A DNA stretch of 64,000 bases from positions 1-64,000 of the IMG/VR virus record IMGVR_UViG_3300048838_000540. One strand, written 5' to 3'. The notes beneath the pieces were generated by a model, which saw only the letters and a program-made list of their open reading frames with translations, searched no databases and was not told the DNA's origin. The DNA is from a virus. This document shows, one piece after another, positions 1 through 64,000 of this stretch; position 1 is the first letter of the stretch; every line of letters begins with the position of its first letter. The position numbers were made by a program, and so were the translations under genes.

Positions 1-1
1 C

Positions 2-3000
2 ATCTTCTTGCGAGATAATCTGGTCGCAGTACCAGGTCCGTCCAAGCTTCTTGGTTTCATAGACCACGACTCGCTCAAGACTAAGGGTAAAGATGAGTAT
101 GCTCGCTTCTTACGTAGAGAAGGTACGCGCGACTACTATCGTCGTAACATAGTGAACGGCTTCTTAGATGCGTTTCGTTCTTCGTTAGGTGGAAGCTACA
201 TACAGTTCCTTCCTAATCCTTCTAATCGCCGCACTATCTCTGGAGTAAGAGTTACTCCGCTAAATGCTAAGCAAGCTGAAGCTGCTCTTTTAAAGACAAT
301 CGAGGCTCAACGCAAGCGTCCTGATCCAGCTTTCAATCCGAAGCTCGCTAACGACAAGCACTACACGAAGAAAGATAAGAACGGTGTCGCTAACTGGCAG
401 AAGTTTAAGATCCCTGGTCTTTCAGGCATCCTCATTACTGACAAGCGTACGAACGCTCAACTTCTTGAGATCGCTCTCAAGCACCATGCTACACGTTCTA
501 AGGAACTGCACGAACGCTTCTATTCAGAGATCAAGCAAGCTAATACCCCTGTCGATATTTCGAAGCTAGAGTATATGGCTGAGCATCTAAAGTTCTTACC
601 GTCTAGCTACGTAAAAGATAAAGTCTACACCAAAGCTTTGCGTAAAGCTAAGAAGGCTAAGCAAGACACTACTAAAATGGTAGCAGACCGTGCTAAAGTA
701 ATCGAAGAGATGACTGCGAAAATGCTCGATCTTTTCTATATCAACCACACGGTCAATCAGTATGCGCTCTCGCAATGGCTCTATGGTGACGAAGCTTTCT
801 TCGCTTCTAAAGAAGTAGAGACTAAGCGTATTCAAGTTGCTACTGCTACTTCTAAGAAAGTTCTTGTCGACGAAAAGTATGGACTTCCACTCACCTCAAG
901 AGTTGGTGTGTTTGCTGACATCAAGACAACTGTACCAGAGTTAGAGGGCATGCGCAAAGACTCGTTAGGAGATAGCTTTGACTCTACTGATGCTGAAGGG
1001 TTTATGCTACCTTCTTTCTATTCGAAACTAGCATCTGCAGCAGGTATCGAGTCTGACACAGACATCGTGCTTAAGCCAGTTTACTACGCGATCAAAGACG
1101 GCATTCCGACCGCCATCAAGTATTCTGCCAAAGTTCTTACTGACGAGCTCACTTCTAAGTTTCCACACCTTAGGGCACTTCGTGATTTTATGGAGTCTAA
1201 CAAACTCGATCAGATGGTAGCTGAGTCTGCTGTTAAAGTAGGTACTCCTAAGACGCTACTAAAGACTGACGAGTTCGGGCTCATAGATCCTATGTCCTTT
1301 GACGATAAAGCGATCATCACGATCGACAACGAGTTCTTAGGCCTACAGCTTAATCCTGCACACGCAGTAGAAACGTCAGTTGCTAACCCTTCGCAAGGAA
1401 CGTCAGTAATTAACACTAATGGGCAGAACGAAGCTGAGACTGCTCAACTCTACGATCTTAATTCGCTAGTTATTGATCTGGGTCTTCGCGATCTAACACG
1501 TCGACTCAAGCTCACTCGCAAAGGAACGCTCACTCAAAAGTCCCTGTTCGAGATTCGGAGAGCACTTCTAAAGACAGCTGAATCTATACCTGGTAACCGA
1601 GATCTCTATTATCTTCTTTCGCATAAGGATGAGAATGGTCGCTACGACGTACCGATGTCTCTGCCACTCATCGCTAACAAAGTAATTTCTAATCTTTCGT
1701 CTATATTCTCGAAAGACTCTGTAGCATTCCGTTTCGCAGGATCTAAGCTCGTACTTCAATCAGACGTAGGTACGCGTAAGTTCTACGACGACGAAGGTAA
1801 TTTAGTAGACTCTTCGCTCAAATTCAAGGATGAAGAAGGCTACACCGAAGTGTTTTTACCGCACCACTATCGCGAGTTCTTTTCGACTGGTGACAAGATC
1901 CAGATGTCTGGTAAAGGCAAGGACGCTATGGTCGGCTTCCGTATCCCTTCATCTAACTATCACTCGCTGCTCGCTATCAAGGTAAAAGGATTCTATCCGG
2001 CTCCTACTGCTTCAGAAGGTAACATCGTGATAGCGCCTTCTCCTATCGTCTACTATCATGGTTCTGACTACGATGTAGACACACTCTTCATCATTCGTAA
2101 AGAACTACAGAAAGAAGCTACTGACTTACAACTACTCGTAGCAGAAGTTAGGGATACCACCAACCTCGATCTTTCGATAGCAGCTAACGAGGTAATCGGC
2201 TTCAAAGGCGAAGAGTCTCACCGTGTAGAAGGTAAATATCTACACTACTTCTTAGAAGACATCATCATATTGTACGATCAGAAGATAGAGACTCTTCGAG
2301 CTAACGTCCTCAATCAGACTCTTACGATACAAGAACGTAAGCAGCTCAATAACCAATTAGACGTCCTAACCGATTCAGCCAAGAAGCTAACAGACATCGC
2401 GCGTACGTCAGCTAAGAATCACATCGTCTCGCTATTCTCTGAGAACTTACGCGATCCTAAGAATCGTACTGACCTTCTTACTCCTATCTCGTTCGAGCAA
2501 GTAGCGTCACTTAAGTCTCGAAAAGTTACTGAAGAGAATGTCGAAAGCTTACGTGAAGCTGACGACTCGTTAATGGAAATGTGGGCTAAGCTCGAAGCTG
2601 AGAAGCGAGGAGTCACGATCTCTGAGTTCCCTACTCAAGAAGAAGTTGACGAGCTTATTTATCCTGAAGGTGAGTTGACAGACTTCCTTACGCAAGGAGA
2701 GATCAAATCTAACACCGACTCTGGTGGCATGGGTATCGGTATCGCAGCTAACACCCTAGGCGCTGTAGCTCGAGCATTCTCTCAAGAGCGCATTACTTCG
2801 ATTAAAGACACCACTACGGGCGAGATCTTCCTCGAGAAATCGCTAGAAGCACAGCAACTGTTGAAGGCTAACAAGGCTACAGATTTCGAGAATCTTATAA
2901 AGGGATCTGATCGTTATGTAGTCGAGACACGTGCTACTCCTAAGTTGCGTCCACCTACTAAAGGTAGAAGCGAACTAGATCTGCGTGTAGACGGGCACAA

Positions 3001-5950
3001 GCTCTCAGAGTTCAGGCGTAAAGCACTAAACTTAGAGACTGGCGAAGTTCTGACACACAACGGCTACGACGTCAACATCTTCGAGACTTTCGATACAATC
3101 GAGAACTTAGCGATAGACAACGTCAAAGAACAGAAGCTCTTTATACTTGGCTTCAATAATAACAATGCTAACGCGTTTCTCTCGGCTCTTGCTTTTGGCA
3201 TACCTCTGAAGAATGTTTCGAAAATATTTAGAACACCATTCATCGAAGGACTGTTCTCAGCTGGACGTATTTACGACGACAAGTACACCTATCATTTCGA
3301 CGATATGATTAACGAGTTGGCAACATCTTTCTTAGAAGATCGTGGAGCTTTCGAAAAAGGATTGACTCAAGCTACTAACAAGCCTTCGCTATTCAAGTCG
3401 ATAGAGAATGCGTACAACGCCGGGAACGATCTCAAAGCTACTCTTAAAGTAGAGCTGTCTAAAGTACACACGTACTCAGCAATACTCGATGGTGTTTACA
3501 CAGGCAAGATCACTGGTGTAGCTAAAATGGTTTCAGACTACGCAGCTCTAAACAACGTCTTCAAGCTTTCGCAGATCGGGCAACAGCTCTTTAAGCACGC
3601 GCAGATCCTGTCGATGTTGAAGCGCTATCCTAACTCTAAGCACAAGATAGATGGTGTGCTTAATGCTGTAGACAGCCTCGTAGAGTTCGAAGCTACAGAG
3701 CAAATGCACAAGCAGATCTTCAAAGACTACGGCTACAAACTTCGCGAGCACTTAGCTGCAACCTCTCAAGAGTATATTGAACTAGCTAAGCGCGATCAAG
3801 CTGCTGCAGATAGCTACTTAGATAAACTGATGAGAGAGCTTAAGAACTCAGATCTGTATGCTGCTATGCCTACAAAGCTAGCGAATGCTTCGTTCACTAA
3901 CGCTCTTCTACGTCGCTCTATCGCTAAGCGCATGGTGCCTACTTCGTCTAACATATTCGAAGACAACAATATCTTACGCATGCCGCACGTATTCTCTGCG
4001 TATCGTGGACTTGTTCAGCTTAAAGCACTTATCGAGAACACGTTTGCTATGCACTATCCAGAAGTACGTGAGTTCGCTGAGCACACCTTAGATCGTTCGC
4101 GTCTGTACGTACTTCCGTTCAAGCGCTACCAAACTATCGAGCGTATCCAAGAGAACTATCTGAACTTCATTTCGTCAGGCATGACTCTCTACTTCGGAGA
4201 TAACAGCTTCGAGCTCTCGATAAAAGACACTACGATTAACGAAGAGCAATGGACACAAAGCTTTGTCTCACGCTTTCAAACGATGGCTGCAGAACATCCT
4301 AACAACTTAGTGCTCAACTCGACCGAGATTATTACGAGCGATGTTGGTGTCAAGAGTTTAGCAATCACTGCTGACAAAGTAAAGAACGAAGAGTCTGTCG
4401 AACGTTTACGTGATTCCTTCAGAGAGCTCATGCGAATCGATCATGCCTTCGCTCTAGACTGGTTTAAATATGCGCTCATAACTAAGGGCTTGTTCTTCGA
4501 TCGTACGAGCTTCTCGCTACTCTTTCCTGAATCGTGGGCAGTTGCATATGGCAAGTCTCTTAATGATCGCTTAGAAACCTTGGTCCCTCGCGACAATCCA
4601 GCGTACACACGCCATACGGCTAAGATTTTAGCAGACGAGTTTCTGTTCCAATATCTGCGGCGTAAACAAGAATCACTTCGTTATGTGAGTGGTATTTCAC
4701 CTAAAGAAATGAGCGAGTACGTCGACGCTAAAGGCTACACAAAAAAAGTACTTAGCGGAACAGATGTTTTCGAGGATCGCACTATACATTTTGATCTCAA
4801 GTTTTTGACTACAGAAGGCACTCCTGATTTCATCCGTACCTTTGACAAAGCAGTTTATGCTAAGCACGCAACTTGGGATGGAGCCTCCTACTATCGAAAG
4901 ATCGCGATGGGCTCTAAAGACAACCTGCTGAAGTTCAACATCAACTCTCTACAGACTGGAGCACTTAGCCTCGCCAAGCTACTCGATCCTTCGATCAAAG
5001 TCATAGACTCTGCATCGATAGTAGATGGTAAGCTGCGCACAGGAGAAGCACTAGAGATAGGCACAGAATTCTACATTCACAACATGAACGAAGCTTCTCC
5101 TCGCTCTCTAACGAAAGCTAAGGTGACTGCTAGACTAGGAGACTTCCACGGACTCTACCAATTTAAATGGAAGAACGAAGGCTCTTATTCGATCACTAAT
5201 TCAGAACTAATCGAAGCTTCAGCAGCTGATCTTGCTCCTCTGCAAAGTGCTGATAACGCTAGAGCTGCGATAGTTGGAAACGCTTCAGCTAGCTTACGGG
5301 CTGCTAAGAATAGTGCTCGTGAAAATGCGATCGCTCTAGTTAGACTAGACCAGATGACTGATCCAGCAAAATCCTTAGGGCTCGACATAAAAGATGTGTC
5401 TGAACTCTCTGATGAGCTGCTCACTACGTATGTCTTAGATATCGAAAAGAAGATAGCGTCTATTCCTAACAACACTCTAGTCTATATTAGCCAAGACTTG
5501 CTTACCCCGCTAATGGAGAACAGTCCGTCTATCGCTCAGAGATTTGCTCAAGCCATCTTCAACAAGACTAAGTTCGCTCTTCCTATTCTTAACGAGGACG
5601 TGCAAGACACTGTTTCAGCTACAGCTAAGCTCATGATTAAGCGAGCGACTTTCTTAAAAGCTGTCCTGTCTAATCCAGTGCACATGGTGAAAACTGGTGA
5701 CGCCTGGACGATCGATATCAAAGCTGCTAAGGCTGACGGTTCGATAATGCTAGGTACCATCAGAGACGGAGATTCGATTGGCATAGGTAAGGACGGTCTC
5801 AACAAAGAGCGTTACGCATATGTCTTTAGCGTAGAAAAAGGCATCGCGACAGTTATACCGTATTCAGAAGAAGTGTTCGAAAGCATGACCGAGACTAACT
5901 ACTCGTCGACTGACTTCATGGCACTAGCGACTAAAAAAACAAAATGTTAA
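2..5950 (+). CDS. crAss-like virion RNA polymerase (5' end outside window)
   Basis: Long reading frame open to the left edge of the window, so the gene is 5'-partial; the visible part is about 1980 residues. The key sign is GSDYDVDTLF near visible residue 685, a DxDxD motif like the Mg-binding loop of the double-psi barrel in crAss-like phage RNA polymerases (phi14:2 type). In that family the enzyme is packaged in the capsid, injected, and transcribes early genes. The frame ends in TAA and is followed at once by the ATG of the next giant gene. All Trp codons are TGG; no in-frame TGA occurs. The assignment rests on motif, size and position; a structural cargo role is inferred from the family. 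Confidence 0.85.
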   Translation: MFLRDNLVAVPGPSKLLGFIDHDSLKTKGKDEYARFLRREGTRDYYRRNIVNGFLDAFRSSLGGSYIQFLPNPSNRRTISGVRVTPLNAKQAEAALLKTIEAQRKRPDPAFNPKLANDKHYTKKDKNGVANWQKFKIPGLSGILITDKRTNAQLLEIALKHHATRSKELHERFYSEIKQANTPVDISKLEYMAEHLKFLPSSYVKDKVYTKALRKAKKAKQDTTKMVADRAKVIEEMTAKMLDLFYINHTVNQYALSQWLYGDEAFFASKEVETKRIQVATATSKKVLVDEKYGLPLTSRVGVFADIKTTVPELEGMRKDSLGDSFDSTDAEGFMLPSFYSKLASAAGIESDTDIVLKPVYYAIKDGIPTAIKYSAKVLTDELTSKFPHLRALRDFMESNKLDQMVAESAVKVGTPKTLLKTDEFGLIDPMSFDDKAIITIDNEFLGLQLNPAHAVETSVANPSQGTSVINTNGQNEAETAQLYDLNSLVIDLGLRDLTRRLKLTRKGTLTQKSLFEIRRALLKTAESIPGNRDLYYLLSHKDENGRYDVPMSLPLIANKVISNLSSIFSKDSVAFRFAGSKLVLQSDVGTRKFYDDEGNLVDSSLKFKDEEGYTEVFLPHHYREFFSTGDKIQMSGKGKDAMVGFRIPSSNYHSLLAIKVKGFYPAPTASEGNIVIAPSPIVYYHGSDYDVDTLFIIRKELQKEATDLQLLVAEVRDTTNLDLSIAANEVIGFKGEESHRVEGKYLHYFLEDIIILYDQKIETLRANVLNQTLTIQERKQLNNQLDVLTDSAKKLTDIARTSAKNHIVSLFSENLRDPKNRTDLLTPISFEQVASLKSRKVTEENVESLREADDSLMEMWAKLEAEKRGVTISEFPTQEEVDELIYPEGELTDFLTQGEIKSNTDSGGMGIGIAANTLGAVARAFSQERITSIKDTTTGEIFLEKSLEAQQLLKANKATDFENLIKGSDRYVVETRATPKLRPPTKGRSELDLRVDGHKLSEFRRKALNLETGEVLTHNGYDVNIFETFDTIENLAIDNVKEQKLFILGFNNNNANAFLSALAFGIPLKNVSKIFRTPFIEGLFSAGRIYDDKYTYHFDDMINELATSFLEDRGAFEKGLTQATNKPSLFKSIENAYNAGNDLKATLKVELSKVHTYSAILDGVYTGKITGVAKMVSDYAALNNVFKLSQIGQQLFKHAQILSMLKRYPNSKHKIDGVLNAVDSLVEFEATEQMHKQIFKDYGYKLREHLAATSQEYIELAKRDQAAADSYLDKLMRELKNSDLYAAMPTKLANASFTNALLRRSIAKRMVPTSSNIFEDNNILRMPHVFSAYRGLVQLKALIENTFAMHYPEVREFAEHTLDRSRLYVLPFKRYQTIERIQENYLNFISSGMTLYFGDNSFELSIKDTTINEEQWTQSFVSRFQTMAAEHPNNLVLNSTEIITSDVGVKSLAITADKVKNEESVERLRDSFRELMRIDHAFALDWFKYALITKGLFFDRTSFSLLFPESWAVAYGKSLNDRLETLVPRDNPAYTRHTAKILADEFLFQYLRRKQESLRYVSGISPKEMSEYVDAKGYTKKVLSGTDVFEDRTIHFDLKFLTTEGTPDFIRTFDKAVYAKHATWDGASYYRKIAMGSKDNLLKFNINSLQTGALSLAKLLDPSIKVIDSASIVDGKLRTGEALEIGTEFYIHNMNEASPRSLTKAKVTARLGDFHGLYQFKWKNEGSYSITNSELIEASAADLAPLQSADNARAAIVGNASASLRAAKNSARENAIALVRLDQMTDPAKSLGLDIKDVSELSDELLTTYVLDIEKKIASIPNNTLVYISQDLLTPLMENSPSIAQRFAQAIFNKTKFALPILNEDVQDTVSATAKLMIKRATFLKAVLSNPVHMVKTGDAWTIDIKAAKADGSIMLGTIRDGDSIGIGKDGLNKERYAYVFSVEKGIATVIPYSEEVFESMTETNYSSTDFMALATKKTKC

Positions 5951-8900
5951 ATGATTTGCCCAAATAAAAACTCAAAAGAGTGGCAAGCTTTAGTAGACAG
6001 GGTGGGCGAAGATTACGCTCACCTTGTTTTTGAAGCTGAAAACACGCCACTAAGCCCGAGCTCTATTCTAATGACTATGCGCGACCCACTCTTACGTGAG
6101 ATCGAAGCTAAAGTGTTAGCAGCTCCACAATATTTCGTAGCTAAGTATTCTGACTACGGTTTCAAAGCTCTCGGTAAAATAGCGACTGCCGAAGAGCTCA
6201 TTCAGCTTTTTTATGCTCGCGCAAAGAATATCGGTGGTACGCTAGAAGGAGACGTCATCAAAAAAGATAACGCTAACTTCTTGTTGTTCCCCGAAACAAA
6301 GCAGACGTTTCAGGCTGTTCCTAATAAGGATGTGCCAGCTAGGCTAAAGGAGTCTCTCGAGAATCTGTTCGAGCGTTCTGGAGTTCCGTTTGTCGTGATA
6401 AACGATGAAGAACAAAAGTTCAAAGGGCGCTTCATTAACGACGGAGATGATCGCATAGTGATTATCAATTTAGCGTATGCCGAAAGTTCTACTCCTTTTC
6501 ACGAGTACTATCACCCTTTCGTACGCGCGCTATCACTCACTAACCCGATACTGTTCGATACAATTTTAACCAAAGCTAAGACGCTAGCCGTAAAGCCAGA
6601 CACTGATCCTGAAGAGTTGGTTGTCGAATACCTCGCTAAGCTCAAGGACTCTGAGAGCACTCTCCAAAGGTTTAAGCAGTGGGTGATGTCTTTCATCGCT
6701 CGAACGTTCGGTAAACCCAAAGTAACTGGGGCCCTCAACAATCTTTCGGATCTTCTGACTTTCTTAGAGACAGATCTCGAGAAGGTTACGCTTTCAGAGA
6801 CTACGCTTACACGTGCTGACTCTGATGTCGAGAACATTCTTAAGAGCTTGAGGGAAGGCGGAGTTTCCTACAAGTTCAACAAAGACACTACTAACACAAA
6901 CTATATCGATGCGATCACTAAGCTTTCGAAAGAGCAGAACCTGACTACGGACGATACTTCTCTTTACTATCGAAACGAAGCTGGGGAAGAAGTGGCGATA
7001 CGTCTTTCTTCTTTCGTAGGTGACAAAGAGATGGGAGAGTTCTCGCGTAAGTTCGCGAATAAACCTTATCCGTGGCCAGAGTATCAGGCTCGTCAGATCT
7101 TCAAGGGTCAAGGCTTCGATGTAGGCGATACACCTAAAGAAGACATAACTGCGACTATCTTACTTAACGGTAAGCAAGTTTCGTTTAGCGATATTCTTAC
7201 TAGCCTTGAGAAGCAGTTCGGGCTCAACCGTATTTACGGTAAGATGGTGCATGCATTCCTTCAATTTAAGATGGAGCAAGATCCTGCTAAGAAAGCTCAA
7301 GCTCGTCTAGAAGCTAACAAGTGGGCTCTAGAACTAGGCACTCCTTTTGCTACGCTCGAAACTCACACTGAGCTGGTCGAATACGAAGAAAACTTCGACA
7401 AGGTTCTAGCAGCTGCCCAAATTAACTTAGAAGGAGCTCGTCCAGACAAAGTGACTCCAGAGGTTACAGTGATGTCGAAGATTCTTAAAGATTCGTCAGG
7501 TAAGTTCATAGGTACTACCATCGACTCGTTGGTTCAGCACCCTAATAACGACGTCTCACTACTCGACTGGAAGACAGGTGATCTTCTTAAAGACGTCAAC
7601 ACTACGATCATGATGCAATATGGCGAGCGCTTAGGCATCGAAGACTCGAAGCTGAATAGGGCATACTTAGAAGTAGCGATACGTGCGATCATTCTTAAAG
7701 AGCACTTCCCGAACATGCGCTTCAGGAAGGTAGCGATTATCAAGCTTTCGAAAAAAGGTAAGCACTCGAGGTTGGAGGTAGATCTTAACCCGTTCTTCAG
7801 AATGCTCGAGATCTACTATAACGAGACTAATCCTGAGATAGCTAAGCAACTAAAAGATAGTGGGCTCCTAGAAACTGAAAAGTACTTAGGCACTAAGGGA
7901 GCACTCCTTTCTGCAATTCCCGGACAGCTACAATACGCTCCACTAGGAGAGCAAATTCAGCACGTGCAAGCTAGGCTCGAAGGTATATACGCTCGAAACA
8001 CAGAATTAGAGATAAAAAAAGATCCTGAGCTTTCACGTCAAGTTAAGATGTATTCGGATGCTCTTCTAGAACTCAAGAAGTTACCAGGTGTAGACTTGGA
8101 TGCGGACCTCGAAGATATTCCTGCTACTACTGGAACACTCAAGAACTTATCAGACATAAAGAACGCTAAGATTCAAGTTCTTCATCGCGACATCTTGAAG
8201 GCTCGTCACAACGCTAACAAGCGTATTCAGTCGATAGTCGATGAACACGACAAGCTCTCGCTGCAAGTTGTTGCTGAAGCTACGTCAAGACCTATCAAGA
8301 TACTTCGTAAGCTAGCTGATGCAGGGTTTATTGCAGGACTGTTCGTTTCTCCGGGTATGGTAGTCACTTCGCTTGCTCTAGGCTTGCTACTGCGTCGACT
8401 CGATACTAACACAACTAAAGTGTTCGGATTCATGTGGAAGAAGTCTGAAGACCCTGGTCGCCAAGGATACTTCTTGAACACGACAGATTTCCACGACGGT
8501 AAGCAGCTAACTCCTACGCAACGTAAGTATCGCGACTACTACGTCAGTCGGATGCACGAAGTCTACGCGTCTACTATGGAAGAAAAAATAGCTGAATTCG
8601 AAGGTGGGTTCGTACAGACACGTGGCGAAGTAAACAAGCTTCCGCCTACTCTTCCGCCCGACTTCATGCCTCGTGTACCAGCTACTCTTTCAGAGCTTCG
8701 CGAGAACGAAGGCTTCTTTTCTAACTTCATGGGCTTTCGAACATCTTTACGCTACGTAATACGCAAGCACCTAGGAGACTACACTAAGCAGACTTCTAAC
8801 TACGACGATCGCCAAGCTCTACCAGTCAAGTATGTTGCACACTCTGGAGACCTCAACGTAGAAAGTGCTAATCACTCTTTCGACCCTACACGAGCTTTCG

Positions 8901-10504
8901 CGCTTTTCCTAGGTAACCTCGTCCACAAGCAAGAGTTCGATCATCTCTATCCGATGGCTCAAGGAGTTATGCGCTCGCTCGAAGACGAAACTAATCCAGA
9001 CGGTAAGCCCACATACCCGACACTCGTCAAGTTCTTAGACAATCAGATCTACAATCAGATACTTCAGAAGCGTAAAGAAGGGCAGTTCACTACGAAGCCT
9101 ATCGTCGTTACTGGTAGTATGGCCAAGATCTTAGGCATGACTGAAGGAGAGTCGATACGCATATCTCAAGATAACCTTATCGATTTAGCGCGCTCAGGTA
9201 CAGCCTACATGGTGATGTCGTTTAAGTTGGTGCGCGCTGCTGCTAACGGACTTCTTATTGCGACACTCAACGTTCAACAAGGAACTAAGAGTGCGCTCGC
9301 TAAAATAATGGGGGTACCGCCAGACGACTATACGCCTAATGCTAAAGCAACTGCCCTAGCTGCAGCAGATCTTCGTACTTTCTTCGCAGACAAAATGATG
9401 GGGCGAGAAGACAACAACAAGCTTTGGTTGTTAGCTAAGGAGCTCGACTTCATGCCAGACAACTACTACTTCACAGAAGACAAGACTAACTTCTATTCGG
9501 ACTCTATCAAGTTCGCACCGATGTCCTATGCGTTCATGTTTCACAACATCGTCGAAACATATGGAGCGATCATGCACCTATCTATTCTTCTACGCTCTCT
9601 CAACTTAGAGAATGCGGCAGGAGAACGTTTCACAGCTTACGATGCGTACTCTGTTAAAGATGGCAAACTAGTGTGGACTAAAGGCGTACGAGGCAAAAAA
9701 GAAATTGCTGAAGGAGTGTTCGAAGACTTGAAAGAGTTAGACTTGTTCGAAGCTAAAAACATACGGCGAGCTTACGAGCGTCTACAAGGTTCGTACCGGA
9801 CCGAAGAAAAGACAGCTGCTGAAGCGACAGTAATGGGAGCATTCTTATTTCAGTTCAAGAAGTTCTTCGTGCGCTACTTGAAAGACTGGATAGCTTCTCC
9901 ATACAAAGATGTGACTGTTGGTCACTACATTAAAAATCAAAATATAGAACGACCAGATGGCGTACCAGTTTGGAAGTGGGAAAGCGAGGTTATGCAAGGC
10001 CGTCTTTCAGTTATGGCTGGAAGTATAGTTGCTGGGCTTCAAGGTAAGAAAGCTCTCGAACAATATATGGGGCAAGTAGACGTAGAAGGTAGAAAAGGTT
10101 CTCGCAAGAAATTGATGATGGAACTTACGAACACTCTTCTATGGATGATTGCTCTTTACGTAGCTTTTATAATTGGCTTTCCTGACGATGAAGACAAGGG
10201 TACGTACACTGGTCGCTTAATGAAACGCCTCTGGCTAGACTCGTCTATGTCGTTGAACCCGATGGATCTGTTCGAAACTCTGAAAACACCTGTCGTAGCT
10301 TTTTCACGTGTGCCTGCGCTAGGAGAGAACTTTTGGAATTTCATGACATCAGGTATAACAGGCAAGACGACTCGGGAAGGTTGGCTAGTAGGGTCAAAAC
10401 CACTACTGAAATCTATTCCTGGTGTCGGAGGTGGTATGCAGTTAATCGAATTATTAGAAGATTACGATGTCGAATCTCAATTCTTAAGCACACCCTTACG
10501 TTAA
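5951..10504 (+). CDS. Giant virion cargo protein with HExxH and PD-(D/E)XK-like motifs
   Basis: 1517-residue protein starting directly after the polymerase stop codon. Near residue 184 it has FHEYYHPF, an HExxH zinc-metallopeptidase signature. Near residue 540 it has LLDWKTGD, which looks like the core of a PD-(D/E)XK nuclease. A glycine-rich hydrophobic stretch lies near residue 785 and another hydrophobic segment near residue 1400 (LLWMIALYVAFIIGFP), so parts may insert in or cross membranes. In crAss-like phages the very large proteins next to the RNA polymerase are virion cargo ejected into the host. Peptidase and nuclease activities are inferred from motifs only. No in-frame TGA. Confidence 0.75.
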   Translation: MICPNKNSKEWQALVDRVGEDYAHLVFEAENTPLSPSSILMTMRDPLLREIEAKVLAAPQYFVAKYSDYGFKALGKIATAEELIQLFYARAKNIGGTLEGDVIKKDNANFLLFPETKQTFQAVPNKDVPARLKESLENLFERSGVPFVVINDEEQKFKGRFINDGDDRIVIINLAYAESSTPFHEYYHPFVRALSLTNPILFDTILTKAKTLAVKPDTDPEELVVEYLAKLKDSESTLQRFKQWVMSFIARTFGKPKVTGALNNLSDLLTFLETDLEKVTLSETTLTRADSDVENILKSLREGGVSYKFNKDTTNTNYIDAITKLSKEQNLTTDDTSLYYRNEAGEEVAIRLSSFVGDKEMGEFSRKFANKPYPWPEYQARQIFKGQGFDVGDTPKEDITATILLNGKQVSFSDILTSLEKQFGLNRIYGKMVHAFLQFKMEQDPAKKAQARLEANKWALELGTPFATLETHTELVEYEENFDKVLAAAQINLEGARPDKVTPEVTVMSKILKDSSGKFIGTTIDSLVQHPNNDVSLLDWKTGDLLKDVNTTIMMQYGERLGIEDSKLNRAYLEVAIRAIILKEHFPNMRFRKVAIIKLSKKGKHSRLEVDLNPFFRMLEIYYNETNPEIAKQLKDSGLLETEKYLGTKGALLSAIPGQLQYAPLGEQIQHVQARLEGIYARNTELEIKKDPELSRQVKMYSDALLELKKLPGVDLDADLEDIPATTGTLKNLSDIKNAKIQVLHRDILKARHNANKRIQSIVDEHDKLSLQVVAEATSRPIKILRKLADAGFIAGLFVSPGMVVTSLALGLLLRRLDTNTTKVFGFMWKKSEDPGRQGYFLNTTDFHDGKQLTPTQRKYRDYYVSRMHEVYASTMEEKIAEFEGGFVQTRGEVNKLPPTLPPDFMPRVPATLSELRENEGFFSNFMGFRTSLRYVIRKHLGDYTKQTSNYDDRQALPVKYVAHSGDLNVESANHSFDPTRAFALFLGNLVHKQEFDHLYPMAQGVMRSLEDETNPDGKPTYPTLVKFLDNQIYNQILQKRKEGQFTTKPIVVTGSMAKILGMTEGESIRISQDNLIDLARSGTAYMVMSFKLVRAAANGLLIATLNVQQGTKSALAKIMGVPPDDYTPNAKATALAAADLRTFFADKMMGREDNNKLWLLAKELDFMPDNYYFTEDKTNFYSDSIKFAPMSYAFMFHNIVETYGAIMHLSILLRSLNLENAAGERFTAYDAYSVKDGKLVWTKGVRGKKEIAEGVFEDLKELDLFEAKNIRRAYERLQGSYRTEEKTAAEATVMGAFLFQFKKFFVRYLKDWIASPYKDVTVGHYIKNQNIERPDGVPVWKWESEVMQGRLSVMAGSIVAGLQGKKALEQYMGQVDVEGRKGSRKKLMMELTNTLLWMIALYVAFIIGFPDDEDKGTYTGRLMKRLWLDSSMSLNPMDLFETLKTPVVAFSRVPALGENFWNFMTSGITGKTTREGWLVGSKPLLKSIPGVGGGMQLIELLEDYDVESQFLSTPLR

Positions 10505-10737
10505 TGAACCCAGAATTCCAATCAATTATCTCGACCTTTCTGACTCCATTTTTAATAGCGATTGTAGCGTTCTTTCTCAAAGGACTCATGGAGCGCTTCA
10601 ATAAGTTAGAGCAAGAACTCAGAACGTTTCTCATACAGAACGCACACTTTGAGCAACGACTCATAACTCTAGAAAATAGAATGCGAGTCCTAGACGAATT
10701 AGTATTAAACGCGATCAAGGCTAGGGTACACGACTAA
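10504..10737 (+). CDS. Small membrane protein with coiled coil (holin-like?)
   Basis: 77-residue protein whose ATG overlaps the TAA of the cargo gene (TAATG), so it is translationally linked to it. Residues 8-27 form one hydrophobic segment (STFLTPFLIAIVAFFLKGL); the rest is a charged heptad-like helix. One membrane segment plus a coiled coil fits a holin-like or injection accessory protein, but no family is recognised. It is the last gene before a strong terminator. Confidence 0.6.
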   Translation: MNPEFQSIISTFLTPFLIAIVAFFLKGLMERFNKLEQELRTFLIQNAHFEQRLITLENRMRVLDELVLNAIKARVHD

Positions 10738-10759
10738 ACTGGCCAGCGAAGCAAAAAAT

Positions 10760-10799
10760 AGGGGGACCACCATCATAGGCGATCCCCCTTTTGCTTTTT
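10760..10799 (+). terminator. Rho-independent terminator of the + strand cargo operon
   Basis: Inverted repeat AGGGGGA ... TCCCCCT with a 16-nt loop, followed by TTTGCTTTTT. It sits between the convergent + and - strand gene blocks. Confidence 0.8.
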
Positions 10800-10813
10800 A
10801 AAAAATAACGCGG

Positions 10814-10890
10814 AAACGAGACGTAGGAATCGAACCTACCTTATCGAGATTTCACCTCGGCGCTATCACCAGATTTAGCAGCTATCTCAA
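10814..10890 (-). tRNA. tRNA-like gene, probable tRNA-Phe (anticodon GAA)
   Basis: On the - strand a cloverleaf can be drawn: T arm GTAGG-TTCGATT-CCTAC, anticodon stem CCGAG/CTCGA (one mismatch) with loop GTGAAAT giving anticodon GAA, and D stem GCTA/TAGC. The acceptor stem is weaker (TTGAGAT/GTCTCGT, wobble pairs and an end mismatch), and the spacing between acceptor and D stem is irregular. The 5' half overlaps the last 17 codons of the upstream reading frame on the same strand. Coordinates are good to a few bases. Confidence 0.55.
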
Positions 10891-11245
10891 CTAGTCTCTT
10901 ACGAACGTAACAATAGACAACAATTTCTTCGAGTGAATTGCCGATGTCCTCAACGATTAATCGACGAAGGTGCTTCGTTACCCTCTTAAGTGGCCAGTTC
11001 TTCCACGAGGTTTTGTGAGTCTCTCTGAATTTTTCATAGCTTAGCATTACAGACGTAAGAAAAGCTTTGAACGATGGGTCGCTTTGTTTAGCGATGTCCA
11101 TAATCAATTCGTGCTTAGTCATTCCACGTCGACGCAAGATATCTTCATATTCTTCTTGCGAAATCGCTAGCGTTCATAGCGCCTCATCGAGAGTCAGAGG
11201 CTGCTTATCGAGGAGCCAACTCCTCGCTTTGCTTAGTAGTTCCAT
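10841..11245 (-). CDS. Hypothetical protein, one TGA read as Trp
   Basis: 134 residues starting at the ATG at 11245, which overlaps the end of the upstream gene by 41 nt. An in-frame TGA at 11174-11176 lies in the segment LDEAL-W-TLAISQEEYEDIL; read as Trp it joins the N-terminal 23 residues to the rest. Residues after it are helical (ISQEEYEDILRRRGMTKHEL). The TAA stop lies inside the tRNA-Phe-like gene. No family recognised. Confidence 0.65.
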
Positions 11246-11756
11246 ACAGTTCGTCTTTTATATTAGGTTTGCTCCACACTTCAGCGTTCTTCGGTAGCTT
11301 AGTGCCCAGTTCGTCTTCGATCAGACGCTTAAGGATAGGGCTCTTATCTAGCACCAAACGATTACCATAGAGACGATGGCCCGGTATGTTCGGAAAATGT
11401 TTTACAACATAGTCACGATCGATATCCGAGTATCGTCCTTCAGTAAATGGTTTAACAATCTTTTCGATCTCTTGCTCACTCAGAGTAAATACATACAGCG
11501 TGTCACCCTCTATCGGTGAATATGCCTTTTCAAAGCGCTCAGAGTTTCGTAAGTAATTGTCGTACATGTCGGTAACAGGTCCGCGAAACGCAACGTAAAG
11601 CTTATCCCCTCAGGTCAACTCTTCGGCCATCAAAGTGGCGTCGCCTAAGTAGGTCCCAATATAGGACGGAGAATGTACAGCCATTTCGATTCCCAACAAC
11701 GGTCGTAGAAATTTCGCAGTTTTAGTGTCCGTTGGTGGTGTAAATAACTTTGCCAT
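11205..11756 (-). CDS. Hypothetical protein, one TGA read as Trp
   Basis: 183 residues from ATG 11756. TGA at 11610-11612 falls in EELT-W-GDKLYVAFRG; without decoding it the N-terminal 48 residues would be lost. The sequence on both sides has the same codon style and no other stop, which supports one gene. Function unknown; not recognised as a known family. Confidence 0.7.
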
Positions 11757-11830
11757 AGTAGATAAATTTACGTTTTGAGGTGCCCTAACTAATCACGACA
11801 CAACCGTTACAGTTAGGGTAGAGATCGTCA

Positions 11831-12052
11831 TTACCTCGAATGTTTCTTCGCGATATTGTAGGGTACGGTAATCTTAGAATGTAAGGCCTCCTCTACCTTC
11901 TCCAAAGGATGGATGCGACAGAGTGCTGCGTGCGCTTCCTTGTATTCGTTCTCTAAGCTCTTAAAGACTTTCTTATCTTCAGTTTCAAGGAGCTTCTTAT
12001 TGAGGGAGGCGAGTTCGTCAATCGCTAAAGCAAATCGTTGCGCTTTAGTCAT
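11831..12052 (-). CDS. Small helical hypothetical protein
   Basis: 73 residues from the ATG at 12052, chosen because it overlaps the stop of the upstream membrane protein gene by a few bases, the usual arrangement in this block. The sequence is mostly charged helix (LLETEDKKVFKSLENEYKEA), possibly a coiled coil. Function unknown. Confidence 0.55.
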   Translation of the reverse strand: MTKAQRFALAIDELASLNKKLLETEDKKVFKSLENEYKEAHAALCRIHPLEKVEEALHSKITVPYNIAKKHSR

Positions 12053-12353
12053 GTTTGATGAAATGTGTTTTAAGTGTTTGAGAATCGATTGGAAGGGAGT
12101 GACCACATATTCCCCAATCGCCTATGAAGCGTTCAGAGTTTTCGATGCTGTAGATGGTATCGCCTTTCCACACGAGTTGATCGTGCGCGCAGTTAGAGCA
12201 GTAATCGTCTTCGAGATAAACCCCGTATTTACATACGTACATGGAGGGATCTTCAGACACTTTTCGCTTTACGCAGACGATATCTGCTAGCGTTACGAGC
12301 ATTATGAGCAACAGCAGGATTATCAAAACTCGATTTAAGATAGCTACTATCAT
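12045..12353 (-). CDS. Membrane-anchored Cys-containing small protein
   Basis: 102 residues. Residues 3-27 are a strong hydrophobic helix (VLIILLLLIMLVTLADIV) that could be an anchor or uncleaved signal. The soluble part has cysteines in CKYGVYLEDDYCSNC and one more further on, possibly a metal site or disulfides. It starts at ATG 12353, overlapping the TGA end of the upstream JAB-domain gene. Function unknown. Confidence 0.6.
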   Translation of the reverse strand: MIVAILNRVLIILLLLIMLVTLADIVCVKRKVSEDPSMYVCKYGVYLEDDYCSNCAHDQLVWKGDTIYSIENSERFIGDWGICGHSLPIDSQTLKTHFIKHD

Positions 12354-12709
12354 TTGAGAACTTTTATTAGAGATTCGTGGTCATAGAGAAGGATCGAGTA
12401 GTCGGGCGTAATTACTCCGTAGTGAATATCGGGATGGCTGTCTTTCCAACCAGCAACGAAATAATGATCTTCTGGTGAAGGTAACAATATTCCGTTAGGA
12501 TGATTGTGTAAGAGCAGGCCTCTTCCGTATAACGCTAATGTAGGAGTGTCGATGATTACGCCCATACTACTAGACTCTAGCGTCAGGTTAATTCTGGGCC
12601 GCCAAGAGTGTTGGTCGTAGAACAGGTACGCAGACTCTAGCTGATCGATGAGTGGCCAGCTAAGGTGATGTTTTCTTAGGGCGGTTTGAATTAAGTGCGC
12701 TAGGTGCAT
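12350..12709 (-). CDS. JAB/MPN (RadC-like) metalloprotease-fold protein
   Basis: 119 residues. HNHPNGILLPSPED matches the JAMM signature H-x-H-x7-S-x2-D exactly, with the HNHP form typical of RadC-like JAB domains. Such domains bind zinc and can be isopeptidases; the RadC branch in phages and mobile elements has no proven activity. The gene begins right after the TAA of the exonuclease gene (TAAATG) and ends TGA-TAG, so it stops at once whichever way TGA is read. Family assignment is good; the substrate is unknown. Confidence 0.7.
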   Translation of the reverse strand: MHLAHLIQTALRKHHLSWPLIDQLESAYLFYDQHSWRPRINLTLESSSMGVIIDTPTLALYGRGLLLHNHPNGILLPSPEDHYFVAGWKDSHPDIHYGVITPDYSILLYDHESLIKVLK

Positions 12710-13723
12710 TTATCTAAATATTGAAAGTGGGATCTCGCCGTTAGCTTCGTAGACTTCTTTTGGGAGCTCCCAATAGTCTTTGCTGGAATGCCACCTGTAA
12801 GCCCTCAGGAGATCGTTAATACCGTGGTAGTACTTACTCCCCAAGCTACAGCCTTCAACGCCGCAGAAGCGCTCTGAGGGGCTCGTACGGTAAATTATAG
12901 CTGGGTTTACAGCGTCACTCTTCGATTCGACCACAATAAAGATGAAATCGAGTACTTCGTAGCCTTCATCCAAGTACTTTCTGATCGGCGACTCTTTCGA
13001 ATAGAGCGCTATTTCGTAGAACGCACACTGCCGATAGTAGCCGAAGTGAAGATACGAAGACGAGAATTCCCAGACACTTTTACCCGTAGTCTTTAGGTCG
13101 AAGGGCTGGATTGTCTTGGCAGCATGATCGATAAGGATGCCGTCTAAGAGCCCTTTACATTCAGTAACTTCTCCGTCTAACTCGTAGTCGAAATAGATAG
13201 CTACTTGGTGCATCAACTCCTTGTTAGGATCTTTGTTGACGAAGTAGGGTAGCGTATATTCGTTAGCGCCAATCGTTTCGACAGCCTTCTTGACTTGGAA
13301 GTACTCGTCTTTAGATAGCGCAATTTTATTTTCGTCGAGCTGTGTAAGTCACAAATAGTATTCGACGTGCTTCTCGTTAGTGAGAAACTGATCTACTACC
13401 CATGCTAAGCTCTTTTTGTAGCCAGCCTTATCGTAGGCCTCTTGATAGTCTTCGAGAGGAGATTCTCCAGTCAGTCCTTTAGGTAAGTTCTTGACGAACT
13501 TAAACATCAAGCCATAAGGCTTAGAGACGTCTCCTACTACGAAGTCATCCTTTCAACGCTCAGGGGAAGTTAGCAGACAGTCTACTGCTGAGCCGATACG
13601 CAAAGCAGTGTCGTCTTCGTCTTCAAATAGTTCTGGATTATTACGTCTGAGTCAAGCCTGCTTAGGGTTGAGCATCGACGATAGTAGAGAGTTGGAGATT
13701 CGATTTACTTTGAAGTAGTGCAT
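12710..13723 (-). CDS. PD-(D/E)XK exonuclease (RecE/Cas4-like), three TGA read as Trp
   Basis: 337 residues from ATG 13723. Three in-frame TGA codons (13652-13654, 13553-13555, 13349-13351) split it; read as Trp they give PKQA-W-LRRNNPELFE, SPER-W-KDDFVVG and EYYL-W-LTQLDEN. The nuclease core is KGLLDGILID followed by IQPFDLKTTGKS, the D...DxK pattern of the PD-(D/E)XK fold, and the N-terminal SNSLLSSMLNPKQA resembles the start of RecE-type exonucleases. A 5'-3' exonuclease would pair with the Erf annealing protein encoded at 18.5 kb. Confidence 0.8.
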
Positions 13724-13734
13724 TTTATAGGTTT

Positions 13735-13929
13735 TTATTTTAGTCCGAATTCAAACTCCCAAGACTTAGTCGACTCATCGTAGCGAAGCGTTTGCTCGAT
13801 ATAACATTCTTGTTTGTGAGTTTCATAGTATTTGTTCAGGAGTTCTATCAGATCAGCTCTGAATTTTTTGGCGTCTTCTTCAGTAGGAACGTTTACGGTA
13901 ACTTCGAATGAAAGGAGTATGCTACCCAT
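13735..13929 (-). CDS. Small hypothetical protein
   Basis: 64 residues, TAA stop, 8-nt overlap with the upstream nuclease gene. The mixed alpha/beta pattern (ILLSFEVTVNVPTEEDAKKF) suggests a small ferredoxin-like fold, but nothing specific is recognised. Confidence 0.55.
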   Translation of the reverse strand: MGSILLSFEVTVNVPTEEDAKKFRADLIELLNKYYETHKQECYIEQTLRYDESTKSWEFEFGLK

Positions 13930-14305
13930 GTTGTATAATTTCTATTGCTTGATCCAGTTCCTTCACGCTTTGCGGCAAGAAGAGCTGGATTTTTTTGTTT
14001 TTAAATTTGTGCTTTAGCAGTTTCCACTTGAGATTGAAGTCAGGTGTACGCATTCCTTTAGTCTCGATTATCCAGCCTTTCCCAACAAAGTCAGGAGTAT
14101 AAGTGATAGGTCGCACTTTAGTGGAGATCTCTTTGAAAACCTTTCGATTACGTTCTCAAGAGACTGCTTTAGTTGTGAAACCCTCGACAAGGAGTATTGC
14201 GTAAGGTTCGTACTCGAATTCTATGTTAGCGTCTACTAGCTTTTGGTAGCATAGTGCCTCGAACTTAGAGCGAAATTTCGTAGTCTTCGTGTTCTTGTAT
14301 TTCAT
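13922..14305 (-). CDS. DUF1064/resolvase-like endonuclease, one TGA read as Trp
   Basis: 127 residues from ATG 14305, inside the upstream gene. TGA at 14156-14158 sits in TTKAVS-W-ERNRKVFKE. Catalytic-type residues can be seen: KFEALCYQKL with a helical Glu, YTPDFVGKGWIIETKGM (D...ExK), then the MRTPDFNLKWKLLK helix that is characteristic of DUF1064-like phage nucleases (VRR/T7 endonuclease I type fold). It probably acts on branched recombination or replication DNA. Family call from motifs; confident about nuclease fold, less about substrate. Confidence 0.7.
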
Positions 14306-14456
14306 AGAGTTGAACTATGTCGTCGAGCTTTACTGAAGCTTCAGGTAGGTCTAAGCCCTCTTCAATCTCACCTAAAGTTAACGTGAAGTACTCGGCAAGA
14401 AGTTCAAGATCAATAGGATCGTCGTGTTCGATAGATATTTGAATGATTGTAGTCAT
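14265..14456 (-). CDS. Small acidic hypothetical protein
   Basis: 63 residues, very acidic (HDDPIDLELLAEYFTLTLGE and further Asp/Glu), ending in TAA within the next gene. First gene after a hairpin terminator. Function unknown; an acidic DNA-mimic or partner protein is possible but unsupported. Confidence 0.5.
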   Translation of the reverse strand: MTTIIQISIEHDDPIDLELLAEYFTLTLGEIEEGLDLPEASVKLDDIVQLYEIQEHEDYEISL

Positions 14457-14462
14457 GTCTTA

Positions 14463-14510
14463 TTTAAAATGGGGGGAAAGCCCTTCCTCGTTTGGAAAGA
14501 CTCTCCCCGG
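14463..14510 (-). terminator. Hairpin terminator between 14.5 kb gene and downstream genes
   Basis: On the - strand, CCGGGGAGAGTCTTTCC - AAACGA - GGAAGGGCTTTCCCCCC forms a long hairpin followed by CATTTTAAA. The next ATG lies a few bases further on. Confidence 0.6.
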
Positions 14511-14522
14511 CGGTTTCCAGCC

Positions 14523-15224
14523 TTATTTTCGCATAGCTACCATCCGCTGGATAACGGAGGAAGCTGCAAGCGCTGTGTCTTCAGTGAGCCCTGTGGTGAC
14601 ATCGACAACGTAGAATGCGTCAAGGAACCACACCATCTTTACGCGAATAAAGTCCGCTTCAAGAGTGAGTGCGATGTCCGTGGCCACTGTCTCCAGTGCG
14701 ACGACAGTATTCTCTGTGGGGTTGTGGTTGCCAGTGAAGGTCTCGAGGATGTGATCGCGACGTTGCGACCGATGGAGAACCGACTTGTGGCGGGTGCACG
14801 TGATCTCGACTTCGTACATGAAATCGTTCACCTGCTTGTACATGACCGACTTCGACCATTCGTGTTCAACCCGGAGAGTTTTTACGAGGTCGCTGTAATT
14901 CATGATGGTGTGTGTGCCCACAGGCGTGCGTAAAACAGCGGTCGAATTTTCGAACTTACGATCGTAAGCCAAGTAATCGAAACCTTCGGGTGTGTAGAGC
15001 TTCTCACCTCGCACAAACTCCGGTACAGGAACGTTTGCTTCCTGAAGTGTGCTGAACAACTCGGCCTTATTGTTGGTCAAGTTGAAGAGTGCGTTCGAAT
15101 TAACGTTCACACCTTTCCGTTGGGAGGGCTTTATCGGGCTGTTAAACAGCGCTGAAACGTGGACGCCGTGGCTGCCTAAGGTGCGGGCAGAAACTGGGCA
15201 CTTTGAATCGATGATAACGTGCAT
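14523..15224 (-). CDS. ATP-grasp-like protein
   Basis: 233 residues. NKAELFSTLQEANVPVPEF is the usual entry to an ATP-grasp fold (RimK/D-Ala ligase-like), VMYKQVNDFMYEVEI fits the ATP-binding strand, and ADFIRVKMVWFLDAFYVVDV aligns with the metal-binding end, where the canonical E-x-N is replaced by DVTT. Family members ligate a carboxylate to an amine using ATP; some phage versions probably modify proteins or small molecules. The missing Asn weakens the claim of activity. All Trp codons TGG. Confidence 0.5.
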   Translation of the reverse strand: MHVIIDSKCPVSARTLGSHGVHVSALFNSPIKPSQRKGVNVNSNALFNLTNNKAELFSTLQEANVPVPEFVRGEKLYTPEGFDYLAYDRKFENSTAVLRTPVGTHTIMNYSDLVKTLRVEHEWSKSVMYKQVNDFMYEVEITCTRHKSVLHRSQRRDHILETFTGNHNPTENTVVALETVATDIALTLEADFIRVKMVWFLDAFYVVDVTTGLTEDTALAASSVIQRMVAMRK

Positions 15225-15400
15225 TTGAAAAGATTGATGAATGTTTGTGGTATGGATGGTTCGTTAGCCATTGCGAGATAGAAAGAAGGAGCGCGGCGAC
15301 CCAGAGAGTGGATCAGCACTTCGCACATGATCGCCGCGTCCGCTTCATTTTCTTTCAGTCTCTTGATGGTTAGTCTTGTCATTAACGCTATTTGAGCCAT
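15176..15400 (-). CDS. Small hypothetical protein
   Basis: 74 residues. ATG 15400 overlaps the TAG of the glycosylase gene (ATGGCTCAAATAG) and the end overlaps the ATP-grasp gene by 49 nt, both typical of coupled genes here. No recognisable motif; an internal Met at residue 7 is an alternative start. Confidence 0.5.
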   Translation of the reverse strand: MAQIALMTRLTIKRLKENEADAAIMCEVLIHSLGRRAPSFYLAMANEPSIPQTFINLFKCTLSSIQSAQFLPAP

Positions 15401-16017
15401 GTAAATAGAGGAGGAACGTTAAAGTTATTTCCTGATAAAGGGGCTGGTGAACAACTCCTGAAAGTCGAATGTGAGCTATCGAGAAGATCACTTACGAAAT
15501 TTTGCACCTTAGATCCTAGCAACACGTGATGAATGTCGTTCGGAAGCGCCTTAATGATTTCGCTTGTGAACCTCTTCCAATAGAGTAAGTGGCTACCCCC
15601 TTCCCCAGCTCGCACTGTGAGTGCAAGGTTGAGCAGAAGGACTCCTTTACGAGGAAGCACGGAAAGGTATGAATCAGTTGCTTCGAACAGGTCTAGACCA
15701 GAGTCGGCTCGAATCTTGGTCAAGAGTCTGTGAAGTGCAGGAGCAATAGGATTACGAATGACGTGGTCATACGCTAGCCCATTACCAATGCCGTTAGCAT
15801 ATGGATCGACTCCATAGACAACAGCTTTCACGTCCTCGAAGGCGCACTCTTTGAACGCTCTAAACACAAGATCTTCCCTCGGATAAATAGTAAATCCTAG
15901 ATCTTTCTCGTGCTTAAGTTTCGGTGCGATTTCCACAAAAGCTTCCATCGCAAGAGGCGCAGCATCTGCCCAGTCACCTAGATGGACGCCCAGAAACTGT
16001 TTAGTTTTCGGGCTCAT
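15388..16017 (-). CDS. ung: Uracil-DNA glycosylase
   Basis: 209 residues, near the usual 220 of family 1 UDG. The catalytic water-activating motif is GVDPYANGIGNGLAYD (canonical GQDPYH), followed by the uracil-binding strand VLLLNLALTVRAGEGGSH (canonical LLLN..LTV..g....H), and SPAPLSG in the position of HPSPLS, where the His is replaced. It would remove uracil from DNA. crAss-like phages commonly encode UDG. The non-canonical second residue of GVDPY and the changed HPSPLS motif may lower activity. Confidence 0.85.
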   Translation of the reverse strand: MSPKTKQFLGVHLGDWADAAPLAMEAFVEIAPKLKHEKDLGFTIYPREDLVFRAFKECAFEDVKAVVYGVDPYANGIGNGLAYDHVIRNPIAPALHRLLTKIRADSGLDLFEATDSYLSVLPRKGVLLLNLALTVRAGEGGSHLLYWKRFTSEIIKALPNDIHHVLLGSKVQNFVSDLLDSSHSTFRSCSPAPLSGNNFNVPPLFTWLK

Positions 16018-16369
16018 CCGAACATCTGAATGTGTCGCTGTAAAGTACTTGGCTCCCGTAGGAGCAATCGGAGTATAGGGTTACATTAAACGAATCGAGT
16101 AGGCCTTCTGTGGTTTCATTTGCTGACAGCCAGTAGTCGAACTCTCCTACCGCCTTCTGTAATGCGAGGTCATAATTCGTGTAGCTAAATTCGCGTGTCT
16201 TTGTGTAGGCCGTCGGTGAATCTCTCCACCAGACAGTTGTTTCGTAGAAGTAAGAGCAGTTGTTAGCTGCGGCTTCGAGTTCGTCTACCTTATTACAAGT
16301 AGCGATGCCTACTCCAAGTAGTAGAATGATAGTTGTGGCAATTGCCCACAACAAGCTAGTAGGGGACAT
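16001..16369 (-). CDS. Signal-anchored periplasmic or membrane protein
   Basis: 122 residues from ATG 16369, which overlaps the TAG of the primase gene (ATGTCCCCTACTAG). Residues 5-26 (LLWAIATTIILLLGVGIATC) form a membrane anchor. The rest is a polar, Tyr-rich exported-looking domain with three further Cys. A longer start at 16423 is possible. Function unknown. Confidence 0.55.
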   Translation of the reverse strand: MSPTSLLWAIATTIILLLGVGIATCNKVDELEAAANNCSYFYETTVWWRDSPTAYTKTREFSYTNYDLALQKAVGEFDYWLSANETTEGLLDSFNVTLYSDCSYGSQVLYSDTFRCSDEPEN

Positions 16370-17336
16370 CGACTGTTGTTCTTGTCGAGAGGGTTCGTCC
16401 AAGGGCTTTTTTGATAAGCTCATACGTTCTGCGTCTTTTGTACCTTTTAAAATAGTCTGAAATGTCTTTGGGCCCTCGCGTAGCGATGTACGGGATTCTC
16501 AAAGATTCAGACAGAGAGATGTTCGACCGCATGCCAGCTTCATCCGAGTCCATAAAAAGGAACACATGGGCATACGACTCTTTTAGGCTCTTAACTGTCC
16601 GCCTGACTACTTCACTCTTAGCACTAACGATTTCACTGTTGAAACATACTGCAGGAAAGCCAAGTTCCCACAGTACCATTACGTCTTTTAACGATGAAGT
16701 TATGAAAACGAGTTTACCTCGTCTTGCCAAGCTTTCTAGCCCGCCAATATCTTCTGCCCCCGCGTTACCGAACCATTTCTGTTGAGATTTGGAAGCGAGC
16801 GGACGGTAGATTTTCAGATGACTGGAAGGAAATGCGTACGCGAAAACAGGGTTTGCTTTCGTTCCGCGCATAAAAAGGTTGCCATTCACGTAGACCGATC
16901 GTAACGAATGAACGTTAAATTTTGCTAGTGTCGGTGCAGTAATGCCGTAAGCATTTCAGTACCATCTATCCTCTTCCGACTCTTTGCGGATGGCCTCGAT
17001 GATTAAATCTTTTGCTTTAGGCGCGTCGAGTGGCTTGTTCGTCTCTAATTTAGGAGCCACATCTCTCAAGATCTTAATTGCAGAAGCGAAGTTGACCTTG
17101 TACTTCTCGATAATAACGTCGATGACACTGTACATTTTACCTGTACCAAAGTCGTGCAGGTATAGGATGCCTCTAGGCGACTCTCAGAATGAGCACGTAG
17201 GATTATCGTCCTTTCGAAAAGGGGAACGCACTAGACCAGTGCCTACCTTCTCGTTAAGGAAATACTCCATGAGTGCTACTTGCCCAACCGACTTCATAAG
17301 TTCGAACGGGTCCGTATAGTTAGAAGCCTTTATCAT
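16356..17336 (-). CDS. dnaG: DnaG-like primase, two TGA read as Trp
   Basis: 326 residues from ATG 17336. The N-terminal part SPFRKDDNPTCSF-W-ESP (TGA at 17184-17186) corresponds to the zinc-binding/primase entry region, followed by LHDFGTG. DRWY-W-NAYGIT (TGA at 16956-16958) matches the conserved yW..yGI...L.kF.V element, where Trp is canonical. The TOPRIM part shows VFITSSLKDVMVLWELGF and VFLFMDSDEAGMRS, with the acidic DxD pair. It makes RNA primers with the DnaB-like helicase at 18.9 kb. Strong case that TGA is Trp. Confidence 0.85.
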
Positions 17337-17577
17337 CGATTTGTAGATGTACGATTTTTTCGAATTTGTAGGTAGTAATCAAGTGGCACTCAATCTGCCA
17401 GATATCGTCTAGCTCTGTGTTGATTGCGAGCGTTACCTTTTGGACAGTAACTTTGGACTTAGAATCTTCCTTGTTCCGTAAGCCCGTAGCCGTAAAGGTA
17501 ACTAGCCGAACGTTCTTGAGGTACATCCCAAGCTCTGCAATCTTACCGCTATTTATTAGTTTGTCTATTCTTGACAT
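17320..17577 (-). CDS. Small hypothetical protein
   Basis: 85 residues between the primase and a small membrane protein, overlapping both. Beta-rich middle (KVTVQKVTLAINTELDDI) suggests a small barrel, possibly nucleic-acid binding, but no signature is seen. Confidence 0.5.
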   Translation of the reverse strand: MSRIDKLINSGKIAELGMYLKNVRLVTFTATGLRNKEDSKSKVTVQKVTLAINTELDDIWQIECHLITTYKFEKIVHLQIDDKGF

Positions 17578-17840
17578 TTGTCTAGACGTTTCTCAAGAAT
17601 CTCTGCGTGAAGCTTCCAAGAATTCAACAAGCGATTTGCTCTTAGTAAATCATTTGAAAGCTTTGCATTCTTTTCATTTAAAGCTTGAATTGTGTTTCCA
17701 TCTGAAGTGCGTCCTAACGAATAGACCAGTGTTGAAGCCGCTAGGAAAACAGCAGCTAAGCTAGTGTTATGGATAAACGCAAAAGTAGCAGCTGCGCACA
17801 AGGTCAGTATTAATCCGAGTATAGATATAAATATTCTCAT
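17565..17840 (-). CDS. Small membrane protein with C-terminal coiled coil (Rz-like?)
   Basis: 91 residues. Two hydrophobic helices (residues 4-22 and 26-42), then a heptad-rich helix (IQALNEKNAKLSNDLLRANR). The topology resembles an inner-membrane spanin or a membrane-tethered scaffold, but no lysis gene is adjacent. Its stop overlaps the next start (ATGTCAAGAATAG). Confidence 0.5.
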   Translation of the reverse strand: MRIFISILGLILTLCAAATFAFIHNTSLAAVFLAASTLVYSLGRTSDGNTIQALNEKNAKLSNDLLRANRLLNSWKLHAEILEKRLDKCQE

Positions 17841-17908
17841 AGATTGATTTGTTTAGTTGAGAGTCTAGTGTCGAACTGTAAGCCCTTACTAAAGCTGACT
17901 CCCACCAA

Positions 17909-17932
17909 TAAAAAAGGGTGGTTGCCCACCCC
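17909..17932 (-). terminator. Rho-independent terminator after 18.0 kb gene
   Basis: On the - strand GGGTGG-GCAA-CCACCC followed by a run of six T. Placed just downstream of the 17942 stop codon. Confidence 0.75.
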
Positions 17933-17941
17933 TCTTCATCG

Positions 17942-18472
17942 CTATGCTGCAATGCCAGCAGCTTCAAGTTTCTCTTTCTCCTTCTTCGTCCAGTAGAGCG
18001 AAGTAGGGAACCCTTTCATATAAGAGTCGATGAACTTGTAGTCTGGAATCTTCGCGTAAGTTTTGTCGCCCTTCTTATCGGGCATGACTTTTAGACAGAC
18101 TGCTACGCCTTGCCATGCTTCGAGTTCTTTAGAAGCAAGCTCCATAAAGCTGTCGTAATCCTCTGCTTCGAGGGTGCCAGCGGCTTCTCCTAAGAATACT
18201 CGTAAGACGTCTACTACGATGCGCACGTTCTTATCGATCGAGCGCTGGAGAGCTTCAGAAGGAGACTCACCGTCGTTAATAAAGTTGGCGTTAGGTTCGA
18301 ACAGTCGTTTGTGAATGAATTGGCCGGCCTCGTTACCGAAGCGTAAATCCCAGTAGTTAGGGCCTGACTGAAGGCCTAAGAATTGCAGGTCACCTTTATC
18401 GTGGATGCCCGCTTGAATACCTGCTCCGGAAGAAGGTAGTTCATTGTCGAAGTATAATTTCGCTTGGATCAT
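17942..18472 (-). CDS. Probable ssDNA-binding or recombination partner of Erf
   Basis: 176 residues, 11 nt after the Erf gene. Starts IQAKLYFDNELPSSGAGIQAGIHDKG and has a Trp/aromatic-rich middle (NYWDLRFGNEAGQF) and a Lys-rich end. In phage recombination operons the gene next to Erf/Rad52-like proteins often encodes a single-strand binding or accessory protein; that role is inferred from position only. It is the last gene before a terminator. Confidence 0.45.
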   Translation of the reverse strand: MIQAKLYFDNELPSSGAGIQAGIHDKGDLQFLGLQSGPNYWDLRFGNEAGQFIHKRLFEPNANFINDGESPSEALQRSIDKNVRIVVDVLRVFLGEAAGTLEAEDYDSFMELASKELEAWQGVAVCLKVMPDKKGDKTYAKIPDYKFIDSYMKGFPTSLYWTKKEKEKLEAAGIAA

Positions 18473-18483
18473 GATCGTGTAGA

Positions 18484-18882
18484 TTATCGAGTGAAAGTTT
18501 TGTTAGAGGCTGCGTTACCATCGTCGTCGTCTTCGATGTTGAGTCCTAAGACTGCACCGAGTGCGTAGCGACGCATATAAGTGATTGCTGAGCCGATAGC
18601 TTGTGGGTCGTTCTTAACTGGTTGGGTATTCACCGTGTCTTCTAGATACTCTCCTGAAGAGTGCATAAGAATAGTAGTGAGCCCGTTATCTCCTGACGGA
18701 AATTGTGCGAACGAAAGCCCGTGCTTAGCAAGTGGTGCGCGGATGCCTTTGATGATTGCGTTTAAGCTTACGTATTTTGATTTAAAGAAAGGATTTTTAG
18801 CGTCTTTGACGATAGCCTCTACTTCACCTTGAAACAGAGCTAGCGACTTGGCTAGATTAGCGATAGATTCGGATTTGTTCAT
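18484..18882 (-). CDS. erf: Erf-family single-strand annealing protein
   Basis: 132 residues. Shows the ERF pattern in order: LAKSLALFQGEVE, NPFFKSKYVSLNAI, HGLSFAQFPSG, TTILMHSSGEYLEDT, QAIGSAITYMRRYALGAVLG and a terminal DDDDGNAA. ERF proteins anneal complementary single strands during phage recombination. Its ATG overlaps the helicase stop (TAATG arrangement), and the RecE-like exonuclease lies 5 kb downstream in the same leftward block. Confidence 0.9.
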   Translation of the reverse strand: MNKSESIANLAKSLALFQGEVEAIVKDAKNPFFKSKYVSLNAIIKGIRAPLAKHGLSFAQFPSGDNGLTTILMHSSGEYLEDTVNTQPVKNDPQAIGSAITYMRRYALGAVLGLNIEDDDDGNAASNKTFTR

Positions 18883-19847
18883 TATGCCTGTATAAGTTTC
18901 GCGTTCTTAAAGTCTTCGACGAATGCAAGGATCTGCTGTTCTCCGAAGCGTTCTTTTATGATGTGCCAATAGACCATGCTTTTAGTGGTATGTACTGGCG
19001 AATATACTGGTCGACCTTTAGGGTAGCCCTTGTCTGGTGGACCATAGAAATCGCGCATCCCTGTTACTACGGCTGGACGATGCGTAATTATTACGTAGTC
19101 CGAACACGTGTAAATTGCTGATGACGCAAAGATATCGTTTCTATTTGGAAACTGAAGAAATTGATTTTGTACGCGCTCTGGCTTCTCGATGTCTCTGTTC
19201 AACTGCGAAAGGACTACAAAGATAATCTTAAGTCCTTTAGAAGCAAAGAGTTTTTTTAGATCGACAAACTTTCTCATGAGTTCATCGATAATAACTTTCT
19301 CTAAGTCAGTCTGCTTTCCTTTCGTTAGCAGAGCGTGGTCCAAAGTTACGACTAATCCATCGTCTTTAGAAACTTTCGCAGAGAAATCTAAGATCGTGCT
19401 ACTAATTTCTTCGACAGTACCAGCAGTATCCACATAGTAAATAGGTGTCGACGCTATCTCGTCTAAGACCTTGTTAGCTTGCTGCTCTAGCTCTGAGGAG
19501 AGCGGTGAGAAAGCTGAATAAAGATCTTTCGTAGTTGCTGATACTTTAGACGACACTGAACGAGTTAGTGAATCTTCGATAAGCATTTCGAACTCGAATG
19601 AAAGTATGTGAAACTTCTGGTCTTTGTTGAGTGCTACGAAGTCTTGCTTAAGCTCCTCAAGGAGCGTACTCTTACCTGAGCCCGATAGTCCTGCAAAGGT
19701 AACTATTCGATTTCAGTCTATCCCATTCATCAGGGCCGAATTAAAATTTTCTTTCGAAGTTTTTAGCGAGCGCACAACTCCGTTCTTACGATCTGCAATC
19801 GCTTTTCGCGTAAGTTCTACGCCCTTCGATATGTGCGAGTATTTCAT
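18882..19847 (-). CDS. dnaB: DnaB-like replicative helicase, one TGA read as Trp
   Basis: 321 residues from ATG 19847, adjacent to the upstream TAA. TGA at 19713-19715 gives MNGID-W-NRIVTFAGLSG. Walker A is GLSGSGKST, followed by FHILSFEFEML (motif 1a-like), Walker B GLVVTLDHALL, and IIFVVLSQLNRD (motif H3-like Q). This is the RecA-type motor domain of SF4 helicases; the DnaB N-terminal domain is absent, so it is short. Without reading TGA the Walker A would be lost. Confidence 0.85.
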
Positions 19848-20345
19848 TTAGCGATATTTGGAATAGTGTTTTTCCCTAAGGAAGTTTAGTGGGCCCTTCA
19901 TATACTTGTAGGGTGAGTGTGAGAGTGGTCCCGAAGATTGATTTTCGAACGAGCTTACGTAATTAGCAGCTGCTCGCACTAGATCTTGCCACGGTACTTC
20001 GTTAGAGGCTTCTCTGTATGCAGCTTTCACTTCGCCATGCTTGCAGCGTATTGGTCGTGACTTCGGGAAGAAAGGTAAGTACTCGTCTGAAAGTGGAAAC
20101 GTTTTGTAGAACTCTTCGAAACCTTCGTCCGAGGATGTTGGAGCTGACGACAAAGATACGATAAAACTTTTACCAGCATCTGTCAACTCGTTGTTTTTTC
20201 AGAAGCCTAGTTTTTCTAGTTTCCGAAACGCTTCGAGCGTGAGTGGTATGTCTAACCCTGTACCGTGCAGATTAGAGTGCAGAAAGAAATACTCGTTGAG
20301 ATCAAGTGCATTCTCTCGAATGATGTTGTAAGTAGTCTTATCCAT
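19848..20345 (-). CDS. Winged-helix-like replication accessory protein, one TGA read as Trp
   Basis: 165 residues from ATG 20345. TGA at 20199-20201 sits in RKLEKLGF-W-KNNELTDAGK, a pattern typical of a winged helix (helix, turn, LTDAG). The C-terminal half (EEFYKTFPLSDEYLPFF ... YKYMKGPLNFL) recalls replisome-organizer or helicase-loader-type phage proteins, fitting its place just upstream of the DnaB-like gene. Role inferred. Confidence 0.6.
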
Positions 20346-20598
20346 TGTTAAAAAAATCTTTGGTTCGTACGTTATTTTTAGAGTAGAAGAGCTCTCGTAG
20401 AGCGGAATCGTTGAGTATTTGTAGAAGTGCGTCTAAGATAGCTTCAGTCATCGACTCGAAAGGACCTTCTAAATGCGAGTCTCGTATTGCTTTAGACGAA
20501 GACCGTTCACGCACTAAGTAAAAGATTCCTTCAGAACTTTCGAATGCTGCGAAAGACAGCGACTTACCGAAGCGCTTACGCTTGAAGATTGGTTTCAT
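20338..20598 (-). CDS. Small array paralogue 7 (86 aa)
   Basis: Last member of a tandem run of seven tiny overlapping genes. The shared feature is a short beta-rich N-terminal part and a C-terminal helix of the form aIldAllqIL (here MTEAILDALLQILNDSA). The N-terminus is basic (KPIFKRKRFGKSL). Function unknown. Confidence 0.55.
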   Translation of the reverse strand: MKPIFKRKRFGKSLSFAAFESSEGIFYLVRERSSSKAIRDSHLEGPFESMTEAILDALLQILNDSALRELFYSKNNVRTKDFFNNG

Positions 20599-20821
20599 AA
20601 AGAACTTTAATTAGAGCTCTATATCCATCTAAAATTACGTCTATTAGCTCCCATTCGTCGAGCGAGTAGTAGAGAGTCTTTACGTTCTCCATCGCCATTA
20701 TACCTGGGCCTCTTGTTATTCGCAAGATTACGAATTGATTAGACGAAGCCATTCGAAGGACAAACCGAATCAAGCCGCCTTTGTGTGGTATAAACTTCTG
20801 GATGAGTAACTTAGGCTCCAA
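20576..20821 (-). CDS. Small array paralogue 6 (81 aa)
   Basis: Overlaps its neighbours by 11-23 nt. Beta-strand-like body (IRFVLRMASSNQFVILRI) then the family helix ELIDVILDGYRALIKVLY. Function unknown. Confidence 0.55.
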   Translation of the reverse strand: MEPKLLIQKFIPHKGGLIRFVLRMASSNQFVILRITRGPGIMAMENVKTLYYSLDEWELIDVILDGYRALIKVLYETNLQA

Positions 20822-20987
20822 TTGTCTTGAGGACTGCGTGAAGAATTACGTCGATAGCGTTTCCGGTTTTACCGTAACTGACTATTTCTTGTCGAGTTTC
20901 TACTGCAGCTTTGTAAAGACCGTTGCTAGTAGACTCGAGTAGTATTTTGAACTCTCCTATTTGGATTGCTCTTGCTTTGACTGCCAT
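20811..20987 (-). CDS. Small array paralogue 5 (58 aa)
   Basis: Shortest member: ATG 20987, TAA 20811. Sequence begins MAVKARAIQIGEFKILLES and ends with the family helix AIDVILHAVLKTIGA. It overlaps both neighbours (its stop lies inside the ATGGAGCCTAAG start of paralogue 6), which fills an otherwise empty gap and supports it being real. Confidence 0.6.
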   Translation of the reverse strand: MAVKARAIQIGEFKILLESTSNGLYKAAVETRQEIVSYGKTGNAIDVILHAVLKTIGA

Positions 20988-21166
20988 GTGGCTATGATTT
21001 TATAGGCGCTTAACATTGCGTTGAAGGCTGAGTCTTGCATACCAGTGTTCCATTTGTCGGAACCCTCGCTCGTATGTCTGATAATACAAAAGTACGAGCC
21101 CTTATATCGCCAAGTAGTACAAAGGTACACACCATTAACCGTAAACTGTGCTAACTGCTCGGCCAT
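20957..21166 (-). CDS. Small array paralogue 4 (69 aa)
   Basis: Beta-rich part (VNGVYLCTTWRYKGSYFCII) followed by the family helix SAFNAMLSAYKIIATW. Overlaps paralogues 3 and 5. Function unknown. Confidence 0.55.
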   Translation of the reverse strand: MAEQLAQFTVNGVYLCTTWRYKGSYFCIIRHTSEGSDKWNTGMQDSAFNAMLSAYKIIATWQSKQEQSK

Positions 21167-21366
21167 TTGTTATTTTTTATTTCGAGGTAGGCCCCGAGCA
21201 CACAGTCTACAAGATTTTCGTAAGTTCTCGATATCCTCTCTTCGACAGGATCGCCATGAACAATCACATAGTGATACGACTCGTGACCAATTTGTGAGAC
21301 TACGTACGCAATCGTGTTCTTGAGTGGTGTGTTCAACTGGAGGACCTCACCCTTAGTCAGATCCAT
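21151..21366 (-). CDS. Small array paralogue 3 (71 aa)
   Basis: Body NTIAYVVSQIGHESYHYVIV, then the family helix ENLVDCVLGAYLEIKNN. Overlaps paralogue 2 by 14 nt. Function unknown. Confidence 0.55.
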   Translation of the reverse strand: MDLTKGEVLQLNTPLKNTIAYVVSQIGHESYHYVIVHGDPVEERISRTYENLVDCVLGAYLEIKNNKWPSS

Positions 21367-21568
21367 AAAGCATGACCTTTATGTGAAGAAATGCGGCGAG
21401 TATGCAGTCCATCTGCGAAAGAAATGTCTTCGAGGAAACTGCTGAAGTCGGACTCTTACGCGCGATCCTATACATATAGTGCGTAACTAAAGACGAGTTA
21501 GTCGCCTCTATCCGATGTATCCAGCAGTCGAGTTGCTTAGACGTATAGACGTTAAAAGGGTAGTCCAT
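21353..21568 (-). CDS. Small array paralogue 2 (71 aa)
   Basis: Body WIHRIEATNSSLVTHYMYRI, then the family helix QMDCILAAFLHIKVML. Overlaps paralogue 1 by 17 nt. Function unknown. Confidence 0.55.
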   Translation of the reverse strand: MDYPFNVYTSKQLDCWIHRIEATNSSLVTHYMYRIARKSPTSAVSSKTFLSQMDCILAAFLHIKVMLYGSD

Positions 21569-21734
21569 CTAATTGTATGATTTTTAAATAAGCACTTAGT
21601 ATGCAATCGTGTATCGTGTTGAAAATAGCGCCCGAATTGTGCGTATGAAACGGCACTATGACACTGTAGCGGTACCAGCCTTCATTTTCGACGACAATCG
21701 AACGAGTGCGGTCAATCGTGATTACGAGGGTCAT
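21552..21734 (-). CDS. Small array paralogue 1 (60 aa)
   Basis: First of the run; ATG overlaps the TGA of the zinc-ribbon gene (ATGA). Body MTLVITIDRTRSIVVENEG, then the family helix IHDCILSAYLKIIQ. The same ending (DIYDIILNLYKD) occurs at the C-terminus of the upstream 356-residue protein, so the array may derive from it. Function unknown. Confidence 0.55.
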   Translation of the reverse strand: MTLVITIDRTRSIVVENEGWYRYSVIVPFHTHNSGAIFNTIHDCILSAYLKIIQLDGLPF

Positions 21735-22801
21735 AAGGCTAATCTAGAACTGTGATCCGGAGTGTCTTTGTAGAGGTTTAAGATTATGTCGTAGATGTCA
21801 CCTTCTACGATCTTCGACTTTATTTCGCCCGTAGGAAAGTACGAGTTGATCTTCAGACGCTCACCTTCTTTATAGAGTCTGATAATAAGTCCTTTCACGT
21901 GTAGAGCGACTAACGGCCCATCAGTACCGGATGCACAAGCATCGCACATCAACTTCTTGTTAGAAGAGAGGTGCCACTTGTAGAGCACAGTACGTTCGAT
22001 GGTCGCGTCTACTAAAAACTTGTCGTCGCAATATTCACACACATGCTGTATGAAACGGCGCGTGCGATCTTCAGTGTTGAGGATTCTACATGGAGCAGAA
22101 TCAACGACTTGATCTTGGACGCACTCTGGGCACATGTGAAGACCCACTGTGCCAGGCTTGATGTGGCGATACTCTATTTCGTAGGTGTCGATAAGGTATG
22201 AACTCGTGCAGACTGGGCACCGAACTAGCTGTGACGCGCCCATAATGTCGAGAGGCTCGTGAGCAGACTTACCGAAAGATACTTCACATTCTGTTCTGCA
22301 CGATGCACACATACGCACAGTTCCACCAGTAAAATGGTCTGCATCACTTCTCACTGGAGTGTGGATGTGAGCGTAGTCTTCGAGAGCAGCTTCCTTACAG
22401 AAGTAACACGTCTTAGATGACGGTGAATCAGAGTGCTCGTAGTGATAGTCTACAGAGGCATCGAACTTACCGTAGCGATAGTAGGCTGTTAATCTAGCGG
22501 ACGTAGTGTCTTCCATTTCGTCGAAGAGCCCGCCTTTAGCTTTGGGCCCATTTAAGTCGTTCTCCATGAGGAGTATATCTTCTGCGCAGTCCCAACAAGT
22601 GAACGTAGTGGTGAAGGTAGCCCCCACCGTCGCGCCCCTCACAGCATATTTAACCAGAGGTTGTCCAGTGTGAGGGCTATCGCAGAAAACGCACATGTAA
22701 GACTTGTCTCCTCGCGGTTTAAAGTCGTCGATGTTCTTCGGAAGTATGAGTCCCTTAGAACTCAGGTAACGTTTTAGCGCTTCCTTCATGCCAGCTGACA
22801 T
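21731..22801 (-). CDS. Zinc-ribbon-rich protein (8 CxxC) with array-type C-terminus
   Basis: 356 residues. Eight CxxC knuckles (CVFC, CWDC, CYFC, CASC, CPVC, CPEC, CEYC, CDAC) make about four zinc ribbons spread over the protein. The last 60 residues have a beta hairpin and the helix GDIYDIILNLYKD that matches the small paralogue array downstream. Zinc ribbons of this type bind DNA, RNA or proteins. The stop is TGA in an ATGA overlap, with a TAA three codons later if TGA is read through. Overlaps the SF2 helicase gene by 47 nt. No family recognised. Confidence 0.65.
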   Translation of the reverse strand: MSAGMKEALKRYLSSKGLILPKNIDDFKPRGDKSYMCVFCDSPHTGQPLVKYAVRGATVGATFTTTFTCWDCAEDILLMENDLNGPKAKGGLFDEMEDTTSARLTAYYRYGKFDASVDYHYEHSDSPSSKTCYFCKEAALEDYAHIHTPVRSDADHFTGGTVRMCASCRTECEVSFGKSAHEPLDIMGASQLVRCPVCTSSYLIDTYEIEYRHIKPGTVGLHMCPECVQDQVVDSAPCRILNTEDRTRRFIQHVCEYCDDKFLVDATIERTVLYKWHLSSNKKLMCDACASGTDGPLVALHVKGLIIRLYKEGERLKINSYFPTGEIKSKIVEGDIYDIILNLYKDTPDHSSRLAL

Positions 22802-23876
22802 TTTTTAAAGGTAAAGTTTTCTTTCGTACCCACTTCTCTTCTTGAGAGTCAGGTATATACAGATTTATAAAGAGAGCTTTCTTTCCCTCTTTGTGTCGCA
22901 GGATTCGACCTAACGACTGTATCTGTACGAGCTCTGTAGAGACCGCTGACACGCAGATCGCACCATCAGCATCAGGTACGTTAAGTCCTTCAGTGAGTGC
23001 GTCTACAGAAATCAGCAGGTTAGAGTTCGCGAAGTCTTCGAGTACTTTAGCTCGCTCCTTAGTAGAAAGTTCAGAATGGTAAAGTAGCCCGCCGATTAGC
23101 TCGTGAAGTTCCTTCGCGAATTTGATAGACTTCGTAAAGATAATTCATTTCTTGTTAGGGAACCGCTCGATGATTTCCTTTACCGCCCCCATTTTCTCTG
23201 GAGCATTGTAGAGCACTCCTTTGCGCAGTGTCATAGACGACCAATACGCTTTGGCTTCGGACGAGTAGGGTCCATCACGTTTAGACTCGAAGCGAGCTAG
23301 ATCGAATATGGACTTGTACGATGTCTCGCGCCACACACGTGCTAACTTGATGTTAGCAGCTTTAAACATGTTGTCGAAAGCTCGATAACGTGCTGAAGTA
23401 GTGCGATTCATCTTAACAGGGACGTTGAAAACTTGGTAGGGAGCTGATGCGTCTGGAGCATCGTCTATCGTCTTAGTGTAGACCACAGGTGCCTTAGACG
23501 TAAGGAAAGCGGCTCGCTCGTCAGAAGGTAGTGTCGCAGTTAAACAAAGTAAATACTTGTGCTTAATGTTGAATACCCTCGAGAAGGTAGGAGCAGTAGC
23601 TCGGTGCGCTTCGTCGATAACGAGAAGATCACACTCTAGATCAGACTTGGCAGCCGTGTTAATTACGTAGACATCAGCTGGGACATCGCCAAGTTCATCT
23701 AGTCACTGCTTTACGAGTGGGACACGAGACGTAACTATGATTGTCTTTCCGTTTACGACCTTAGCAGCCATTACTCCGAAGCGCGTCTTACCTAGGCCCG
23801 TACCAAGTAGTACAGTCCCACGTTTTTCAATTGACCACGCAGCTAAGGCCTCTTCTTGAATCTGTGTTTTAGTCAT
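22755..23876 (-). CDS. SF2 DEAH-box helicase, two TGA read as Trp
   Basis: 373 residues from ATG 23876. Motif I GTGLGKTRFG, Ia TIIVTSRVPLVKQ-W (TGA 23703-23705), motif II VIDEAH, III LTAT, IV-like NKK-W-IIFTKSIKFAKEL (TGA 23145-23147), V DALTEGLNVPDADG, VI QIQSLGRILRHKEGK. All SF2 motifs appear in order, but only if both TGA codons are sense. Probably a DNA helicase/translocase of the UvsW or Res-subunit type used in replication or recombination. Lies between two zinc-ribbon genes. Confidence 0.85.
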
Positions 23877-23884
23877 CTTTTTTA

Positions 23885-23921
23885 AAATGGCCGGAGCCAA
23901 ACTCTTTTGTCTAGCCCCGGC
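23885..23921 (-). terminator. Hairpin terminator between zinc-ribbon and helicase genes
   Basis: On the - strand GCCGGGGCTAG ... GGCTCCGGCC folds into a hairpin that begins at the stop codon of the upstream gene, followed by ATTTTAAAAAAG and the helicase ATG. It may separate or attenuate the two genes. Confidence 0.5.
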
Positions 23922-24894
23922 ACTCTTCGCATACTATTTGTGAGTAGTCTAAATTTTGTCGCTTACATGAAGGGCACTCAAACTTAGAGTTCCTACATTC
24001 TTCACAAACTTCGTTGGGCGCATCTACTGGAGCTTTTTTACATCTCGAGCAAATGTACGGTGTACCAACATACGCTTCATCGAGGCAGTCAAAACACTGT
24101 CCTGTCTCCGTATCTGGGACTTCGTCAGCATTCTTCTTGCAGCTCGTGCAGATGCCTTTGCGTTTATATGCAGTACAGTCGTCACAAATTTGCTCTCCTC
24201 TGAACTCAGGCACGAACTTATCTTTGCATCCTGCACACGTAGGTAAGCACTCGTCACACTGCCACTGTCTAGAGGATGAAGCTATGAAGCTTTGGTCACA
24301 GTCCGCACAGTTTCGCTTCGATTCTCTATGCGCATTACACAGGTCTTCAGAAGAAGGTATGAAAGTGTCACAGAGTGCACACGTGTGTAGACTACGTAAG
24401 AAAGGAGATGTCGAACGTTTGAGTGCTTCTTCAGTGAAGCACGTCTGACAATAACCTTCTTTGTTACGTATCCTATAGAGTTTACAGGAAACGCATTCAC
24501 CAGCACGGAGCGTATCTTTAGGATATTCGTGCCAGTTCTTAGAGAAGGTGCAAGTTACGCACACACCATTGGTCAGCGTAACATCGACAGACGATTTACA
24601 TTCGAGGCAAACCGTTGGCGTACGCTTTTCGCAATCAGGGCATAGCAAAACCCATTTAGTCTGCTTGAGCGGTCGCACACAATCTCTGCACATACCTTCA
24701 GCATTGACCCAATCTTGGTTAGTGCAGTCCTTACACGTGTTTTGTTCGTGCGCCTGGAACGGTACGATGAACGTCGTGAACTTCTTGCGTAACAAGGAAC
24801 TGCTTACTTGCTCGAGGCATACTTCACATTCCTGAAGTGGACCGGCTGTGTTAAACTTACAACCCTCTTTAGAGCACGATCTTGGAGTGTCCAA
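23911..24894 (-). CDS. Poly-zinc-ribbon protein (19 CxxC knuckles)
   Basis: 327 residues built almost wholly of CxxC knuckles: I count 19 (from CEVC and CKDC through CPSC to the final CEEC) plus an N-terminal CSKEGC, enough for nine or ten zinc fingers. Spacing is irregular, so it looks like a chain of treble-clef or rubredoxin-like units and not a simple tandem repeat. Binding to DNA, RNA or host transcription proteins is plausible but unproven. All Trp codons TGG. Sits between a membrane protein and the SF2 helicase. Confidence 0.65.
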   Translation of the reverse strand: MDTPRSCSKEGCKFNTAGPLQECEVCLEQVSSSLLRKKFTTFIVPFQAHEQNTCKDCTNQDWVNAEGMCRDCVRPLKQTKWVLLCPDCEKRTPTVCLECKSSVDVTLTNGVCVTCTFSKNWHEYPKDTLRAGECVSCKLYRIRNKEGYCQTCFTEEALKRSTSPFLRSLHTCALCDTFIPSSEDLCNAHRESKRNCADCDQSFIASSSRQWQCDECLPTCAGCKDKFVPEFRGEQICDDCTAYKRKGICTSCKKNADEVPDTETGQCFDCLDEAYVGTPYICSRCKKAPVDAPNEVCEECRNSKFECPSCKRQNLDYSQIVCEECRG

Positions 24895-24926
24895 GTAATG
24901 CTCGCAAGTGGGGTCTACACAGCCGT

Positions 24927-26039
24927 CTATCCGTTTTTTGCTTTGAGAGTCATTCCTAAGCCGCCATTGCGTGGGGATTTACGTAACGACTCGATGATCT
25001 TGGCGTCGAGAGCGACTTTCTCTGTTTTATCCTTGCCAGATGATTTCCATTTCTCGATCTCGAGAATGATGTTGCCGAGTGACTGCGCGATATCGCTCTG
25101 GTTCTCGAGCTTGAGATCCTTATTATTGAGAACCTTGAGCGCACTCTTGCGAACACTCTCGAGGTGGTCATCTTCGTAACCCAGGAACTTGAGGATTGTG
25201 CGCAGGACTTCGGATGAAGCCTCTTCTTTAGGTTCCTCCTTTTTAGCGTCCTTCTCCTCTTTCTTCGAATCTTTGGACTCCTCTTTCTTAGGCGACTCCT
25301 CTTTCTTAGGCGACTCCTCTTTCTTAGGGTCAGTGGCCTGGTCTGAATTTAGCACATCTCGAGTAGACTCGCGTCTCGAGCGCGCGATCTTAAGTGCTTC
25401 CCACATTACGAGAAGAATATGTACGAGGGTGCCGCCAAGAGTAGCAATCATGATACCATCTAGCTCCTGGAAGCTAGAGTACGTTGCGATGTCGAACCCG
25501 TTTCCATAGACCTCTGCATGATACGAGCGCATCGTACGAATGTGTAAGGACGAGAGAATCCTGTGCCAGAGGAGAGATACATGATTGATCTGGTTCAAGT
25601 TATTCGCAATGACGATTAGGTTGAGGATCGGCGTAAAGAACGTAAGAAAGAACGTTATCGCTACTAATCCAATCGAAATAAAGGCATCAGTAACCGATTT
25701 AGCTTTGACGGCAGACGCAAAATTATTGATTTCTTTTATCCACACCATTCCGGCGAAGACAGAAAGTAGGCCCATTACGGAGTGCATGAGCATTCGCGCT
25801 AGTGGGGAGACTTCAGACGATGCGAACGACGCCGCAAGAATTGCTTCAGCAACGTTAATAGCTAGTAGAAAGGTAAAGAACCAGGACATTGGGTAGGCAA
25901 TCATAAGTTCGCCTATTACAAGCCCTATCTCTTTTCCTTTGTTTTTCGGGTCCTTCATCAGTTTACCGATGAAGAAAGCGAGTGCAATGATAAACCCCAC
26001 TCCGAGAAGTAAGATTATCACTTGGTTGGTAAGAACCAT
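24927..26039 (-). CDS. Polytopic membrane protein with Lys/Glu-rich linker
   Basis: 370 residues. Segments near residues 7-26, 45-68, 82-100, 118-140 and 195-213 are hydrophobic, giving about five membrane helices. They are followed by a charged low-complexity linker with KKEESP repeats (three copies) and a helical C-terminal domain. The topology suggests an inner-membrane protein with a cytoplasmic tail. Function unknown. The 1-nt spacing after it leads to the zinc-ribbon gene. Confidence 0.6.
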   Translation of the reverse strand: MVLTNQVIILLLGVGFIIALAFFIGKLMKDPKNKGKEIGLVIGELMIAYPMSWFFTFLLAINVAEAILAASFASSEVSPLARMLMHSVMGLLSVFAGMVWIKEINNFASAVKAKSVTDAFISIGLVAITFFLTFFTPILNLIVIANNLNQINHVSLLWHRILSSLHIRTMRSYHAEVYGNGFDIATYSSFQELDGIMIATLGGTLVHILLVMWEALKIARSRRESTRDVLNSDQATDPKKEESPKKEESPKKEESKDSKKEEKDAKKEEPKEEASSEVLRTILKFLGYEDDHLESVRKSALKVLNNKDLKLENQSDIAQSLGNIILEIEKWKSSGKDKTEKVALDAKIIESLRKSPRNGGLGMTLKAKNG

Positions 26040-26040
26040 T

Positions 26041-27867
26041 TTATTTATTCCAGATTTTCGTTACTACTGATTCTGCAGGTATCACTAAGTCAGAGTAAAC
26101 TGACGCAGCTTCTACCATACAGCGTTCGAGAATGTCTTTCACGTAGGGCGCATCCTCTTCTTTACATAGGAGAATCCATTCGTCGTGCACTAGTAAGATT
26201 ATTTCGAACTTCGAAGAATACTTGCGAAGTAGTACACCAGCAAGCTTCGATATTGAGGCTCCGTTGCCTTGTGGGCGATAGTTCTGAGCCTTTCTCTGGT
26301 ATTCGGCCCTTAGAGTTTTGTAAGTAGAGTGGTAGGTCGGTACGTCTAAGTGTAGATGACGCTCGCAAAACTTAAAAATATCCCACTTAGGTAGGTATGA
26401 GCGGCGTTTGACGATGTTATCGATAAGTATGTAGCCTCGTTCGCGAGCTAAGTCTCCTTGCTCTTCGAAGTATGCTTTCAGACGCGGATAGACTTCGAAG
26501 TAACGCTTGACAAGATCTTTAGCGCGGTCGAGCCGAACTTTGTAGCGTTGATGTATAGTAGCAGCTCCACCACCAAAAGCAATAGCGAACCCCGTGTTCT
26601 TAGCTAGCTTTCTTTCGGGTGACTCTTTAGTTAGCGTAGGATCTCCAAAAGCTTTCTTAGCAGTCTCTAAGTGATAGTCTAGACCGTCGTAAAACATCTG
26701 GAGAAATGTAGGATCTTGCGAAAGATGAGCGAGAAGACGTGCTTCTTGTTGCGAGTAGTCAGCTACTACGAAAGTGTAGCCTTCAGGGGCTTCGAATGCT
26801 GCTCGATACTCCTTATCGTTCGGTATATTCTGTAAGTTAGGAGTACCTGATGAAGTACGTCCTGTATCCTTTATCTGGAAGAGTGAAGTATGGATACGCC
26901 CTGTAGCAGGATTAACGTGATCTAAGAAAGCTTCCCCATACGTAGAGCTCTGCTTAGAGGTAGCCTTGTAATCGAGATAGAGCTTGACTAGTGAGTCAGT
27001 AACGTCTGCAAGCACTGTCTTAGAGACCGACTCTTTGATTGTGCCCGTCTTCTTGTCGAAGAACTCGATAGGAATAGAGCGCTCTTTAAAGACTTTAGAC
27101 ACTTGTTGCCACGAATTTCAGTTGATAGGAGCGATCTCGTTAAGAAGGGAGAGTTGGTGGGCTGCCTTCTCTCGAGCTTTGGACGCTAGCTTCAGCCATG
27201 CTGATTGATTGATAGGCATACCGTTTATCGAGATGTCTGCCGCTACCTTGAGGAAGTCGTTCTCGAGTGCAGCCGTCTTAGTTAGCTCGGCCTCTTCTAA
27301 TAGTGTGGAGAGTATGGGGTAGAGTGCGTACGCAAAATAGACGTCGAATGCTGCATATATCAGATGCTCAGTAGTAAGCTCGTCGAAATTAGCGAAAGAG
27401 TCCCTAACCTTCTTAGTTACGTGCGGCGTGCCTATATACGTTTGAGACGAATATGCGTACGGATCGTAATAACGGCGTGTAGTAGACTCGAGCGTAAAGT
27501 GCCCTTTCTTAACAGGCAGCCCACACTCTAAGATTTGAGCGGCTAGCATCGTGTCGAACAGATTCTCTATCTTGAGTCCGAAAGTGTGAAAAATTACTTG
27601 ATAGTCGTACGAAAGATTGTGCCCGATTATCAGGTTGTTGTTCTTTATTAGTAGCCCGATGAGTGACTTAGCTTCTTCGTAGTGTGTGACTGCGTTGATG
27701 ACATACTGCCGAGTATTGTCGCCAATCTGCAGTAAGACGACAGAATGGTTCTTAGTCTCTGTATCGAGGGAAAGCCTGGGCGTCTTTCGCACCCAGGCCT
27801 TAGCTTTCAAGAAGTCACTTGGTGTATCGAGGAGAATAACCTCTAGAAGAGGAGTTGTAATTGACAT
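26041..27867 (-). CDS. polA: DNA polymerase, family A, one TGA read as Trp
   Basis: 608 residues from ATG 27867. The 3'-5' exonuclease domain shows SLDTETKN (DxE) and LIIGHNLSYDYQVI; the polymerase domain has motif A VVADYSQQEARLLAHLSQ, motif B RKLAKNTGFAIAFGGGA and motif C LLVHDEWI. TGA at 27118-27120 lies in APIN-W-NSWQQVSKVF, at a place where family A enzymes have the NwnSp.Q element before the fingers. Read as a stop it would cut the exonuclease from the polymerase. This is the replicative polymerase of the phage. Confidence 0.95.
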
Positions 27868-27982
27868 CGGTCGTTGTCTTAGTAGGTGGACGATTTTTCT
27901 TTGGGGGAGGAGAGGGCGCACGCTCTAGTCTACGAATGGAGAGCAAAGATACGATAACTACTAACGCCATTAGGTAATACAT
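27800..27982 (-). CDS. Small membrane protein, one TGA read as Trp
   Basis: 60 residues: ATG 27982 directly after the upstream TAG, TAA at 27800 inside the polymerase gene. Starts MYYLMALVVIVSLLSIRRLE, one membrane helix, then a Pro/Lys/Arg/Ser-rich tail. A TGA near the end (PRYTK-W-LLES) adds five residues if read as Trp. Function unknown. Confidence 0.5.
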
Positions 27983-28300
27983 CTAATAAATTTGTTTGCC
28001 GTCAACAGATAAGAACACATCATCTAGGCCTTTGCGGGGTGCGGGCTTTTCGAGATTAGACTTCTTTCCTCTTTTTAAAAGGAACGCAATCTTAGCCACT
28101 CGAACATGTTGGTCAGTCCGCACTCGCCACAACTCCCAAGTGTATATGCGCTGTTTAGAAGGACAAGCAGATTCAGTTAAAATGAAAGGAAGCCCATCCG
28201 AGACTTTCTCGATGAGCTCCCCTTCTGTGTATTCCCCTATCCGTCTTTGCCAGTCGGTGTAAAGTTTTACTTTTACACCCTTTTTTGGTTTGTTACGCAT
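27983..28300 (-). CDS. Basic hypothetical protein
   Basis: 105 residues, strongly basic (KPKKGVKVKLYTDW and KRGKKSNLEKPAPRKG), overlapping the peptidase gene upstream. The pattern VKVKLYTDWQRRIGEYTEGELIEK followed by WELWRV suggests a small barrel. Function unknown; nucleic-acid binding possible. Confidence 0.5.
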   Translation of the reverse strand: MRNKPKKGVKVKLYTDWQRRIGEYTEGELIEKVSDGLPFILTESACPSKQRIYTWELWRVRTDQHVRVAKIAFLLKRGKKSNLEKPAPRKGLDDVFLSVDGKQIY

Positions 28301-28902
28301 AGATGTATATGGTCACCTGTGGCTTCGGGGTTAAAAAAGACGAACTCTTTGGTCGGGCCCTTCAAGTATTTTGCTACCTTCTTTGAGCCGGGCTTCCCCT
28401 CGATGTAAAACATGAGGTTGTGGTCCTTTATCCATTGAGCGCCTTCTGAAGACAGAAGCCACTGTACCAAGTTGTCAGATAATTCGAAGTCAGCTGCTTT
28501 GCCATGATAGTGGGCTGAGGCCTTGTTTGTGTGGCGGCGTAGAGAGTTGATCTTTACGGTAGGCCCACTATAGGTGGCAAGTGCTGACTTGAACGTGTTA
28601 CAAATAGTAGTATCCACTGGAGTGTAGAGCAGGAACCCAAAGAAGGTCCCCTCTGAGCATCATTTCCTTTTCTTAGAAGCTGCTTTCCACGGGTGGATAT
28701 TCAGAAGTGTGTCTATCTGACGCGATTGATACTGCATCAGTGACCGGAGCGTGTCTTGTGAATTGTTCAACCGATCTACTTCAGACTGCAGATATTGCAG
28801 CTTAGAAGCGTTCCAGTTGATTACGTGGTCTACCGTTGTTTTGGTGAAGTAGCCAAGAGCGAATAGACCAATCACAAGCAACGCTCGTTTGACATTTTCC
28901 AT
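28273..28902 (-). CDS. Membrane-anchored M15-like peptidase, two halves joined by TGA as Trp
   Basis: 209 residues from ATG 28902. Residues 7-25 (LLVIGLFALGYFTKTTV) are a membrane anchor, followed by a coiled-coil linker and, after TGA at 28660-28662 (KKRK-W-CSEG), a domain with SLRRHTNKASAHYHGKAADF and GDHIHL. The H...D and HxH spacing is that of D-Ala-D-Ala carboxypeptidase/M15 endolysins (SxHxxGxAvDf ... HiHl). It would cut peptidoglycan peptides. With TGA as stop the gene would break into an 80-residue spanin-like protein and a headless peptidase. Confidence 0.7.
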
Positions 28903-28920
28903 ATATTATATGTTAAATGT

Positions 28921-28951
28921 TCGATAAGTGTGGTGATTACGAGGACCACAC
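28921..28951 (-). terminator. Hairpin after 28.97 kb gene
   Basis: On the - strand GTGTGGT-CCTCGTAATC-ACCACAC, followed by TTATC; a weak terminator-like hairpin between two genes. Confidence 0.4.
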
Positions 28952-28969
28952 TAGTATGAGTCTTATCCT

Positions 28970-29284
28970 TTAATAGAGCAGGCGCATTGCCTTATCTATC
29001 CACGTAAATTCGACGACCTGAGCTTTTTCTGTGTTGTGGTTGATCGGAACAAAAGGTTCGATCACTACGTCATCAGAGAGCGAAAGATTCCCTACTATCT
29101 TGCCTCGTTTTATGAAGGCTCTTTTATAGAGAAGCGCTCGGCCCAGTTTATTCGCAGTTCATTGGAGACCGTAAGGGGAGTAAGAGACGTTTAGCGCGTA
29201 CTTATCCTTCTTCCTGCGGAGTACCCATAGCTTCTTCGCTGCTATATGGGCAATTAGTTCTGGTGTGATTTCTCGAATTACCAT
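28970..29284 (-). CDS. Hypothetical protein, one TGA read as Trp
   Basis: 104 residues from ATG 29284 to TAA 28970, overlapping the end of the 29.2-29.7 kb gene. TGA at 29159-29161 gives SPYGLQ-W-TANKLGRALLYK. With it the frame covers a stretch that otherwise seems empty, and the codon style matches. Body shows VVIEPFVPINHNTEKAQVVEF. Function unknown. It is the last gene going leftward-to-rightward along the block that uses sense TGA. Confidence 0.65.
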
Positions 29285-29699
29285 GCTTTACTTGTAGTAC
29301 CTCATCATATTCGATGGGTAGGTGAACGTTAGTGATTTTTTCTTCGTAGACTCTTTCGAAGAGAAGCGCGATTTGCACCTTTTTGTAGTAGGTGTCTAGC
29401 AGCTCCACCTTAAAGATCTCGGTGGATGCCTTAGCGATATCCAGCAAGGTGTCAACATAGTGTCGCAGCTCGATAAGCTTAAGATACTTGTTGTCGAGGC
29501 CTTTCGTAGGAAGCGCGTAAGTGTTTCCACGTCGTCCCATTGCTGTTCCATCGACCGCTCCATATTCGAGTACCGTTGTTGGTGTGTAGCCAGCTAGTGA
29601 GCTCGAGAAAACTAAGATCTCATTCTCACCTACTTCGCTAGACGTCAGCGGTGTCGTTAATTGGAGTTCAAAGTTAGACGTTTTTTTTGACATATCCAA
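29202..29699 (-). CDS. Macro-like 'GSNLAG' family protein
   Basis: 165 residues. VGENEILVFSSSLAGYT, VLEYGAVDGTAMGRRGNTYALPTK and the following helix resemble a widespread phage/bacterial family (A1S_2505-like) with the pattern iFVFGsNLaG...Ga...G..gnsYAiPTkd. That family may bind a nucleotide or ADP-ribose-like ligand, but its role is not established. Here the second motif residue is S for G. First gene of the block with no sense TGA. Confidence 0.5.
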   Translation of the reverse strand: MDMSKKTSNFELQLTTPLTSSEVGENEILVFSSSLAGYTPTTVLEYGAVDGTAMGRRGNTYALPTKGLDNKYLKLIELRHYVDTLLDIAKASTEIFKVELLDTYYKKVQIALLFERVYEEKITNVHLPIEYDEVLQVKHGNSRNHTRTNCPYSSEEAMGTPQEEG

Positions 29700-29732
29700 C
29701 CTTTTGGCTAACTATTTGTTAAAAAATATTTT

Positions 29733-30359
29733 TCAGAGCTCAGGGACTTCCGAAAAGTTCGGCTTTTCCTCGACTACTTTGTTGTGTTCACCTCTTGTGA
29801 GTGGGGCGATTGGTCGATTAGCGAGCTCCTCAACGAGGGCTTCGTTGTCTCGAATTCGCTGACGATACAGCTTGTGGACGATACGATAGAAATCGACGTC
29901 ATCAGGCATTTCGATGAGTCCGCTAACGTGTGAGCTCAGGAAGTTGCGCCCAGATCCGTTCTCGAACAGAGCCTTCTTGTCGTCTTTAACAGGAAGCAAC
30001 TCTCCTTCTTCGTAGCAGATCTTACCACCTAGCACAGAGTCCCAAAGGAGAAGCGCAGAAGTGCCGATACCAACCATCGGTATCTTTTTCTGGATGTACC
30101 ACTGAAGAGAGTAGACTCGGAATGCTTCGTACCACTGGTCTTGGCCAGGTACGGCTGGTGGAGTCTTAAATGTCGGGTAGAATCCTGATGTCGTGCAATT
30201 GATTCCGCCCGTGTCGAGCAAGATGAGAACGTCTACGTTGACCCGTTTATGTGGATTAATAGAGAAGGCGTTATCGCCCTCCATCAAGAATAGTAGCTTG
30301 AGACGATGCTCCTCAGCTAGAAGAGCAGGATTTGACGCAGTTAAAAGTCCTATGGTCAT
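29733..30359 (-). CDS. Class I glutamine amidotransferase-like protein, nucleophile lost
   Basis: 208 residues. VNVDVLILLDTGGINCTTS and KIPMVGIGTSALLLWDS follow the layout of class I GATase/C26 peptidase folds, where the second motif is normally G-I-C-x-G with the catalytic Cys. Here Cys is replaced (GIGTS), so hydrolysis by the usual mechanism is unlikely. Stop is TGA (in-frame TAG seven codons later). The ATG overlaps the upstream TGA (ATGA). Role unknown; a binding or regulatory version is a guess. Confidence 0.45.
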   Translation of the reverse strand: MTIGLLTASNPALLAEEHRLKLLFLMEGDNAFSINPHKRVNVDVLILLDTGGINCTTSGFYPTFKTPPAVPGQDQWYEAFRVYSLQWYIQKKIPMVGIGTSALLLWDSVLGGKICYEEGELLPVKDDKKALFENGSGRNFLSSHVSGLIEMPDDVDFYRIVHKLYRQRIRDNEALVEELANRPIAPLTRGEHNKVVEEKPNFSEVPEL

Positions 30360-30706
30360 CGTTTCTTGTTTCGTGCTGTGAGGTAGCGGTTAAGCGCTTT
30401 ACCTAAGGTCTCTACAAAAGACATTGTAGCAGCTTCTCCAGCTATTTTTACGAAGTACGGACGTTCCCCTCGCTTGAGATCGCGTATGACCATTACCTTA
30501 CCTGACAGGATGATCTGGTGCATCGTACCAGTAGTCAGGTCAGTATGTGAGTACTCGTAAGCGACACCATCAGTGCGTTGTAGGTGCACGAACACGTCGC
30601 TCCATGTGGGCCTACGGTCGTATGAGACGCAGAAGATATCGTTATCCCACAGCTTTTTCCAGATTGCTTTTGGCACTTGACGCCTTAGCATCAACTTCTG
30701 CAACAT
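30356..30706 (-). CDS. Hypothetical protein
   Basis: 116 residues, ends in TGA within an ATGA overlap. Beta-rich middle (VFVHLQRTDGVAYEYSH) and a C-terminal helix FVETLGKALNRYLTARNK that recalls the endings of the proteins at 39.4 and 39.7 kb. Possibly a distant member of that family. Function unknown. Confidence 0.5.
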   Translation of the reverse strand: MLQKLMLRRQVPKAIWKKLWDNDIFCVSYDRRPTWSDVFVHLQRTDGVAYEYSHTDLTTGTMHQIILSGKVMVIRDLKRGERPYFVKIAGEAATMSFVETLGKALNRYLTARNKKR

Positions 30707-31034
30707 AGGTCTTCAGTTTAACAGTAAAAGATATTATCGCGAGCTCGAGAGCTCTGTGCATGTGGTAGTGGTAGATGCACACAGGTAGGACATCAGCATC
30801 CTGTAAGGAGTAGCGAACTTCTACACTGTTGAAGTAAGGCCGGGCAACCCATAGGCGCCCATCTTTACGCAGTTCGAAGCTAATTCGCGCTAAGTCCCAA
30901 TACATCTCGAGGAGCTCTCTAAAGGTAGAGCACCTTGGCATGAGTGCAGACGGTAGTTGGCTTTCGCCCCAATCGGGCTTTAGCTCTCGTTCGCAAATAA
31001 TAAGTGACACTGACTCCCACCGTGAGTGTTTCAT
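30642..31034 (-). CDS. Hypothetical protein
   Basis: 130 residues from ATG 31034 (MKHSRWESVSLIICERE). Overlaps the gene upstream by 116 nt in another frame. Aromatic beta-rich body and a C-terminal helix MHRALELAIISFTVKLK, the same style of ending as the small paralogues of this phage. A longer start at 31097 is possible. Confidence 0.5.
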   Translation of the reverse strand: MKHSRWESVSLIICERELKPDWGESQLPSALMPRCSTFRELLEMYWDLARISFELRKDGRLWVARPYFNSVEVRYSLQDADVLPVCIYHYHMHRALELAIISFTVKLKTYVAEVDAKASSAKSNLEKAVG

Positions 31035-31191
31035 GTTGTTTGATTGCGGAGCGTCGCAGTGCTTTGATTTGAGCTTTTCGGCCCACCTCTTTAGCACGAT
31101 TAAATTTATCGATAGGTAACTGTTCTTGTATGTCTTCGTGAAGATCGTACAGATCCTCTAGGTATTGTTCTACTAACTTCCAACGGTCCAT
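30919..31191 (-). CDS. Small helical hypothetical protein
   Basis: 90 residues. The first 60 residues look like a real helical protein (WKLVEQYLEDLYDLHEDIQE, KEVGRKAQIKALRRSA); the basic C-terminal third overlaps the next gene in a different frame. ATG sits in a TAATGG junction with the lipoprotein gene upstream. Function unknown. Confidence 0.45.
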   Translation of the reverse strand: MDRWKLVEQYLEDLYDLHEDIQEQLPIDKFNRAKEVGRKAQIKALRRSAIKQHETLTVGVSVTYYLRTRAKARLGRKPTTVCTHAKVLYL

Positions 31192-31412
31192 TATCGCGAG
31201 GTTGTTACCTTGTAATTATACGTCGAATCGTTCGTGAAGGTGATCTCGATGACCACTTTCTTCGGCTTGAGTTTCTGTTGTTCCCAGATGACGGAGCCCG
31301 GTATAATAACCAGGTCCTCCTTCTTTTCTTGACGAAGCATGGGCATGTAGGACGTATCTTCTTGAGAGCATCCTACGAACAGCAGTGCTAGTATTACTAG
31401 TAATTTCCGCAT
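31191..31412 (-). CDS. Small lipoprotein
   Basis: 73 residues with a lipoprotein signal: MRKLLVILALLFVGC, lipobox FVGC, followed by a polar Ser/Glu-rich tail and a beta-type C-terminus. Would be anchored in the outer or inner membrane after processing. Could act as an outer spanin or as a surface exclusion protein; nothing decides between these. Confidence 0.6.
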   Translation of the reverse strand: MRKLLVILALLFVGCSQEDTSYMPMLRQEKKEDLVIIPGSVIWEQQKLKPKKVVIEITFTNDSTYNYKVTTSR

Positions 31413-31984
31413 TTGTATTTGAAATACTGGTGAGGAGTAATTTTCGGAGGGATACTTTTAGGTATAGGTAGAGTAGCCATAAAGACGTTGACTACGTAGT
31501 CAATCTTCCTCAGGGTTATGTTCGGCTTGAGCAGCTCAATACAACGTGTTGCATCCGATATCACTGCAGCTGGGTCAGTGAATATCTTGAATGCATCTAG
31601 CCGTTGGATAGGCGCTCGCTTCGATACTATAGACGCTTGCCAATACAGGTCTTTAGGCACGTGCTCTTGGCGAAGCATTGAAAAAGCCTCTTCGTCTGAG
31701 ACGATAGAGGTGTAGAATGCGGACGAGGGGATATACAGATGAGCCTCCTTCTTAGAGAAAGCTTCAAGGATAGAGTCGAACACACGATCGCGCGATTCAC
31801 GATCTTCGAAACGAATAGAGCGCATCACTCCCTTAGGAGTAAGGCACCCAATCGCTGGATGACTCTTTAGTGGTCGCTTGACCAGAAAGTCGTCATCCTT
31901 GTGCACTCGTATTACGCCTTCGAGCTGAGTAACAACTATGTTACCAGATTTCAGGCCGTAAGTGTGAGGGAATATGATTAACAT
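31397..31984 (-). CDS. Hypothetical protein
   Basis: 195 residues from ATG 31984, which overlaps the upstream TAA (ATGTTAA). Contains strands and helices without recognisable motif (GVIRVHKDDDFLVKRPLKSH; DRESRDRVFDSILEAFSKKE). Function unknown. Confidence 0.55.
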   Translation of the reverse strand: MLIIFPHTYGLKSGNIVVTQLEGVIRVHKDDDFLVKRPLKSHPAIGCLTPKGVMRSIRFEDRESRDRVFDSILEAFSKKEAHLYIPSSAFYTSIVSDEEAFSMLRQEHVPKDLYWQASIVSKRAPIQRLDAFKIFTDPAAVISDATRCIELLKPNITLRKIDYVVNVFMATLPIPKSIPPKITPHQYFKYKCGNY

Positions 31985-32574
31985 ATGAACGTATGATCTA
32001 AGATTAACTCGCAATACTGCGAGAAACCTACAAGGATAGTTAGACGTTTCTTTAGAGTTACGCGGTTCACTAAGACTTCGTAGACTTCTTCGTCCTCTAC
32101 AAAAATAGCTTGTACTACGCCCTTACAATGCTCTCCGACAATAGTAGCCTTGTTTAAGACTAAGTTGTGCAGAACAGTTGTTACGTAGTATTCTGACGCT
32201 GGGAGAGTATCGAGAAGGCGTGTTTCTTTTTCGAACGAGAGCTTGAATGCTCCAGTCAGATAGAAGTCTTTGGGCAGGATTAGTATGCCACGCAGTCCTA
32301 ACTTAGGTAGATACACGATATTTTGTGCTTCTTTGACGTAAGTCGCAAAGTGTTCGTGCGACTTAGGCAGGTGTGTAGGATGTACGTACGGATGTGGAAA
32401 TGGTCCCAACTTAAAAGCTGGAAACGATATTGGAAGATGGAATGTTATCTTGTCTACTGCATCGTGGACAAGGTAAGCTTCGCATCCTACCACACCCTTA
32501 TTTACGTCGAACGAGACAGGGTGAAAGTCTAGTGCAAAACTTACCTTATCCCCGACTCTGTAGTGTTTACGCAA
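31978..32574 (-). CDS. Hypothetical beta-rich protein
   Basis: 198 residues. N-terminus KHYRVGDKVSFALDFHPVSF resembles a small SH3-like barrel; many His and Pro in the middle (GPFPHPYVHPTHLPKSHEHF) could bind metal. Directly overlaps the AAA ATPase gene. Function unknown. Confidence 0.5.
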   Translation of the reverse strand: MRKHYRVGDKVSFALDFHPVSFDVNKGVVGCEAYLVHDAVDKITFHLPISFPAFKLGPFPHPYVHPTHLPKSHEHFATYVKEAQNIVYLPKLGLRGILILPKDFYLTGAFKLSFEKETRLLDTLPASEYYVTTVLHNLVLNKATIVGEHCKGVVQAIFVEDEEVYEVLVNRVTLKKRLTILVGFSQYCELILDHTFIC

Positions 32575-33961
32575 CTTTCCTCAAGTTTGGTGTAGCGCGA
32601 TACTTGTAGAACTTCTCTTTCCACTTCTGTACAGAAGTTTGCGGAGAGAATGTTCCCCACACCTCAGCCAGAGTGGCACTTCCCTTCTTCGTGAGTTCAG
32701 CCAAAGCGGCGTGATTTATCACTAAATCCGAATTCTTTTCAATCCAAGCTGCGAGAGCCGTGATTGTGTGCGGTTTGAGTAGGGAAAGCTCGATCAAGTT
32801 GTGCGCTCGGCCCGGACGACGAAGTGCTGGATCGATCTCAGCAATCGGCTTATTCATAGCAGCGATGGTAGATGTTTTGATGCCCTCGATCTTGAGCCCA
32901 TCCATGAGCTCGAGAAGTGTAGTCAGCACACCGGACTCTGCAACACTTTGGCCCTCGTCAACATAGAAGACAACCGTCTCTACGCCAACAGCCTTCTGCT
33001 GCTCCAAGAAAGAATGCAGAGAACTGCGACCGGCTGGAGAAGTGAGTAATTTTATGGCCGAGTAGTCGAGCTTTACGATAGACTGCTTAGGGTCTTTCGA
33101 AACGCTGGCCAGAATATTGCTGATGAGGGAGGTCTTCCCTGTTCCAGTTGTCCCGACCATGAGCACGTTGCGTCCAGACACCAGTTCGTCGGCAAAGTAC
33201 TCTTGCACTTTTCCAACAGGAATGGAATAGGCCTCGTCGCCCAACTTGATCGAGATTGGGTTAAACGACAGACTTGCGAGCGTGCTATCCATCTCCGAAT
33301 ACGTGTACGACGTACGTTGGAAGGAGAGCCGCCCACCGATCTCGTAGAGCTCAAAGATGTTGAGCCTGTTCGGACCACGACCACTGTCCACTGACGTGAC
33401 TTCCGCAAGATCGACGCACTCCTTTATCAGGTCAAGTAGCGACGCTTGACACACTTCTTCACACTCTTTGTGTGGGAGTAAGAGTCGAATGTTATCTGTC
33501 AGCGAGATTCTGTCGTCCTTCACCCACTCTGCGACATCAAATTTCTCTGAGGTCAGCTTAGCACTTTTGTAGTCCATAGCATTCAAGATGATAGCGTGGG
33601 TAACGCCATCTTCTATTACAGAATAGATTTGCCGGTCCTCAAAGTCTCCACTCGAAATTCTGAGGAGATCAACTATGCCAAGCCTGTTTTTGAGTAGTTC
33701 GACAAAGTAATTCGTCGCTACAAGCTTCTTAAAGTTGATGGTAGTGTACGACCGCGTGCCCATGACTTCTTGGGCGACATCGATGTCCTTCTCTCCAATG
33801 GTCTTCACTTTTTCCACTGCTTTCGAAATTGTACTTGCTGTAGCGGCCTCGCTTTTCGTTTGTGCGTCGAGACTCTTCGAGAAAAGATCTTTGAGAATTG
33901 AGATCAGATACCCCAACACAAGCAGGATACCTACAATGGATACGACATCAAATAAAGTCAT
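32567..33961 (-). CDS. Membrane-anchored AAA+ ATPase
   Basis: 464 residues. Residues 4-22 (VVSIVGILLVLGYLISIL) form an N-terminal membrane helix, followed by a coil, a middle domain and an AAA+ core: Walker A MVGTTGTGKTSL, Walker B VVFYVDEGQSV, sensor 1 STIAAMNKP, arginine finger region ALRRPGRAHN. The architecture resembles FtsH/Bcs1-type anchored AAA proteins but without a protease domain visible. Likely a membrane-bound remodelling ATPase. Trp codons are TGG and the stop is TAA. Confidence 0.75.
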   Translation of the reverse strand: MTLFDVVSIVGILLVLGYLISILKDLFSKSLDAQTKSEAATASTISKAVEKVKTIGEKDIDVAQEVMGTRSYTTINFKKLVATNYFVELLKNRLGIVDLLRISSGDFEDRQIYSVIEDGVTHAIILNAMDYKSAKLTSEKFDVAEWVKDDRISLTDNIRLLLPHKECEEVCQASLLDLIKECVDLAEVTSVDSGRGPNRLNIFELYEIGGRLSFQRTSYTYSEMDSTLASLSFNPISIKLGDEAYSIPVGKVQEYFADELVSGRNVLMVGTTGTGKTSLISNILASVSKDPKQSIVKLDYSAIKLLTSPAGRSSLHSFLEQQKAVGVETVVFYVDEGQSVAESGVLTTLLELMDGLKIEGIKTSTIAAMNKPIAEIDPALRRPGRAHNLIELSLLKPHTITALAAWIEKNSDLVINHAALAELTKKGSATLAEVWGTFSPQTSVQKWKEKFYKYRATPNLRKVA

Positions 33962-34104
33962 AATTTAGTTTGAAAATTGCGCTGCCCTTACTCTAGTCGC
34001 TACCACAAAAGTCTTTCGCGTGGGTCCAGCCACGATACTCGTCTTTAAGGTCCTCCCGGGAGTGCTTCTAGAGCAGGGCGAGCGCAGGTTCACCGCTTAA
34101 TCAA

Positions 34105-34635
34105 CTACTCAGGGAGCGCGGCTAGCTCCCTGAGCTTGAGTTTTGTTTCGTGTATTCTCTTCCTGTAGTGCGGATCTTCAGCATACTTTACCTTGATGAG
34201 CATGTCGATATAATCATCTTCACTCTTCACCCAAGGATTCTGCTTAAGCCGCATTCGCTGCCAGTCTCGGTAATCGAGTACAGAACTTTTGAAGTCTCTG
34301 TACTTTGCGTGTCCCCGATGCGCACCTTGATGGTACTTTCTCGAGTTTACCTTCATACCGAACCTGTTGTGATTCTCGCGATATACTGGCGATTTAAACC
34401 AGTTGGTTTCGTGTACTTCTTGGGCCATCACAACCCAAGGATATTTGAGACTGAACGGAGGGCTCTCGAGAATTTTGATGTGCTCGAGTACCACGTTTCT
34501 ATTGTCTAACGGGCGTTCTAACTCCTTGACAGTGTCAAGCCTAGCGTAGTTGTCGTGAATAAACGCTAAGAGCGCTCCTACGATAACAACTAACTGGAGT
34601 AGCCCCCATACTAGTCTAAGCAGGCATGAACCCAT
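34105..34635 (-). CDS. Membrane-anchored glucosaminidase-like lysin (GH73-type)
   Basis: 176 residues. N-terminal hydrophobic helix (LVWGLLQLVVIVGALLAF), then VVMAQEVHETNWFKSPVYRENHNRFGMK, the pattern of GH73/FlgJ glucosaminidases (QA..E.gwg.S..a...NNlFGiK) with the catalytic Glu in HETNW. C-terminal part SSVLDYRDWQRMRLK also fits. It would cut peptidoglycan glycan chains. About 140 nt of apparently non-coding sequence separates it from the AAA gene. Confidence 0.65.
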   Translation of the reverse strand: MGSCLLRLVWGLLQLVVIVGALLAFIHDNYARLDTVKELERPLDNRNVVLEHIKILESPPFSLKYPWVVMAQEVHETNWFKSPVYRENHNRFGMKVNSRKYHQGAHRGHAKYRDFKSSVLDYRDWQRMRLKQNPWVKSEDDYIDMLIKVKYAEDPHYRKRIHETKLKLRELAALPE

Positions 34636-35047
34636 GAGGCGTCGCCTTTAGCCTGCCCTGCTCCAGTAATGTCACGACGTCTTCGAGCACTGCTAAGCAC
34701 TCTTTAAACACCACGTTTAGATTGTGCGCAGTGAGATCAGATGGCACAGTCCACGAGTTCACTCCAAGTTCAAACATCCCGGCATTTACAGAGACTTCTG
34801 TAGGCGGAGTTAAGTTGAACCGAGTAAGGGACCATGCAGCCTTAGTCCGATTCTTATCGAGGTGCTTCACTATCTCCGCCCTTAAAGAAGGGTAGGTGTG
34901 TGAGTTCTCTAACTGAATGGCGCGAATACGCAGCAGCAGGGCTTTAGGCATCCGCCTCGATTTGCTCAAGTTGAACCGCACTTTCAGATCGTGATCCTGC
35001 GAAATGGTGAGACTGCACTTGCGGAATGTAGTCTTGATGCTCCTCAT
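34616..35047 (-). CDS. Basic hypothetical protein
   Basis: 143 residues with a basic N-terminal half (FNLSKSRRMPKALLLRIRAI) and a helical end (VVFKECLAVLEDVVTLLEQG). ATG overlaps the TGA stop of the upstream gene (ATGA). Function unknown. Confidence 0.5.
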   Translation of the reverse strand: MRSIKTTFRKCSLTISQDHDLKVRFNLSKSRRMPKALLLRIRAIQLENSHTYPSLRAEIVKHLDKNRTKAAWSLTRFNLTPPTEVSVNAGMFELGVNSWTVPSDLTAHNLNVVFKECLAVLEDVVTLLEQGRLKATPHGFMPA

Positions 35048-35919
35048 GGTATGTAGAGTTCATCGTCATCGAAATCGGGGATCTGCGGGATAACCTCGTC
35101 GCTATCGTCTTCGAAATCAGGAATCTCGGGAATAGCCAGCACGAACACTTTTGGTGTCGGTGCAGGCAAGTGCAGAACTTCTCCGCGTGCCTTACCCAGT
35201 TGTGCGAACAGGAGCTCGAGCTGGTGCGTCGTTGCGCGCGCACTGTAATCCTGGATTTGCGGGATTACGTTCATACCGCGACTTTTAATCGAGGCGGTTT
35301 CGAGCAGGGAGGTTAGTCCCCGGTAAGCCTCGGTGACGTCGCTGAAGGTGTAGCCAAACATTTCGAATTTTCCGGACGTAGCGACAAGTGAATCCTCTAT
35401 GTACGCTCCGTAGTGGGAGTGCTGGACAGTTACGGTCGTGATTCCAGACAAAGATGCTACGGGCGTGTTCACCCGCGCTTCGATGAAAGTACTCATCTTC
35501 ACATGTCTTGCGTAAGTGCGGAGATCCTCGCCCATTACGAGCAGAGTCGGAGATGCGTGGGACACACGAAGAGGTGCCCGTAGGATGAAATTCTCAGGGT
35601 TATACCCGTCGAATTTCTGCCCACGACGAGTGTGCAAACGGATATCCTGAAGTTGCTGTTGAGCGAAGTGCTGTTCGAAAGCCACGGGCACCCGCCATTC
35701 ACTTTTAAAGACGTTACCCCGGTCAGGGTACACGATCTTTACGAAGCCCCGCAGCTCATTTTTCTGGACAGCGAGTCGAATCCACGTACCGCCAGTAGGG
35801 TCCCAGATTACGCCGCCTTGGAGCTCGTAGCCCTCCTTCGGAAGAAATACCGTTTTATGTTGCTCGGGCAAGTACTGCCTCAGAGCGTAGATGGCTGCAG
35901 CCAAGTTTTTATTTTCCAT
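35044..35919 (-). CDS. Hypothetical protein with acidic QIPDF-type tail; TGA stop
   Basis: 291 residues. Beta-rich body and an acidic tail with repeated IPDF/IPQIPDF motifs. The stop is TGA in an ATGA overlap. Reading it as Trp would add about 40 residues in the shadow frame of the next gene, with two further TGA codons, so TGA must be a true stop here. This is one of the best markers that this block uses TGA as a stop. Function unknown. Confidence 0.6.
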   Translation of the reverse strand: MENKNLAAAIYALRQYLPEQHKTVFLPKEGYELQGGVIWDPTGGTWIRLAVQKNELRGFVKIVYPDRGNVFKSEWRVPVAFEQHFAQQQLQDIRLHTRRGQKFDGYNPENFILRAPLRVSHASPTLLVMGEDLRTYARHVKMSTFIEARVNTPVASLSGITTVTVQHSHYGAYIEDSLVATSGKFEMFGYTFSDVTEAYRGLTSLLETASIKSRGMNVIPQIQDYSARATTHQLELLFAQLGKARGEVLHLPAPTPKVFVLAIPEIPDFEDDSDEVIPQIPDFDDDELYIP

Positions 35920-35940
35920 TGTTGAGATGTGTAGAACATT

Positions 35941-35982
35941 AAAAAAGAAAAGTCCCCGACTCTTTTGCCGAGGACTTTTGTG
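35941..35982 (-). terminator. Rho-independent terminator after 36.0 kb gene
   Basis: On the - strand AAGTCCTCGG-CAAAAGAG-TCGGGGACTT followed by TTCTTTTTT. Separates the 36-37 kb gene from the 35 kb gene. Confidence 0.75.
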
Positions 35983-35993
35983 AGCTGGAGGGA

Positions 35994-37208
35994 TTAGTTG
36001 GCTAGGATGGCCTCTTCTACGTTGGCCGCTACTTGCGGGGTTGCGACGTTGAGAAGCGTTTCAGCCACTTTCAGTGACTTCTCGAAACGGCTCTCGGCCA
36101 GCTGAGCGTCTTCGTTGAAGCGTTGGTTGGCGAGTTCCCGGTCTGCCTTCGCTTGCTCGGCTGCGTCGCGTACCAAGCTTGCTGCAATTTTCACGACTTC
36201 AGGGGTTGCTGGCACCTGGTCAGCGAGCTGCACGACGATTTCTCCTTTGGGCTCGGTCACTTCTTCTGCTGGAGCTCCTTCTGCGATCGGCTGTTGGTTT
36301 TCGACCAGGGCCTCAGCAAGTGCGGTAACATCGATTGCCGGGGTGCCTTCTTCAGGAGCCGTTTCAGGTACAGCAGGAGCTTCTTCTTGGGCGATAACTT
36401 CGAAGCCCTCACCATTCCAGGTGGCCTCCATATTGCCAAAGCGGTTCGTGATTGCCAGGTTTGCAGCCTCACGTGTTTCCGGTGTCGAGGACAGCAATGC
36501 CGCGAGTTCAGCCGTGATGGCTGGGACATCCTTGTCGTCGGTCATATCGACCAGCAGTGCACCGGCTGTTTCGCCATAAGCAGCGTCCAGGATTTCAGCG
36601 ATGTCAGCTTTCGCTGCAGCAATCGCAGCCTTGCCCAACTGAGCAGCCCATTTGGCCGCGTTCTTGACGGCCTTCTCGTCGGTGGATTCAGTGGCGACCC
36701 AGTTCTGGGCCACCGTCATCAAGCCTGCAAAATCCTCGGGGAGTCCTTCGACCGTCAAGGGTTTGCCGTCTTTCAGAACGAGTCCGAATTTGGTTTTGAG
36801 CTCGTCAGAGGTGAGGGATGTAGATGCTGCGTACTCTGCAGCGTTCGTGAGGAGAAATACGCCTGCAGGCGTGAGACCAAAACACTGTACTTTTTTCATG
36901 TTAAAAGAATGTGTTGTTAGATGATAATGCCTTGTGTTTACGTTAAACTTCCGCTCAAATCTCTTGGTGTCGATAGTTAAGTAGCCACCCACTACGTTGT
37001 TGTAGCGGAGAGCCTCTTGATTCGACGCCAAGGTAACATACTTTTTCCCTTGAGTTGCAAAATGACCTGAGCAGCAAGGGCCTGCCAGTATCATGTAGTT
37101 TGTTCTCGGTTTGACGCTCGTAAGGACAAAGAGTTTATTCTCGATCCTGAATCCTGGACGCATCTTTCCTTCGTTGAACGCATCCAGGTATGAATATAAA
37201 GGTATCAT
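35994..37208 (-). CDS. Ala/Glu-rich protein, possibly a fusion of two genes
   Basis: 404 residues in one frame. The first 103 residues are a compact Cys-containing part (IENKLFVLTSVKPRTNYMIL). A strong internal ATG at 36899 begins MKKVQCFGLTPAGVFLLTNA and the rest is Ala/Glu-rich helix with a Pro/Glu linker and a coiled-coil end (ANQRFNEDAQLAESRFEKSL). The internal start and the change in composition suggest two genes or an internal start. Base composition is visibly richer in G+C than in neighbouring blocks. Function unknown. Confidence 0.5.
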   Translation of the reverse strand: MIPLYSYLDAFNEGKMRPGFRIENKLFVLTSVKPRTNYMILAGPCCSGHFATQGKKYVTLASNQEALRYNNVVGGYLTIDTKRFERKFNVNTRHYHLTTHSFNMKKVQCFGLTPAGVFLLTNAAEYAASTSLTSDELKTKFGLVLKDGKPLTVEGLPEDFAGLMTVAQNWVATESTDEKAVKNAAKWAAQLGKAAIAAAKADIAEILDAAYGETAGALLVDMTDDKDVPAITAELAALLSSTPETREAANLAITNRFGNMEATWNGEGFEVIAQEEAPAVPETAPEEGTPAIDVTALAEALVENQQPIAEGAPAEEVTEPKGEIVVQLADQVPATPEVVKIAASLVRDAAEQAKADRELANQRFNEDAQLAESRFEKSLKVAETLLNVATPQVAANVEEAILAN

Positions 37209-38362
37209 ACGTTGTAGTACTTCCCGCCTGAGCTCTTACACAATTCTTCGAGCGCAGAGTTTGACCGCTCGATAGAGATTGCGTGGACGGGAGCGGTGGT
37301 CTTGACAGGCGTGATTCGATCTTGCCCATCATTAACGATAATGAGTTCGGGCTCAGAACCTAGAGGTATTTCGAAGGGACCCAACTTAGAGAGGGCTAGA
37401 TCAGCTTGCGCAGAAACTATGCACTCACCAACTTGGGTTTCACCACCTCTGGGTTCCTTCCAATTCTTGTAAGTAAGGTTTGCCTCCTCAGCTGTTTCGA
37501 TCTTCTGCCAGCCATCGATAGATTCCTCGAAAGTAGAGACGTAAACGATCGCCTCGCCTTTACGTACTTCTTCGAAAAGAGTGATGAGCATAGCGCGAAC
37601 TATCCCCATCTTTTTGTAGGTGTTCATAGAACCGGAACGGTCGATGAGGAGTCCATAGACCTTCTTTTCACCCTCTTCAAGGCGGAATGTTTCGGAAACT
37701 TGGAAAGAGTGATCGCCCAAGCGTTGACGAAAGTCAGGCATCTTGAACTCGGTAGGATCGAGCAGGCTAATGTCGTCGAAAGATTCCATCTGACGAAAGT
37801 CGAACTCTGAACCTTCGTTCTTCACCTTCTTCTTAGAACGCCCTTTGAGAGCGAACTTAAGTTTTTTGAGAAGGGCTAGGCCGAGTAGGACGTGTAGATC
37901 GGTAGGATCGAGATCATTCGACATCAGTTTCTCTGACGTAGGTAAGTGGCCCCCACCGAAGTGATTACCTGACTCCTCGAGCTCGGACATAGCTTCAGAG
38001 ATCTCGTTGATCTCTTGCATCGTTTGCTCGAGTATTTCGGCTTTCGACTCTTGAGAGCCCCATGGAGGTATCCATGGGTCTTTCGCTTTGTATAATTTCG
38101 CGAAAGCAGCTGCTTTCTCCTCTGGAGTCTTACCAGGAAGGTTATCGACGTTCAATCTGCCAAGTGCATTCTGGTAATTGAGTGCGTCGGCCAGCTCACC
38201 CGCCTTTATCTGAGAACCCGGCGTTAGTGCGAGCTCCTTATCCATGTTGGATAAGGTGAAGGTAGCCATGTCTGCTACACCCTGTACGAGAGGTTGCGGG
38301 ACGTTGCGAACCTGCTCGGGAGCAGGGCGCACTTTAAACGGATTACTGCTGGTTATTTCCAT
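37205..38362 (-). CDS. von Willebrand A domain protein, partner of MoxR-type ATPase
   Basis: 385 residues from ATG 38362, overlapping the ATPase stop by 20 nt. The MIDAS motif is LLIDRSGSMN, followed by GGETQVGECI (second metal-binding region) and PELIIVNDGQDRI (third). N-terminal 200 residues are helical. vWA proteins of this kind work with MoxR AAA+ ATPases to load metals or remodel complexes. Ends in TGA within ATGATACC; read-through would give about 70 residues of shadow sequence, so TGA is a stop here. Confidence 0.8.
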   Translation of the reverse strand: MEITSSNPFKVRPAPEQVRNVPQPLVQGVADMATFTLSNMDKELALTPGSQIKAGELADALNYQNALGRLNVDNLPGKTPEEKAAAFAKLYKAKDPWIPPWGSQESKAEILEQTMQEINEISEAMSELEESGNHFGGGHLPTSEKLMSNDLDPTDLHVLLGLALLKKLKFALKGRSKKKVKNEGSEFDFRQMESFDDISLLDPTEFKMPDFRQRLGDHSFQVSETFRLEEGEKKVYGLLIDRSGSMNTYKKMGIVRAMLITLFEEVRKGEAIVYVSTFEESIDGWQKIETAEEANLTYKNWKEPRGGETQVGECIVSAQADLALSKLGPFEIPLGSEPELIIVNDGQDRITPVKTTAPVHAISIERSNSALEELCKSSGGKYYNV

Positions 38363-39377
38363 AGAGGGTTTTCGCAAGGAAGTCAGACTCGAGCTTCTCC
38401 AGCTGTTGCCGGAGTTCAACAAGGATAGTCGTCATCTGTTGATCTAGCTTGGGCGAATAACGCGTGAGCTCATCGATAACCATTTTCAGGTCACCGGCAG
38501 ACGCCTTGCGCACATTCTTATGGAGGATTTTCGCCTCTTTTTCCCATGCGAGCTGATGCTCGAGCTGCTCCTTACGAGCGTCCATCATCTTAAACTCAGA
38601 GTAGAGCCCCTTGTCGATCCCTTTCAGGTTCTGAAGCGATTCGATCGGCTTGAGTGTTGGGTCAGTAGACGGCGTAAGGTAGGCTCTCGCAGCTATTACT
38701 GCCGTGCGGGGCGATATTGTTTTTCCTTGAGTATGCGCATACTCCATCATCTCGCAGAAGGTGTCCGACCTAGTCTTGAGTACCTTCTCGACGAGATCCG
38801 CATAGGCGCTAGATGAGTGATCGTTCCAGGAAACCTCTTGCTGAAACGGAAAGCGCTCGGAGAAAGCCTCGAACACAGCTTTACGCGTGTCGTCAGCAGC
38901 TGCTATCCACTCTTCGGGCACAATGTTGGTGCACGCGATGATGTATTTGCATTGCGACTTGTAACATACGTTACCTTCGACGCAATACTCGCCAGACATA
39001 AGAATATCGATGAGCACTGCGAGTACGTGAGGAGGAGCGTTGAACATCTCCTCAAAAATTGCGACGGGATGGCTGATGAAGCTGGAGTCAATGTTCATCG
39101 TTATTTTCCCTTCGTCGAGGTCTTTCAGCTTCATCATGCCGATGAGAGACTGGATCGATGTGCCAGCCGAAAACTGGTGTTTTTTCGGGGAAGGGTGGCC
39201 CATGACTTCGAGGAAGCCTTTAGCCACTTGAGACTTAGCGTAACCTGGAGGCCCGTAGAGAATCACGTTAGAGAGAACTCCCGCCTGGGAGAGCTCGTAG
39301 GTACGGTAAAGAAGCGCGATGGTGCGCTCCATTTGGACGAGGTGAGAAAGCTCACTTTTTACTGCCGATAATGTCAT
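38343..39377 (-). CDS. MoxR-family AAA+ ATPase
   Basis: 344 residues. Walker A VILYGPPGYAKSQV (GPPGxxKS), Walker B HPVAIFEEMFNAPP, sensor 1 KYIIACTNIVPEEW, and the region AFSERFPFQ with an arginine that fits the finger. This is the layout of MoxR/RavA-type ATPases. It is directly coupled to the vWA gene, the classic MoxR-vWA pair, which acts as a chaperone system; the phage substrate is unknown. Confidence 0.8.
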   Translation of the reverse strand: MTLSAVKSELSHLVQMERTIALLYRTYELSQAGVLSNVILYGPPGYAKSQVAKGFLEVMGHPSPKKHQFSAGTSIQSLIGMMKLKDLDEGKITMNIDSSFISHPVAIFEEMFNAPPHVLAVLIDILMSGEYCVEGNVCYKSQCKYIIACTNIVPEEWIAAADDTRKAVFEAFSERFPFQQEVSWNDHSSSAYADLVEKVLKTRSDTFCEMMEYAHTQGKTISPRTAVIAARAYLTPSTDPTLKPIESLQNLKGIDKGLYSEFKMMDARKEQLEHQLAWEKEAKILHKNVRKASAGDLKMVIDELTRYSPKLDQQMTTILVELRQQLEKLESDFLAKTLYGNNQQ

Positions 39378-39705
39378 CAGCTATTTTTTTACGTTGATAA
39401 AGATATCCGAGCAACGCACTGTTAACCGCGATGTGCAGCTTGCGATGCGAAACTCTCATTTGAATTGTATGATAACTCATTTTGCCTGCGTAGAAGATCG
39501 GGAGAGTGCCGCTCATGACGACAACGTGTTCCCCATCCTTGTGGTAGTACCACGTCTCACACTTCTCGCGGTCTGCGAGAGACTGGAAGAGCTGATACTT
39601 GGTAATATGCGTCGGATCGGGCATCCACCTTGTAAGTTCGAGCAGCCGTACTTGCCGTCTCGTGAGAAGTGTGGTAGCTATGAAAGCTTTAAACTTTTCT
39701 TCCAT
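39352..39705 (-). CDS. Hypothetical protein, paralogue of the 39.7 kb gene
   Basis: 117 residues. Shares with the next upstream gene the pattern LxxxxxxxLxxxxWxxDPxxxTKxQxxQxLxDxEK, a beta-rich middle and a helix AVNSALLGYLYQRK. Stop is TGA. Function unknown; the pair flanks the MoxR/vWA genes. Confidence 0.55.
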   Translation of the reverse strand: MEEKFKAFIATTLLTRRQVRLLELTRWMPDPTHITKYQLFQSLADREKCETWYYHKDGEHVVVMSGTLPIFYAGKMSYHTIQMRVSHRKLHIAVNSALLGYLYQRKKIADDIIGSKK

Positions 39706-40033
39706 TGGTAGAGCTAATTATGAATGCACGCTGTTTGAGATAGGCGAGAATAGCCTGGTTGACGGCAACGTGCTTTATAGAATGGAAACGCTTAACTTCG
39801 ATAGGAAAGTGCGTCGTTCTTCCGTTAAAGAAGACAGATACGACACCCTCCATCGAGAAGACATGTTCGCTAAAAAATTCGGAGTAGTGGTAGCTCCAAC
39901 GTACTTTCTCGAGATCTCCTAATACTTGGAGAAACTGGAGCTTGGTTAGGAGCGACGGATCGCGTGACCACTTAGTATCGCTGAGATAGCGTAAGTGGAC
40001 TTTGGATAAGCGCGTTTGTACTAGATGTTTCAA
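39689..40033 (-). CDS. Hypothetical protein, paralogue of the 39.4 kb gene
   Basis: 114 residues. TKWSRDPSLLTKLQFLQVLG and HVAVNQAILAYLKQR align with the downstream neighbour (TRWMPDPTHITKYQLFQSLA; AVNSALLGYLYQRK). Ends in TAA. The two genes probably arose by tandem duplication. Confidence 0.55.
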   Translation of the reverse strand: MKHLVQTRLSKVHLRYLSDTKWSRDPSLLTKLQFLQVLGDLEKVRWSYHYSEFFSEHVFSMEGVVSVFFNGRTTHFPIEVKRFHSIKHVAVNQAILAYLKQRAFIISSTNGRKV

Positions 40034-40043
40034 TGTTTCATAG

Positions 40044-40079
40044 AAAAAAGCTAGGGCAATCCTTTTGGACGCCCTAGCC
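40044..40079 (-). terminator. Rho-independent terminator after 40.1 kb gene
   Basis: On the - strand GGCTAGGGC-GTCCAAAAGGATT-GCCCTAGC followed by TTTTTT. Confidence 0.8.
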
Positions 40080-40084
40080 TGATG

Positions 40085-40264
40085 TTACTTTAATAGATTC
40101 CGGATTTCACGCATCATCCGGTCATCGACCTCGTGCGCGTTGATTGTTTTGTAGGGAGCCTTCTCTATTGTTCTTCCGACTCTCCACGTCAGAGCAATCA
40201 GCCCTATGTGGAACAGGATAAGGAAAACAGATATTGCTCCAGCGAGGGCCCGGCTAATCCGCAT
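40085..40264 (-). CDS. Small membrane protein (spanin- or holin-like)
   Basis: 59 residues from ATG 40264, which overlaps the lipoprotein stop (ATGCGGATTAG). Residues 8-27 (AGAISVFLILFHIGLIALTW) are one membrane helix; the rest is charged. A membrane protein coupled to a lipoprotein gene recalls spanin pairs, in the vicinity of a GH73 lysin gene; this is inference from order. Confidence 0.55.
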   Translation of the reverse strand: MRISRALAGAISVFLILFHIGLIALTWRVGRTIEKAPYKTINAHEVDDRMMREIRNLLK

Positions 40265-40733
40265 AGACAAAAGCTTTTCCCTGATAGGTAGGGCGGGCTG
40301 AGAGTTGAAGCTCATTACTGAGCCGCACTTTAACGAAGTTCCCATTGTTGGTCGTAATTAAGTCGTTAGTAGTAAGCCTACAGGGTGCGAGAAACACAAT
40401 TTTAGACGGCGTGAGTTCCCCGTTTTCATCTTGAGCCACCAGGACACCTTCATATAAGAAGTAATGGCCTACTTCGGTGGGACACACCACTTGGCGCACA
40501 CGGCGCAGTTCGTATTCACCGTCAGGTCGTAGCTCGGTAGACTCGAAACAATTGCTCCACATAGAAACGGAATCTCCGAGAGGCTGCGGGTCGACCGCTA
40601 CTGCGATGGTGAAAGTAGAGTCGGTATCCACGTTCTCCGCACTAGGCGGGATAACGTTTACGCGTGAGAGATTGTCCCTTTGACAGGAGATCAGTGCAAG
40701 TGCGAGCAGGGCAAAAAGAATAATGTTCTTCAT
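40254..40733 (-). CDS. Lipoprotein
   Basis: 159 residues with signal MKNIILFALLALALISC and lipobox LISC. Mature part is beta-rich with three further Cys. Possibly an outer-membrane spanin component or a surface protein of the lysogen/infected cell. Sits between a GH73 lysin gene and a small membrane protein gene. Confidence 0.65.
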   Translation of the reverse strand: MKNIILFALLALALISCQRDNLSRVNVIPPSAENVDTDSTFTIAVAVDPQPLGDSVSMWSNCFESTELRPDGEYELRRVRQVVCPTEVGHYFLYEGVLVAQDENGELTPSKIVFLAPCRLTTNDLITTNNGNFVKVRLSNELQLSARPTYQGKAFVYAD

Positions 40734-40766
40734 GTTGTGTGGAAGAATTTAGAAATGTGTGAATAA

Positions 40767-41690
40767 TCAATCTGTTGTAGTGTACGAACGGTTGATGGCT
40801 GGCTTTGCTGTAGTAGCGATCCCGGCTTCAACTACTCGTGTGTTGTTAAGTTTCTTGGTGGGTTTGGGTAACTTACCACTATCGTATTTGGCGAGACCGT
40901 GCGTTTCGATCACGCCAATAAGCGTAAGGTGATATTCGCGATCTGTCGCGTAAGTTGCGTCGCGCAGTCCAACGGCCCATTTACGATAGTTTTTACCGTA
41001 TGTGAAGCACTTTTTGTACCGTTTGTTATTGACGAGAAGTTGCGAGTGTGCCCTCCATGACTCCCAAGCAGAGGAAAATTTGCGGAAGAAATCCTTGTGG
41101 CTGTCGTCGCTGTGATTCGTACAATGCCCCACTCGACAGTTTTTCTTGTGGCATTTGATGCCAAAGTGATTGTTATTTTGTACCGCCAACTTAGACGTAC
41201 CATAACGCGACTCGACCAAGCCTTGTGCAAGGCTAATAGACGCGGGAATACCGTACTTCTCCATTTCGCTAATGGCGAGTGGTGCGTATCGTTTGATGTA
41301 CTCTTGTGTAGACGTAGTTTTACCTACGTAGACAGGAGCCGTGTCCGAAACTGGAGCCGGTTTGGCTTTGAGTTTCTTAACGGGCTTCACACGCTCTTTA
41401 GGTGGAGGTGGGGGAGTCTCCTCTTCGAGAACAGGCGCAATCGTGACTGGTGCTGGATCATCGTAAGGCTGTACGACACATTGAACAGGGTAGCTATTCG
41501 CTATCCCCGTGATTTTGTTTTCTTCGAGCGAGTTGCGGAATGCCCATATGCAGACCGAGATTACAAGAAGTGAGAAAAATGAGAAGTGTAGGGTGGTCAC
41601 CGGCCGTTTCATGAACGAAGTGAAGGCCGTTTTGAAGGCGGCAACTTTAAGGTTAACACCTTCGACGATTAATTGATTTGGTGTCGGCAT
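40767..41690 (-). CDS. Membrane-anchored GH73 endo-beta-N-acetylglucosaminidase
   Basis: 307 residues. Membrane helix near residues 33-50 (TLHFSFFSLLVISVCIWAF), a Pro-rich wall-spanning linker (EEETPPPPPKERVKPVKK), then the catalytic domain: PASISLAQGLVESRYGTSKL with catalytic Glu in VESRYG, NNNHFGIKCHKKNC, and the end HLTLIGVIETHGLAKYD. This is the FlgJ/GH73 layout. It degrades peptidoglycan, most likely during lysis. Stop is TGA, with TAA six codons further on. Confidence 0.85.
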   Translation of the reverse strand: MPTPNQLIVEGVNLKVAAFKTAFTSFMKRPVTTLHFSFFSLLVISVCIWAFRNSLEENKITGIANSYPVQCVVQPYDDPAPVTIAPVLEEETPPPPPKERVKPVKKLKAKPAPVSDTAPVYVGKTTSTQEYIKRYAPLAISEMEKYGIPASISLAQGLVESRYGTSKLAVQNNNHFGIKCHKKNCRVGHCTNHSDDSHKDFFRKFSSAWESWRAHSQLLVNNKRYKKCFTYGKNYRKWAVGLRDATYATDREYHLTLIGVIETHGLAKYDSGKLPKPTKKLNNTRVVEAGIATTAKPAINRSYTTTD

Positions 41691-41710
41691 GACGAATGCT
41701 TTTGTTTGTT

Positions 41711-41759
41711 AAGAAAATCTGGCCCCTCTCTAGAGCGAGATAGGGAGGTTTAGGCCAGG
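41711..41759 (-). terminator. Rho-independent terminator after 41.8 kb gene
   Basis: On the - strand CTGGCC-TAAA-CCTC ... GAGG-GGCCAG then ATTTTCTT; a long hairpin separating this gene set from the lysin gene. Confidence 0.7.
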
Positions 41760-41829
41760 TGTGTGCTGTGTGAGACCCCCCGTTCTTTAACGAAGAATCT
41801 CACTACTCGCTCGACTTCTAATTAAAATA

Positions 41830-42060
41830 TTAGTTTCGAGGCGGACTCAACGGGTTGTCTCCGAAGATGACTTCCCACGCTTCCGCAAGTTTCTGTAGCT
41901 TGGCCTGCACCCCTTCAGGTGGGCCGTAGACGATCTGCCCAAGTTTCTCTTTGAGCAGTGTGGATGGGGTGATAGCCTTTCGAACTTTCACTAAAGACCC
42001 AAGAATGAGTCCTAAGATGAAAGCAAGAACGGCGAAACCCCCTGCGTAGATTGGTTCCAC
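41830..42060 (-). CDS. Small membrane protein
   Basis: 76 residues. Residues 5-24 (YAGGFAVLAFILGLILGSLV) form one Gly-rich membrane helix, typical of holin-like or small anchor proteins; a soluble helix follows. Overlaps the next gene by 49 nt. Function unknown. Confidence 0.55.
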   Translation of the reverse strand: MEPIYAGGFAVLAFILGLILGSLVKVRKAITPSTLLKEKLGQIVYGPPEGVQAKLQKLAEAWEVIFGDNPLSPPRN

Positions 42061-42266
42061 TTTACAAGAGCGTTATACTCTGCTTGTGTTATTACGATGG
42101 ACGCAGAATAGACGAACCTATCTTTGTCGAGGTCGTAATACATTAGCGAGAGTTGTGTGCGAATACCCATTATGTTTACGGGTAACGCAGCGTGACCACC
42201 AAGATCACGTTCGCGTACTACCTCGATAAACCCAAAGGGCGTGTAGACGAGTATCAGGGTCCCCAT
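42012..42266 (-). CDS. Hypothetical protein
   Basis: 84 residues, mostly beta strands (TLILVYTPFGFIEVVRERDL). ATG lies inside the upstream gene's TGA-ended tail. Function unknown. Confidence 0.5.
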   Translation of the reverse strand: MGTLILVYTPFGFIEVVRERDLGGHAALPVNIMGIRTQLSLMYYDLDKDRFVYSASIVITQAEYNALVKWNQSTQGVSPFLLSS

Positions 42267-42697
42267 CTGGAATTGAATAAGGTAAGCAAGTATGCACGTG
42301 CCTTATCAACTTGTGTCTTAGCACGTGCGGCCTTCCAGGCTGTGATGGGGGCGGGTTCATCTGCGAAATACAGGAGATAAGAGTCTCCGTAAATGAGATG
42401 GATACCGTAATTCGGCATATCGACCTCTAGAACGATATGTTCGTTGATCGATACTATTCTGTAGTAGAAGTTAGAGTCTAGCCCCCATACTTGGCGACCA
42501 AACTGCAACTTTTGTTCGAAACGTGTCGGAGAGCCCACCACAAATGTGTTGAGCTCGCCGGGCAGCGAGATGTTTAGTGTCGAATCAACTAGTCGAAACT
42601 GCGTATAGCAGACCGACGATTCGCACTTAGTTAACTTTAGAGTGTCCTGTGCTCCGAGCTGGAAGCTCAGGAGTAGGAGTAGGATCGTGTTTTTCAT
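42254..42697 (-). CDS. Secreted hypothetical protein
   Basis: 147 residues with signal peptide MKNTILLLLLSFQLGAQ (cleavage likely after GAQ), then a beta-rich domain with one CESSVC pair. Stop is TGA followed 12 codons later by TAG. Periplasmic role likely; function unknown. Confidence 0.55.
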   Translation of the reverse strand: MKNTILLLLLSFQLGAQDTLKLTKCESSVCYTQFRLVDSTLNISLPGELNTFVVGSPTRFEQKLQFGRQVWGLDSNFYYRIVSINEHIVLEVDMPNYGIHLIYGDSYLLYFADEPAPITAWKAARAKTQVDKARAYLLTLFNSRWGP

Positions 42698-42944
42698 AGT
42701 AAAGGCTGAGCACTAAAATTGTTAAGACGATTAACAGGATTTTAAGGAAGATGAACTTACGCTCATCTTCCATTATCTGGTAGCGCTCTTTCTCGCCCCG
42801 TGAAGAGCGTGAAATGAGTGACGACATCTCTTCGTGCTGACGCTTCAGATCAAAGAGCCCGAATCCCGTAAGGAATTTGATGGCCCAGATTGTAGCATAG
42901 GCAGCGAAGAACAACAGTATTACTTCCCTAGCGGTCTCCAGCAT
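42627..42944 (-). CDS. Membrane protein with two helices
   Basis: 105 residues. Helices at residues 7-29 (VILLFFAAYATIWAIKFL) and 67-83 (FIFLKILLIVLTILVLSLYY) flank a charged cytoplasmic loop. Could be a holin (class II topology) given lysin genes nearby. TAA stop. Confidence 0.55.
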   Translation of the reverse strand: MLETAREVILLFFAAYATIWAIKFLTGFGLFDLKRQHEEMSSLISRSSRGEKERYQIMEDERKFIFLKILLIVLTILVLSLYYEKHDPTPTPELPARSTGHSKVN

Positions 42945-43089
42945 ATGCGTTAGAGATGCAGTAAAGGTAGCAAAGGATGAATACTAAGACGAGTAGAGGA
43001 TTGTTCGCAATGAGTACTAAGAGCTCCCATACTCTGGAAGCTATGAAGCACATAACGAGTAGTCCGCCGATAACGATCACCCATCGCAT
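42928..43089 (-). CDS. Small two-helix membrane protein
   Basis: 53 residues: ATG 43089, TAG 42928. Almost entirely hydrophobic (RWVIVIGGLLVMCFIAS; ELLVLIANNPLLVLVFIL). Overlaps both neighbours. This frame is chosen over another open frame through the same bases because it gives a clear membrane protein. Holin-like size. Confidence 0.5.
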   Translation of the reverse strand: MRWVIVIGGLLVMCFIASRVWELLVLIANNPLLVLVFILCYLYCISNAYAGDR

Positions 43090-43331
43090 AGGATAGCTTT
43101 TGCGGCGTTGAGCGCGCCGTATCCACGTGTAAGAAGCTCAGACTTAGGCATGAACTTGCCCATCTCTGTGTAGAACTCTCGATGATTATCGAAGAGTGCT
43201 GTGAGGTAGAGCACCCCATACACATCCGCCTCGATAAGATGACGCGAGAGTTTGCGAGCTAGGCGGAGGATGGCCTGCTCTTTCGTTTCGGCATCTACGA
43301 CGACATAGGTGCCCATCAGAAGTATCTGCAT
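43077..43331 (-). CDS. Hypothetical protein, TGA stop
   Basis: 84 residues, start MQILLMGTYVVVDAETKEQAI, helical. Stop is TGA; TAG follows 12 codons on. In this block TGA is treated as the stop. Function unknown. Confidence 0.5.
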   Translation of the reverse strand: MQILLMGTYVVVDAETKEQAILRLARKLSRHLIEADVYGVLYLTALFDNHREFYTEMGKFMPKSELLTRGYGALNAAKAILCDG

Positions 43332-43795
43332 AGCGTCAAGTACTTGCGGGTGAAGAAATAGAATACTCGGCCGCGAAGTTCGTAGACGAAATAATCCTCG
43401 TCTTTGAACATGATGTCTGACGGTGTTACACGGTCCAACTTCACACGTTTGCCTTGTGGTGGCAGCGTATAAAGCGTAGATGTCGTAGAGTCGTACTGGA
43501 ATGCCGTGGTGTACGCTGGGTACACCTTGTAGAACACACCATCGTGCGAGGACGTACCAAAGTGGTAAGTCTGGCTACAGAGGGTTGTCGCAAAAAGCAG
43601 GAGCGCAAACACGACTCCGCACTTAGGGCACGGAATCACTGTGTTGTTAGTCACAAGTAACCCGTCACCGTCAGGCGAACCACAAACCTCGCATGGTGCA
43701 GGGAGCTGCTCTTTTTCTAACTCCTCTGCTGGAGTGGTTGTGAGTGGGTCGGATTTCTCGAAAGAGTCCTCCCAAAATGCTATGATCCTGCTCAT
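43316..43795 (-). CDS. Zinc-ribbon plus hydrophobic-segment protein, TGA stop
   Basis: 159 residues. One zinc ribbon (CEVCGSPDGDG ... CPKCG) followed by a hydrophobic segment (VVFALLLFATTLCS) and a beta-rich end. Ends TGA, overlapping the next gene. ATG overlaps the upstream TGA (ATGA). Function unknown. Confidence 0.5.
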   Translation of the reverse strand: MSRIIAFWEDSFEKSDPLTTTPAEELEKEQLPAPCEVCGSPDGDGLLVTNNTVIPCPKCGVVFALLLFATTLCSQTYHFGTSSHDGVFYKVYPAYTTAFQYDSTTSTLYTLPPQGKRVKLDRVTPSDIMFKDEDYFVYELRGRVFYFFTRKYLTLCRYF

Positions 43796-44061
43796 AGCTC
43801 TGAAATTGGAATACTTTCGAAGATCGTACGGTGGTACACCGTTTGTTGCTCGTCCTGCGGAATCAGGGCGGTAGTGACGTGACCATCAAAGTCATTGAGG
43901 TCACGATCGATCGGTGCGCCATGTGAAGCCGCAATGGTAGCAGCCTGAATGGCGTTGGCTTGCTGGATAGAGGGGATCTCTTGCGAGACTTCTACCTCTC
44001 CAGTTGCAAGGTCGGCCTTGACTATGACCGCCTTGGGCTTTGACGAGAAGAATTCGAACAT
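43792..44061 (-). CDS. Hypothetical protein, TGA stop
   Basis: 89 residues (MFEFFSSKPKAVIVKADLAT), helical Ala-rich middle. Stops at TGA in an ATGA overlap. First gene of a leftward operon after a 410-nt structured non-coding stretch. Function unknown. Confidence 0.5.
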   Translation of the reverse strand: MFEFFSSKPKAVIVKADLATGEVEVSQEIPSIQQANAIQAATIAASHGAPIDRDLNDFDGHVTTALIPQDEQQTVYHRTIFESIPISEL

Positions 44062-44229
44062 AATCTAAAAATTTTTGAGGAACCTGCCATCATCAGTGCG
44101 AGTAGGTAATCTCTCGCAGACGTCTTACGACGTTTCGGCTAAAATTCGGGCAAGCTGGCGGATTGACTTACTTGTGGCCCTCCCCGATCTTACGACGGGG
44201 GAGGGCGCTAACCAATAACGTATGTCTTT

Positions 44230-44270
44230 AAAAAAGCTCTCACCACCCCTCGTTTGGAGCGACGAGAGCT
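44230..44270 (-). terminator. Rho-independent terminator after 44.5 kb gene
   Basis: On the - strand AGCTCTC ... GAGAGCT with a 20-nt loop followed by TTTTTT. Confidence 0.7.
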
Positions 44271-44293
44271 AATCTCATGAATTGTGTGGACAG

Positions 44294-44363
44294 CAGGGGG
44301 AATCGACCCCCTTCGCACTTATGCACTGTTCTTTCTCTCGTTAGAGAGCATGACTAGTGCGAA
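44294..44363 (-). ncRNA. tRNA-like structured RNA, identity unresolved
   Basis: On the - strand TTCGCAC ... GTGCGAA encloses ATGC ... GCAT and a CTCTC-TAAC-GAGAG hairpin, followed by GGGGG-TCGATT-CCCCC, which looks like a T arm with a 6-nt loop. No matching acceptor strand is found, so it is not a normal tRNA. Perhaps a decayed tRNA or a small structured RNA. Confidence 0.3.
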
Positions 44364-44473
44364 CAGGCCACGGTTTAGACCCTTAAGCTAAGAGAGCCAT
44401 CACGGCGTTGTACTGCGACATGTTAGTGATGAAAAAATGAAGGTTTCAGTATATACGCCTACAACTTAGATGT

Positions 44474-44839
44474 TTATTTCTTGATTTCGATAAGTGGGTA
44501 GAGTCCCTGTAACTCGCGGGAGGGCTCTTCGGCCCACCGTGCAATGATTGCTCCATTGGGCAACCGCTCGGTAGCTACGACGTGGTCGGGGTGATAACCC
44601 AGCTCACGGATCTTGAGACAGAAGTGCCCAAACGCCTCTTTAGACGTTTCTATTGGGGCATTCAACTCGTGGAGTTTTCCGAGTAAGTCTTCGCAGCTTA
44701 CTGCGGGTGAGCTCCTAAGGTAGTCCTCTAAGCCAGAGTAGTTCTCCGCAGAGACGATCTTATACTCGTAGCCTGTGAAGTAAATGAACCGGAAGATCTC
44801 ACGAGCATTGTTGAAGAATAGTGGTGTGTACATTACCAA
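44474..44839 (-). CDS. Hypothetical protein
   Basis: 121 residues, alpha/beta, with aromatic N-terminus (YTPLFFNNAREIFRFIYFTG). TAA stop before a terminator. Function unknown. Confidence 0.55.
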   Translation of the reverse strand: MVMYTPLFFNNAREIFRFIYFTGYEYKIVSAENYSGLEDYLRSSPAVSCEDLLGKLHELNAPIETSKEAFGHFCLKIRELGYHPDHVVATERLPNGAIIARWAEEPSRELQGLYPLIEIKK

Positions 44840-44897
44840 ATACGTTAGTGGTTAGAAAAAAGGGTACTCACGCAAATGCGCTTTCCCCCGTTGTTGT

Positions 44898-45236
44898 TTA
44901 TGCTATCAATATTTTGACCAACCTTTCGGGGTTAGTCGCGTGTTCTTGTGGAAAGTCTTTTGGGAGCGCAGCGAGGAATTCAGGATAGACGCCTGCCTGC
45001 GCTCCGACTTCTACCCATGTTGTAAAGTCTTTTTCGAAAAAGACCCCCTTACCGAGAAACGCGTTGAAGGCCTCTATTGCGATGTTGGGGCTTTGTACAG
45101 AAACAACAGCAATTGCTTCGCCGTTTAGGATAAAGCTGTTACATTGAGCCTTTGTGCACGCTAAGTACAGGTGCGCGTCTGTGTACTTACCATCGACCTT
45201 GCGATGGTCAATGTGTGTTCTGATGTGCATTACCAT
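44898..45236 (-). CDS. Hypothetical protein
   Basis: 112 residues from ATG 45236 (MVMHIRTHIDHRKVDGKYTD). ATG 45230 is an equal alternative start. A compact alpha/beta protein, NSFILNGEAIAVVSVQSPNI then a helix AIEAFNAFLGKG. Base composition differs from the replication block. Function unknown. Confidence 0.55.
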   Translation of the reverse strand: MVMHIRTHIDHRKVDGKYTDAHLYLACTKAQCNSFILNGEAIAVVSVQSPNIAIEAFNAFLGKGVFFEKDFTTWVEVGAQAGVYPEFLAALPKDFPQEHATNPERLVKILIA

Positions 45237-45291
45237 TGTCCTATTATTTATGAGTTTAGCTATATTATGCGGGTATGGGGGCAAGGTGTGT

Positions 45292-45738
45292 TTATACTTT
45301 TATTGCGTTTAATGTTTCCAGTACTTCGGCTATTGTAGCCGGTTTTGCGTTGCGCAATAGCAACCAAGGTTTTGCGTTTGTACCTTCGCCGATTGTCCCA
45401 CCTTGCGCGGTGAAACTTTTATTTCCCATCGTGAACGCAACTAAATCGCAAGCGTGCAACTTTGTGGAAAACTCTTTTTCGGCCACAACGATTTTGCAAT
45501 CAAATTTGATTGCATACGTGCCGTTTGCATAGTCGCCGTTTGATCCTTCGGTCATCTTCGCAATGGGATTAAGTGCAATTGCGCTCAAAATCTCTACTTC
45601 GCGGGTTTGACCTTCAGCGAACAAAGCAGCAAGTTCGGCAGAATACGCGCCAATGGCGCGGGACTTCGGATTGACTACCAACCCATCTGCCAAAAGGCCG
45701 ATAATTGAATGACCAAAACTACCCAGTTGAATATTCAT
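45292..45738 (-). CDS. Hypothetical protein, first gene of the leftward block
   Basis: 148 residues, alpha/beta, with YAIKFDCKIVVAEKEF strands and an Ala-rich helix GAYSAELAALFAEG. It is the first gene left of the divergent control region, so likely among the earliest expressed leftward genes. Function unknown. Confidence 0.55.
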   Translation of the reverse strand: MNIQLGSFGHSIIGLLADGLVVNPKSRAIGAYSAELAALFAEGQTREVEILSAIALNPIAKMTEGSNGDYANGTYAIKFDCKIVVAEKEFSTKLHACDLVAFTMGNKSFTAQGGTIGEGTNAKPWLLLRNAKPATIAEVLETLNAIKV

Positions 45739-45839
45739 ATGTGTGTATTTAATAAGATGTTAAAAAGTTTGTGAAAACTCTAAACACCCCTACCCCCATT
45801 TGTTCCGCAAAAGCGATAGCGGGGTATGCAGTTGGGGGC

Positions 45840-45889
45840 CATAATATTTATCGCACACACAATTTAGGCCAGCATATTTATCGCGCGCA
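45840..45889. repeat. Two imperfect repeats ending TATTTATCGC
   Basis: CATAATATTTATCGCACACA (45840-45859) and CAGCATATTTATCGCGCGCA (45870-45889) are spaced 30 nt apart, i.e. about three helical turns, as expected for operator or iteron copies. Confidence 0.4.
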
Positions 45890-46061
45890 TAAACTATCAA
45901 CAATTAACACATAAAAAATATTATTTGCTAGTTACGAAAAACGCAGAAAAAGGCACCCTACCCCCTCTTTTTGCGCAGAAAAGGGCACCCCGGCTCTCTT
46001 TTTTAAGTACCTACTCCTCTAATCGAATACACACTAAAAATATTTTAAAAATAGTTGCTCT

Positions 46062-46098
46062 AAAATGCTAGCGTTTAATTTCCTTTTTATTATCTTTG
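46062..46098 (+). promoter_or_regulatory. Promoter module copy 1 (P1)
   Basis: AAATGCTA box then a T-rich spacer and TATCTTTG (46091-46098), the TAnnTTTG -7 element of Bacteroidetes promoters. The spacer is 20 nt. The same layout recurs at 46472-46508. Confidence 0.6.
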
Positions 46099-46104
46099 CA
46101 CCAG

Positions 46105-46440
46105 TTAAAGTCCCCACTCTATTAGCATACGAGTGCACGGCCCAGAGAAGGTAATCCGAGGTATGGGTCCAGAAGTCGGTTTAGTAGTTCTAAATAGGAA
46201 CGAGGTTTTCACCGATAGGGCAAAAATGGTTAGTCAAGCAGCTTCTAGTGTTCGTACTGTTTTGCTATCGTTATCAGGGCTCCATATACAAGTGATAACG
46301 AAGTACGTAAGGTGTCTCTCACTGCTAGAAGTCAAGTGCCTAACTCAAGTTACTTTAGCGCCCAAAAATCGCTAGGGGGCTTGCTATATCGTTTTCTAAA
46401 CTAGCGTCCTACGGACGGAGGCGCTTCCGCCTAAATGGGG
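46105..46440 (+). ncRNA. Putative non-coding RNA between P1 and P2
   Basis: The roughly 330 nt after P1 contain a reading frame of 80 codons whose codon style does not fit this phage. Several small hairpins are seen (AGCG ... CGCT near 46350; CGTCC-TAC-GGACG and AGGCG-CTTC-CGCCT near 46405-46430). The last could end a transcript, although the T run is weak. A small regulatory RNA or leader is the best guess. Confidence 0.35.
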
Positions 46441-46471
46441 TGTCTTAAATTATTTTCCTTAAAAAGCGCGC

Positions 46472-46508
46472 AAATGCTACTACTTCTAATTTCTTTTACG
46501 TATCTTTG
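46472..46508 (+). promoter_or_regulatory. Promoter module copy 2 (P2) for the rightward genes
   Basis: AAATGCTA (46472-46479), T-rich spacer and TATCTTTG (46501-46508), 70 nt ahead of the first rightward gene. Upstream both copies also share TATTTT and an A run. Confidence 0.65.
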
Positions 46509-46577
46509 AGGAGCGTTAAACGAATACGTACATTCTAAGTCTCTACGAAAAGCTCTCGTCTTCTTTCTCTACCTCTA

Positions 46578-46982
46578 ATGTCTCTAACGTTTCCTACACT
46601 TTCTCCTAAAGAGTTTATGACGCTGTTCCTCAGGACTCTCTCGTCTCTACGTAAAGAGAAGCTGTCTCCGCAAGAGTTAGACATGCTCGTGGCTTTCTCG
46701 CTTCTTCCTCACAAGTTTACGTCTTTTCCGTTCTCTACTGTCGGCAAGAAGAAAGTAGCTAAGCAGCTAAAGATTTCTAATCAGGCTCTTCATGCGCGCA
46801 TCTATTCTCTTCTCAAGAAAGGGTATCTACGTAAGGATGAAGATGGTGTAGTGCTGCTACCAGCGTTCATACATCAGACCCTTACCTCTTTCTTGAAAGG
46901 GTCGTACGCACTAAACATTTCGTTTACTCTTGATAACTCAAAAGACTACTCGTCTCTTACACGAGACTTCCCAGCTGACTAG
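46578..46982 (+). CDS. Winged-helix DNA-binding protein
   Basis: 134 residues. VGKKKVAKQLKISNQALHARIYSLLKKGYLRKDEDG is a clear helix-turn-helix with wing (recognition helix near SNQALHARIYSL, then the GYL turn). First gene after P2, so probably a transcription regulator of the rightward block or a small packaging factor. TAG stop. Confidence 0.65.
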   Translation: MSLTFPTLSPKEFMTLFLRTLSSLRKEKLSPQELDMLVAFSLLPHKFTSFPFSTVGKKKVAKQLKISNQALHARIYSLLKKGYLRKDEDGVVLLPAFIHQTLTSFLKGSYALNISFTLDNSKDYSSLTRDFPAD

Positions 46983-47211
46983 CATTCCTTACCATATTAT
47001 CGAACACGTGATTCACCACCAGTTCTTTTGGATTGCTACTCAGCTATCTCTTCCCACCTCTCCGCACTTCAAAGTCTACCGGCTAGGCTCGTTTCATCTG
47101 CCTAAGGCCGCGCTCATCCACAGACTTCGAAAGTCGCTCCTCATACTTAAACGCAAAGCTTCCACTCCTTCTTACGAGGCTTTTATCAGAAAGTTCATCT
47201 CTACAACTTGA
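46930..47211 (+). CDS. Small helical protein with LGSF motif, TGA stop
   Basis: 93 residues if it starts at TTG 46930; no ATG is available and GTG near 47008 is an alternative. IPYHIIEHVIHHQFFWIATQ and VYRLGSFHLPKAA recall small HU/IHF-like phage proteins (helix pair then lGsF strand). It ends in TGA 10 nt before the next ATG. Read-through would add 46 residues in a shadow frame over the next gene, so TGA is probably a stop here. Confidence 0.5.
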   Translation: MITQKTTRLLHETSQLTSIPYHIIEHVIHHQFFWIATQLSLPTSPHFKVYRLGSFHLPKAALIHRLRKSLLILKRKASTPSYEAFIRKFISTT

Positions 47212-47221
47212 CCACTTCGAC

Positions 47222-47458
47222 ATGAAGCAAAAAACTTTTCAGACACAGCCCAAATCCGCTATTGATCCACTGCAACTCCAGCTGCTACAGCACAATGTGC
47301 ACCTCGATACGCTAAAGGTACTTACAAGCGTACTACAAGCATCTACGCCTAATACCCTTCTTCACGACACTACTTCTACTCTCATTCTTCAATTCTTAGA
47401 ACCGTTCAAACATGGAAATAGCGAACCTATCACTGATGGGGAATCGAGTGCTGATTAA
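47222..47458 (+). CDS. Small helical hypothetical protein
   Basis: 78 residues, Leu/Thr-rich helices (LQLQLLQHNVHLDTLKVLTS). Overlaps the GroES start by 47 nt. Function unknown. Confidence 0.55.
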   Translation: MKQKTFQTQPKSAIDPLQLQLLQHNVHLDTLKVLTSVLQASTPNTLLHDTTSTLILQFLEPFKHGNSEPITDGESSAD

Positions 47459-47789
47459 GCTCGACGAACACCCAGATCACACCGTCACTTCTACAGGTAT
47501 AATTGTGCCTGACTTCACTCCGTCCTACACTGACTCAGGTCGACCAAAAGACGAGCTCTCTAAGCTTAAGCACCTTTTTAAGGGTACTGTCCTCGCTCTC
47601 TCGCCCATCGCCGCCCAGAAGCTCGCTGAAGAGTCTACGCCTCTGTCACCTTCCGACAGAGTCTACATTTCACAACAAGCTTTCTCAGACTCGTACCAGT
47701 TTTTTCTGAATCGTGATGCTATCACTCTTCCTTTCGAAGGTCTCATCGCAATACCTCACTCTCTAATCGAAGCTAAAATCAATGGCTAA
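47412..47789 (+). CDS. groES: GroES-like co-chaperonin
   Basis: 125 residues, longer than host GroES (about 97). LMGNRVLIKLDEHPDHTVTSTGIIVPDF matches the GroES start (lgdRVlik.de....T.sGiilP), GTVLALSP fits the G.V.avG strand, and DRVYISQQAFSDSY plus LIAIPHSLIEAK the closing strands. An insert replaces the usual roof loop region. It would cap the phage GroEL encoded 4.5 kb downstream and help fold capsid or cargo proteins. Confidence 0.7.
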   Translation: MEIANLSLMGNRVLIKLDEHPDHTVTSTGIIVPDFTPSYTDSGRPKDELSKLKHLFKGTVLALSPIAAQKLAEESTPLSPSDRVYISQQAFSDSYQFFLNRDAITLPFEGLIAIPHSLIEAKING

Positions 47790-48123
47790 AACTATCACTT
47801 CACTCACTAAGGAACTCTCGACAGCTCAAAAAGAGCTTTCCACCCTTTCTCTTCAGATCTCTACTCTCTCTACTGAGAAAGAGCAACTCACCGCCGTACT
47901 CCAAGAACGTCAGCGTTTGCTCGAGTACGTAGCATCTATTCTTCTCGAGATTCAGACTAACCTCGAAAAGTATCCAGCTCTCTTAAACATTCCGTCTAAA
48001 ATCAAGATCTTCTGGGTAATCTCTAATCTTGGCTCAATCATTTCTTTCCTTACTTTCCTCATTTCCAAGATCAAAGAGTTCGCAACAAACATCAAGTTTA
48101 ATAAGGATGCTCCTGCTCAATAA
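47782..48123 (+). CDS. Coiled-coil protein with C-terminal membrane helix
   Basis: 113 residues. Heptad-rich helix through residue 60 (LSTAQKELSTLSLQISTLST) then a hydrophobic segment (IFWVISNLGSIISFLTFLIS). Overlaps neighbours by 8 and 17 nt. Function unknown; possibly a small virion or lysis protein. Confidence 0.55.
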   Translation: MAKTITSLTKELSTAQKELSTLSLQISTLSTEKEQLTAVLQERQRLLEYVASILLEIQTNLEKYPALLNIPSKIKIFWVISNLGSIISFLTFLISKIKEFATNIKFNKDAPAQ

Positions 48124-48601
48124 CTTTGATCCGTCACAAGACTTTTGGCTCTCTAATCCGCAAGCTCAAATCATCTTCGCTGACTACGTCAACACTCCTT
48201 CGTCACACATGTGGGCGGCTCTGCTCTATGCTCATCCAGAGTCAAAGCTGTTTAACGAGTCGCCCACGTCTCGACGTCTACTCATCATCGAAGACTATTT
48301 AAAAGACCCCTCTTTCGATTGAGACTCTCTTCTTCCACTCATCGAAGCTATCAAAAGGCTAGCTCTTTCTAAGCCTCAACAGCTTCTTCTCAACTGGGAG
48401 AAGCGTATGTACGAACGAGAAGCTTTCATGGATTCGACCTCCTACTCTCAAGAGACGTATCAGATGAAAGAGCAGATGGCTAAGGAGACTCCTAAGATGT
48501 GGCAATCTTTTTTCCAGATACAAGATCTCCTCTCGAAAGAGAAGGCGTCCGTCACTGAAGGAGATATCGAAGAATCGCTCTCTGAAAAAGGCTTAATCTA
48601 A
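48107..48601 (+). CDS. Hypothetical protein, one TGA read as Trp
   Basis: 164 residues from ATG 48107. TGA at 48320-48322 gives DPSFD-W-DSLLPLIEAI; the downstream part continues in the same style (LLLNWEKRMYEREAF) to TAA. N-terminus LLLNNFDPSQDFWLSNPQA. The gene lies in the small-gene set ahead of terminase, where crAss-like phages carry conserved unknowns. Confidence 0.65.
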
Positions 48602-48606
48602 CGCAC

Positions 48607-48753
48607 ATGAAACGTCACTATTCTTCGAAACTAGACAAAGATGAAGCTCTAGCTTCGTACTCTCCACCACCCTTACCAAAGTCTCCGACTCCTCCAGCAA
48701 AAGATTCTTCTCCTACACTTTGGCAAAAGCTAAAAAGGGTCGTATCTTTATAA
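48607..48753 (+). CDS. Small Pro-rich hypothetical protein
   Basis: 48 residues: ATG 48607 to TAA 48753, 6 nt after the previous stop. Middle is Pro-rich (SPPPLPKSPTPP), ends with a basic helix. Short, so only moderately sure. Confidence 0.4.
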   Translation: MKRHYSSKLDKDEALASYSPPPLPKSPTPPAKDSSPTLWQKLKRVVSL

Positions 48754-48976
48754 CATCAACCGGGGATGAACCAGGCTCGACTAGTTAGCTAGTATCTTTT
48801 AATCGACAATTACCACTTCACTCTTGGCCTCGACATAGATCAAGATCTGCTTCTCTCTGTAGCGGATGAAACAACAGAGACAGTACCGTCCACATTACAA
48901 GAAGTTTTAGTTTAATCACCACTCACACGCTTACCCACACGCTAGTAAACTAGCCTACTAACTAGGACGCGGGGGC

Positions 48977-48992
48977 AGTGCCCGCCATCTCC
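48977..48992 (+). repeat. Left 16-bp direct repeat flanking HNH gene
   Basis: AGTGCCCGCCATCTCC, identical to the copy at 49512-49527 on the other side of the endonuclease gene. Confidence 0.75.
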
Positions 48993-49000
48993 AAGCGCCT

Positions 49001-49513
49001 ATGCGAATTAAAGAAAAAGTTTGTTCTAATTGTCTTCAAACTTTCAAACCAACGTCGCGGCATCGACTCTGTCCTAAATGCAGAAACTCTCTCTGCAGGA
49101 AGGAATGCCAAAATTGCGGACGACCTATTCAGTGTAAGTCAAAATATTGCGTACTATGTTCTAACAAATTAGAGCCGCGCAATACTTCACCACTAAAGAT
49201 CAGAGCCGCAAACCACGCTTTGAATAAAGCCCGTTCTCGTCACCACGTAGTAGACATAACTGCTGACTATCTAATAGAATTATTAGAACACCAACAGTCT
49301 AGGTGTGCTTATACAGGTTTACCGATGTACTTACCTACATCTACTAAGTCTTGTGAAGATAAACGGTTATGCGCATCTTTGGACCGAATCGACTCCACCC
49401 TACCATACACAAAAGGTAACGTACAATGAGTAGTCGTACCAATTAATCTAATGAAAAATACTATGTCTGACCAAGACACTCGTGAATTTATTTCGTGGCT
49501 CAAGAATTCTTAG
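49001..49513 (+). CDS. Free-standing HNH homing endonuclease, TGA read as Trp
   Basis: 170 residues from ATG 49001. N-terminal zinc knuckles (CSNC, CPKC, CQNC, CVLC) precede an HNH domain: CAYTGLPM, CASLDRIDSTLPYTKGNVQ-W-VVVPINLMKN. TGA at 49427-49429 falls exactly on the Trp that follows KGNVQ in this HNH family, the clearest single proof that TGA is Trp. The gene sits between 16-bp direct repeats. TAG stop. Confidence 0.85.
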
Positions 49514-49527
49514 TGCCCGCCATCTCC
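49512..49527 (+). repeat. Right 16-bp direct repeat flanking HNH gene
   Basis: AGTGCCCGCCATCTCC. It begins one base after the start of the endonuclease TAG stop and ends 3 nt before the ATG of the next gene. Confidence 0.75.
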
Positions 49528-49530
49528 ACC

Positions 49531-49737
49531 ATGACACGACTCGACGCAAATCTCGCAATTATCGACATCATCGCTTCTTACGCTAAGGCCTATCCGACTC
49601 TCAGATTCGGACAGATCCTTACTAATCTTGACGTAGCGACACATCGCACATCTGACCACGGCTACCTCGACATTTTCAACGAAGAGCCTCAGTCAACACT
49701 TCAAAGAGTTACTGATAGTTTGCCGAGGATTGACTAG
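49531..49737 (+). CDS. Hypothetical protein downstream of HNH insertion
   Basis: 68 residues from ATG 49531. LAIIDIIASYAKAYPTLRFGQI is a pattern seen in small phage proteins of unknown role. The right repeat lies just before the start codon, so the HNH insertion separated this gene from its former upstream region. Confidence 0.55.
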   Translation: MTRLDANLAIIDIIASYAKAYPTLRFGQILTNLDVATHRTSDHGYLDIFNEEPQSTLQRVTDSLPRID

Positions 49738-49829
49738 TGATCGCCTCGAACGCCCGTCCAAGGGACGCTGCCTATCCTAGGCTCACGTTTAAACGAACTA
49801 AGGATGACGCTAGGAAAGACTAGATCTAC

Positions 49830-49912
49830 GGAGAGATGGCAGAGCGGTTTAATGCACTAGTCTTGAAAACTAGCGGTCTCACGATCCCCGAGTTCGAATC
49901 TCGGTCTCTCCG
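49830..49912 (+). tRNA. tRNA-Ser (anticodon UGA)
   Basis: Acceptor GGAGAGA/TCTCTCC, anticodon stem CTAGT/ACTAG with loop CTTGAAA (anticodon TGA, reads UCA), long variable arm, T arm CCGAG-TTCGAAT-CTCGG, discriminator G. A complete, regular class II tRNA. Confidence 0.9.
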
Positions 49913-49936
49913 CATCACCTGTGTTGGTGCTAAACA

Positions 49937-49968
49937 GTGTGGTTTAAGTTGTAAAAACTTACCACACA
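49937..49968 (+). other. Hairpin between two tRNA genes
   Basis: GTGTGG-tt-TAAGTT-gtaaa-AACTTA-CCACAC forms a 12-bp stem with a 2-nt bulge. No T run, so it may guide tRNA processing instead of termination. Confidence 0.4.
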
Positions 49969-49971
49969 CCT

Positions 49972-50057
49972 ACTCTAGTGGCGGAATCGGTAGACGCTAT
50001 ACTAAGCAGCTGAAGCTAGGCAATTCAGCAGTACAGGTTCGAACCCTGTCTAGAGCA
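49972..50057 (+). tRNA. Class II tRNA-like gene, anticodon unclear
   Basis: T arm ACAGG-TTCGAAC-CCTGT, D arm GCGGAATCGGTAGACGC typical of Leu tRNAs, acceptor ACTCTAG/CTAGAGC with an A-C mismatch at the end. The anticodon arm does not fold regularly. One fold gives loop AGCTGAA (anticodon CTG), another TACTAAG (anticodon CTA), both without U33. It may be decayed or edited. Confidence 0.45.
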
Positions 50058-50151
50058 CCCTCTCGAGGTATAGTATGTGGTGTACGATGCACGTTCGAAT
50101 ATCCGCGCGGTCACTTCGGAAAGAGTAAGTTTAATTCTTATCATACTAACT

Positions 50152-50361
50152 ATGGATAAAATATACCAATTCTTAGGTGAGTTTGATTCTTCTAAATTAG
50201 AAGAGCTTACCGTTCAAGATCCTGATTGGGTTCTTGCACACTTTAAACATGACAATTGGGGTACTCTAACATCTAGAGAACACTATGAGCAATCTAAAAG
50301 ATTAGATAAAGAGTTCAAAGAGTTAGAGGCTTCCCTAACATTCGGAAAGAAACCCACTTAA
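50152..50361 (+). CDS. Small hypothetical protein
   Basis: 69 residues from ATG 50152, directly after the tRNA group. Acidic and helical (IYQFLGEFDSSKLEELTVQ). Function unknown. Confidence 0.55.
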   Translation: MDKIYQFLGEFDSSKLEELTVQDPDWVLAHFKHDNWGTLTSREHYEQSKRLDKEFKELEASLTFGKKPT

Positions 50362-50362
50362 T

Positions 50363-50602
50363 ATGAAACACGTAGAATACCTTACTAAGGCAGAATTTTT
50401 AGAGCGTTTTGGTCATCTTTTGTCCGACGAAGAACTTAAGCCTCTAAACTTGAATCCAGAAGATTTAGACCCTTACAGAATACACTTTATTCCTAAGACT
50501 GAGCTAGAACTTCGTCTTAAGAAGTACCCACGAGTTCCTGCTGAATGTTACGACAGCCCTCACACACTAGAAAATGAAGACTTACAAAGTAAAAGTACGT
50601 AA
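50363..50602 (+). CDS. Small hypothetical protein
   Basis: 79 residues, 1 nt after the previous gene. Helical N-terminus (KHVEYLTKAEFLERFGHLLS), Pro-rich end. Overlaps the next gene. Function unknown. Confidence 0.55.
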   Translation: MKHVEYLTKAEFLERFGHLLSDEELKPLNLNPEDLDPYRIHFIPKTELELRLKKYPRVPAECYDSPHTLENEDLQSKST

Positions 50603-50828
50603 GGGTTACTTAGGTGACTTTGCCCGCGAATGGTGGACTGATGAAGACCACGTTACATGGGATAAACATGTGGAGCAGTTAAAAGCTGACGGTACTTTTG
50701 GCGAAGAATCTACAGTAGAAATCTCTCTAATACATAATCCTAAACTTGACGCTTGTCAACTATACTCTCCACTTCAAAGTGCTCGATTTGATTTTCTAGA
50801 TTTTTCTAAACCACTACCTAATGAATAA
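50574..50828 (+). CDS. Small hypothetical protein
   Basis: 84 residues (TYKVKVRKGYLGDFAREWWT). A beta strand start and aromatic-rich helix. Overlaps both neighbours. Function unknown. Confidence 0.55.
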   Translation: MKTYKVKVRKGYLGDFAREWWTDEDHVTWDKHVEQLKADGTFGEESTVEISLIHNPKLDACQLYSPLQSARFDFLDFSKPLPNE

Positions 50829-51195
50829 AGATCTGATAGTTCAACAAGTAATCAATAAGTTTGAAACTCGTTCAGCATTAGGAATCGCTAAGTACGGCAC
50901 TACGCTACACGACAATAATACAGATGATTTCCTTACCCATCTTCAGGAAGAACTGATGGACGCTACCCTTTATGTTGAGAAATTACGTCAGTCCCCCAAA
51001 CAGCTTTTCATAAAGAACACGCTCGTCAAAGATTCGGAGGGAATAGTCCTTAGATGTATTGTCGCTGATCGTGAAACAGCTATCTTTGCTCCATATTCAG
51101 AGAATCCACAAGATGGTTCTTTCTACACTAATTATTCTGAGCTTTCAGCGTACTTTAACGATCCTTCTATACCTAACGATCTAATAATTATCTAG
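50821..51195 (+). CDS. MazG-like nucleotide pyrophosphohydrolase-like protein
   Basis: 124 residues. FETRSALGIAKYGTTLHDN and DDFLTHLQEELMDATLYVEKL match a phage family with RSxxGxxKYGxTL and HLqEElxDaxxYxxkL, where EExxD binds Mg as in MazG-type helical pyrophosphatases. It may hydrolyse a nucleotide or alarmone. C-terminal half is an extra beta-rich domain. Confidence 0.55.
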   Translation: MNKDLIVQQVINKFETRSALGIAKYGTTLHDNNTDDFLTHLQEELMDATLYVEKLRQSPKQLFIKNTLVKDSEGIVLRCIVADRETAIFAPYSENPQDGSFYTNYSELSAYFNDPSIPNDLIII

Positions 51196-51196
51196 C

Positions 51197-51559
51197 ATGG
51201 AACAACCACTACTTACACCGCTAACACTTGAGGTTAGCATCACTAATAAGCATGGCGATAAGATTCGTCACTATTACGAAGAAATGACTGATTCTAATGG
51301 CCACCCCATTGAGCTTCAGATAATGAATAATTTAGACTACATTTGTGAGTCCATAGCTCACTGGCTAAAATTAGATCGCATAGAATTCGAAACGCGCATT
51401 CCACCTAATGATAACGACGAGTACGTCGTCAACTACAAGAACGAAGACAGAAAGTTCCCTACAGAAACGGTTGTTTTTGCAGACAATCTTACTAACATTA
51501 GAGCTGGCATTATCAAAGGCACACCTTCTATCACAATTCGAAAAAGTTATGCTACGTAG
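51197..51559 (+). CDS. Hypothetical protein
   Basis: 120 residues, alpha/beta (LEVSITNKHGDKIRHYYEEM). Stop TAG is 22 nt ahead of the UCA tRNA. Function unknown. Confidence 0.55.
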   Translation: MEQPLLTPLTLEVSITNKHGDKIRHYYEEMTDSNGHPIELQIMNNLDYICESIAHWLKLDRIEFETRIPPNDNDEYVVNYKNEDRKFPTETVVFADNLTNIRAGIIKGTPSITIRKSYAT

Positions 51560-51581
51560 ATTTTCACAAGCTTAATTACTC

Positions 51582-51677
51582 GGGGGTGCTTCACTGTTGC
51601 AGAACAGGACTAGTCTTCAAAACTAGACGACTGGGGTCCAAACTCAGTTTATTCGGGTGCAAGTCCTGACACCCTCG
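51582..51677 (+). tRNA. UGA-decoding tRNA (anticodon UCA), Ser/Sec-type architecture
   Basis: 96 nt. Acceptor GGGGGTG/CACCCTC with discriminator G (an eighth C-G pair is possible), D stem CTGTT/AACAG with a 4-nt loop GCAG, anticodon stem CTAGT/ACTAG with loop CTTCAAA (anticodon TCA at 51617-51619), long variable arm ACTGGG/CTCAGT, T arm TCGGG-TGCAAGT-CCTGA. A long D stem with 4-nt loop and a long variable arm are hallmarks of selenocysteine tRNA; the anticodon arm stem equals that of the phage tRNA-Ser. It is the obvious UGA suppressor, yet its shape is not that of tRNA-Trp. Confidence 0.8.
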
Positions 51678-51692
51678 CAAAATTCAACAACT

Positions 51693-51935
51693 ATGAACTG
51701 TCTAGAATTCGCTCTTAACGAGTGGCAGAATAATCCTAACGTCATTATTCTTTACGATGCAGACCACGTAGTATGTATTACAGACAAGTGCTACGACCAA
51801 AACGGGCCTTGCGCATACTTCTTAGATCCTACGAAATATCTTCCACTTAAAGAATATGGTCTAAGACATCTACTCAGCTCTTTCGACTTAACTACACACT
51901 ATTCGAACATTTTAAAAGCTTACCTAAATCAATAA
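51693..51935 (+). CDS. Small hypothetical protein
   Basis: 80 residues from ATG 51693, chosen because an earlier in-frame start would lie inside the tRNA. NVIILYDADHVVCITDKCYD then a helical end (HYSNILKAYLNQ). Function unknown. Confidence 0.55.
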   Translation: MNCLEFALNEWQNNPNVIILYDADHVVCITDKCYDQNGPCAYFLDPTKYLPLKEYGLRHLLSSFDLTTHYSNILKAYLNQ

Positions 51936-51940
51936 TCACT

Positions 51941-52129
51941 ATGTCACACATGCTAATGGAATCTTCAGCCTCTCCTTGTCCTTGTGAAGAACGCGCTTCA
52001 ACCGAACTTACTCGCTACACGATTCGTTTCTCTACTCAAGAGCCCGTTAACTTAACGACAATCCAACATCTAGTAGACACAGCTTTTCCTAACGCTCGCA
52101 TAGATGCTCTCGAAATCAACCGATGGTAA
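51941..52129 (+). CDS. Small hypothetical protein
   Basis: 62 residues. N-terminal CPCEE motif, then a beta-alpha-beta style (YTIRFSTQEPVNLTTIQHLV). Overlaps the next gene by 7 nt. Function unknown. Confidence 0.5.
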   Translation: MSHMLMESSASPCPCEERASTELTRYTIRFSTQEPVNLTTIQHLVDTAFPNARIDALEINRW

Positions 52130-52374
52130 CAGCCAACCTATCGTTTCTAGACAACGAAGTACTGCTCTATCACTCGACACTCCAACTAGAGAGTGTGAAA
52201 GATGTCGACAAAGCGCTAGACGCAGAGCTCTCAAACTTAAAGATGGCGATATTCGCTCACATCTACAAAAACCGTCCTTCAGAGTGGCACGAACCAACGC
52301 CGCTTCCTAACACAAACTTACTCAATGACAAAGAAAGTTATTACAGGCCCATCACTCCAGACGTCACTACTTAA
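52123..52374 (+). CDS. Small hypothetical protein
   Basis: 83 residues, helical ([20 protein letters not shown]). Its end overlaps the GroEL start by 50 nt. Function unknown. Confidence 0.5.
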
Positions 52375-54916
52375 TGGCGTAAATACTATTGCTAATGCAG
52401 TAGGATCAACTCTTGGCCCACTAGGCCGTAACGTAGTTATCGAAACTCCGTATGGCGCAACAACTGTTACTAAAGATGGTGTTACAGTTGCTCAACAAAT
52501 TACTCTCGAAGATCCTCTCGAGAACTTAGCTGTTCAAATTATTAAGCAGGCATCAGAGCGCACAGCTTCTATAGCTGGCGACGGACCACAGCCCCTTTAT
52601 TCGAAAGTTCTCACACCAACTGGGTGGACAACTCTAGGTGAACTAAAAGTTGGAGATACCATTTGTGGTACAAATGGTACTACACAAAAGGTCGTAGGCT
52701 TTTACCCTAAAGGACCCTTACCTTTATATAAGGTTATTTTTTCGGACGGAAGAACAGTTGAATGTTCGGAAGACCACTTGTGGACCGTGACCACTAATTA
52801 CGGAAAACAAAAAACTCTGCCTCTAAGTGAGCTTATAAATCAAGGTTTGTCGTTAATTAACGACGACGGCCACAATAAGTACAAGTTTTTTGTTCAAACT
52901 ACTGAAGTAGAATTTGATGAAAAACCCCTCCCCTTAGATCCTTACTTTCTAGGAGTATTGCTTGGAGATGGTTCCCTAAGTGGAAGTGGTGCAATTGAGC
53001 TCTCGTTAGGCCTCAAGAAGGCACACATACTACAAAAGCTTCTTTTGCCAGAAGGCATGAGTTTTACGATCGCTTTAGATGAATCTAAAAATTATATTAG
53101 AGTTAGATTTCAAGGTGCTGATAAAAATGGGAAAAATCTAAAAGACATTCTTTTAGATTTAAATTTGCTCGGAACACATAGCGCTACAAAATTTATTCCG
53201 GACCTATACCTCTATTCGAGCTTAAAATCTCGCGAAGCCCTTTTACAGGGTCTCGTAGACACTGATGGCCATGTTAATCTTCGTGGCAAATTCGAGTTTA
53301 GTACTATAAGCGACCAACTATCTGCCAACTTTCAAGATTTGGTACGCTCACTGGGCATTCAGACGCACTACACAAAGTTAGACCGAACATATTCTGGCGG
53401 ATATTCTGTAAACCCAGTCCATCGGATAGTAGAATTAAAAGGGTACAAACACGGCATCAAAATAGTAGATGTTCAACCTCAAAACAGATTTGAGGAGATG
53501 GTCTGTATTAAAGTTTCAAACGATGACCATTTGTACATCACAGATGAATATGTCGTCACACATAATACAACTACTGCAACAGTACTCGCGCAAAAGCTTT
53601 ATTCCGAAGCACTTAAACTAGTTAACTCGGGTGTCGCCCCTATCCACATCAAGAACGATTACGAAGCCTACTTAAAAGCTATCGCCCCTCTTATCGACGA
53701 TAATACGCTCCAGATTACGACGCCTCAAGACACGTACCAGATCGCACTTATTTCTGCGAATAACGATCCGACTATTGCATCTCTTATTTCGACAGCTATC
53801 GAATACGTAGGCAAGGATGGCTCGATTACACTCGAAGAGTCTAAGACTGGCGAGTCGTATGTAGAGCTAGTAGACGGTACTTCTTTCGAGCGCCCTTACG
53901 CTTCTCCGTACTTCGTCACTAATCCGCCTAAAGGGACAGCTGAACTCACCAATCCGCTCATCTTTATTACGGATAAGAAACTTCGCTACAATCAAGAGCT
54001 TCTTCCCGTACTCAACTTAGCAGCCGATAACTCACGTCCACTAGTTATTATTGCAGACGATATCGAAGGTCAAGCTCTTCAGACGCTCGTCATCAACAAG
54101 CTTCGCGGTACTATCGAGGTGCTAGCTATCAGAGCTCCTTCGTACGGTGAGAACCGTCTCGAAGTACTTAAAGACCTCGCAGCCCTCACTTCAGCGAACC
54201 TTATTACAGAGCTCTCTGGAACACGTATCGAAGATGTTAAGCTCACTGATTTAGGTGAAGCGGCTAAAGTGATTTCTTCGCGTCACCAAACTATCATTGT
54301 TGATGGTGTTCAAGATCCCACCCAAATCGAAGCTCGTGCGAGTACAATCACACAGCTTCTCGCTCAACATCAGCCAGACTCATATTTCTATAAGCAGCTC
54401 TCTACTCGACTAGCTAAGCTCACTGCTAAGGTTGCAGTGCTCAATGTAGGAGCACCTACAGAAACCGAGCTTAAAGAGCGCAAAGCCCGTGTTGACGACG
54501 CACTTCGAGCTACTACAGCAGCTATTAAAACTGGTTTCGTAGTTGGTGGCGGTACGCTTCTCGCTAAGCTCTCGACTACCCTCCCTAACGATCTTTCGTC
54601 TAAAGCCTTCGCACTAGCTCTTCAAGAACCTCTTCGTCGAATAGCTGAAAATGCTGGACAATCTCCGTCTCTCGTCCTTTCAAAAGTACTTGAGAACCCT
54701 TCGATTTCATTCGGTTATAACGCTTTAACTGACTCCTATACAGATCTTATCGAAGACAAGGTTATCGATCCTGCACTCGTAGTGAAGCAAGCGCTACTCT
54801 CCGCAGTTTCAGCAGCAAACATGCTCATCCTATCTTCGACTGCAGTCTACAATGTAGATCGCACTCCTCCTTATTCTCCAGGCTCTCTAAATGATTTTGA
54901 ATCGCACGAATCCTAA
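52325..54916 (+). CDS. groEL: GroEL-type chaperonin interrupted by an intein
   Basis: 863 residues; without the intein 536, a normal GroEL length. N-terminal [30 protein letters not shown] and [13 protein letters not shown] are textbook GroEL, with the nucleotide-binding GDGTTT motif split by the intein after GDG. Later landmarks include [22 protein letters not shown] and the equatorial [11 protein letters not shown]. The C-terminal GGM tail of host GroEL is absent. With the GroES-like gene at 47.4 kb it would form a phage-encoded folding chamber. TAA stop; overlaps the terminase start by 26 nt. Confidence 0.9.
52586..53566 (+). other. Class 3-type intein with LAGLIDADG endonuclease in GroEL
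   Basis: 327 residues, from Pro after AGDG to HN before TTTATV. First residue is Pro, not Cys or Ser. Block [23 protein letters not shown], block [12 protein letters not shown] with Trp, block [15 protein letters not shown] with Cys, block G YVVTHN with Thr: the W, C, T set that marks class 3 inteins, which start splicing from the block F Cys. Endonuclease motifs are [10 protein letters not shown] and [12 protein letters not shown]. Confidence 0.8.
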
Positions 54917-57900
54917 CGACTTCATAGTCGAGATTCCGCAGCATCATCCGCTTTCTTCAGCATATTTATCGTTCTGACGCGAGCAAAAAAGACGTTCAAT
55001 AGAAGGTTATTGGGTAGGTGGCATTTGAATGCCTCCTGCCCTTTACTATTATGCGAACTTCGGAACAATCAAGAAGAACCGCTCTAAGTATTCAGCTTCC
55101 TCCAAGATCTATGCGCGGCCTGACTTACGAGACATCGAATGGGATCTATTCTATCTCTATACAGAAGCGCGAGGATTCTCAGGATTTTCTCTCGACCCCG
55201 TCTACTCCTCTAACAAAGCTCTACTTGACGCAGAAGTAACTGACGATATTCTTCGACTTCACCTGCCATCTACACTCAAGGCTGACGGATCTCGCAAAAC
55301 ATTCGTTCCAGCTCGCGAGTATATGCGCGCTCTACACCCTACCCAACTAGGCGCACCTCTTTTCGAAAATGAAAAGCAGAACCTTCTTCTTCTCGGTACT
55401 CGAGATCTCGGCAAGTCGTATGCTGTAGGTGTAGGCATGGTTGGCCACATGTTCCTTTTCGATGGCGCAACTTCTTATTCAGAGTCTCGCGAAGAGCTCT
55501 CTCCAGCTGAAGTTCTTGTAGGAGCATCTGTTTCAGACAAATCTCGAGATCTACTTAAAAAAACAAAAGACTCGTTCGATTTCTTACCGGGCAAGCAAAT
55601 CATCGCCTCACGCACTTACCCTTCTCCTTTCTCTAAACAGTACACAGGCTCGTGAGCAGTTAATGCTGATATCAAGGCCGAATATAAAAAGAAGTCTGAT
55701 GGGCGATGGGAGACAGTGGGCTCCCGCTCTACGATTAAGCATCGCTCTTTCAACGAAAACCCGTTTGCTGCACAAGGTACTCGCCCTGACTTACTTGTCA
55801 TCGAGGAAGCTGGTCTAGCTTCAGAGCTCAAAGACATCTTCGTGCACACTGTCGACACACTGCGTCGAGGTCTAACTAAGACTGGGACATTGCTTTGCTT
55901 GGGTTGTGTCGTAGCTGGCACTAAAGTTTGAACATCTAAAGGTAAACTTCTAAACGTCGAAGATCTTACCGTAGAAGATGGAATCTTAGGTTACTCTGGA
56001 TCAGCAATTGTACCTCTACCAATCACTAACATTAACCCAATCGCAGTAAAACAGTGTGTCAGAATTACGACCGAAGGTAACAACGTTATCGAAGCCTCTA
56101 TAGACCACCCATTTTTAGCCTCTTCTCGTAAAGAACGGCTTTCTAACACAACGTACAATTATAATTTCAAGCAAGCCGCTACACTAAACGTAGGTGATTA
56201 CTTAGCGCTAGCTAACGAAATCCCGTTTTTTGGAGAAGTCGAGGAAAAAGACGCTTACTTAATAGGGCTGATGCTCGGTGACGGCTACTTTAAAGGCTCG
56301 TCAGTTTCGATCGATAACGACGAAGTCTACAACTTTATTTCGACTAACTACGAAACGTCTACACACAAAAGGTACGAAACTAAAAAAGGGACGCTGTACT
56401 ACGAGCTCTACATAAAAGGGATTAGTCAAAAGCTAAAAACTCTAGGGCTAACGGATCTTACTAAAGAACAAAAAGATTTTCCGCTTACAGCACAAGAATT
56501 TTCGAAAGAGTCTTTAGCACTTCTGCTAGCAGGTTGCTTCGACTCAGATGGAAATGTCAATAGGTCTAAAAAGACAACACGTGTTGTTCTAACTAATATT
56601 TCGTTAAAACTACTTCAATCGGTTAAATGGGCCCTTTTAAAATTTGGCATCCATTCTTCGATCTACAAAGAGAAACGAAACACGAAGCCCCCTAAAGGCT
56701 ACGAAAATCAGCTACCGCATATTTACAGACTCTACATTTCTAGAGACGCAGACGTCGCCACGTTTAAGCAGTACATTCCAATTAAGCATTCTAAAAAAGT
56801 CGAAACTCTAGGCCAATTTACTCCAGGTAATCGTCAAGTTGGAAAACACTTAGGAGTCTTCACACTTACAAACCGCCATGAAGACGAAACATTCTTAGCC
56901 GATAACTCGTCGATTTCTAACTTTAGATTCGTACGCGTGACTTCTGTCGAGGCAATTGGTGAAAAAGAAATCTACAACCTAACTGCAGGAGAATATCATA
57001 ACTATCTAGCCAATGGCTTCATCACCCATAACACAGGTGGAGACATGCAGAAGGGCACGCTCGCAGCTTCCGAAATGTTTTACGAGCCCGAGAAATACGA
57101 CTTCCTTTCTTTCGAAGATACTTACGAGTCTCGAGGCAAGATAGCATATTTTGTGCCCGCCTACTATTCTCTCGATAAGTTTCGAGACGATTGGGGTTAC
57201 GTAGACATTCAAAAAGCTACAGAAAGCCTACTGCTTAAACGCAAGAAACTAGCTGGTGATTCTGGAGGTTCGTTCGCTCTCGACCAAGAGATGCAGTATC
57301 GTCCTCTCGTACCTTCCGAGATGTTTCTTTCGAAAGCAGCTAACATATTCCCGTTCGCAGAAATACGCCGCCGTCTCTCAGAACTACAGACTACGAAAGA
57401 ATACGAAATGTACGAGCACAAGGTCAACCTATATTTTGACCCTTCTTCACAGTATAATGGTGTGTCGTACGCTATCGACCCCTCGCTAAATCCGATCACA
57501 CGTTTCCCGTGAGACTCTGACGACAGAGAAGGTGCAGTAGTTATCTACGACTTCCCGCACTTAGAAGATGGTAAAGTGCCTCCTGGCGCTTATATCATAG
57601 GATGCGACCCTTTTAAAGATGATTCACCTGACGGGCCCTCACTCGCCGCTGTCTACGTCATGAAGACGTCTAAGTACTTTGCGACGATAGGCCACGACGA
57701 AATAGTAGCATCTTACATAGGTCGTCCATACATGGGTAAGAATGCTGTCAACGAGATCCTGCATAAACTAGCGCTCTTCTACAACGCTAAAATTTACTTC
57801 GAAAATTCTGTCGGCAACGTAAAAGACTACTTCGAAAAAGTTCGACGCCTCGACCTACTCGCTACGCAGCCAACTACAATTTTCAACAAAAAAGCTTCGT

Positions 57901-58277
57901 TCCTTTCGAATCAATCGTTCATCTATGGCTACCCCATGCCAAACCAAAAAGTTAAGTGGGAAGCTCTGCAGTATCTACGAGCTTGGCTACTTACAGAACG
58001 TTCAGACTCTAAAAGAAACTTAGACCTCATCAAAGATCCAGCCCTTCTTCAAGAACTTATTTCGTTTAACCTCGACGGAAACTTCGACAGAGTCATGGGC
58101 CTCACTGGCTGCATAATAGGGCTCGAAGAAATATATAACCTACAAAGACGCACCGAGCATTATCAAAAAGAATCTTCGGAGCTAGACAAAGAATTTACTA
58201 GACTTATTGTCAACAACAAAAAACTTTTCCATGAAAATTTTTCCAAAACAAAGGCTAGCGTACTCTGAGAAAATTAA
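54891..58277 (+). CDS. terL: Terminase large subunit with intein, six TGA read as Trp
   Basis: 1128 residues (752 after splicing) from ATG 54891. TGA codons at 54975, 55026, 55653, 55929 (inside the intein), 57510 and 58266. The first two give YLSF-W-REQKRRSIEGYW and GGI-W-MPPALYYY, where Trp is expected in crAss-like TerL. ATPase: Walker A-like LLGTRDLGKSYAVG, Walker B LLVIEEAGL, coupling motif LG|TGGD. Nuclease: YIIGCDPFKDDSPDG and FENSVGNVKDYF. The last TGA (VL-W-EN) moves the stop to TAA 58277. Packages DNA into proheads. Confidence 0.9.
55905..57032 (+). other. Intein with LAGLIDADG endonuclease in terminase
   Basis: 376 residues starting at Cys (CVVAGTKV-W-TSKGKLLNVEDL) and ending NGFITHN before Thr of TGGD. 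Endonuclease motifs are LIGLMLGDGYF and LLLAGCFDSDGNV. The in-frame TGA at 55929-55931 in block A means the intein itself depends on the altered code. It is inserted at the ATPase coupling motif. Confidence 0.85.
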
Positions 58278-60624
58278 GTCGGACTTCAAATGGGCGAAAG
58301 AAACTATCGACCACTTGCTTCTTAATTTTACTCTCGAGGCTACCGTAGTCAATCAATATCACACTGACTACTTCAGAAAGCTTTCTAATTACCAGCTCTA
58401 TAACAATCAGCTAAACCAAAAAGATTTCGAAAAAGAGTGTAACCCACTCGGCATCGATGTCGGGCAATTTGCTGACGAGATTCAACCGTACAACAAAACG
58501 TACAACAAGATTCAAGTCTTGCTAGGTGAGGAGCTGCGTCGTCCGTTCAACTTCCGAACTATACTTGTCAATTCAGAAGGAGTTCGTTCGAAGATCGCAC
58601 ACCGTAACGCACTAATTCGTCAATACGTAGAAACGCAAGTAAAGAAAACTCTAGCTCAATTCTCTGAGCTCTATTCTGAAGAACTGCTAGAAGAAGCTTC
58701 GACTCCGACGCTCGACCCTTCGCAGATAGATGTCTACATGAAGACTACGTATCTCGACGCACGCGAACGACTTTCTTCGCAGATGCTGCGCTACCTACTC
58801 CGTTCACTCGACATCAAAGACAAACAGTCTGATGGCTTTAAACACGCATGCATTGCTGGCGAAGAACTTGTCTACGTGTCTTCATTTCGTAACGAACCAG
58901 TACTCGAGATCGTTAATCCGCTCGGATTCTTTTCGCACAAATCACCCGAGACTAAGTGAGTTCAAGACTCTCTTTTCGCAGGCTATCGTACGTATCTCAC
59001 TCCTTCAGAAGTCCTAGATCGTTATGGCGACTACTTGACAGAAGAACAACGTAAGACCATCGACTCTACTTCGATGGCACCATCAGGCATCAAGTCTGAC
59101 ACTATCTCTGGAGCACATCGTTACGGTCACGAAAACATGGATCGCAACGAATCGACAACTCCTTTCTTCGAAGGTTCGTATTCACCGTCATCCGTAGAAG
59201 ACTGGCTAGTCGAGCACGTAGAATGGCGCTCACAACGTAAGGTAGGCTTTCTCATCACCACTCCACTAGACCAAGAACCTTCTGAGCAGATCGTATCTGA
59301 AGACTTCGAAGTTCCGTCTATCGCCTCGAAGACAACTATCTTAAAAGAGTACAATCGAAAGCAAACGTCGTACAATTGGACAGACGAGCTAGGCACTTCT
59401 TACTCACTTCACTGGTCGTGGATTCCTGAAGTTTGGCAAGGTACTCGTATCGGTCGCACTATCTACTGTATGATAGGCCCTAAAGAAGAGCAGTTCCGTT
59501 CGCAAGATAATCCGTACGAAGTAAAGCTCGGTTATCATGGCCTGGTCTATAATGCGATGAACGCTTCGTCTATCTCGATAATGGACCGCATGAAGCCTTT
59601 TGCTTATCTCTACTTTATCGTGATGCACAAGCTCAAAAAGCTCATTGCTCAAGACCAAGGCAAAGTGTTCCCTATCGACGTTTCGATGATAGATCCTAAG
59701 ATAGGACTCGAGAAGACACTCTACTACCTAAAAGAACTCAACTTAGACTTCTATAACCCGCTTCAAAATGCTGAAGTTCCTTCAGTAGCTCAGCGTGGTA
59801 AAGTTACTTCTGCGATCGACATGTCGAACATGCAGCACATACTTAACTACGTATCCTTACTCGGCGCACTAGATCAGCAAATTTCTGAAGTGGCAGGCGT
59901 AACGCGCCAACGTGAAGGGCAGATTCTACCTACTGAAGCTGTTACTAATGCAGCAGCTAACGCACAAATGTCGTCAGTGATTACGCAGATTTATTTTCAG
60001 GCTCACGATAAACTCTGGGAAAAGATTCTCACTTCTCTTCTTCAAGTAACACGCCAAGCTTGGAAAAACAAGAAGATCGTGAAGCAATATGTTCTCGACG
60101 ATCTATCAGTAGCTACTCTCGAAATGTCTGAAGACGCGCTTCAAGATGCAGACTTAGGGGTTTTTGTTACGGACTCTGGTAAAGAAGTCGAAATGTTTGA
60201 CGCGCTCAAGGGCATGGCTGATGGATTACTCAACACAAACCGAGCTACGTTCTCAGACCTCATCAAGATGTACAAATCTAACTCTGCAGAAGAACTTCAA
60301 AAGCTTATCGAAGATTCTGAAGACAAGATGCGCGAGCAAGAATCTCAAAGTCAACAGCAACAGATCGAAGCTGCTCAACAGGCTCAACAAGCTGAACAAC
60401 AGTTCGAACTCGAGAAGCAAGCGCGTGAGCACGAAAATCAAATTACTCTTGCTGAAATTAATTCGTTCCGTTTCCAAGATAACCAAGACATAAATAGCAA
60501 TCAAGTACCTGACCAACTTGAAGTAGCTAAGCTTAAATACGACCAAGAATTCAGAAACCGTAAGCTCGACTTAGAAGAACGCTCTGTTAAAGTGAAAGAA
60601 AAACAAGCTTCTAAACCTAAATAA
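58231..60624 (+). CDS. Portal protein, one TGA read as Trp
   Basis: 797 residues from ATG 58231, inside the terminase gene end. TGA at 58957-58959 gives SPETK-W-VQDSLFAGYRTYLTPSEV, a portal-type segment (LTPSEVLDRYGDYL). Middle part with VPSVAQRGKVTSAIDMSN and EVAGVTRQREGQ is like crAss-like portal proteins, and the C-terminus is a long Gln-rich coiled coil. Position right after TerL fits. Forms the dodecameric DNA gate of the capsid. Confidence 0.8.
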
Positions 60625-60693
60625 AGCTATACTCTTCCCAAGTCCTTACATTTTCTCACATCTTATTTTACTCCTGACTCAACTTAATTTTAC

Positions 60694-61686
60694 ATGGACA
60701 AGCAAATAACACTCGACGACATCTTCGACGATAACTATACTTCACCAGAACCAATCGAAGAACCAATCGAAGAACCCATCGAAGAACCCATCGAGCCTAC
60801 TGACATCGACGACACCTCAGAAGTACGCAAAGCATACTTCGATTTCTTAGTCGAAAATGAAGTTCTCGATCTCCCTTCAGAATTCGAATACGACGGTTCT
60901 TCCGAGAAACTTCAAGAAGCGCTAGAGCTAGCCAAAACAAACCAACAGAAAAAGATCGTCGAAAGCTTTTGGAACACTCTTCCCGAGGATCTACGCGAAG
61001 CATACGAATTTGTTTCGGCTAACAACGCAACTCTCGAAGATTACTACGAATCTCGCCTACAAAATCCAGCTACTCTAGACCTTTCGCGTCCAGAGAATCA
61101 GCGCAAAATTGTCGAACGATTCTTAAAAGAAACTACGCGCTTTTCACCCGAAAAGATTAAACGCACCATTACGTCGTACGAAGAAGACGGCATCTTAGAT
61201 GCTGAAGCGTCGGATGCAGCTGCTGAACTCGAAGTGCTTTTCGAACAGCAAAATGAACAGCGTCAACAACAGCTCGCAAAACAAGCTGCAGATGCTGAAA
61301 AGCAACGCAAAGAATATACTGAAGAGCTAGTGAAAGCTATCAATTCTTCGAGCTTTATTCATCCGACTCGTCGCGAAAAAGTGCGTTCCTTTTTCTTTTC
61401 ACCGATCAAACAAAACAACGAGCAGACAACAGCTTTCAACCTTACAGTGCAGAACATTCTTGCTAACCCAGAACATCAAGCTCAACTCGCAGATTTACTT
61501 TTAGATTATTCTGCGTCGCAAGGATTTTCACTCGAGCGTTTCGAGAAACGTGTTAAAGCTCGCGCAACATCTACGTTTAAAGACGATCTCGATCGAGCTC
61601 TCGATCCTAAACGTAAAGCAGGGACTCCTGCAAAAGTTAATAAAACTGACACTACAGAATTTTTAGAAAACTGACTTAAAAACTAA
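60694..61686 (+). CDS. Scaffold-like protein before the capsid gene, last TGA read as Trp
   Basis: 330 residues. Acidic N-terminus with EPIEEPIEEPIE repeats, helical Gln/Glu-rich middle (EQQNEQRQQQLAKQAADAEK) and a basic C-terminal helix, the profile of a capsid scaffold. The frame passes a TGA at 61672-61674 and ends at TAA 61684-61686, which overlaps the capsid ATG (TAATG), the same junction style as elsewhere. That supports TGA as sense here. Confidence 0.7.
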
Positions 61687-62427
61687 TGCCAACACCACAA
61701 TCCTCTCTAATTATCAAGAAGCTCGAAGGCTTCGGTGGCAACTACGTAGACTCTGACTATCTGTCATCTGCTTACGAAATTGGTAAACCACACCTTATTG
61801 AAGGCGCACTAATGAAGATCTATTCTTCGCGCTCACGTTTCTTCGGCCTCAAGCCCCTGCTCTCTATGACAGGTGGTACAGGTAACGTAATGGAAGTTCC
61901 TACTGATATCTATCGCTGGCGTCTGTCTGGTGCTGACGAGCGCACTTTCCGCTCTGTCGAGAACCTCGAATCAGGCAACACTACTCCAGGTCTCAATGGC
62001 ACTACTTTCCGCATCAAGCTCGACGTAGACTACGTTCACTATCCTGACGTACTTTTCGGCGAAGATAACGAACTGCCTCTCGCTATTGTAGACGGTCCTG
62101 TACCAGATGGCACTGGCTTCGTTTACACCGTGCGTATCCAGTCTGACAATCCTACGCTGTTCTTCCCTTCCTCACTTCTTGAGCCAGGTCGTCAGTTCAA
62201 CAAAGTTTGGACTTCGACTCCTTCTGAAGCTAACAAATGGTACGGAACGATGCAAGCTCCTAACACGTTCGAACTCGAATCACAACTCGGTTTCTTCTCA
62301 CAAGGTATCGAAGTTACTGACCGCGCTCTTCGTGAAGATGGTCGCCTCTCTATCCAGTTCCTTACGGACGGCGGCGAATCTATCAACAAGTTCGTACCTT
62401 ACTACGAAGCTAAAATGCAGGACGAGT
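61686..62427 (+). CDS. Major capsid protein, exon 1
   Basis: 247 residues before the intron. GIKKLEGF-type start (SLIIKKLEGFGGNYVDSDYL), SMTGGTGNVMEVPTDIYRW and GIEVTDRALREDGRLS resemble crAss-like capsid proteins of the HK97 fold. Coding sense is lost soon after DEL. Exon 1 ends GACGAGT and joins exon 2 TGTACAAA to give DELYKSMEVQMMYGKKS in frame. Confidence 0.8.
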
Positions 62428-62523
62428 TAATTATACAGCTCCATTGCCGCGTAATCGGCATTGCAAATTTCTCTAATTCAAAGATAAATTAGAATATTTT
62501 TAATCAAAACCACGTATAAAAGT

Positions 62524-62967
62524 ATGGTCACTGATTACAATATTACGCAAAAGTTAAAAGATGGGTGGATGTCTGGGATTATAGACGGAGAAGGCTGTTT
62601 TTACGCCAAACTTGGATCTAAAACTAAGACATCAGTTTATTGCAGGTTTACTTTAAGAGTGTGCTCGGTTACAATGATTCAGGCATTTTCAACTGAACTA
62701 ACCAATAAGAAGATAAAACACACTATTAGGGAAATCACTAAAACTCAAAAAGAACATCACAGACCTAGCTTTATGCTAGACATTAATACCAAAGCTAGTC
62801 TTTTGAAATTCCTAAGAATTTACTCTGGTAATTTAATCAACAAGAAAGCTGAGGCCACTATGGTGATGGATTTTTTAGAAAAAGCTGTACTAGTAAAACA
62901 GTATAAATGTACAGACGAAGATTTAGAAATAGTAAACAAACTAAAACATCTCAAAACAATTGCATAA
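62524..62967 (+). CDS. Intron-encoded LAGLIDADG endonuclease
   Basis: 147 residues. KDGWMSGIIDGEGCFYAKLG is a LAGLIDADG motif; only one copy is seen, so it likely works as a dimer. It lies in the 5' part of the intron, upstream of the P4-P7 core. No in-frame TGA. Confidence 0.8.
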   Translation: MVTDYNITQKLKDGWMSGIIDGEGCFYAKLGSKTKTSVYCRFTLRVCSVTMIQAFSTELTNKKIKHTIREITKTQKEHHRPSFMLDINTKASLLKFLRIYSGNLINKKAEATMVMDFLEKAVLVKQYKCTDEDLEIVNKLKHLKTIA

Positions 62968-63026
62968 TTTATTGCTGGGAACTCCTATAAAGGACAATCA
63001 GCAGCGAAGTTCACAAATCTTTAAAA

Positions 63027-63638
63027 ATGAAATACCACTTAGGACATACGATAGGAAATTTGACGATCACCGACTGGAACGTCAAAAAAGCGTACTACAC
63101 GTTCGAATGTACTTGTGGTAGGAATTTCATCGGAACAACCCAAACCATTAAATTCAAAACTACGCAGTTAAACGAAATTGGGTTTACAGGTTGCAAAGTT
63201 TGCACGAATGCTCATCGCAGAAAAAGTCTCTCAGATGTAGAACTTTTTAGCGCAGTATTTGGCCTCTATAAAAATGGTGCAAACAGACGTAAAAATGTTC
63301 CTTTTGAAATTTCACTAGAGCAAGCAATTCCACTCTTTAAGGCAGATTGCCATTACTGTGGAGATGCTCCAGCTAATGTGGTTAAAATAGGTAGACGTAT
63401 AGTTACATATCAGGGTATAGATCGCATAGATTCTGCACTTGGATATACTACACTTAACGTAGTTCCATGTTGTAAGAAATGCAATTACGCAAAACATGTT
63501 TTGTCTTACTCAGAGTTTATCAACCACATCAAAAAGATTTATGAAAACGTTCAACGACTAGAGCAACCGCTCGTAGACTCAAGTGAGTCGAAATGGGAAG
63601 CTCCCGACCTCGAAAGAGAGGGAGATGATATAGTCTAA
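63027..63638 (+). CDS. Intron-encoded HNH endonuclease
   Basis: 203 residues. Zinc knuckles (CTCG, CKVC), then CHYCGDAP, YQGIDRIDSALGYT and VVPCCKKCNYAKH, the HNH/GIY-like zinc-bound core (ID.id...GYt..NvvpcC..CN..K). Its last codons (GDDIV) are the intron core sequence GATGATATAGTC, so the ORF reads into P7. No in-frame TGA. Confidence 0.8.
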   Translation: MKYHLGHTIGNLTITDWNVKKAYYTFECTCGRNFIGTTQTIKFKTTQLNEIGFTGCKVCTNAHRRKSLSDVELFSAVFGLYKNGANRRKNVPFEISLEQAIPLFKADCHYCGDAPANVVKIGRRIVTYQGIDRIDSALGYTTLNVVPCCKKCNYAKHVLSYSEFINHIKKIYENVQRLEQPLVDSSESKWEAPDLEREGDDIV

Positions 63639-63720
63639 TCTGCATGGTAACATGCAGCAGTGGTGTGAATAACTTCCACACATCACGGGGTAGGCCTAAC
63701 GAACCTATTCGAATAAAATG

Positions 63721-64000
63721 TGTACAAATCGATGGAAGTACAGATGATGTACGGCAAGAAATCGACTCAGGCTGGTCCCGACAAATATTGGACTAAGACA
63801 GGTGCAGGTATGCGCGAGCAACTCAAAGACTCTTGGGTAGACGTATTCTCAGGTCCTCTGACTGCAGCTCTGCTCCAAGACTACCTCATGAACATCTACT
63901 TTGCTCGTGAAGACGAAGATAATCGTCAGACACGCGTAATGACTGGAACACTTGGCTCTATCCTTTTCCACAACGCACTCGTAGCTATTTCTAATGGCTT
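63721..64000 (+). CDS. Major capsid protein, exon 2 (runs off window)
   Basis: About 93 residues to the window edge. YKSMEVQMMYGKKSTQAGPD and TKTGAGMREQLKDSWVDVF continue the crAss-like capsid pattern (E.Q...G..S ... tG.G.r.ql). Frame matches exon 1 after removal of 62428-63720. Confidence 0.8.

Follow-up and report, generated by a model that had tools for sequence, protein, structure and literature searches.

TGA as a stop and as tryptophan in separate gene blocks of a crAss-like phage and its relatives

We analysed a window of 64,000 nucleotides of viral DNA (positions 1 to 64,000 of IMG/VR record IMGVR_UViG_3300048838_000540). Codon counts, predicted gene ends and alignments to relatives show that TGA serves one block of putative early genes as a stop and is a tryptophan codon outside that block. 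The best explanation, to which we assign a probability of roughly 0.7, is that the two codes are sorted by expression class, with a phage-encoded tRNA bearing the anticodon UCA as the probable switch. The blocks of the window are as follows.

2–5950, plus strand: giant virion RNA polymerase gene, 3' part; no sense TGA in the part within the window
5951–10504, plus strand: second giant gene, associated with the RNA polymerase by position; 0 TGA, 15 TGG
10841–29287, minus strand: middle (replication) block, TGA read as tryptophan (PHROGs and Pfam matches, codons checked); primase, DnaB-like helicase, SF2 helicase, DNA polymerase A, exonuclease, UDG-like protein (match under the Pfam curated cut-off) and others
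29205–45738, minus strand: putative early block, standard code (finder counts, read-through tails, homologous gene ends, Pfam)
46578–63998, plus strand: late (structural) block, TGA read as tryptophan (PHROGs or alignment to relatives, codons checked); GroES-like protein (weak match), GroEL with intein, TerL with insert, portal and major capsid region

The window lies in a circular complete genome of 102,884 bp (127-bp end repeat), labelled G001 among the genomes compared. Its portal and TerL match PHROGs families phrog_6547 and phrog_6681, which we take to be crAss-type. The N-terminal part of TerL is 40% identical to that of Cellulophaga phage phi14:2 (89% of the query covered), a member of Crassvirales and, per its record, of Steigviridae. 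The giant RNA polymerase gene resembles phi14:2 in the region of gp66 (E 4.5e-8) and carries a DxDxD motif, SDYDVD near 2066, where gp66 has SDFDID. The circular assembly of ~100 kb is laid out in two opposed gene blocks, as expected of Crassvirales. Judged by TerL and portal, giant RNA polymerase gene and layout, the phage belongs to the Crassvirales-type phages. In the complete genome the RNA polymerase gene is 5,471 codons long and contains 2 sense TGA besides 32 TGG, so the absence of TGA from the giant genes in the window is partly an edge effect; a preliminary description of the window, which had the giant genes using TGG only, holds within it (0 TGA, 24 TGG) but not in the complete genome.

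Sense TGA in the window and its relatives

Sense TGA codons occupy the following positions.

Replication block, minus strand (15): 11176, 11612, 13351, 13555, 13654, 14158, 16958, 17186, 19715, 20201, 23147, 23705, 27120, 28662, 29161
Structural block, plus strand (9): 48320, 49427, 54975, 55026, 55653, 55929, 57510, 58957, 61672

These 24 sites fall in 16 genes, close to the at least 17 genes or halves counted in the preliminary description, and most align with tryptophan in relatives. Our home-made gene finder, which was free to take TGA as sense or stop and truncates genes that have a TGA close to the C-terminus, itself called 18 of the 24 as sense. Five others (14158, 29161, 54975, 55026 and 61672) went uncalled but lie inside stretches that align to relatives; site 11176 has neither a call nor an alignment. 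TAA and TAG stay stops in the replication and structural genes.

In G006, tryptophan stands at 16 of 23 sense-TGA sites (complete genome, real genes, aligned) and serine at none, a table from which 10 of 33 rows in antisense or shadow frames were left out; the other seven residues are T, Q, I, F, E, Y and H, one each. The TGG control in the same alignment, which keeps all rows, gave tryptophan at 81 of 155 positions. Within the window only, the figure for sense TGA is 13 of 19. More distant phages (G007–G011) have tryptophan at 26 of 38 aligned places, and the still more distant phi14:2 at 3 of 8. TGA thus lies inside conserved genes at conserved tryptophan positions, most clearly in TerL, where three tryptophans invariant across six aligned sequences are TGA in the window phage and TGG in five relatives. 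Two of these sites are F and L in the TerL of phi14:2, within gapped stretches.

The two-code layout recurs in three further lineages, G006, G015 and the G012 group of four contigs (G012, G013, G014 and G020), and comparison of their predicted genes shows both regimes to be conserved across the four lineages; the two regimes that the preliminary description saw in one phage are real and conserved. Three less related genomes (G016–G018) use the standard code. Pooled over G001, G006, G012 and G015, with G012 alone standing for its group, sense TGA makes up 52/243 of tryptophan-type codons in middle genes and 54/609 in late genes. The early figure is 2/166, counted after one boundary gene with sense TGA had been reassigned from the early to the middle class in G012, G013, G014, G020 and G015 once counts had been seen; without the reassignment, early sense TGA would number 3 in G012 and 1 in G015. 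The G012 and G015 boundary genes are homologous to the window gene at 28970–29287 (42% and 40% identity), which precedes the boundary. Sense TGA in relatives' early genes had been named beforehand as evidence against a stop reading. Both remaining cases are finder calls in G012; in one of them the finder read through a TGA at a conserved gene end and so fused two genes. Early-gene residues aligned between lineages are few, 484–946 per recoded genome.

TGA stops, pooled over the same four genomes, number 28/91 in early, 10/95 in middle and 2/153 in late genes. The outgroups G016–G018 have TGA stops in all blocks (49/254; late genes 22/103) and 1 sense TGA in 898. Alignment-based counts, independent of gene calls in the relatives, agree for middle and late genes. 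The excess of TGA stops in early genes over the rest is weak in G013 (p = 0.036), G014 (p = 0.11) and G020 (p = 0.54) because the finder also ends middle genes of these contigs at TGA. Some such ends are cut C-termini, as in the G012 exonuclease and primase, whose alignments run past them; others remain as called. The late genes of G024, G025 and G026 look unrecoded (1 TGA in 39, 0 in 33 and 0 in 38).

Contrary to what is usually reported, recoding is not strongest in late genes, let alone mostly restricted to them; replication genes are recoded as strongly or more so. Sense TGA in middle versus late genes is 12/69 versus 15/201 in G001, 10/60 versus 26/139 in G006 and 16/58 versus 0/123 in G015, where recoding is confined to replication genes and late genes also have 0/36 TGA stops. 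The scarcity of sense TGA in late genes, its absence from those of G015 and the three recoded contigs without a recognisable UCA tRNA would suit a weak reading of TGA as tryptophan at all times, by a near-cognate host tRNA-Trp or a poor suppressor, with the pattern set by demand as highly expressed genes avoid TGA. We consider this unlikely, since it leaves unexplained why early genes keep TGA stops while late genes have lost them relative to the outgroups.

A candidate UCA tRNA upstream of GroEL

Two tRNA features of the late block bear on how UGA would be read.

49830–49913, plus strand: tRNA-Ser(UGA), with an anticodon stem-loop one base off that of the UCA tRNA
51581–51677, plus strand: candidate opal suppressor tRNA upstream of GroEL; anticodon loop CUUCAAA (anticodon UCA)

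ARAGORN misses the candidate at 51581–51677. We located this divergent candidate through synteny with G006, which has an easily detected, short-arm UCA tRNA at the same place. Compared by eye among the phages, the window candidate has a long variable arm and an extended D stem with a 4-base loop, resembling tRNA-Sec, and the UCA tRNA of G012 is likewise long-armed. The window candidate folds as a long-arm cloverleaf (z −2.77), equalled by 1 of 200 shuffles. Against the Rfam tRNA-Sec model RF01852 it scores 26.8 bits, below the gathering cut-off of 47, which none of the relatives reached either (0/8 and 0/16; best 38.9). A pattern scan with its 17-base anticodon arm returned only two records, each a copy of this phage.

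When 23 contigs were scanned for cloverleaves, G001, G006, G012, G014 and G021 each yielded a single UCA tRNA, in every case lying upstream of GroEL on the plus strand. The standard-code contigs G016–G018 and the fragments G007–G011 yielded none, and eight other anticodons gave a background of 2 matches in 96 genome-strand scans. By these predicted cloverleaves, three of the four lineages and the fragment G021 share a UCA tRNA-like gene at this position. Among eight recoded contigs (UCA tRNA found or gp48–GroEL interval present), three, G015, G019 and G023, gave no UCA tRNA. A relaxed search of nine contigs including these three returned only noise, bar one candidate tRNA in G015 (75082–75160, minus strand) with an enlarged anticodon loop containing CUUCAA. 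A UCA tRNA is also predicted by ARAGORN in L071, a contig with TGG alone in TerL; Rfam gave no support to that call. Searches of six phage genomes for a TrpRS/TyrRS-type synthetase (PF00579) and for a phage release factor (PF00472) gave no match (0/6 each).

The Ser- or Sec-like variable arm, D stem and anticodon arm would lead one to expect serine rather than tryptophan, and a long-arm UCA tRNA loaded with serine, or a true tRNA-Sec, would make UGA a serine or selenocysteine codon. The UGA columns contradict this: they align mostly with tryptophan and never with serine in G006, itself a carrier of a short-arm tRNA, they include the invariant TerL tryptophans, and they likewise tell against selenocysteine use. 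In the converse comparison, TGA codons of G012 fall on window tryptophan at 13 of 27 sites and on serine at 1 of 27. Serine or selenocysteine at UGA is thus very unlikely; on the reading we prefer, the tRNA at 51581–51677 would read UGA and carry tryptophan.

TGA gene ends in the putative early block

Within this block the features concerned are the following.

TGA stops: 29733, 30356, 35044, 37205, 39352, 40767, 42254, 43077, 43316, 43792
37205–38362, minus strand: VWA-like protein gene, ending at TGA 37205 and overlapping the following gene by ATGA

The block encodes an AAA ATPase, two glucosaminidases, a glutamine-amidotransferase-like protein and a MoxR-like ATPase adjoining the VWA-like gene; the name VWA is our reading of the sequence beside the MoxR-like gene, and a Pfam search gave no match. 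Its 25 called genes end in TAA (10), TAG (5) or TGA (10) and hold 48 TGG and no sense TGA. Taken alone, this lack of sense TGA relative to all other genes of the genome is of modest significance (p = 0.02). The preliminary description had reported ten TGA ends and no sense TGA between 29.3 and 45.7 kb, and all ten proved to be TGA codons and called ends. The sharp boundary it placed near 29.3 kb also stands, with the last sense TGA at 29161 and the first TGA stop at 29733. The boundary gene (28970–29287) has sense TGA in three lineages; site 29161 itself is TGG in G012 and TGA in G015. No class-specific motif emerged from a repeat scan of the block or from a promoter scan, in which promoter-like sites numbered 14 versus 20.5 in shuffles. 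Terminator-like sites in the block exceed shuffles (33 versus 18.4).

Read-through to the next stop would add 44 codons at 35044, 70 at 37205, 27 at 39352 and at most 11 at the other seven ends. The first two tails score as non-coding, in agreement with their earlier description as shadow sequence, and the 39352 tail is neutral. Homologues running past these stops would have argued against termination; in the VWA-like gene, conservation with G006 extends only to TGA 37205. Homologous gene ends support termination of the early genes at TGA.

The shortness of seven of the ten tails could also be read as a sign of code 4 throughout the genome, with the TGA ends being tryptophan codons just before true stops. 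The next stop is indeed nearer than after random TGAs (median 6 versus 19 codons in G001 and G006, p = 0.004); relative to early genes that end in TAA or TAG, it is only weakly so (p = 0.095). Against a uniform code 4 stand the two long non-coding tails, the end of conservation at 37205 and the lack of TGA within called gene bodies, which together make it highly improbable. The closely following stops may instead serve early genes as a back-up to their TGA ends.

Recent acquisition of the block from a standard-code phage, with recoding still to come, was offered in the preliminary description and fits the block's fast evolution and somewhat higher G+C (0.46–0.51 per 2 kb versus 0.40–0.47 elsewhere), but it is scarcely tenable, because the block is syntenic across the clade and the identical code boundary recurs in each recoded lineage. 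In G006, G012, G013 and G014, homologues of several of its genes (glutamine-amidotransferase-like, two glucosaminidases, VWA-like and MoxR) occupy the interval from the replication module to the late genes; some are found there also in G015 and in the standard-code G016 and G018.

A code-4 host, considered separately, is disfavoured by the early-gene TGA stops.

Proposed code switch and known recoded phages

On the reading we prefer, the genes at 29205–45738 would be early genes translated by unmodified host ribosomes, so that UGA would terminate them. The phage would then supply the UGA-reading tRNA encoded at 51581–51677, its level presumably changing during infection, and from the middle phase onward UGA in replication and structural genes would be read as tryptophan. 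An early, middle and late module order has been published for Crassvirales (PMC10136315); the modules here match it, and the block sits at the place of the early genes. The earlier suggestion that it is expressed before a UGA-reading tRNA accumulates fits both the module layout and the UCA tRNA; the timing itself we infer.

Crass-like phages from the human gut in which TGA is reassigned to tryptophan, mostly only in putative late genes, were described by Yutin et al. 2021 (PMC7886860). As presented in the relevant parts of that report, they share with the phages studied here the virus order, the reassignment, its restriction to part of the genome, the presence of suppressor tRNAs in some members, and group I introns and inteins in core genes. 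Unlike in them, recoding in our phages affects replication genes at least as much as late genes, and in G015 replication genes only; our candidate tRNA, moreover, is missed by ARAGORN. For the many recoded phages without a visible suppressor tRNA, the same authors suggested a host-encoded tRNA or an extremely divergent phage tRNA that eludes detection (PMC7886860). The Zeta crAss-like phage Lera likewise uses TGA for tryptophan in TerL, RNA polymerase and helicase, and encodes a Sup-TCA tRNA of predicted isotype Trp or Arg (PMC12386605). It differs in its Zeta group and 26 tRNA genes, its recoded genes of known function are mostly structural, plus three of four lysin genes, and the passages on its Sup-TCA tRNA mention no long variable arm such as that of our candidate (PMC12386605). 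Long variable arms occur in tRNA-Sec, selC* tRNA-Cys and allo-tRNAs, with anticodon UCA in most tRNA-Sec and some selC*; according to the sections of PMC7609411 concerned, these are charged with Sec, Cys or mainly Ser and Ala, whereas here the codon stands at tryptophan positions.

The purpose usually given for recoding is the timing of late and lysis functions (PMC11210395, PMC10136315), and Borges et al. 2022, as cited in passages of the same two papers, proposed that code switching regulates late, lytic genes. Here the switch would precede the replication genes; since the recoded class includes these, lysis timing is not the sole function. With its standard-code outgroups and the replication-only G015, the clade offers a graded series for the spread of a code change through a genome. 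Tentatively, and with the odds somewhat against it, we propose that the clade shifted UGA to tryptophan starting from the replication genes, via a Ser- or Sec-like long-arm suppressor charged by the host TrpRS. If so, G015 would be an intermediate whose late genes have dropped the TGA stop and have yet to take up its sense use, and suppressors of this kind, too divergent for a standard tRNA finder to pick up, would account for some of the recoded phages in which none is apparent.

Genome and layout of the phage

The window covers nearly all of its IMG/VR record (64,016 bp) and is contained in IMGVR_UViG_3300048837_000398 (103,011 bp; G001), a longer record of the same phage; relative to G001, the window has three changed bases and lacks 27 bp in frame. 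Because its ends share a 127-bp repeat, we treated G001 as circular and complete at 102,884 bp. The phage is assigned to the Crassvirales on the evidence of TerL, the portal, the layout and a giant RNA polymerase gene. A TerL search of the phage records of the GenBank collection matched solely two copies of Cellulophaga phage phi14:2. The window is laid out as follows:

Left end, plus strand: two giant genes, the first by its 3′ part only, the second whole
10.8–29.3 kb, minus strand: replication block
29.3–45.7 kb, minus strand: block 3
From 46.5 kb, plus strand: structural block, start only

The 27-bp deletion (window 36275) affects a block 3 protein rich in Ala and Pro. The GroEL gene (52325–54916) is split by an intein that carries a homing endonuclease of the LAGLIDADG type, and TerL (54891–58277) carries an in-frame insert of ~350 residues, probably an intein, with an in-frame TGA read as Trp (sense TGA; 55929) near its start. 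The major capsid region (61.7–64 kb and beyond in G001) is split. It contains matches to group I introns, scoring close to or under the Rfam cut-off, and genes named homing-endonuclease-like from reading of the sequence. In L061, a locus of a crAss-like relative, a GOLLD RNA (3204–3593, minus strand; 222 bits) lies upstream of the terminase.

TGA as tryptophan outside block 3 and as stop within it

The preliminary description had proposed two code regimes in one phage, and our analysis confirmed this: TGA is Trp outside block 3 and a stop within it. In-frame TGA amounts to 24 codons in 16 window genes, all outside block 3; a single site, 11176, lacked support from both our gene finder and alignment. 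Against G006, a recoded lineage whose TerL is 57% identical, aligned sense-TGA sites met Trp at 16 of 23 across the complete genome (window alone, 13 of 19) and Ser at none, after 10 of 33 rows had been dropped as shadow frames. As a control, TGG codons aligned with G006 Trp at 81 of 155. The fragments G007–G011 have Trp at 26 of 38 aligned places. TerL has three Trp residues that do not vary among six aligned sequences. This phage encodes all three by TGA (54975, 55026 and 55653); they are TGA at two of three in G006, TGG in G007–G011, and W, F and L in phi14:2, where F and L fall in gapped stretches. The boundary gene's site 29161 corresponds to TGG in G012 and to TGA in G015, two further recoded lineages. 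In the converse test, relatives' TGA codons in middle and late genes faced a window Trp, its codon itself TGA in part of the cases, at 18/32 (G006), 13/26 (G012), 12/24 (G013), 7/12 (G015), 12/18 (G019), 4/7 (G021), 5/7 (G022), 7/10 (G023) and 2/2 (G027); they faced Ser once in G012 and once in G013.

The gene finder, which was free to take each TGA either way, called 25 genes in block 3, ending in TGA (10), TAG (5) or TAA (10), with 0 sense TGA versus 48 TGG. Across the rest of the whole genome it called four TGA ends (12350, 21731, 58266 and 61672), all with a TAA or TAG at most three codons on; at 61672, G006 has Trp. Among the read-through tails of the ten block 3 TGA ends, those at 35044 and 37205 are long and scored non-coding, one of 27 codons is neutral and seven are short. 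Homologous gene ends add support. Conservation of the VWA-like gene in G006 reaches TGA 37205 and does not extend beyond it; in G013 this gene meets a TGA end some residues further on, again at the start of the next gene in another frame. In the second glucosaminidase, G012 and G013 meet TGA where G006 and G018 have a terminal TAA; the window copy is longer and ends at TGA 40767. Early TGA-ended genes (29733–43792) tend to be followed within a few codons by TAA or TAG, which may serve as back-up stops.

Distribution of recoding across the clade

A TerL scan, earlier loci included, covered 83 loci: 77 had no sense TGA in the N-terminal part and six did, namely three copies of this phage, G005, G006 and L105 (one codon only). 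Scans with portal and DnaB gave nearer relatives, with sense TGA in these genes in 14 of 63 loci. Long contigs were oriented and annotated alike, yielding four recoded lineages; one boundary gene was shifted from early to middle once the counts had been seen.

Sense TGA and TGA stops by block (early, middle, late) in four recoded lineages
Lineage; sense TGA/(TGA+TGG); TGA stops/all stops
G001; 0/48, 12/69, 15/201; 10/25, 2/26, 2/49
G006; 0/42, 10/60, 26/139; 7/17, 2/21, 0/38
G012; 2/36, 14/56, 13/146; 6/23, 4/22, 0/30
G015; 0/40, 16/58, 0/123; 5/26, 2/26, 0/36

The standard-code outgroups G016, G017 and G018 had sense TGA at 1 of 898 and TGA stops in all blocks (49/254). With genes and codons taken as independent, which relatedness violates, pooling the four lineages gave p = 5e-11 for sense TGA in early versus middle genes and p = 1e-9 for TGA stops in early genes versus the rest; late TGA stops in recoded versus outgroup genomes gave p = 6e-8. 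Per genome, the TGA-stop contrast had p = 1e-4 (G001), 2e-4 (G006), 0.06 (G012) and 0.02 (G015). Sense TGA is denser in middle than in late genes in G001 (p = 0.03), G012 (p = 0.005) and G015 (p = 2.5e-9), the last having none in its late genes; in G006 the two are equal (p = 0.84). In this clade late genes are not the centre of recoding. Recent acquisition of block 3, one of two explanations first offered for its standard code, fails because the block is old and syntenic in the clade.

A candidate UCA tRNA and the proposed timing of expression

ARAGORN found only a tRNA-Ser(UGA) in the window. Rfam gave a sub-threshold tRNA-Sec match at 51581–51677, whose anticodon loop, CUUCAAA, gives the anticodon UCA; the sequence folds into a cloverleaf whose variable arm has seven pairs (z −2.77). 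In the same interval of G006, upstream of GroEL, ARAGORN called a UCA tRNA whose variable loop has four bases. Our own cloverleaf scan, run on 23 contigs, returned one UCA tRNA each in G001, G006, G012, G014 and G021, with variable regions of 24–26 bases except in G006 (4 bases), and none in the standard-code G016–G018 or the fragments G007–G011. With a relaxed search added, it found none in the recoded G015, G019 and G023; the recoded G013, G020, G022 and G027 are without all or most of the interval. Visual comparison showed variable-arm and T-arm sequence common to the tRNAs of the window and G021. L071, a relative's locus whose TerL is not recoded, has an ARAGORN UCA tRNA on the other strand without Rfam support.

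The anticodon arm of the window candidate is one base from that of the phage's own tRNA-Ser. Bacterial Trp identity lies in G73, the anticodon and the first acceptor pairs, and serine identity in the variable arm and G73 (PMC9976931). Read with a seven-pair acceptor stem, the candidate has G73; an eight-pair reading, with a C-G added, is also possible. The body of this putative tRNA suggests Ser, whereas the codon positions indicate Trp.

Three other tRNA-like sequences were seen:

G015 75082–75160, minus strand: tRNA with an enlarged anticodon loop (~15 bases) holding CUUCAA, in a genome recoded in the replication block only
Window 49972–50057, plus strand: tRNA-like, 32 bits, with a Leu-like D arm and without a normal anticodon arm
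Window 10823–10879, minus strand: partial, slightly below the Rfam cut-off, at the border of the minus-strand block and overlapping the 3′ end of gene 10841–11257

In crAss001, transcription runs from early (regulators) through middle (replication) to late (structure) (PMC8375218, PMC10136315). Block 3 is flanked by the divergent intergenic region on one side and the replication module on the other, a position from which we infer early genes; it holds two glucosaminidases, enzymes one might expect late, and phi14:2 gave no match to its genes at E 1e-3. The gene for the UCA tRNA is on the opposite, late-type strand, close to its head. On the simplest reading, UGA would be a stop until the UCA tRNA accumulates. 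The other explanation first offered, that block 3 is expressed before the UGA-reading tRNA accumulates, gains support from the block's position and the candidate tRNA, which would set the timing.

A phage tmRNA lies within ~1 kb of the UCA tRNA in G006 and the G012 group:

L032 (a relative's locus) 8478–8760: phage-encoded tmRNA near the UCA tRNA
G012, oriented, 81789–82035: phage-encoded tmRNA near the UCA tRNA

The tmRNA search gave nothing over the cut-off in G001, G015, G016 and G018. Such a tmRNA might clear ribosomes reading through UGA stops.

By title and start of abstract in open-licence PubMed Central, no earlier description of phage opal suppressors of this type was among the matches listed, and none of such layouts with code 4 was found. 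TGA in replication genes is already known from PolB of a Zeta phage (PMC7886860) and the helicase of Lera (PMC12386605). Code switching by expression class, already known in crAss-like phages, is also seen here. In published descriptions of crAss-like phages, the recoded genes are mainly late ones for structure and lysis (PMC7886860, PMC10136315); the distribution here is unusual in that it includes replication genes, in G015 replication genes only, and the candidate tRNA is unusual too.
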